Source: Baffinella frigidus
Lineage: Eukaryota; Cryptophyceae; Cryptomonadales; Baffinellaceae
Assembly: GCA_026770585.1 (NCBI GenBank)
Contig: MU646396.1
Span: 707,754 to 732,232 of the forward strand
Reading direction: 5' to 3'
DNA: 24,479 nucleotides
Below are positions 1 through 24,479 of this stretch, in pieces; positions within the stretch are counted from its first letter, which is position 1; the number at the start of each line of letters is the position of its first letter. The notes under the pieces are model-generated. The model was not told the origin of the DNA, did not search any database, and saw only the letters and a list, made by a program, of their open reading frames with translations. The position numbers and the translations under genes were made by a program.

Positions 1-145
1 TAAACCCTAAACCCTAAACCCTAAACCCTAAACCCTAGACCCTAGACCCTAAACCCCAAACCCTAAACCTTAAACCCTAAACCCTAAACCCTTAACCCTA
101 AACCCGACACTCTAAGCCCCAAACCCCAAACCCCAACCCCTAAAC
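1..145 (+). repeat. Telomere-like CCCTAAA array at the window start
   Basis: Near-perfect CCCTAAA units at the very start decay into CCCTAGA, CCCCAAA and CCCTTAA variants by about position 140. C-rich strand at the left end is the orientation expected of a left chromosome end. The array is short, however, and identical arrays occur throughout the window inside introns, so it may equally be an interstitial array at which the contig broke. Confidence 0.85.
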
Positions 146-744
146 AGGCTAAGGGGTTGGGAATCATCACCCTTAGGCGGATAGCGAGGGAGTAAACGGA
201 TCTTTTCAATTCGGGTACGAATTACGGAAATTGGACGTGACACGTACCAGTCGCGTCCAGTTTGTACCAAATGGTTACGTCCAAAATGAAGTCCAGTCCA
301 GAATTACCTCAATGATTTTCGCCCTCTCTATCCGACCAAGGGGGGCATTTCCTGCTTGACGAGCGGAGAACTTTCAACTGGCGCTTCTGTGTAGTGAACA
401 AGTCACGGATGTCTTGTAATTATCGGCGGTATTATGTGTGTTGGTTGTCAGGGTTGGTAGGCTGAAACGGATTTCTTTGTCGTGGTGCCTCGAGGGAGGC
501 GACACGAGACAAGAAGAAATCGAAAAGTCACCTAACCAGAGTCGTAAATCATCAAGATACCAAGGGGAAAAGTCAAGGGTGTGTAGTAAAGAATTCACGG
601 ACGTGAAATGAGCAGGTCATGGGCGTGTGGTCCAGGCGTGTAGTAACGTTGGTGTGCGGCCCTCAGGTGAAGGGGATGGCGATCTTCGCGGGACAGTTTC
701 TGCTCGATGGGGAGCGCCGAACCTTCAACTGGCGCTTCCTCCAT
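146..744. other. No gene recognised; short dispersed repeats
   Basis: About 600 bases of mixed-composition DNA. Two segments resemble each other: the one ending in TTTCAACTGGCGCTTC near 372-388 recurs near 722-738, each preceded by a GAGCGGAGAAC- or GAGCGCCGAAC-like sequence, so this is an old duplication. GTGTAGT motifs near 390, 579 and 637 belong to a dispersed family described separately. I see no convincing exon. Confidence 0.5.
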
Positions 745-1255
745 GCCTTCATGTTATTCCAAACCCTGAACCCTAAGCTCTGAACCCTAGACCCCACACC
801 CTCAACCCTAAACCCTGTACCCAGAACCCTAAATCCCGAACCCAGCTCAAACCTAAACACTGAAAATTTCTTCTTCCAAATCCCTAGACCTCCTTTGTCC
901 AAAACCCTAAACCCCAAACTGTCAACCCTGAACCATTTACCCTAAACTCTAAACGTAAACCCTACACTCTAAACCCCACACCCTAAACCCTAAACCCTAA
1001 ACCCAAAACCCAAAACCCGAAACCCGAAACCCGAAACCCGAAACCCGAAACCCAAAATCCAAAACCCGGAACCCGAAACCCGAAACCCGAAACCCGGAAC
1101 CTCAAACCCTAAACCCTGAACCCTAAACCCTAAACCCTAAACCCGAAACACTGAACCGTGAACCTGAAACCCGAAACCCGAAACCCGAAACCCGAGACCT
1201 TGAACCCGAAACCCGAAACCCTAAACCGCGAACCCGAGACCCTGAATCCTGAAAC
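745..1255 (+). repeat. Degenerate telomere-like array with a CCCGAAA-rich core
   Basis: Mixed heptad units (CCCTAAA, CCCTGAA, CCCCACA) flank a homogenised block of CCCGAAA units at about 1010-1225. One variant dominating locally points to amplification in place after mutation rather than fresh telomerase addition. Confidence 0.85.
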
Positions 1256-1295
1256 AGGTCCTTGGTGCGGCGTGAAGTCCCAGAGATTACCACGG

Positions 1296-1425
1296 TCAGT
1301 TGGGTTGAGGGTTTAGGGTTTATAGGGTTTAGGTACGGTTTGGTTGGAAATTGGGTGTTGGTGTTTGGGTTTGGTTGGGAATTGGGGGTTGGGGTTGGGA
1401 GTTGTAGGGTTTAGGGTGTATGGTT
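1296..1425 (-). repeat. Telomere-like array in the opposite (G-rich) orientation
   Basis: TTTAGGG, TTGGTTGG and GGGTTGGG units run on the + strand, so the telomere-type C-strand is on the - strand here. This is one of the few arrays in the window with this orientation. It sits between non-repetitive blocks. Confidence 0.75.
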
Positions 1426-1604
1426 TCGGGCTTCAGATCGCGACCTCTTTTCTGACGGTCCGGTCTATCTACGTGTAAAGTTAATTTGCACCTGAGAAAC
1501 ACGCCAAAAGTCCAGGCATGAAGCCGTTGCTGGGCGCAATAATGTTTCATGTGTACCACGAAACACTTTTAGCACGAAACGTCGCGTTTGAATTTCCCAT
1601 TTAT

Positions 1605-1895
1605 GATCTGGCGTGGACCAGGCGCTCCTGGAAAAATCGCGCATCGCGTCCATGATCGTGTCCTGCCTGCTGACGCAAAACTGCGACGGTTCGACGCCCA
1701 CGAAGTCATCACGTCCCGATCCTGCCAACGAGATTTACTCCACCCATGATTTACTATTACTAGTATGATCAAATTGTGTAGTAATTTCCGTTGGACGCAG
1801 GCGCTCCTGGAAAAATCGCGGATCGCGTCAGCGCTCGCGTCCTCATTGCTGACGCCCACGAAGCCGTCACGCCCTGATCCGGACGCGAAAGCGAA
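1605..1895 (+). repeat. Two-copy duplicated module, coding-like but unrecognised
   Basis: Two imperfect direct copies lie at about 1609-1715 and 1790-1885. Both share AGGCGCTCCTGGAAAAATCG and then diverge, with a common GACGCCCACGAAG segment. In one frame both read ALLEKSRIAS followed by a TPTK-S-RPDP segment, so the reading frame is conserved between copies. I do not recognise a family. It could be an exon and its decayed echo, like those in the two genes downstream, or a non-coding repeat that happens to stay open. Confidence 0.55.
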
Positions 1896-2953
1896 CGATT
1901 TCGTGTCACGCCTCAACATCCTCGGTCAGCAGGTCACGCGCCAAATCACGCCCGGCCACTCGAGAACGCTTTAAAATCTGGGTCCTTTACAAGTGGGTAT
2001 ATGTGTAGTAACTTTCGCGGGTTTGGTTACGACCCTCCGGAAATCAGGAGTCTCGTCCCGTTCCTGGTACAAACCATTACAACCGCACTTGTAAACAGGG
2101 TGCTCCAGCGTTCTCGAGTGGGGGGTCACGTCCTGGATCATGTCCTGATTTACGCCCGAATCACGTTGTTAGAGAGAACGTGATTTTTCCCTAACGGACG
2201 TACCACGCGAGAATGCTACAGGGGTCTTTTTAAAAATGAGATGCTTTTACAATTAGAAAATTGTGCAGAAACTTTTAAGCCTTGTGAGCTATTCCACCCC
2301 TCATCAGGCCAGACACGAGGTTGGAATGCCATATCCTGGTACACCTGTTTACAATCCTACATTTAAATAGGACCATCTAGCATTCTCGAGTGGTAGAAAG
2401 GGAGAAAGGTGCGTTTATTATGGATCGAACCCAACATGGCCACCATGTATTCCCTTCCGTGAGGGCCTTTCAAGGCTAGGTCCTAACCGCCACAAACTCT
2501 GCCCACGACATCAAGGCCCGGGGGGATGCCCCCTCATGGTGTCTTGTAACCACCAGCCCTCAGAGCGAGAGCAAACCGTCTTTTCGGGTCCCCTGATTCG
2601 TACCACAGGTCGTCGGAATCCGACGACCTCCAACACACATCAAGGAACCTGAATAGCGCCATTTGCTTCCATTCTATGGGCTGGTGCAAACGTGCTTGCA
2701 AATACAACATGTGCTGTCAAGTAGCGCGCCATTCATGAGAGTCTTCAACAGTCAATCGGCGCATCATGACTGTGCGATTCGACTTGACACGACACGCGGC
2801 GCCGATTCTCGATTCAATCTACCTTGACGTCAATCGCCGCATCTTGCGGTTCGACTTGGCACAAACGTTTTTGCCAATGCCGACATACACGGCGGCGATG
2901 CCTTTCCGATCGAGCACTTGCGCCGGGACCGCACGCCTTCCGAAATCATCTCC
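1896..2953. other. Gene-poor stretch with short duplications
   Basis: Contents: dispersed GTGTAGTAACTTTCG (near 2001); three CTCGAGTGG/CCACTCGAG-like motifs (near 1958, 2110 and 2385); the hairpin at 2607; and a tandem imperfect duplication in which GTCAATCGGCGCATC (near 2752) recurs as GTCAATCGCCGCATC (near 2830), each followed by a GATTCGACTTG- or GTTCGACTTG-like sequence. An open frame crosses the last duplication, but I cannot assign it to a protein. Confidence 0.45.
2607..2629. repeat. Perfect 23-bp hairpin
   Basis: AGGTCGTCGG, a 3-base loop (AAT), then CCGACGACCT form a perfect 10-bp stem in an otherwise unexplained intergenic stretch. No T-run follows and no function is implied. Confidence 0.7.
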
Positions 2954-2954
2954 T

Positions 2955-3233
2955 CCTAAACCCTAAACCCTAAACCCTAAACCCTAAACCCCACACCCTG
3001 AACACTAAACCCTAACCCCCAAACACTGAACCCTAAACCCTAAACCCTGAACCCTGAACCCTAAACCCTAAACCCTAAACCATAAACCATAAATCATAAA
3101 CCCTAAACCATAAACCATAAACCCTAAACCATAAACCCTGAACCATAAACCCTGAACCCTGAACCCTAAACCCTAAACCCTGAACCCTAAACCCTAAACC
3201 CTAAACCCTAAACCCTAAACCCTAAACCCTCAA
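2955..3233 (+). repeat. Telomere-like array with a CCATAAA sub-block
   Basis: CCCTAAA units surround a homogenised run of CCATAAA variants at about 3080-3150, followed by a clean CCCTAAA run to 3230. C-rich strand is on +. Confidence 0.9.
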
Positions 3234-3303
3234 TGAAACCGAGCAGTTGAGGCGGGACCGGAAGCCTGAGGGGATCACCTTCCTCGCGGAGGTACCACCT
3301 AAT

Positions 3304-3367
3304 CCAAACTGAATCAAATTGAAATTGAATCAAATTGAATCAAATTGAAATTGAATCAAATTGAATC
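3304..3367 (+). repeat. AT-rich short tandem repeat (AATTGAATCA-type)
   Basis: Alternating AAATTGAATCA and AAATTGA units form a short compound satellite directly after the telomere-like array. Confidence 0.85.
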
Positions 3368-3860
3368 CGATTTCGCATTATCATCTCCGTACACGTATTG
3401 ATCAAGTGCTTCCGGGGCAACAGAAATTACTACACAAACGCTTTACCAATACTTGTAAGGTTGAATTGTGTAGTAATTTTCAGGCCTGGGCGGCTCACCT
3501 CTCACGCTGTGGTACGACCTACCGCAAAATCAGATTATCTTCTTCTTCTTTGGTACGCTCGAGTCTTAAGTTGAGTGATCCAATCGTCTATGAGCCTGAT
3601 CCCCTGATGCATTGCGATCTGAAAGTGTTTGCTAAAGTCAACCCTAATGAAAATTTGTTTAACCACACGAGGCCATCTATGCACCCAGAATACAGGTCGA
3701 TTGTAAGCGTTTGAGTAGTAATTTTCGTTTGTTTGGTCACTTCCGAGCGAAAAAGGGAACAGTCCATATAAACGTAATCCATAGGGCCTACCGTAGGGAC
3801 ATAGGGGGTTCCCACGGAAAAGCCTAGGTCGATTTGCTCGCTGGTCTGATCCTAGTGTTG
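3368..3860. other. Non-coding stretch with dispersed repeats
   Basis: Holds one inverted (near 3425) and two direct (near 3467 and 3713) members of the GTGTAGTAATTTTC family. Near 3538 lies a member of the TTCTTCTTC...GAGTGATCCAA family. A 117-codon frame across it has no recognisable protein character, so I do not call a gene. Confidence 0.5.
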
Positions 3861-3964
3861 AGAGTTCACCCTAAACCCCCAACCCTAAACCCAATCCCTA
3901 CACCATAAAACATGCACCATGCACCCTAAATCTTAAACCTTGAACCATAACCCCGCCCAAACTC

Positions 3965-4700
3965 CAACCCCAGAAGGAGGCAGGCAGGGTACGCTGCAGA
4001 TCTGGGAAACGGAGGAGAGGAACTCCACACCCAAAAAATCTCAACCCTCCGCCCTACGCCCTAGAACCCTAGATCCAGCCCCCCGAACCCCAGCCCCAAG
4101 GAGCCAGGAGGAGGAGGGGGGGTTCGTTCCGCTGCTCCCTGATCTAGGAAAGGAGGAGGAGAACACCGAACCAAAAACATTCTGAACCCTACGCCCTCAG
4201 CCATAGATGCAACCCCCCAACCCCAGGGGGGAGCCGGAGGGGCTGCTCGCTCGTGTGGAAGGTGGAGGATGGGGAAACCAAACTCGAAATATTCCTCAGC
4301 CCCAACCCCAAGCCCTCAACCCTAGATCCAACCGCCCAAAATATTCTCAACCCTAACCCCTAAACCCTAACCCCTAAATCCTAGACCCAAACCCCCAAAC
4401 CCAAAACCCAGGAGGAGGCGGGCGGGGTGCGGTGCTCGCTGGTGTGGGAGGTGGAGGATGGGGAGACGGTCACCTTCACGGGAGAGCCTCAGGCTAACGT
4501 CAAGGCCGCGCGCCAATCGGTCCCATTCCGTCCCGCCCGTTAACACTTGTCAACCAGAAATCCTTTAGATGGACGCCGGTGTGAACCAGCAATCCTTTAA
4601 ATGGACGTCTGCACGCTCCTCTGGAAAGCGGAGGATTGGGTGACTTTTACGGGGGATCCTGGGAGTACCGGTACAGCCGCGCGCCAGTCGGTGTGCCTCC
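3965..4700 (+). repeat. Duplicated exon-like module, up to five decayed copies
   Basis: A module reading EEAGGVRCSLVWEVEDGET at 4412-4468 (preceded by a CCCAG acceptor) has degenerate relatives at about 3972-4020, 4103-4160, 4220-4275 and 4604-4700. The last shares the following protein-like part too (VTFTGEP versus VTFTGDP, then AARQSV in both), so the duplicated unit was at least 90 bp. Copies are separated by telomere-like CCCTAAA/CCCCAAA tracts. The best copy could be an upstream exon of the Xrn-like gene, since a phase-0 donor GTCACC follows it. I do not recognise the domain. Confidence 0.55.
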
Positions 4701-4726
4701 AAGAATTTCTTGATCACACGAACAGC

Positions 4727-4765
4727 ATGACCACCTTCTAAGACCCCCTCAGGGGGTTCTGTTAC
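4727..4765. repeat. Short hairpin repeat, copy 1 of 2
   Basis: AGCATGACCACCTTCTAAG followed by ACCCCCTCAGGGGGT matches the block at about 17440-17473, AGTATGACCACATTCTAGG followed by ACCCCCTAAGGGGGG. Both form a C-run/G-run stem. The leading AATTTCTTGAT-like and AATTTATTGAT-like bases also correspond, so the repeat is about 60 bp. Confidence 0.6.
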
Positions 4766-4915
4766 TAAAAGGATCTGAAGTTCTCTCACACACTACACGT
4801 TGTTGTAGAACGGAGACGAAGGTGCGAACACCCCCGTCTCGGGGAAAAGGACGGCCCCGTTCCTGCGGGACCTCCTAGCTGCCTCACTCGGCTTGGCTCT
4901 CCAACTATTCTTAAG

Positions 4916-5139
4916 TTGACGTGCTGGGCGTGCGGGACGTATGGTTCAACAATCGGTGTGACCCCGTCCCGGTCTCGAACAGATTCGCGATTCGGGTCGC
5001 GGAAATGGTCCCCCACGCAAATCTGGGGAAGAGTATTTTGCCCAGGGATCCCCGCCACCCGCACCCCGGAGAGATTGTTTTTGGCAACTGTCCGCTACTT
5101 CCTGAGGGATTTGCCATTTCCTGGGATGGCAAATTATGA
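4916..5139 (+). CDS. Unrecognised coding-like ORF (possible exon of gene A)
   Basis: A frame of about 72 codons ends at TGA 5137-5139. It reads VLGVRDVWFNNRCDPV at its start and FAISWDGKL at its end, with balanced composition (many D, R, W, F) unlike the low-complexity frames around it. It contains no telomere-like repeat. No ATG start suits it, and an in-frame TAA lies at 4912-4914, so if real it is an internal or terminal exon or a gene remnant. It lies just upstream of the acidic exons of the Xrn-like gene. I cannot align it with any conserved Xrn segment, so membership is only positional. Confidence 0.4.
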
Positions 5140-5247
5140 GGCAGCCAGAAGCTGATTCGTGCGTTTTCGTCAAAAGTCTCCTCATCAAAAGCTGTTTCCT
5201 CAACGCGTCCCCGCAAAAGTGGTCTCCTCAAAAGTCGTCATCCGCAG

Positions 5248-5480
5248 ACGGCGCGCGTCGCGCTCGAGGCCCTCGGGGAATCCGTGGATCTCACTGCCGA
5301 TCTCAACGCGGTCTCGTCCGGATCCGCGTCCGAATCGGACGAGACCGAGGACGAGATGGGGGACGTGATCAACGGGATAAGAGACGTGATGGGCGAGGGG
5401 GGCTTGATGAATGAAAGGGACGTGATGGATGGGGAGGCGGTGGAGGGGTTGGTGGAGTCTGACCCGGAAGCCGTTTTCGG
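5248..5480 (+). other. Gene A acidic exon 1 of those found
   Basis: The acceptor ATCCGCAG precedes ACG (reads TARVALEALGE). The exon runs through an Asp/Glu/Ser/Gly-rich stretch (SASESDETEDEMGD) and ends phase 2 in VF plus two bases of a Gly codon at donor GTGAAA. Joining to 5984 completes Gly and continues LEGEDDEEG. The donor region GAAGCCGTTTTCGGGTG is repeated at about 5578-5594, an echo of this exon's end. In Xrn proteins a variable charged linker precedes the YLEGL segment, which fits. Confidence 0.65.
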
Positions 5481-8400
5481 GTGAAAACCCCAAACCCTCT
5501 GACCCTGTACCCTAAACCAGCTTAGCCTATCCTCAACTCTTGAATATTCAACCCCAAAATCAACCCCCGAAACCCAGAAGCCGTTTTCGGGTGGGCTCAC
5601 CCTAAACCCTAACCCCAAAACCCCGAATCCCAAACCCCAAACCCTGCTCCCCAAACCCCAGACCCAAAACCCTAAATCCAACCCCCAAAACATTTAAGTC
5701 CCTACACCCTAAACCTGAACCCCAAACCCTAACCGGAGGAGGAGGATGACGACGAGGATCTCATATGGAAGCAAACACAATCTATGAATTAGATTCAATG
5801 AAATTCACCACACAGAACGATCCTTCATTGTAATATTCAAGCAAACGTGGCGTAATTTTGATTGAAATCCGGTTTATAAATCATAAGTGTTTCCATATGA
5901 GATCTGTACGCGGAGAATCTGCTCCCCAAACGCTAAACCCTGACCCCAACCCAACCACACTAAACCCTGCTCGCCAACACCAGGCTGGAAGGAGAGGACG
6001 ACGAGGAGGGGATGGACGCGGACCTGGGGGGGTCATCTCAGGATGAGGATATGGACGATGAGATCGATGATGACTTGGGGGATGAGAGCGACCTCGACTC
6101 TCTGGTGAATCCCTCAACCCTCTCAGCTTGATGCCGTGCCAAACCCTAAACCCTGGACCCTGAACCCTGAACCCTGAACCCTGGACCTTGAACCCAGAAC
6201 GCTGTGCCCTGAACTCGATGAGAGCGACCTCGACTCTGAGGTTATCACTTCAGGCTTTTCTTTGTGAAGGGCTTTGTTTTTAGTTATTTTGGGGTTCAGG
6301 GCACCGTGTTTAGTTGTTTGAGGGTTTGGGGGGGTATGGACGCGGACTTGGGCGTCGGGTTGAGGGTTGAGGATTTAGAGCTAGGGTTGAGGGTTGCGGA
6401 TTCAGAGATTAGGGTTGGGGCTTTGGGCTTTAGGTTTGGGGCTTTAGGCTTTAGGCTTTAGGGTTCAGGATTTGGGGTAGGAAGACATGGATGAGGACCT
6501 CGACTCGGAGGTACGACGAAACACCAAACCCTAAACTCAGAACCCTGAACGCTAAGCCCTAAATCCCAAACCCTAAACTCTACACCATGGACCCTAAACC
6601 CTAAACCCTAAACCCTAAACCCTAAACCCTAAACCCCAGACCCCAAACCCTAAACCCTAAATCCTACACCCTACACCCTAAACCCCAAACTCCAAACCCT
6701 AAACCCTAAACCCTACTTCCTAAACCCTAAACCCTAAACCCTAAACCCTCAAACCTAAACCCTAAACCCTAAACCCTAAACCCTAAACTCAAAACCCTAA
6801 ACCAAAAACCCAAAAAACAAAAAAACAAAACAAAAATTCAAACCTCCAAAACCCTTAACCTAACCGCAAACGTGTGGGCAGGGGGGGCTGCGCGATGCGA
6901 AAACCGCAAGCGGTCGCAAGGCCGCATTCGGCATTGTTGAGTACTTTGAAGGTCCTACACCCTCTGCACTCTCATGTTTTTCTACCCTGAACCGAACCCT
7001 AAACCCTGAAGTTGAGAGTTGAGTGATGACGGCAAAGAGGGTTTAGGGTTGCAAGCTGACGATCCTGGTACTGAAACCGTCGACGTTTGCCGGTGGTTCA
7101 TTGTTTTCGCGCCGCGATAAACCCCAAACCCTGAACCTCAAACCCTGAACCCCAAACCCTAAACCCTTAACCCTTAACCCTAGACCCTTAACCCTAGACC
7201 CTAAACCCTAAAACCCAAACCCTAAAACCTAAACCCTAGACCCTAATCCCTAAACCTTAAACCTAACCCCTAAACCCTAAACCTGAACCCTAAACCCTAA
7301 ACCCTGAACACTGAACCCTAAACCCGCAGGAATCCTGTGGAACATTCAGATGTATGTGGATGGATTCGTGCCGGACTACCGCTATGTCTACCCCTTCCGG
7401 TTCCCCCCACCCTTACCCCGACCCCCAAACCCCACACCTTCTTACACCCTATTCCCTAACCCCCAAACCCTGGACCCTAAACCCTAAAAACCAACGCTAC
7501 GACTAACCTCTTCGGTTCCCCCCTCACCCTACACCCTACACCCTAACTCCGAAACCCTCAACCCTTCACCCAAAAACCCAAACCCAAAACCACAAACCAC
7601 AAACCACAAACCACAAACCCCAAACCCTAAACGCCAACCCAGCCATGCCCCGAATGCACGGCGCATCGTGCGGTGGGTCAAAGTCAGCGACTGAACCCTC
7701 AGCCCTAGACCCGAACCCCCAAACCGTTAACCCAAACCCCTTCACCCAGAACCGTAACCCCTTGATGCTAAATCCCGAAACGCCACCCCAGATACGCCAC
7801 CCCAGATACGCGAAGGATTGTGCGGAGGATCGAATCCAGTGACTGCGAACCCGATCCCTAATCCTTAGCCTCCAAACCGTTCACCCAAACTCCTACACCC
7901 AAACCTGTACAGCCAACACCTTAAACCCGTCATTCCAAATCCTTCAGCCTAACCCCCAAACACTATGCCCGAAACACTTGACCCAAACCGCAAAGGCTGA
8001 ACCCCCCTCGGTACCTGCAGGTATGCCCCGGACGCACGGCGGATCGTGCGGTGGATCGAAGCGAGCAACTTCGATCCGGATCCCGGGCCAGTCCTGCCAG
8101 TCTCGACGGCGAGCCCGCTCACGCCCGTGCAGGTGAGCCAACCCCCAAAACCCCGAAACCCCGAAACAAAAAAAATATCGACCAAACCCTAAACCCCAAA
8201 CCCTAAACCCCAAACCCCAAACCCCAAACCCCAAACCCCAAACCCCAAACCCTCAACCCCCAACGCACAACGCAGGCGTGCGTGTCGATGATGCCGCTGG
8301 GCGCGGGGAAGTACCTGCCGGAGCCTCTCAGGGTACCCCACCCCCGAAACACGCCCCGAACAATAAGGGGGAAACTCAAAACACGCCCCGAAACACTCTC

Positions 8401-11400
8401 TACCCCCAAAACCCCCCTCGAAAACATCCACAAACGAAACCCGCCTCGAAAAAAAGCATCTCGCCCCCGAAACATTCCTTGAAACAACCCCACTCCTCCC
8501 CCGAAACACGCCTCGAAACAGTACCTCAGGCGTGTATGCATGAGATCTCACCACACATCCTGATCACGTCCTGGTCACCCACCCAGGATCGTTGGGGAGG
8601 GTAGTTGGAAGATTTGGGATTCCTCTGCCATGGTAATTTCTCCTATGATTTCTCCTATCAAACAATGAAAATGGCTGAAATTTCAGCCAATGGCTCCAAT
8701 TTCAGCCACGGCATACCCCCCCCAAGGATCTTGCGTGGCACCGCGGTTGCGTCCTGCGTTAGATTTCTCCTCCCCTCCCCCACCCTGAGGGGTGGTCGCG
8801 GGCTGCTAAAGCCAGTCCGTCTCGGCTCACCGTACCTGCTGACGTGTCGCGGTCGTGTTTGACAATGTATTCAACCTCGCCTTCCCCCCTTTGCATCACC
8901 TGGCAGACGCGCCGGACTCGCCGCGCGCGCAGATGCCCGGCTAGAACGGCATCGACTTGGACGTGGAGATGCCCTAGTCCTTCTATGCCCCCCAAATGTC
9001 AGCATTCGATGGCGCGTAATCGAAACGACGCGATGTGAGCCTTACGACGCGTCCTCGTGTGCAGTATTTGGTGGACGCGCCCGACTCGCCACTCGCGGAG
9101 ATGCTGGGCGAGAACGGCATCGATTTGGACGTCGCCCTCCTCGTCAAGGTACGAGATCTGCCCGAGTTTTTCTTGGCTCTTCCGTATTTACATTTTCCGG
9201 GAAATAAGAGGGTGGAGTAGCAGGCGTTTTGTGTGGTAACATGATGTTCCCCCAATACCCACAAAAATCTGAGACCACATTTGTACAACAGAATTGAAAG
9301 TTGGTCCACAAATGTGATCTCAGATTTTTGTGGGTATTGGGGGAACATCTCCGGAAACGGGCCGCCATAAATTTTCGGTACATGAGGCGGGCCCATCCGG
9401 AGGAAAAAAAAGGTTTTCCTTCACTTTTGCCAACTTTTCCGAGGGAGCTATCGACAACTTTTGGTCTGCTACCCCACCCTCGGAAATAATCCAAATATAC
9501 AAAAAATCTCAAAATATTTTGTAAATGTATTCAACGAGGCGCCGAAATATACTCAGACACAGCTAGAGGTACGGGCCCACCTCTGGACATGCGATAGGCC
9601 CGTCTCTGGGCGTGAGATGGGCCCTAATACCGAAAGGACTCAGGGGTGAGCTGCTCAACGCCCTGACCGCTGGATTGTTTTTAAGGATAGGCCCGCCTCG
9701 GAACGTGAGATAGGCCCGCCTCCGTATCCTTAACCTCGTCGCGAGAAACCTCTCCACACACTTTGGACGTGTGTAGCCTTCCTCCAAACCCGAAACCCCG
9801 AAACCTGTCGGGTGTAGGGGCTCAGGGTTTGGAAATTGAGGTCTAGGGTTTTAAGGTTTGGAATTTGGAGTTCAAGATTTGAGGTTTGGGAGTTAGTTGG
9901 GGGGGTTGGGGTTTAACCGTTCAGTCAACTGTCGCGCAGGGGGCTCTATTGTGCGCAGCCTGACTACCGTTTTAACCAACAACCGTTTTAAGTAACCATT
10001 GTTCTTATTAACAGTCGTTTTAAACAACAACCGTTTTCAACATCAGCATCGTTTTAACCAACAATAGTTCTAAACAACAACCATTCTACGTAACAACCGC
10101 GGGCTATGTTGTTTTACATAACAATCGTTTTAAATCAAAACCGTTTTCAACCATGTTGGCAGGAAGTGGAGAGCGCAGAGCTGTCATCGCTCTCACCCGA
10201 GCAGCAGGCCGCCATCTGCCCCAACGAAGCCTGGACGGTACCCCCCCCCCCTCCCCGCTCCGTCACAGCCTATTCGGTCTCATCAACTCCCAACCCCTAA
10301 CCCCTAAACCCTAAACCCCAAACCCTAAACCCTGAACGCTACGGTACCACCCCCCAACCCAAAAGCGCCAAACGTGTTGGGTTGCTTGCTTGGCACTATT
10401 CCCCCATAAACGGCGCTTCCCCGCCGATAAACGGCGCTTCAAAATTCATGGACGGCTGTAATCCATAAATGGCGCTTCCCCATCTATAAACTGCTGGTAC
10501 AATTCCATCAACTGTGTTTCCCCATTTATAAATTGGTATAATCCATGAATGGCTGGCACAATTTAATAGGTCGACGTCCTGAAAACCGGGTAGTTTGGCC
10601 TACGGTATTGCCTGCGGTAGGCCGCAGGGCCCCCAGGACCTAGTGTTTCACAGGAACCCCCCCCAGGCCCCTTAGCTTAGCTTCGACAAACCATAACACA
10701 AAACCCGCCCCTAAGACAGCAAAAGGGCGGTTTAAATCGGATGGCTTTTTTCGTGTGGACGACCTTGACGGGGAACGCCGGACGCTCGCGGACTACGTGC
10801 TATCTCAAGGGTGGGGTGCTATCTTAAGGGTGGATTTTGTTGGGTTTGTGCTATCTTAAGGGTGGACTGTGCTATCTTAAGGGTGGATTTTGTCGGGTTT
10901 GTGCTATCTTAAGGGTGGACTGTGCTATCTTACGGGTGGATTTTCCCCTTGCGACAGGTGTTCTCGCGCGCGCCAGATGATCTTGACGGGGAATGCCGGA
11001 CGCTCTCGGACTTGCTATCTTCAGGGTGCATTTTCTCGGAGTTTGCTATCTTAGCTTCGACATATGTTTGCCATAACACCCCCCTAAGACAGCGAAACGG
11101 CGGGTGAAATGAGATGGCCTTTTCGTGAAGGTGTTTTCGCGGGCGCCGGATGATCTGGATGGGGAACGGCGGACGCTCTCGGACTACGTTCGCAGCATCG
11201 TCCCCACCACCCATCACCAGCGCATTCTCGTGAGCGCCTCCTTCTTCTTCTTCTTCTTTACTCTTGTTGGTTTGTGTGAACCATACACTCTAACTCCTAA
11301 ACACAAAACACGAAACACGAAACACGAAACACGAAAACCTGACCCCTAAACCCTGAACCCTGAACCCTGAACCCTGAACCCTGAACCCTGAACCTAAACC

Positions 11401-13317
11401 CTGAACCCTGAACCCTACACCCTACACCCTACACCGTCTTCTTCTTCATTACTCTCAACCCTAGAGATGACGCTCTTCGACTTTTGGATCACTCAAACGC
11501 ACGCATCCTTCAAAATGCCACAAGTTGACGACGCTGCAAAATTTCCCCCAAAGTTGAGACTGCCGGAACTGAACCGTCAACTTTTGCTGAAAGTAGAGAG
11601 TTGACGTTTGCAGGACTCGACGGTTCTGCGGACAAAGGACATGCCTCCGCCCCCCTCCGACGGGAAGTTCCGGAAGGTGACCGTGGACAAGGCCGGTCTC
11701 GTCCAGGTCAGCGTCCAGCTAAACCCTCCTGGAAGCGTCCGCCTAAACCCTCCTAGCGTCCACCTAACGAAATTCCACGCTAAAACTGGAGTCGTGTCCA
11801 GGCGAGCGTCCTGGCGCAGGACTTCCCGCCGTGCCGCCCGTGGCCGACCCTCGAGGTCCTCAAAAGTTGACGTTTTGTCAACTCCCCCCCCCACCCCCCG
11901 AAAGTTGACGTTTTGCAAAAAATGACGGGGTTGTACCCCGTGGCCACGAGAAGGAAAGTGACTTTTGCGTGGCTCGCGAGAAGCTTAGGCTGACCTCCCT
12001 GTGGAACCGATATCCGAATTCGGATTTGTGCCTTTTGGCGAACTGGGAGGGGGGGGGGAGTGAATTCTCTCCCAAAGTGACCGATACGTGGTGCAAATAA
12101 CAGAGACTCTGTTTCGCCAGCTGAATCCAAGGCTCGTGTGTGGAGGTGCGAAAACGTCGACTGTTGGAATCGCGTGGTTGTTTGGTGTACCGAGGCGCGT
12201 CCAGCATAAGGCAAAAGAAGACTTTGGTGGCCACCAGATCTGAAACCCGCTCTGCTAAATCCTGCACCTCAACCCCAAACCCCAATCCCCAAACCCCAAA
12301 CTCCAAACCCCAAACCCAAAACCCAAAACCCCAAACCCAAAACCTCTATCGACGCCCGGTGTCCAGCATGTTTCTTTGCCGCCACCAGTTCCACAAGTCA
12401 ACTTTCTGCCAAAGTCAACCCTCTGATAAAGTCCACCCCTCTCTGCTAAAATCAAGCCTCTGCAGGAGCCCGAAGCCGGGTCGCGCAACAGTATCGCCTA
12501 CGGAGACGTAAGCCCCCCCCGCGGGATCCGGGGTTAGGGATGAAAGGTTAGCTGATTCGCGTCGGGTGTGGGATGCCAACCGCTGTTTCGTCGCAAACCA
12601 CACCGCCAATCTTCTTCTTCTTCTTCCTCTGCTTCTTCTTCGTGTTCTCCTTTAGTACTCTCAGCCTAGAGACGAGTGATCCAAACGTCTGTGAACCCCC
12701 CCCCCCCCATCGCCGTATTGTAAAGCGCATGCGTTATTCACGCAATCCCGTTGTACTCCGCTGTGTGTGGACTGACCTTCCTCAGTTACAAAGAGTCTTC
12801 TTGTTTATTACGCTCGCGCCTCAAGTTGAGTGATCCAGATAGTCTGTGAGCCGTATGACGAACCCGTTTCGGTACAAGGTTCTCAAGTCGGAGCCGATGA
12901 CCACCGTGCAAGCTTGTGAACCGGTGTGAAATGACCCTTTCTGACCGATGTGAAATTAAATGCTCCTTTCTCGCCAGTGTGATGACCCTTTCTGACCCCT
13001 GCAGGTTCTGGGCGTCAAAGTGCAAGAAATCTTCCGAAGCCCTCCCGTTCAGGACAGAGGCTATAGCGCCCGCGGAGACCGCGGAGCAAGAGGCTACCGT
13101 GGCGGGGGGGGGAGGAACTTCCCGNNNNNNNNNNNNNNNNNNNNNNNNNNNNNNNNNNNNNNNNNNNNNNNNNNNNNNNNNNNNNNNNNNNNNNNNNNNN
13201 NNNNNNNNNNNNNNNNNNNNNNNNNNNNNNNNNNNNNNNNNNNNNNNNNNNNNNNNNNNNNNNGGCGGCGGTGGCGGCGGCCTCTCGGATGATTATAACA
13301 GCAAACGCGGGGTTTAA
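5248..13317 (+). CDS. Gene A: Xrn-family 5'-3' exoribonuclease-like protein (N-terminus not found)
   Basis: Exons that chain in phase: 5248-5480, 5984-6104, 6481-6510, 6882-6951, 7330-7399, 8021-8132, 8276-8332, 9065-9148, 10163-10237, 11131-11229, 11614-11706, 12466-12507, 13005-13124, then the gap, then 13264-13317 with TAA. All listed introns are GT-AG. The first two exons encode an Asp/Glu-rich linker. The conserved Xrn C-terminal core follows in the correct order: VEYFEGILWN, then YPFRYAPDA (family YPFHYAP), ASPLTPVQACVSMMP (family P-x-PFEQLMAVLP), KYLPEPLR, DSPLAEM...IDLDVALL, and LSPEQQA (family LTPEE). The tail DRGYSARGDRGARGYRGGGG is Arg/Gly-rich. Xrn enzymes degrade 5'-monophosphorylated RNA. 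The N-terminal domain with the acidic catalytic residues is not recognisable upstream, so the gene may start outside the window, have unrecognised exons, or be broken. Confidence 0.72.
5496..5735 (+). repeat. Degenerate telomere-like intron array plus donor echo
   Basis: CCCTAAA/CCCCAAA variants fill the intron after 5480. Within it, about 5578-5597 copies the end of the preceding exon including the GT donor. Confidence 0.75.
5757..5904. mobile_element. MITE-like element, copy 1 (14-bp perfect TIRs)
   Basis: GATCTCATATGGAA at 5757-5770 is exactly inverted at 5891-5904 (TTCCATATGAGATC). The 148-bp AT-rich interior has no ORF. An interior block of about 70 bp (CACAGAACGATC, ATATTCAAGCAAACGTG, AATTTT, TGAAATCC) recurs at 22871-22932 in a second element with diverged termini. 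It is inserted just after an acidic-exon-like sequence (5736-5756, GAGGAGGATGACGACGAG). Confidence 0.7.
5984..6104 (+). other. Gene A acidic exon 2 with nearby echoes
   Basis: The exon begins after AACACCAG and reads LEGEDDEEGMDADLGG, SSQDEDMDDEI and DESDLDSL before donor GTGAAT, almost entirely acidic. Partial echoes of its end (GAGAGCGACCTCGACTCT) lie at about 6220-6240, and of its middle (ATGGACGCGGACTTGGG) at 6336-6352. The small exon 6481-6510 (EDMDEDLDSE) may itself be a recruited echo. Confidence 0.6.
6140..6480. repeat. Telomere-like arrays, mixed orientation, with acidic-exon echoes
   Basis: 6140-6210 is C-rich (CCCTGAA, CCCTGGA). About 6285-6475 is G-rich on + (GGGTTGAGGGTT, TTTAGGCTTTAGG), an orientation switch within one intron. 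The exon echoes are embedded between them. Confidence 0.75.
6525..6815 (+). repeat. Intronic CCCTAAA array
   Basis: Long runs of perfect CCCTAAA with CCCTACA and CCCCAAA variants lie in the intron between 6510 and 6882. They end in an A-rich tract (AAAACAAAAAAAC) and the acceptor GTGTGGGCAG. Confidence 0.9.
6882..7399 (+). other. Gene A: Xrn signature exons (YFEG | ILWN ... YPF)
   Basis: Exon 6882-6951 reads LRDAKTASGRKAAFG then VEYFEG, splitting the Gly codon (phase 1). Exon 7330-7399 continues ILWNIQMYVDG and DYRYVYPF, ending phase 2 in CG|GTTCCC. Known Xrn proteins have Y-(V/L)-EGL-x-W-V-L-x-YYY, then W-x-(W/F)-YYPF-HYAP at this point. Spacing and order match. The join needs both phases to be right, and they are. 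Intron 6952-7329 holds a telomere-like array from about 7110. Confidence 0.75.
7110..7327 (+). repeat. Intronic telomere-like array up to the acceptor
   Basis: CCCTAAA, CCCTTAA and CCCTAGA units run directly into the acceptor: the final unit AAACCCGCAG supplies the AG. The repeat therefore also provides pyrimidines and CTAAA/CTAAC branch-point-like sequence. Confidence 0.85.
7400..8020 (+). repeat. Intron with degenerate arrays and exon echoes
   Basis: A decayed echo of the preceding exon end lies at about 7490-7530 (TACGAC...CCTCTTCGGTTCCCCCC). Two decayed echoes of the following exon lie at about 7643-7690 (ATGCCCCGAATGCACGGCG, GGGTCAAAGTCAGCGAC) and 7796-7855 (TACGCGAAGGATTGTGCGG, GATCGAATCCAGTGAC). 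CCCCAAA/CCCTACA/CCACAAA tracts separate them. The live exon starts at 8021. Confidence 0.65.
8021..8332 (+). other. Gene A: Xrn exons YAPDA and PLTPVQ...MMP
   Basis: 8021-8132 (acceptor GTACCTGCAG, donor GTGAGC) reads YAPDARRIVRWIEAS and ends STASPLTPVQ. 8276-8332 reads ACVSMMPLGAGKYLPEPLR before donor GTACCC. Family members show HYAP-x-ASD, then P-x-x-PFEQLMAVLP and (L)LP-x-P(Y/L)R. This is the clearest homologous block. The intron between (8133-8275) is only 143 bp and consists largely of CCCCAAA units. Confidence 0.75.
8140..8262 (+). repeat. Homogenised CCCCAAA intron array
   Basis: A run of nearly identical CCCCAAA units at about 8190-8262 is a different locally dominant variant from those in neighbouring introns. 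Confidence 0.85.
8333..9064. other. Intron without telomere-like array; holds a stop-containing exon echo
   Basis: The first part (8336-8520) is CGAAACA/CCCCCGAAAC-rich. The 16-bp palindrome GGCTGAAATTTCAGCC lies near 8673. 8907-8975 is a decayed copy of the downstream exon 9065-9148: GACGCG-CCGGACTCGCC, then AACGGCATCGA-TTGGACGT are shared, but the copy has TAG twice (PG*NGIDLDVEMP*). The echo is preceded by its own CAG. Confidence 0.65.
9065..9148 (+). other. Gene A: Xrn exon DSPLAEM...IDLDVALL
   Basis: The exon reads YLVDAPDSPLAEML, then GIDLDVALLVK, 28 codons in phase 0 on both sides (acceptor CGTGTGCAG, donor GTACGA). Known Xrns have L-M-x-(D/S)-x-x-SP(I/L)-x-D-F-Y-P, then D-x-NGK...W-x-x-V-x-LLPF here. 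The NGK-W part is shortened, so this is a divergent member. Confidence 0.72.
9243..9349. mobile_element. Foldback element in intron
   Basis: GATGTTCCCCCAATACCCAC and following bases (arm about 42 bp, 9243-9284) are inverted at 9308-9349 with one mismatch in the arms. The loop is only about 23 bp. It is too long and perfect for chance. It could be a MITE or a recent palindromic duplication. Intron position: after the exon ending 9148. Confidence 0.8.
9380..9730 (+). repeat. Dispersed TAGGCCCGCCTC-type repeats
   Basis: GAGATAGGCCCGCCTC-like units occur at about 9383 (AGGCGGGCCCATC), 9566, 9589, 9613, 9685 and 9703, with variable spacing. No ORF of protein character is present. Confidence 0.5.
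9785..9912. repeat. Short telomere-like tracts, mostly G-rich on +
   Basis: CCCGAAACCCC is followed by GGGTTTGG, TCTAGGGTTTT and GGGGTTGGGGTTT tracts. Weakly conserved. Confidence 0.6.
9965..10152 (+). repeat. Degenerate tandem repeat AACAACCGTTTTAA
   Basis: About ten imperfect copies of a 14-20 bp unit (AACCGTTTTAA, AACAATCGTTTTAA, CAACCATTCTA) lie just before the acceptor GTTGGCAG of exon 10163. CGTTTT-A is the most conserved part. Confidence 0.75.
10163..10237 (+). other. Gene A: exon with LSPEQQA
   Basis: The exon reads EVESAELSSLSPEQQAAI then CPNEAWT, 25 codons, phase 0. In Xrn proteins the ...LLLAA-x-x-x-x-Y-x-x-LTPEE-x-x-RN segment follows the LLPFID region; the SLSPEQQA match is modest but in the right place. 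Confidence 0.65.
10395..10560 (+). repeat. Tandem repeat ATAAACGGCGCTTCCCC
   Basis: Units of roughly 17-35 bp (CCGATAAACGGCGCTTC, CCATAAATGGCGCTTCCCC, CTATAAACTGCTGG) degrade progressively toward 10560. Intronic. Confidence 0.75.
10677..11130 (+). repeat. Intron with two echoes of exon 11131-11229 and a tandem array
   Basis: Echo 1 (about 10750-10800, GACGACCTTGACGGGGAACGC) and echo 2 (10958-11012, preceded by GCGACAG and reading VFSRAPDDLDGE) precede the live exon. The intron sequence upstream is duplicated as well: CTTAGCTTCGACA...CCCCTAAGACAGC at 10677-10720 recurs at 11051-11093. Between them lies an array of GCTATCTTAAGGGTGGA units (about 10798-10945), alternating with TTTTGTCGGGTTTGT spacers. 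Confidence 0.75.
11131..11229 (+). other. Gene A: exon VFSRAPDDLDGE
   Basis: 33 codons, phase 0, donor GTGAGC after RIL. It reads VFSRAPDDLDGERRTLSDYV and then RSIVPTTHHQ. The acceptor is TTTCGTGAAG. The corresponding acceptor in echo 2 is GCGACAG, so the live copy has a weaker pyrimidine tract; echo use is possible but echo 2 lacks the 3' half. Confidence 0.6.
11277..11432 (+). repeat. Telomere-like intron array (CCCTGAA dominated)
   Basis: ACACGAA repeats (11300-11335) lead into CCCTGAA units and end in CCCTACA units. C-rich strand on +. Confidence 0.85.
11518..11920 (+). repeat. Repeated AAAGTTGACGTTTTGCA motif spanning exon 11614-11706
   Basis: AAGTTGACGACGCTGCAAAA (11522), GAGTTGACGTTTGCAG (11599-11613), AAAAGTTGACGTTTTG (11862) and AAAGTTGACGTTTTGCAAAA (11901) are copies of one motif. 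The second one supplies the acceptor AG of exon 11614-11706. That exon reads DSTVLRTKDMPPPP then DGKFRKVTVDKAGLVQ, phase 0. After its donor GTCAGC come three CCTAAACCCTCCT-type units (11712-11768). Confidence 0.6.
12268..12346 (+). repeat. Short CCCCAAA/CCCAAAA array
   Basis: Telomere-like variants inside the intron between exons 11614-11706 and 12466-12507. The rest of that intron (11769-12267, 12347-12465) shows no gene; it contains GTCAACTTT motifs near 12398. Confidence 0.8.
12466..13004 (+). other. Gene A: small exon and following intron
   Basis: Exon 12466-12507 reads EPEAGSRNSIAYGD (acceptor CTCTGCAG, donor GTAAGC, phase 0). The intron 12508-13004 has no telomere-like array. It carries two members of the TTCTTCTTC...GTGATCCA-A...GTCTGTGA family at about 12612-12697 and 12796-12851. 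Confidence 0.55.
13005..13317 (+). other. Gene A: terminal exon, Arg/Gly-rich tail interrupted by assembly gap
   Basis: After CCCCTGCAG the exon reads VLGVKVQEIFRSPP then DRGYSARGDRGARGYRGG, an RGG-type RNA-binding-like tail. Bases 13125-13263 are unknown. After the gap, one frame gives a Gly run then LSDDYNSKRGV and TAA (13315-13317). In the literal frame of the exon the read is RRWRRPLG and TGA at 13290-13292. Because the gap length is probably an estimate in a repetitive tract, the frame cannot be decided. Confidence 0.55.
13125..13263. other. Assembly gap (139 N)
   Basis: The unresolved run falls inside a GGC/GGN-rich coding tract, which explains why it failed to assemble. Its length is not a multiple of three. 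Confidence 0.99.
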
Positions 13318-13980
13318 TAAATTTTCAAACGCGGCCGCGACGAGCTAGGGGGCGAGGTGAGACGAGACCTTCGTTCTTAATTTGAAGACTCCCTACCATT
13401 GCGCCCCAATGGGGAAATGGGGATTTTTCTTCAGAAATGAGGCTACATGTAACGTCTCCATCGGAACCGAACAACCTTGAGTTCCAGACAAAACAGTACA
13501 CCCAGTTACAATTGCAAGGAAATTGATTGGACCCGCGTTCACGAATGGATGTCTCAAGAGGAACTGGCTACAGGGGTACTTCGCTCATAAGAAAACGCCC
13601 CCCCCCTAGGACCACCATAGGGCCCTAGGCAAAGTCCTACTGTAGGGTCCTTAGGGGGCGCGGTTTCTTATGAGCGAGGTAACCCTGTAGTTTGGAGGAG
13701 GAGGTGAGGAGGTTGGAGGTGGCGAGGAAGTTGGAGGGATACCGCCCATGCTGTCGGAATTGGAGCTCTTTGCCGGCGCAATTTTAACAATCTGTACCAC
13801 GATAAGCCATGTAAACACTTTTAGCGTGGACGAGTGTGTGTGAAAAAGGAACTGACGTCCTGGCGTGGCTGTTCACTTTTGGCGCGAACGAGTGTGTATG
13901 AAAATCGGGGGGGAAGCGAGGTTTAATCAGTTGACAAACACGACCGCTTCACGCTATCTGATAGGGGGAGAGATGAGAGA
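13302..13980 (+). repeat. Gene A 3' end and a diverged echo of it
   Basis: The segment around the gene A stop (AAACGCGGGGTTTAATAA, TCAAACGCGGCCGC, GCTAGGGGGCGAGGTGAGA; 13302-13365) is echoed at about 13913-13978 (AAGCGAGGTTTAATCAG, ACAAACACGACCGC, ATAGGGGGAGAGATGAGA). Between them, CACTTTTAGCGTGGACGAG (13813) and CACTTTTGGCGCGAACGAG (13876) form another short duplication. Confidence 0.6.
13568..13690. mobile_element. Foldback/MITE-like element, intergenic
   Basis: CTACAGGGGTACTTCGCTC plus ATAAGAAAACGCCCCCC at the left is inverted at the right (GGGGGCG, TTTCTTATGAGCGAGG, AACCCTGTAG), giving imperfect arms of about 35 bp in a 123-bp element. The core is palindromic-like (CTAGGACCACCATAGG and CCTACTGTAGGGTCC). 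Confidence 0.7.
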
Positions 13981-14017
13981 TCCCCACTTGACCCACTTAC
14001 CCCGGCGTCCGTCCTTT

Positions 14018-14800
14018 AGGTTCTTTAGGTTTTAATTTCGCCCAACATATGCCAACGACACGCCCTTCCGTAGAAAGGACTGCAGAGAAAGCATTTTTGC
14101 TTTCGGATCGCGTTTAGCTTTCCAGTGCAGAGGCTCGTGAAGAGGGGATAAAGGGTTGGTTCTTTTGGGGTGTTTGAGCTATTCCAAAATAGGATCGCAC
14201 TCGCACACACACCGAACCACAAGTCAGCCTTTATGAGGCTCATGGTATCCCATGATTGAAGTATGAGCTACTGCAAAGCCACAGGGGAAGTCTCAATTTC
14301 TCTGGACACGACACTATTGTTGCCTTTTGACGATTTTTGGTCATGTCCTTGGGGGCAGAAATTGCCTTTTGACGTGAAAATGGCTCCAAAGTAGCGGAAG
14401 CATATGCTTTCGCTACTTTCTGAAACTTCCCCTGTGGCTTTTCAGTAGAGAGCTCCAACCACGAATACCTAGAATACCCCAGAGAGAAAACACGATTTCA
14501 AAAGTTATTTAGGTCCTTTAGGTTTTAATTTCTCCCAACATAGCCCAACGACACGCCGTTCCGTAGAAGGGATCTGCAGAGAAAGCATTTTTGCTTTCGG
14601 ATCGCGTTTCGCTCTCCAGTGCAGAGGCTCGTGAAGAGGGGATAAAGGGTGGTTCTATTGGGGTGGGTGAAGGTATGCGATATCGCTCCCATGCTCACTT
14701 ACACGCACCGAACCCAAGTCAGCCTTGTTCTGAGGCTCATGGTATCCCATGGTGAAGCATATGAGCTCCAGTCACGGATACCCCACAAGATTTCAAAAGG
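14018..14800 (+). repeat. Tandem direct duplication, unit about 290-300 bp
   Basis: Copy 1 (about 14018-14503) and copy 2 (about 14511-14799) share TTTAGGTTTTAATTTC, CAACGACACGCC, GCAGAGAAAGCATTTTTGC, GCAGAGGCTCGTGAAGAGG, GAGGCTCATGGTATCCCATG and a final GATTTCAAAAG. Copy 1 is longer because it contains the MITE at 14268-14448. Open frames exist on both strands but none has protein character in both copies, so I call no gene. Confidence 0.85.
14268..14448. mobile_element. MITE with 24-bp TIRs and an empty-site control
   Basis: Left end CTACTGCAAAGCCACAGG and right end CCTGTGGCTTTTCAGTAG are inverted over 24 bp with one mismatch. The interior has two TTGCCTTTTGACG copies and the near-palindrome AGCGGAAGCATATGCTTTCGCT (in two halves of 11). 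The second tandem copy has ATGAGCTCC where copy 1 has ATGAG, element, AGAGCTCC. The insertion is thus directly visible, with a probable 3-bp GAG target duplication plus one extra A. No transposase in the window. Confidence 0.85.
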
Positions 14801-15095
14801 TGTGAGTCAGATGTCAAACCAAACGATTTATGGAGCTTATGGAGCTTTAATGAACTTCGTACAGCAGCACACACGTTCCCACGTCCGGTGGACCGAAACG
14901 GCATGGTGAGCACAGAAGCGGGGGCTGGTCCTGGAGCTATAGCAGGTTTCGTTCACAGGCAATCCTGACGACCCTTACTTGGCGAACCCCCTTCGTCTTC
15001 CCGAAGTCGTCGTCCGTGCCCGGCTCTGGTCAAATATTTTCTTCCTCACAACTTTCACGCCAAAAGTGGCCTTGGTTGTAAGGAGTGAGTACAAA

Positions 15096-15247
15096 ATGGC
15101 GCGTGCTTCGCTCCTATGCCTCGTCCTCCTCTGTGTGGTCTCGCACGCAGCGGCGTTCTCTGTTGGACTCGCGCCACGAGGCTTCCTTGGCCGCGCCGTT
15201 CGCGCTGAGCGGAGAGCCCCTCGCGCATCAACCCCCGCGTCGCCCTG
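15096..15247 (+). other. Gene B exon 1: bipartite plastid-targeting leader
   Basis: MARASLLCLVLLCVVSHAAA is a typical hydrophobic signal peptide. FSVGLAPRGFLGRAV after it starts with Phe, the residue required at the transit peptide start in red-lineage complex plastids, and is rich in Arg and lacks acids for about 15 residues. Reading on without splicing gives a stop at 15294-15296. The donor TG|GTGCTC joins in phase to 15510 (K-MQVWSNNEA). Confidence 0.75.
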
Positions 15248-18200
15248 GTGCTCTGTCCCACCCAACCCTGCGACTGCGTCGAGGAACCGTTTGTGATGTG
15301 GGAATGGTTTGGGCTGGTGCTATCTAGGACCGGATGATCGTGAAAGATGGGACCGTGTATTTCCCCCACGGCATCCGCGATCTTGCGTCCAAACTTGACC
15401 TCTAGAGAATGATCCGCAGTCGAACCATGCCCTGCCTGACCTCGGGCGTGGCTCAGCAGAATGGCGGGCGCCCGGCTGCTGACGCGGTTTGCATGCACAC
15501 GCCTGGCAGGAAGATGCAGGTGTGGAGCAACAACGAGGCGATTCAGGAGTATCGGGACCTGCTGGCTGGGAAGCGCCAGGATGACACCAACGACGGTCTT
15601 GATCATTCTAGCTCTGTCTCAGTCTATTTGGGCTCACCAAATTGGTGAGCCCGGGCCCTTTCCCGCTCCACAGTTGAAGAATTTGTACCGAAACCCCAGC
15701 ATATCAATGTGAAAATAGTCGGTGATAGAGTGAGGCAAAGCTGGAGTTCCCCAGCGCGAGAGAGTCTAGCTAGCTCTGCCTCAGTCGGGTTCGCCGACTA
15801 CTCTCAAGTTGACATCCTGGATATTTGATACAAATCCATCAACTTCGGTGCGAATCACGGCCTGGTCTCATCAAATTGGTAGACAAAATAGACTTGAGAC
15901 AGCGCTAGGCTCCACGCATCGCCTGACCCTCAAGAGGTGCTAAACCCTAAACCATGAACCCTGAACCCTAAACACTAAACCCTAAACTCTGAACCAAGAA
16001 CCCTGAACCCTCAACCCCAAACCCTGAATCCTAAACCCTCAACCTCAAACCTTAAAACCCAGACACCAAACCATAAACCCCAAACTCCCAACCCTGAACC
16101 CAAACCCCAAACCCCAAACCCTAAACCCTAAACCCTAAACCCTAAACCCTAAACCCTGAACCCTGAACCCCAAACCCCAAACCCCAAACCCTACACCCTA
16201 CACCCTAAACCCTAAACCCTGAACCAGGCCCGAGTGTGATCATTGGCGACGGGCGCCTGGGAACGATGCTGCGCAATGCTGGTCCCCTAACCCTAAACCC
16301 TACACCCTAAACCCTGCACCCTAAACCCTACACCCTAAACCGTAAAGCCTAAACCCCAACCCCCCAACGATGCTGTGTAATGCCGGTCTCTAAACCCTAA
16401 ACCCTGCACCCTACACCCTACACCCCAAACCCTAAACCCTGAACCCTAAACCCTAAACCCGAAACCCTTAACCCTAGTCCCTAAATTCTAAAACCTAAAT
16501 CCTAAACCCTAAACCCTGAAACTCTCAACCCTAAACTCCAAACCCTAAACCCTAAACCCTGAACCCTGAACCCTAAACCCTGAACCCTGAACCCTAAACC
16601 CTGAACACCAAACCCTAAACCCTAAACCCTGAAGCCTACGATGCTGCTCAATGCCGGCCTGTCCCTCACTTGGCTCTGCACCAGATCTTTGCAAAAAAAA
16701 CCTTTCTCTCCGCTGTCGAGCGAGGAGGGAACAACTTAAAAGGGTTCAAGGACTTTTACCTGAAAGACAAGGCCGGATTCTGGCCCTGACTGCCTTCTAT
16801 GTGCCGAGTTCGCTCGGGAGCGGTACATCAGCTGTTTACAAGACACACATCGCAGTACACACAGCGGACTGCAAAGGGATTTCGGAAATGTCCCAGAAGT
16901 GAGTAACCCGCAGGACCCCTAGGCAGGCCTTCCGTATGGAGGGACATAGGGTTGTTCCTACGTGGTATCCTGACCGAAGCCCGGTGGCTGAGGCGCGAGG
17001 TTTCCCGTGGTAGTCCTGGGTGGACAGCCCTCTCAGCATCATTTCCTTTCACAACAGTCTTCTCCCCCTGCCGGGGCCTGGGGAGAGAGTCCTTCCACAC
17101 GAAACCTGCATGTTGGAGAACACGTGTAGGCCCCATACAACCGCGTGCAGGCAATTGCAGGGTCGATTTGAGGGCATGCGCCGCGTCGGGTGCAAGGGGC
17201 GGGGCAGGGGTCAGCTCCTCTGCATCAGCCGCTTTACACACCACACGTCCCCCCCTGCAGGGGGCAACTCAGGGGACGTGATCGTGAAGCGGGGGGATGC
17301 GATCCCCGAGGAGCTGGCAGATGGGGTCACGGACTTCCCGCTGTATGTGTGCGTGCCCGAGCATGAGGTCGAGGCCGTCATCAAGGTCCGTCCAACCGGG
17401 TCAGGTTCTAGGAAATGACAATTTATTGATTACAAGACCAGTATGACCACATTCTAGGACCCCCTAAGGGGGGTTTAGGGAGCGCAGGAACGAACCCTGA
17501 GCCGTGAACCCTACAAATGATCAGACCTTGATCGCTCATCACTCGGTTTCGGTACCTCCGGAAGCCCACACGGTTTTACGGCGGAGCTGACATACGCATT
17601 TCAGGGTGAGTTCGGAGACGGGTATTATAGGGTTGTTCCTACGGACAAAGGGGAAATAACTCTTATGGGGGATGTGTGCAGGCGTGTCCGCAATCGAAGC
17701 TGGACGATCTAGTGTTCTGCCAGAAAGGAAACATCGAGCTTCTCCTCAAGAAGTACGCCCTCTGTGGAAACGATAACACCCAGGTAACCCCAAATCCGAA
17801 AACCCTGAACCCTGAACCCTGAACCCTGAACCCTGAACCCTAATCCCGAAACCCCAACCCCGAAACCCAAACCCTGAACCCTAATCCCGCAACCCGCAAC
17901 CCGAAACTCGAAACCCCAATCCCTAAACCCTAAACCCTAAACCCGAAACCCGAAACCCGAAACCCTAAACCCGAAACCAGATGCTGCCGTACTTCTCAAT
18001 CTTCTCAAAGGAGTCGCGCCCCATGTCGGTACGCGCCTCTCGAAACTCCCTTTTCGCAACTTTGCTCGCACTCTCAGGGTTCCACACACTTGCTTTGTCT
18101 CAGTCTAGTTGGGCTGACCAACTTGGTGAGCCCGGGCTCTTTTCCGCTCCAATGGTGACGGGTTTGTACCGCAGTCCCAGCATGTCAACTTGAGGAAAGT

Positions 18201-19344
18201 TGATCAACCCGAGCGATGCAGGGCTCTACACAGCAGGCTGCGAAGGGATTCGTGGAAGCTGAGCCCCCAATAATACACAGCGTGCTACCAAGGGATTCTT
18301 GTTGGCTGAGGTTGGTTGGTTGGTTGGTTGGTTGGTTGGTTGAGTTTGGCAGGATAGTTGCCCGAACAAACAGACAAACAAACGAACAAACAAACAAAAA
18401 TGGAAAACCATAGGTCCCTACGGATTGCCTAGCTGAGAGTCCTATGGTTTATCACTGATGGGAACCCTGAACCCTAAACCCTAAACCCCAAACCCTAAAC
18501 CCTAAACCTGCATCCCCAAACCCCAAACCCCAAACCCCTAACAGGAGTTGGAGGACATGGGAAAAGACTCATTCGGGTCCCCGAAGTACGCATGGGAAAC
18601 AGTCTTTTGAAATTTTGGAATTTGAGATACAAGTCTTCTTTTCAATTTTGCACCCGGGTCCGAAATTCTGAGTAACAAATCGGACGTGGGGAGGACGTGG
18701 AGCTGCCTCTCACGCAGGACTGCACACTCATTCAGTAGCAGGGAACGAAGCGTTGCGTCCTGAGAATCAGACGAATGATCTGGCGTGGTAGGGGAAGGAC
18801 GCGTTGGGATCCCCCCAAGTACTCGGGGGGAGGCGCTATACCCTAACCCTGAACCCTAAACCCTTTTTAGGACACAGCCCCTAAACGCTAAACCCTGAAT
18901 CCTCAACCCCAAACATTATCCCCTAAACCCTAAACCCTCAAAAAGGAGTTGGGAGGACATGGGAAAGAACTCGTTCGGGTCCCCGAAGTACGCGGGGCAA
19001 ACATTTTTAAAAAAAATTGGGATTTCAGATACAAGTCGTGTTTTCAATTTTGTACCCGGATCGGAAATTATGAGTAACAAATCGGACGTGGGGAGGACGA
19101 GGAGCTGCCTCTCACGTGAAATTGTGACGAGTGGTCTGGCGGGGCAGGAGTTGGAGGACATGGGCAAAGACTCGTTCGGGTCCCCCAAGTACGCGGGCGA
19201 AACAGTCATTGTCGGCAAGTGGAAAGGCGCCCTCGCCCAGCGGTAACCATCAACCCTAAACTCTCAACTCTAAACCCTAAAATCTCAATCCTAAACCCCC
19301 CGGTAGGAAAGTGGAAACGGGCCCTCAACTCTCAACCCTCACCC

Positions 19345-19382
<38 letters not shown>

Positions 19383-19400
19383 GACCCTCGACCTTCGACC

Positions 19401-19431
<31 letters not shown>

Positions 19432-19456
19432 GACCCTCAACCCTCAACCCTCGACC

Positions 19457-19504
<48 letters not shown>

Positions 19505-22419
19505 CCTCACCCCCCACCCCTCACCCCTCAACCCCCCTGTTGGGACTTGAAGAGGAGAGAATGGCGGCGGGGAGACAAGCAGTGATGATGGGCCCGTGGA
19601 ATGGCGCCCTCGCGCAGCCGTTGGATGCGAAGTTCACCTGTCACCTCTCTGAGGCGGGGGGCAGGCTGGATCGGGGCCAGCTGCCCTGAGAACCACCCCC
19701 GCTTCCGGGACTACCGGCCTTTGATGCAGTGACTCCTGTGATGATTGTCGACGCTGCCGCACTTCTGTCGCAACCACTCGTGACACGCAATTGTGGCACG
19801 CCACGCGCTGTACCGTTGGTGGCCATAGAAGTTGAGTAAAAGATGCTGACACGTCCTTGTCGTGTCCTGATTTGTACGGGGCACGTCCTTTTAAAATCAA
19901 AGGCTCGTACGGACACGACCTGGACGGAAACTCACAGCAGAAACGAATGTGACCAGTAATCGGCTTGACGTGGGGAGCAGGCTGGACAGGATCCAGCTCC
20001 CCTCGCAGCCGCGCGGCTACCTCGACTACCACCCTTCGCAGTTTCCCCTGTGTAATCATGACGCAGAAACGATGGTGGCGTAAGCAATTCTGACGCGGAT
20101 TGCTGATGTGTGGGGAGCAGGCTGGACAGGATCCAGCTGCCCTCGCAGCCGCGTGGCTACCTTGACTACCGCCGCTCCATGATCGAACACACGGTACCCT
20201 CTTCCCCCGCGCGAGTGCTCACTGTATGGTTCGTGTCTGACTGTATTGTGCGTGTCTGACTGCCTTGTGTGTGTCTGACTGTCTTGTGCGTGTTTGACTG
20301 TTTTGTGCGTGTCCTGGGAACAAAGGCTGTGACTGTCTTTTGTGTGTACTGCGAACAAAGGCTGCTCGGATCAGTCATCGTCCCGGTGCACACCGTGCGC
20401 GGTTTAGTCATGGACACCCACAACGTTTGACTGAGGCACACCGAATCCTTTGAGAAGAGCTCGCGCTTCCCCGATCACTCGTGACGGCAGCGTGGCCTCG
20501 AAATCGCCTCTGCCAAAGTGGGCTTGAGCGCTCACTCAAACGTCACTTCCCCGACAACTTGCAAGTAGGTGTTTGAGAGCGTCGACAACCTCGTCGGACT
20601 TCTCCACGAACCCTAAACCCTAACCTCTAAATCCTAAACTCTAAATTCTAGACCCTAAACCCTAAATCCTCAACCCCTAAAATCCTCAACCCCTAAACCC
20701 TGAACCATCAACCCTAAACCCCAAACCCTACACCCTACACCCTACACCCTACACCTTACACCCTACACCCTACACCCTACACCCTACACCCTATACCCTA
20801 CACTCCATACCCTCCACCCTCCATCCTACACCCTCCACCCTCCACCCTCCACCCTCCACGCGAAACGCTCAACGCAGAAATGTTGGCGTGGATGGCAGGT
20901 GTTCGAAAGCGTGTACAACCTCGTGGGGCTCCTCCACAAGGGAATCCCGCTCGGAGAGGTCCGTGCCTTCCGTCAACAAATCCCGCGACTGTTGACTAAA
21001 ACGCGCTGGTTCGTACCAAGACGGTACCTGATCCGAGCAGGATTTGTACCAGGAATAGCAGAAATCAGTCAACTGCACCCTGGTTGGGCTTCTCCCCAAG
21101 GGCATCCCTCTCGGAGAGGTCCTTCCGTTGCCTCCGTAAACCTGGATTTGCCGAAAAACAATTTTCGGTTGAGGGTTTGTTGTGGAGATTCTGCCCTGAT
21201 TTTTTGGTACTAATCAGTGAACCGTCGCAGACCTCTCGAAGAGGTGCGCGCCGTCAGCGCACAAAGCCCCCGCGACAGTTGAGTAATACTGCCAAGTTGA
21301 CTGAATCAGGCAGGTGCAGTACGCCAGCCACATCGGTTCACGCGGTTGACCGTTTCACGCACAAGTTGACAATTTCACGTAAAAATGGGAGTGAGGCGTC
21401 CCGGCAAACGGGGATGCACCACCATTCGTTTCAAAGTTTGATCGTTTCACGTGACTCAACGGGGTTGCGGCGTCCCTGAACCCTGAATCTTAAACCCAAA
21501 CCCAAACCCTAAACCCTAAACTCTAACCCTAAACCCTAAACACTAAACCCTCAACCCTAGACCCTAAACCCTAAACCCTAAACCTTCAACCCTAAACCCT
21601 AAACCCTAAACCCCAAACCCTAAGCCCTGAACCCTAAACCCCAAACCCTCAACCCTAAACCCTAAACCCTAAACCCTAAACCCTAAACCCGGCAGGTTGG
21701 GCTGTACCACCAGAAGGAGTGCGAAGACATGATCCATGAGATGCACCGCGTACAACCCCAAATCCGAAACCCGAAACCCGAAACCCGAAACCCAAAACCC
21801 GAAACCGAGTCTCGAAACCCGAGACCCGGAACCCGAAACCCGAAGCCCGAAACCCGAAACCCGAAACCCGAAACCGAGATCCAAGACCCGAGACCCAAAA
21901 CCCGAGAACCTAAACCTGAAACCCACTCGGTGTGTTTCGGTTTAGTCTGGTCTGGTTTGGTGAGAGGTTCCTTGACGATTTGTGGCAGTCGTGCGCGAGC
22001 CCAGAACCCCGAACACCGAAACCCTAGACCCCAAACCTGAACCCCCACACCCGAAACTCGAAACCCGCAACCCGAAACCCGAAACCGATATCCGAGATCC
22101 GAAACCCGGAACTCGAAACCCAAAACCAGAAACCAGAAACCCGGAACCCGGAACCCGGAACCCGAATCCCGAATATCGAATCCCGAATTCCAAAATCCTC
22201 GTCCCTCGACCGCGCTCTCTCTCGTGCAGGCGCTGCGGGGGTCGATGGCGGGTGGAAGTGTGTTCCTTCACACACGCTACCCGAATCCCGAATCCCGAAT
22301 CCCGAATCCCGAATCTCGAATTTCGAATCCCGAATCCCGAAACCCGAATCTCTGGACCGCACTCGAGAGAATGCGCTGCGGGGATCGATGGCCGTCATGC
22401 TGCTGTCAGGGGTGGAGGG

Positions 22420-22451
<32 letters not shown>

Positions 22452-24170
22452 CCTCCCTCCCTCCCTCCCGCTCTCGCTGGCTTGCTCTCTCTGGGGCAAG
22501 CGCTTTCGCAAACCTGACTCACTCCCCCCCCCCCACCCCCCACCCCCCTCGCTCCCTCTCTCTCGGCCCTCAGCATTGCACCCTCTCTCTCTCACACACT
22601 GACCTCGTCGGGCTCATCGCACAGGCGCTGCGTGGGTCGATGGCCGTCACGCTGCTGTCAGGGGTAGAGGGGCGGTGCAAGGCGCTCTCGCAGAACACCA
22701 ACGTCGAGATGCGGAAGCCCAAGGTATTCTCCCATAAACCCTCACCCCTCAAGTCATACACCCTAGCTATTCGGACACGATTTGCTTAGGCTGTCGGCCT
22801 GAGCTCTCGTGGGTGGAGGGGCTAATGTGGAAACTCTTTTGATTTCAAAAACTTTGGCAATGAAATTTATTGCACAGAACGATCTTTACTAGTAAATATT
22901 CAAGCAAACGTGCAGTAATTTTCGGTGAAATCCATTTTTAAAAAACAAAAAAGTTTGCACATGAGGCAGTGCAAAGCGCTCTCGCAGAATCCCAACGTGG
23001 ACGTGTGGAAGCCCAAGGTCTTCTACCCCGAACCCTAAAACCTGAACCCTAAACCCTAAACCTTCAACCCTAAACCTATCCTCCTGCAAGGCCAAATAAA
23101 TAAGTCATGAATGGAGATTCGGTGTATTTTGCCAAATTTCGCCCCTAAATTTCGTCCGTTTTCAAATCTGAAAGCGCAGATCCTCGAGATTTGGCCTTCA
23201 GCTCCAGAATCTGCTAAAAAAATTCAAGCTGCGACGAAATCTTGAAATCTTTACTACAGGATAAAGGTCGAATAAATGGCTCCAACTAAAGTCATTATTC
23301 TGCTATTAGCCTTGCAAGAGGATAACCTGGAACCCTAAACCCCAACCCCGGAACCCAAAACACCTACGCCCTACGCCCTACACGCTAAACCCTAAACCAT
23401 AAACCCGATACTTGACACCCTACAAACTAACTACTCCCTACACCCCAACCCCTCCAAAAAAAACCTACTGCCTCAACCCTACACCCTACAACCTTTACCC
23501 TAAACCCTACAACCTAAACCCCACACCCTGAACCCTACACCCTAAACCCTGAACCCTAAACCCTAAACTCTAAACCCTAAACGCTGCACCCGAATCAGCT
23601 GGGGGAGTTCATGTGGTACAACGGATTCTTCTACAAGATCTCCCCGAACCCTAAACCAAAAACCAAAAATTCTGAACCCTAAAACCTAAAACCCTGAACC
23701 CTAAACTCTTAAACCCTAACCTCTAACTCCCAAATCCCAACCTGAAACCGAAAATCTAACCCCCTGAACCCTAAACCATAAACCTGAAAACCTAAACCCT
23801 ATACCCTAAACCCTAAACCCTAAACACTAAACCCTAAACCCTGAACCCTAAACACTAAACACTAAACCCTGAACACTAAACCCTCAACCCTTGACACTCA
23901 ACACTGAACACTCAACACTAAATCGTAAACCCTCATCGCTAACCCCTAACCCTCAATAAACGCTGCACCCGAATCAGCTGGGGGAGTTCATGTGGTACAA
24001 CGGATTCTTCTACAAGATCTCTCTCGACTGCAAGGAATTTGAAGTGTACGGCAAAAAGGTGCGTTTAGGGTTTGGGGTTTAGGTTGTAGGGTTTGAGGTG
24101 CATGGTTTGGAATGCAAGCGCAGTGTACGGCAAAAAGGTGCGTCTTGCGCCTACCGAACTTCAAACTTAA
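15096..24170 (+). CDS. Gene B: plastid-targeted Rossmann-type (ketopantoate-reductase/6PGDH-like) protein
   Basis: Exons: 15096-15247, 15510-15595, 16228-16281, 17261-17385, 17682-17783, 17981-18028, 19148-19242, 20121-20193, 20899-20958, 21696-21749, 22625-22723, 23978-24058, 24138-24170. They total 1062 nt, so 353 residues plus stop, with every GT-AG join in frame across 12 introns. Residues 1-20 are a signal peptide (LLCLVLLCVVSHAAA) with F21 after the predicted cut, then an R/A/P-rich transit-like region to about 50. VIIGDGRLG (83-91) is a GxGxxG nucleotide-binding loop. DVIVKRGDAIP, FPLYVCVPEHEVE and LDDLVFCQKGNIE follow, in the order seen in a conserved algal/plant Rossmann family. The second half (GKWKGALAQRLDRI, MIEHTVFESVYNLVG, EFMWYNGFFY) would be the helical domain. 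The reaction and substrate are not known to me. Kozak-like ACAAAATGG supports the start. Confidence 0.8.
15604..15705 (+). repeat. SINE-like repeat with palindrome, copy 1
   Basis: GCTCTGTCTCAGTCTATTTG, then the perfect hairpin GGGCTCACCAA-A-TTGGTGAGCCC (15630-15652), CGGGCCCTTTCCCGCTCC, TTTGTACCG and CCCCAGCATATCAA. Copy 2 is at about 18088-18193. A third partial relative is at 15761-15815 (TAGCTCTGCCTCAGTC, GTTCGCCGAC), and TCATCAAATTGGTAGAC lies at about 15868. Copies 1 and 2 each begin within about 60 bases downstream of a gene B donor site. Confidence 0.7.
15938..16226 (+). repeat. Intron 2 telomere-like array
   Basis: CCCTAAA with CCCTGAA and CCCCAAA sub-blocks runs straight into the acceptor CTGAACCAG of exon 16228. 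Confidence 0.9.
16228..16660 (+). repeat. Gene B exon 3 and two echoes of its 3' end
   Basis: The live exon 16228-16281 ends GAACGATGCTGCGCAATGCTG at donor GTCCCC. Echo 1 (16367-16388) reads CAACGATGCTGTGTAATGCC before GGTCTC; echo 2 (16636-16657) reads CTACGATGCTGCTCAATGCC before GGCCTG. Telomere-like arrays (16286-16365 and 16391-16633) fill exactly the spaces between copies. Each copy therefore restarts at the same place, as in a tandem amplification of exon end plus array. Confidence 0.8.
16661..17260. other. Non-repetitive part of gene B intron 3
   Basis: About 600 bases with mixed composition. TAGGGTTGTTCCTACG at about 16948 recurs at about 17628. No exon with protein character and matching phase seen. 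A pyrimidine tract CGTCCCCCCCTGCAG ends the intron. Confidence 0.5.
17261..17385 (+). other. Gene B exon 4 with two in-frame acceptors
   Basis: The acceptor CCCCCTGCAG at 17260 gives NAG-GNSGDVIVKRG; AACTCAG at 17272 gives NAG-DVIVKRG, four residues shorter. Both keep the frame. The first has the better pyrimidine tract. The exon encodes the post-G-box strand and FPLYVCVPEHEVEAVIK, donor GTCCGT. Confidence 0.7.
17440..17473. repeat. Short hairpin repeat, copy 2 of 2
   Basis: AGTATGACCACATTCTAGG followed by ACCCCCTAAGGGGGG pairs with the copy near 4727. It lies in intron 4. Confidence 0.6.
17796..17978 (+). repeat. Intron 5 is almost entirely a telomere-like array
   Basis: Intron 17784-17980 is GTAACC plus CCCTGAA, CCCGAAA and CCCGCAA units, ending CCCGAAACCAG. 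The donor and acceptor consist of repeat-like sequence, so the array is effectively the intron. Confidence 0.85.
18088..18193 (+). repeat. SINE-like repeat, copy 2
   Basis: TTGCTTTGTCTCAGTCTAG, hairpin GGGCTGACCAA-C-TTGGTGAGCCC with one mismatch, CGGGCTCTTTTCCGCTCC, TTTGTACCG and CCCAGCATGTCAA match copy 1 at 15604. Confidence 0.7.
18308..18400. repeat. GGTT and CAAA microsatellites
   Basis: (TTGG)n at about 18308-18341 and an AACA/AACAAACG run at about 18364-18398. They are flanked downstream by ACCATAGG...CCTATGGT (18411-18457), a short inverted repeat. Confidence 0.85.
18463..19000 (+). repeat. Two echoes of gene B exon 7 with telomere-like arrays
   Basis: Echo 1 (18543-18603) and echo 2 (18943-19003) copy the start of exon 19148-19242: GGAGTTGG-GGACATGGG, GACTC-TTCGGGTCCCC and AAGTACGC. 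Echo 2 and the live copy also share downstream intron sequence with echo 1 (ACAAATCGGACGTGGGGAGG near 18679 and 19077; GAGCTGCCTCTCACG). Arrays at 18463-18540 and 18838-18940 precede each echo. The duplicated unit is therefore array plus acceptor plus exon plus about 150 bp. Confidence 0.8.
19148..19242 (+). other. Gene B exon 7 (live copy)
   Basis: ELEDMGKDSFGSPKYAGE then TVIVGKWKGALAQ plus two bases of Arg; acceptor GGGGCAG, donor CG|GTAACC (phase 2). Only this copy retains both the 5' part and the GKWKGALAQ end. Further echoes of its end lie at about 19299-19322 (GGTAGGAAAGTGGAAACGGG) and 19590-19620 (CCGTGGAATGGCGCCCTCGC). Confidence 0.75.
19250..19535 (+). repeat. Homogenised CCCTCAA array
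   Basis: Over 25 CCCTCAA/CCCTCGA units dominate 19320-19530, a variant almost absent elsewhere in the window. Open frames across it are artefacts of the 7-bp period. Confidence 0.9.
19660..20193 (+). repeat. Gene B exon 8 with two upstream echoes
   Basis: The live exon 20121-20193 (acceptor TGGGGAGCAG) reads RLDRIQLPSQPRGYLDYRR then SMIEHT. Echo 1 (about 19662-19735: GGGCAGGCTGGATC, CCAGCTGCCC, GACTACCGGCC) and echo 2 (about 19974-20045: GGGAGCAGGCTGGACAGG, ATCCAGCTCCCCTCGCAGCC, CTCGACTACC) precede it. Echo 2 is about 90 percent identical over its first 60 bases by eye and keeps its acceptor. Confidence 0.8.
20228..20315 (+). repeat. Minisatellite GTGTCTGACTGTCTTGTGC
   Basis: About four and a half tandem units of 20 bp in intron 8, followed by a diverged GTGACTGTCTTTTGTGTG and two ACAAAGGCTG copies. 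Confidence 0.85.
20558..21120 (+). repeat. Gene B exon 9 with flanking echoes on both sides
   Basis: The live exon 20899-20958 reads VFESVYNLVGLLHKGIPLGE (acceptor GATGGCAG, donor GTCCGT). The upstream echo 20564-20610 (GGTGTTTGAGAGCGTCGAC, AACCTCGTCGGACTTCTCCAC) breaks off directly into AACCCTAAACCC. The downstream echo 21081-21119 (GGTTGGGCTTCTCCCCAAGG, CATCCCTCTCGGAGAG, then GTCC) repeats the exon end with its donor. Confidence 0.8.
20607..20862 (+). repeat. Intron 8 array: CCCTAAA to CCCTACA to CCCTCCA
   Basis: Three successive zones each dominated by one variant; the CCCTACA zone is about 20730-20810 and CCCTCCA about 20815-20860. Confidence 0.9.
21120..21476. other. Intron 9, non-array part
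   Basis: No exon recognised. Repeated GTTGAC/GTTTCACG motifs (AGTTGAGTAATAC, AAGTTGACTGAATC, GTTGACCGTTTCACGC, AAGTTGACAATTTCACG, GATCGTTTCACGTGAC) between 21275 and 21460 form a loose repeat family. Confidence 0.5.
21477..21690 (+). repeat. Intron 9 CCCTAAA array up to acceptor
   Basis: A long run of good CCCTAAA units ends CCCTAAACCCGGCAG, giving the acceptor of exon 21696-21749 (VGLYHQKECEDMIHEMHR, phase 0). Confidence 0.9.
21755..22350 (+). repeat. Intron 10 arrays dominated by CCCGAAA/CCCGAAT
   Basis: 21757-21925 and 22015-22200 are CCCGAAA, CCCGGAA and CCCGAGA units; 22280-22345 is CCCGAAT. The exon 21696-21749 donor GTACAACCCC runs directly into the repeat. Between 21930 and 22010 is a short non-repeat block. 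Confidence 0.9.
22424..22602 (+). repeat. CT/CCCT-rich microsatellite stretch
   Basis: (CT)n at about 22420-22446, CCCT repeats, poly-C runs near 22525 and further CTCTCT before the exon 11 acceptor. It provides a long pyrimidine tract. Confidence 0.85.
22819..22965. mobile_element. MITE-like element, copy 2
   Basis: The interior matches 5799-5870 (CACAGAACGATCT, ATATTCAAGCAAACGTG, AATTTTCGGTGAAATCC). The termini GGCTAATGTGGAAACT and AGTTTGCACATGAGGC form imperfect TIRs. The length is nearly the same as copy 1. It sits between exon 11 and its downstream echo. Confidence 0.6.
23025..23075 (+). repeat. Short telomere-like array
   Basis: CCCTAAAACCTGAA and CCCTAAA units follow the downstream echo of exon 11 and are interrupted by the next element. 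Confidence 0.8.
23078..23323. mobile_element. MITE-like element inserted in a telomere-like array
   Basis: ATCCTCCTGCAAGGCCAAT-like left end and its inverse ATTAGCCTTGCAAGAGGAT at the right share about 16 bp with one to two mismatches, plus weaker inner pairing (AGTCATGAATGGAG / CTCC...GTCATTATTC). Flanks are AACCT on both sides (23073-23077 and 23324-23328), a candidate 5-bp target duplication, though AACCT is common in this context. No ORF. Confidence 0.7.
23330..23577 (+). repeat. Intron 11 telomere-like array, part 1
   Basis: CCCTACA, CCCTAAA and AACCCCA variants, ending immediately at the exon 12 echo. Confidence 0.85.
23578..23642 (+). pseudogene. Perfect 65-bp echo of gene B exon 12
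   Basis: Positions 23578-23642 equal 23957-24021 base for base, covering 20 bases of intron with the acceptor (AAACGCTGCACCCGAATCAG) and the first 45 bases of exon 12 (LGEFMWYNGFFYKIS). After that the echo runs into CCCCGAACCCTAAA. The copy has no donor and would read into repeat-encoded sequence. Confidence 0.9.
23645..23956 (+). repeat. Intron 11 telomere-like array, part 2
   Basis: CCCTAAA, ACACTAA and ACACTCA variants fill the 314 bases between the exon 12 echo and the live exon. Confidence 0.9.
24043..24143 (+). repeat. Exact 22-bp direct repeat bounding the last intron
   Basis: AGTGTACGGCAAAAAGGTGC plus GT occurs at 24043-24064 and 24122-24143. Cutting at the AG|GT inside both copies gives a 79-bp GT-AG intron (24059-24137) and the reading GKK-VRLAPTELQT-stop. 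Unspliced, the frame ends at VRLGFGV-stop within the G-rich telomere-like tract (24064-24105). Confidence 0.8.
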
Positions 24171-24225
24171 TAGTAAATTTGTTCAGCACCAGAACACACC
24201 TACTAACAAACTACAACGGACAAAC

Positions 24226-24479
24226 TTACCAAAAAGCGGAGGGAGCGAAAGGCTCAATCTCGCGCGCCTCCCCCGGGTCCGAGGCGGCGTAGCCAGCTGC
24301 ACGCTGCTGCCTGAAGCTGAAGCGCCGGTACTGTTCGAACTGCTGGGCGGCGTCCGCTGCCGGGGCTGTGAAGCTCACGCGCACAACCTCCGGCCATACC
24401 GCCCGGTCGCCGACCAAGGGGGAAACCGGCGCCGACGCTGTCGCAGCGGCCCGGAGGCTCGTCCCGTTTTCAGGAGACC
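24226..24479 (-). CDS. 3' end of an unrecognised convergent gene
   Basis: A - strand frame open from the window edge to TAA at 24228-24226. It reads VGDRAVWPEVVRVSF, QQFEQYRRFSFRQQR and ends EIEPFAPSAFW. The segment is markedly more GC-rich than the flanking intron DNA and free of heptad repeats. The frame uses alanine-rich but balanced coding sequence, so I judge it a real exon. Its stop lies about 55 bp from the gene B stop, so the two genes converge tail to tail. No start or domain is visible, and I do not recognise the family. Confidence 0.5.
   Translation of the reverse strand, partial: SPENGTSLRAAATASAPVSPLVGDRAVWPEVVRVSFTAPAADAAQQFEQYRRFSFRQQRAAGYAASDPGEAREIEPFAPSAFW

Follow-up and report, generated by a model that had tools for sequence, protein, structure and literature searches.

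The window analysed here is the whole 24,479-nt stretch of DNA from the cryptophyte Baffinella frigidus. It carries two genes, A and B, on one strand (forward), together with telomere-like arrays and partial copies of exons; all features below are given in window positions on the forward strand. Gene B (15096..24058, 12 exons) encodes a protein of unknown function and ends beyond the window. We searched for its exon chain by letting each guessed exon end shift by up to 6 nt in either direction, taking AG as acceptor and either GT or GC as donor. Residues 1-343 of the transcript-derived protein P0001 were reproduced by a single 12-exon chain, the last donor excepted, and every donor in the chain is GT (12 GT–AG exons). 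The exons fixed by P0001 are 15096-15247, 15510-15595, 16228-16281, 17261-17385, 17682-17783 and 17981-18028 (exons 1-6) and 19148-19242, 20121-20193, 20899-20958, 21696-21749, 22625-22723 and 23978-24058 (exons 7-12). The 11 complete introns are bounded by the splice sites of these live exons. After exon 12, P0001 reads VDMPDPMSMHSEY...; a tblastn search of the window matched neither this sequence nor the residues past 343. The concatenated exon protein gave 10 protein matches at E ≤ 0.001, including P0001 (source label mmetsp) and P0002 (T484DRAFT_1782187, a deposited protein of Baffinella frigidus), which are near-identical proteins with one member sequence each. An initial assignment of the window to Chromera velia was given up once these matches indicated a cryptophyte. 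No Pfam family matched the gene B protein at E ≤ 1, and we read its start as signal-peptide-like.

Gene A (5248..13317) was outlined from open frames, splice-like ends and a weak XRN match. Its exons are tentative and some may be missing; their approximate ends are 5248-5480, 5984-6104, 7330-7399, 8021-8131, 8276-8331 and 9065-9148 (exons 1-6) and 10163-10237, 11131-11231, 11614-11707, 12466-12509 and 13005-13317 (exons 7-11). For three of these ends our scripts used 7390, 8020 and 13009. Weak similarities suggest that gene A may be the C-terminal part, about half, of an XRN-type 5'-3' exoribonuclease. It matches Pfam XRN_M at E 0.045, below the family cut-off. Chains of 5'-3' exoribonuclease 2 also match (E 1.5), behind two chains of SATB1 with E 0.006 and E 0.04, which we took for chance matches. 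Two protein searches for homologues of gene A gave zero matches.

We compared the 23 exons with the window by blastn, with telomere-like runs masked, and obtained 25 non-self matches at E ≤ 0.05. All of the strong matches (15 of 15 at E ≤ 1e-3) lie on the same strand as the source exon and in an intron that flanks it, so that they are direct and close to their source as in tandem genomic duplication. Counting weaker matches, 20 of the 25 lie on the same strand in an intron adjoining the source exon. The five found elsewhere come from exons A1 (twice), A2, B6 and B9 and all have E ≥ 0.017; the A1 match at 4446, which precedes the first exon seen, might be counted as a neighbour. These partial copies of exons are genuine and far exceed chance, and the claim of the first-pass annotation that introns of both genes carry partial copies of neighbouring exons was thereby borne out. 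Their geometry is regular. The exon end next to the host intron is reached within 8 nt by 18 of the 20 neighbour-intron copies (18 of 21 if the A1 match at 4446 is classed as a neighbour), so that copies in the upstream intron represent the 5' part of the exon and copies in the downstream intron the 3' part. None of the 20 is full length. A2 nt 25-45 and A8 nt 18-59 depart from this pattern, although the A8 copy has matching intron sequence upstream. The exon portion of each blastn match is 16-64 nt long, with intron flank present in some; in alignments the homology runs beyond the splice site at B12, B8, B11d and A8u1, and the copies stop mid-exon and give way to unrelated sequence. The matches and alignments agree with the earlier observation that the splice acceptor or donor is often inside the copy. 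We also prepared a hand catalogue of 24 copies, which takes in the 20 neighbour matches except the internal piece of A2 and adds five weaker copies (A1, A2, two of B3, and B7).

The copies of gene B exons (named u or d for the upstream or downstream intron) cover a wide range of decay. Exon B3 has two copies of its 3' end, at 16366..16386, between arrays, and at 16635-16655, which were recognised from a 104-nt repeat unit and alignment and not by blastn. Intron 6 holds three copies of exon B7: B7u1 (18545..18607, exon nt 1-63, 89% identity, E 8e-18), the more decayed B7u1b (18774..18830, seen by alignment, with a tblastn match at 18756-18827 of E 0.54) and B7u2 (18946..19003, nt 1-57, 88%, E 4e-14), which belongs to a 165-nt direct repeat shared with the B7u1 region. 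In intron 7 there are B7d1 inside arrays (19303..19326, nt 64-87, 83%, E 0.017), B7d2 (19577..19618, nt 53-94, 79%, E 3e-6), B8u1 (19665..19716, 5' part, 69%, E 0.004, with a stop in its translation) and B8u2 (19981..20033, nt 1-53, 92%, E 4e-16). Exon B9 is represented by B9u in intron 8 (20569..20607, nt 1-39, 82%, E 6e-7), which ends on a CCCTAAA array, and by B9d in intron 9 (21076..21118, nt 18-60 plus the donor, 84%, E 8e-9), with no array between it and the exon. Intron 10 contains the short B11u1 (22230..22249, nt 1-20, 95%, E 0.002) and B11u2 (22373..22419, nt 1-47, 91%, E 4e-13), which runs into a CT microsatellite; intron 11 contains B11d (22965..23017, nt 47-99 plus the donor, 85%, E 3e-12). 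Two copies of exon B12 are identical to their source. B12u (23578..23642) comprises 21 nt of intron and exon nt 1-44, 65 nt in all, followed by an array (100%, E 1e-15 over 44 nt). B12d (24122..24143) repeats over 22 nt the end of the exon and the donor GTGCGT (E 0.014 over 16 nt) and is preceded by 57 nt of filler, most of it G-rich telomere-like sequence.

Copies of gene A exons are of the same kind. Exon A4 has two copies of its 5' part (7645-7688, 84%, E 7e-9; 7800-7847, 73%, E 3e-5), and exon A6 has one (8901..8964, 84%, E 1e-15) that contains an in-frame stop and is separated from the exon by no array. The 5' part of exon A8 is found twice (10757-10798, 86%, E 6e-9; 10958-11012, 87%, E 5e-14). 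Between these two copies, at 10797-10944, lies a 53-nt non-telomeric minisatellite, which implies that other filler can occupy the same place as the arrays. Fragments of exon A2 were found by blastn at 6217-6240 (3' end) and 6332-6352 (internal); a further copy of its 3' end at 6481-6510 was seen by eye and could be a small real exon. At about 7505-7535 visual inspection showed a sequence resembling the 3' end of exon A3, donor included, which is outside the catalogue. The described series of decay is thus present in the window, from 69% identity with stops up to identical, and introns holding duplications of varied ages that include exon edges are supported in both genes. Outside the called exons, a 103-nt direct repeat (86%) lies between the genes at 14080-14182 and 14574-14676.

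The transcript-derived protein and the deposited one treat these copies differently. All intronic copies of gene B are absent from P0001, while P0002, whose start and end differ from those of P0001, counts four of them as coding: B7u1, B7u2, B8u2 and B11d. For instance, LDRIQLPSQPRGYLDYHPSQ, encoded at 19982-20041 in the B8u2 region, is counted in P0002, and B11d supplies its residues 346-363. The corresponding insertions are absent from three other aligned homologues. Since the exons fixed by P0001 skip every intronic copy, the gene B copies are relics; splicing of the copies as genuine exons, which would have spoken against the first-pass annotation, was not seen in this transcript-derived sequence. 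In five exons with two copies, 9 of 9 changes on which both copies agree and the live exon differs are silent when read in the live frame, and therefore the live exon is the selected one. The copy at 24122 had been described as a copy of an exon 12/13 boundary, and we also considered it as a newborn intron. Both readings were rejected, since P0001 continues otherwise, and the copy is instead a relic that repeats the exon 12 end. Neither the 11 complete introns of gene B nor the 24122 copy uses a duplicated AGGT as donor and acceptor of a new intron, and no complete second exon used in RNA was found (0 of 20 copies full length; P0001 without copies, for gene B).

We then related the copies to the telomere-like arrays, defined as CCCTAAA-like runs of 14 or more nt on either strand with one mismatch permitted. 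Arrays make up 19.6% of the window. An array of at least 14 nt lies between copy and live exon for 14 of the 24 catalogued copies, and random placement in the same introns would give 15.9; the ten copies without an intervening array are A6, A8 (two), B7u2, B8 (two), B9d, B11u (two) and B11d. The arrays between copies and exons that the first-pass annotation emphasised are therefore present in a majority of cases, but not always and not in excess of random. Over 22 introns, the number of copies per intron rises with intron length (rho 0.68, p 0.0005), and no relation to array fraction was seen (rho 0.15, p 0.49). Intron 5 of gene B (17784..17980, 197 nt) is 81-91% telomere-like and has no catalogued exon copy. 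The truncated ends of the copies behave otherwise: 9 of 24 abut arrays against 4.4 expected (P 0.0086), and the mean array fraction beside them is 0.31 against 0.14 (P 0.0016). At exon 12, identical direct repeats (65 and 22 nt) surround mostly telomere-like filler. This signature of a staggered break, identical short repeats plus filler, is clear at the two exon 12 copies; the other copies are diverged.

For comparison we sampled thirty 10-kb stretches of the same assembly at fixed positions. Of these, 21 were unreadable throughout and one (366 bases) was dropped, leaving eight usable stretches with 43,839 bases. Repeat families were counted once per pair, so that the following pairs are not independent events: 125 near-direct (<1.5 kb), 9 far-direct, 26 near-inverted (23 of them in stretch L027) and 7 far-inverted. 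Near-direct repeats occur in seven of the eight stretches, with none in L018, and cover 0 to 36% of a stretch, compared with 12% of the window. Neither Pfam scans nor mismatch patterns linked these repeats to exons. More array does not go with more direct-repeat cover across the eight stretches and the window (rho -0.6, p 0.09); one stretch at 21% array has zero near-direct pairs, and L027 at 0.3% array has 37. Breakpoints were examined in 98 thinned pairs from L005, L007, L009, L024 and L025. An array abuts one copy only in 14 of the 98 against 12.7 expected (P 0.39), which is no excess, and both copies in 9 of the 98 against about 0.6 expected. The excess at both copies implies that arrays were copied along with the neighbouring sequence. 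A raw count of repeat ends near arrays in the five stretches (45 against 18.1 expected) had looked like an association, but the excess was lost after setting apart arrays shared by both copies. Mismatches between repeats elsewhere carry no reading-frame signal overall (110 pairs, P 0.87) and only L024 reaches P 0.039, in a weak test that gives P 0.13 for the window itself. No Pfam domain was found in the six whole frames of L005 or of L024. L027:2485-6225 contains a dense direct-repeat family of about 125 nt, with many inverted pairs too and almost no telomere-like sequence.

Our preferred interpretation, which we hold to be likely, is that splice junctions were repeatedly duplicated, locally and in direct orientation, and that the exon fragments in introns are the relics left after selection. 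Such duplications would span tens to a few hundred bases, with one end in an exon and the other in the neighbouring intron, and each event would copy the splice junction plus part of the exon. Splicing would retain the copy with the whole exon, and the half-exon with one splice site would remain in the intron and decay. Duplication of a whole exon, or one wholly inside an exon, would alter the protein and be selected against, and this would account for the predominance of junction-bearing fragments. The CCCTAAA-type arrays would be abundant passengers, carried and multiplied by the same duplications. At exon 12, insertion of telomere-like filler during the repair of a staggered break would leave identical repeats such as those seen. 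The copies, their geometry, their absence from P0001 and the local direct repeats elsewhere were observed directly; we infer the selection filter, the break-repair step and a common cause for the repeats elsewhere. The two of 20 matches that break the geometry count against this interpretation, and our confidence in it was lowered very slightly because L018 is without near-direct repeats and the frame test elsewhere was without a working positive control. A single-split model, with upstream and downstream copies as the two halves of one broken exon, suited B11 (nt 1-47 and 47-99) and was rejected at B9, whose upstream and downstream copies both cover the same 22 nt of exon and are not identical to one another.

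An excess of silent differences over the dead-on-arrival expectation remains as an unexplained anomaly and also counts against local duplication as we describe it. In 20 alignable blocks, 56 of 130 differences change an amino acid, where dead copies should give 77.9; by gene, the figures are 16 of 43 (25.7 expected) for A and 40 of 87 (52.2 expected) for B. The catalogued copies A1d, A2d2, B7u1b and B7d1 were never in this substitution test, and six blocks were dropped: B3d2 and B8u1 (misaligned or gapped), A2d, B12u and B12d (no differences) and B11u1 (a single difference). In the 14 remaining blocks 37 of 98 differences are amino-acid-changing, compared with 56-63% in dead-on-arrival simulations that assume copies to evolve at the live-exon rate; 0 of 300 simulations were as low at each setting. 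The deficit persists with one block per exon and when any one of the seven exons is left out (largest P 0.005, without A8). Letting the live exon change at twice the rate of the copies weakens it (P 0.017), and at four times the rate it is gone (P 0.36). Upstream copies have it (23 of 71 amino-acid-changing), and downstream copies alone do not (14 of 27 against 56% simulated, P 0.38). In the simulations, live silent sites evolving about four times faster than the copies, or copies under partial constraint, would fit the deficit.

This anomaly bears on several other explanations. The copies might be retired exons, once complete as alternative or duplicate exons, translated for a time and later truncated. 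The deficit, present in upstream copies and not in downstream ones alone, is what such a history would leave, but no copy is full length and P0001 contains none; private changes in the triples are 17 amino-acid-changing and 17 silent, a mix that could likewise arise if silent sites of the live exon changed faster. We regard this history as improbable. Alternatively, two haplotypes or diverged gene copies might have been joined in tandem at repeat arrays during assembly, and the silent-site excess would fit two coding copies. The assembly of repeat arrays is difficult, and the window contains 139 N. Against such an artefact, which we consider very improbable, the copies break mid-exon into unrelated sequence, their identity spans 69 to 100%, and P0001 and P0002 have one member sequence each, so that the search showed no close second copy. 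That the copies are in present use as alternative exons, as the deposited model with its four included copies would have it, is hardly credible given that P0001 is without all of them and the three other aligned homologues are without the insertions. Somewhat less remote, though we think it rather unlikely, is an extension of local duplication itself: that it proceeds genome-wide and at a high rate as a growth ratchet, extending introns at exon edges, with splicing rendering half-exons harmless and some copies translated and then retired. If this were true, introns would archive dated snapshots of their own exons, and the silent-site excess would mean that some copies were once translated exons and that exons have been shifted and replaced within genes.

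The first-pass annotation had proposed one coupled event as the origin of arrays and copies, in which broken exons are mended by telomere-like filler together with template re-copying. The truncated ends at arrays (9 of 24) and the identical repeats around mostly telomere-like filler at exon 12 argue for this, and telomeric insertions with flanking duplication have been reported in rodents and primates (PMC2246262). However, arrays are placed between copy and exon no more often than at random, copy number does not follow array fraction, one-copy array ends show no excess in the five other stretches, arrays at both copies are as expected for co-duplicated arrays, and L027 has its 37 near-direct pairs with almost no array. 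The proposed coupling is thus mostly unsupported by copy number, placement and other stretches and keeps support at the truncated ends in the window; we judge it unlikely. The results lean towards exon copies being no commoner where arrays are present, an outcome that had been named as refuting the proposal, and the copies themselves are unaffected by it.

Tandem genomic duplication and break repair have both been reviewed as sources of introns (PMC3443670). The duplication of AGGT-containing segments described there resembles our case in being a local direct duplication in coding DNA with the excess spliced out. It differs in that here existing introns lengthen and an existing junction is spanned, with no new intron seen to arise. 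In Daphnia, repeated staggered breaks lengthen young introns (PMC4202315), which is similar in the direct repeats of exon edges within introns and in the repeated rounds of lengthening. However, the exon-intron repeats described for Daphnia are 4-12 bp, whereas here 16-64 nt of exon are involved and the introns are not known to be new. Telomerase-inserted interstitial telomeric sequences are likewise internal telomere-like arrays, sometimes with flanking duplication; telomeric insertions at breaks with such duplication are given for 6 of 130 loci in rodents and 4 of 25 in primates (PMC2246262). The arrays here differ in being variant-rich and mostly away from duplication ends. The window combines known kinds of event (tandem duplication, break repair, telomeric insertion) with longer exon pieces. 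One open-access library gave zero papers linking interstitial telomeric sequence, introns and exon duplication and, by title, none on telomere-like repeats in algal introns. For Baffinella sp. CCMP2293 a genome of 534.5 Mbp, with 41.1% repeats and 6.1 times that of Guillardia theta, is given in PMC9756366. The window preserves, in graded steps, a possible course of intron lengthening in an algal genome, a much enlarged one if the window is from CCMP2293, and intron growth via local duplication becomes testable exon by exon. It is also a warning that gene models in such genomes can take dead copies as coding, as with the four in P0002.

The arrays themselves are strongly oriented. Among runs of at least 21 nt in the window, 73 are C-rich and 7 G-rich. 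Orientation is also one-sided over kilobases within several other stretches and flips between them (C-rich:G-rich 1:14 in L005, 8:2 in L007, 35:0 in L009, 1:9 in L018 and 3:27 in L024), with L025 mixed (0.016 against 0.021 of bases). Local direct copying alone would suffice to produce such one-sided blocks. Selection against the AG-rich orientation in introns is a possible alternative cause, AG being present at 0.52 per 100 nt in C-rich arrays and 4.81 in other intron sequence; with genes A and B on one strand, the two causes are inseparable here. Some arrays consist of locally uniform variants, namely CCCTCAA at 19322-19534, ACCCTAC at 20711-20859 and AACCCGA at 21754-21924, and these uniform units suggest local amplification after arrival.
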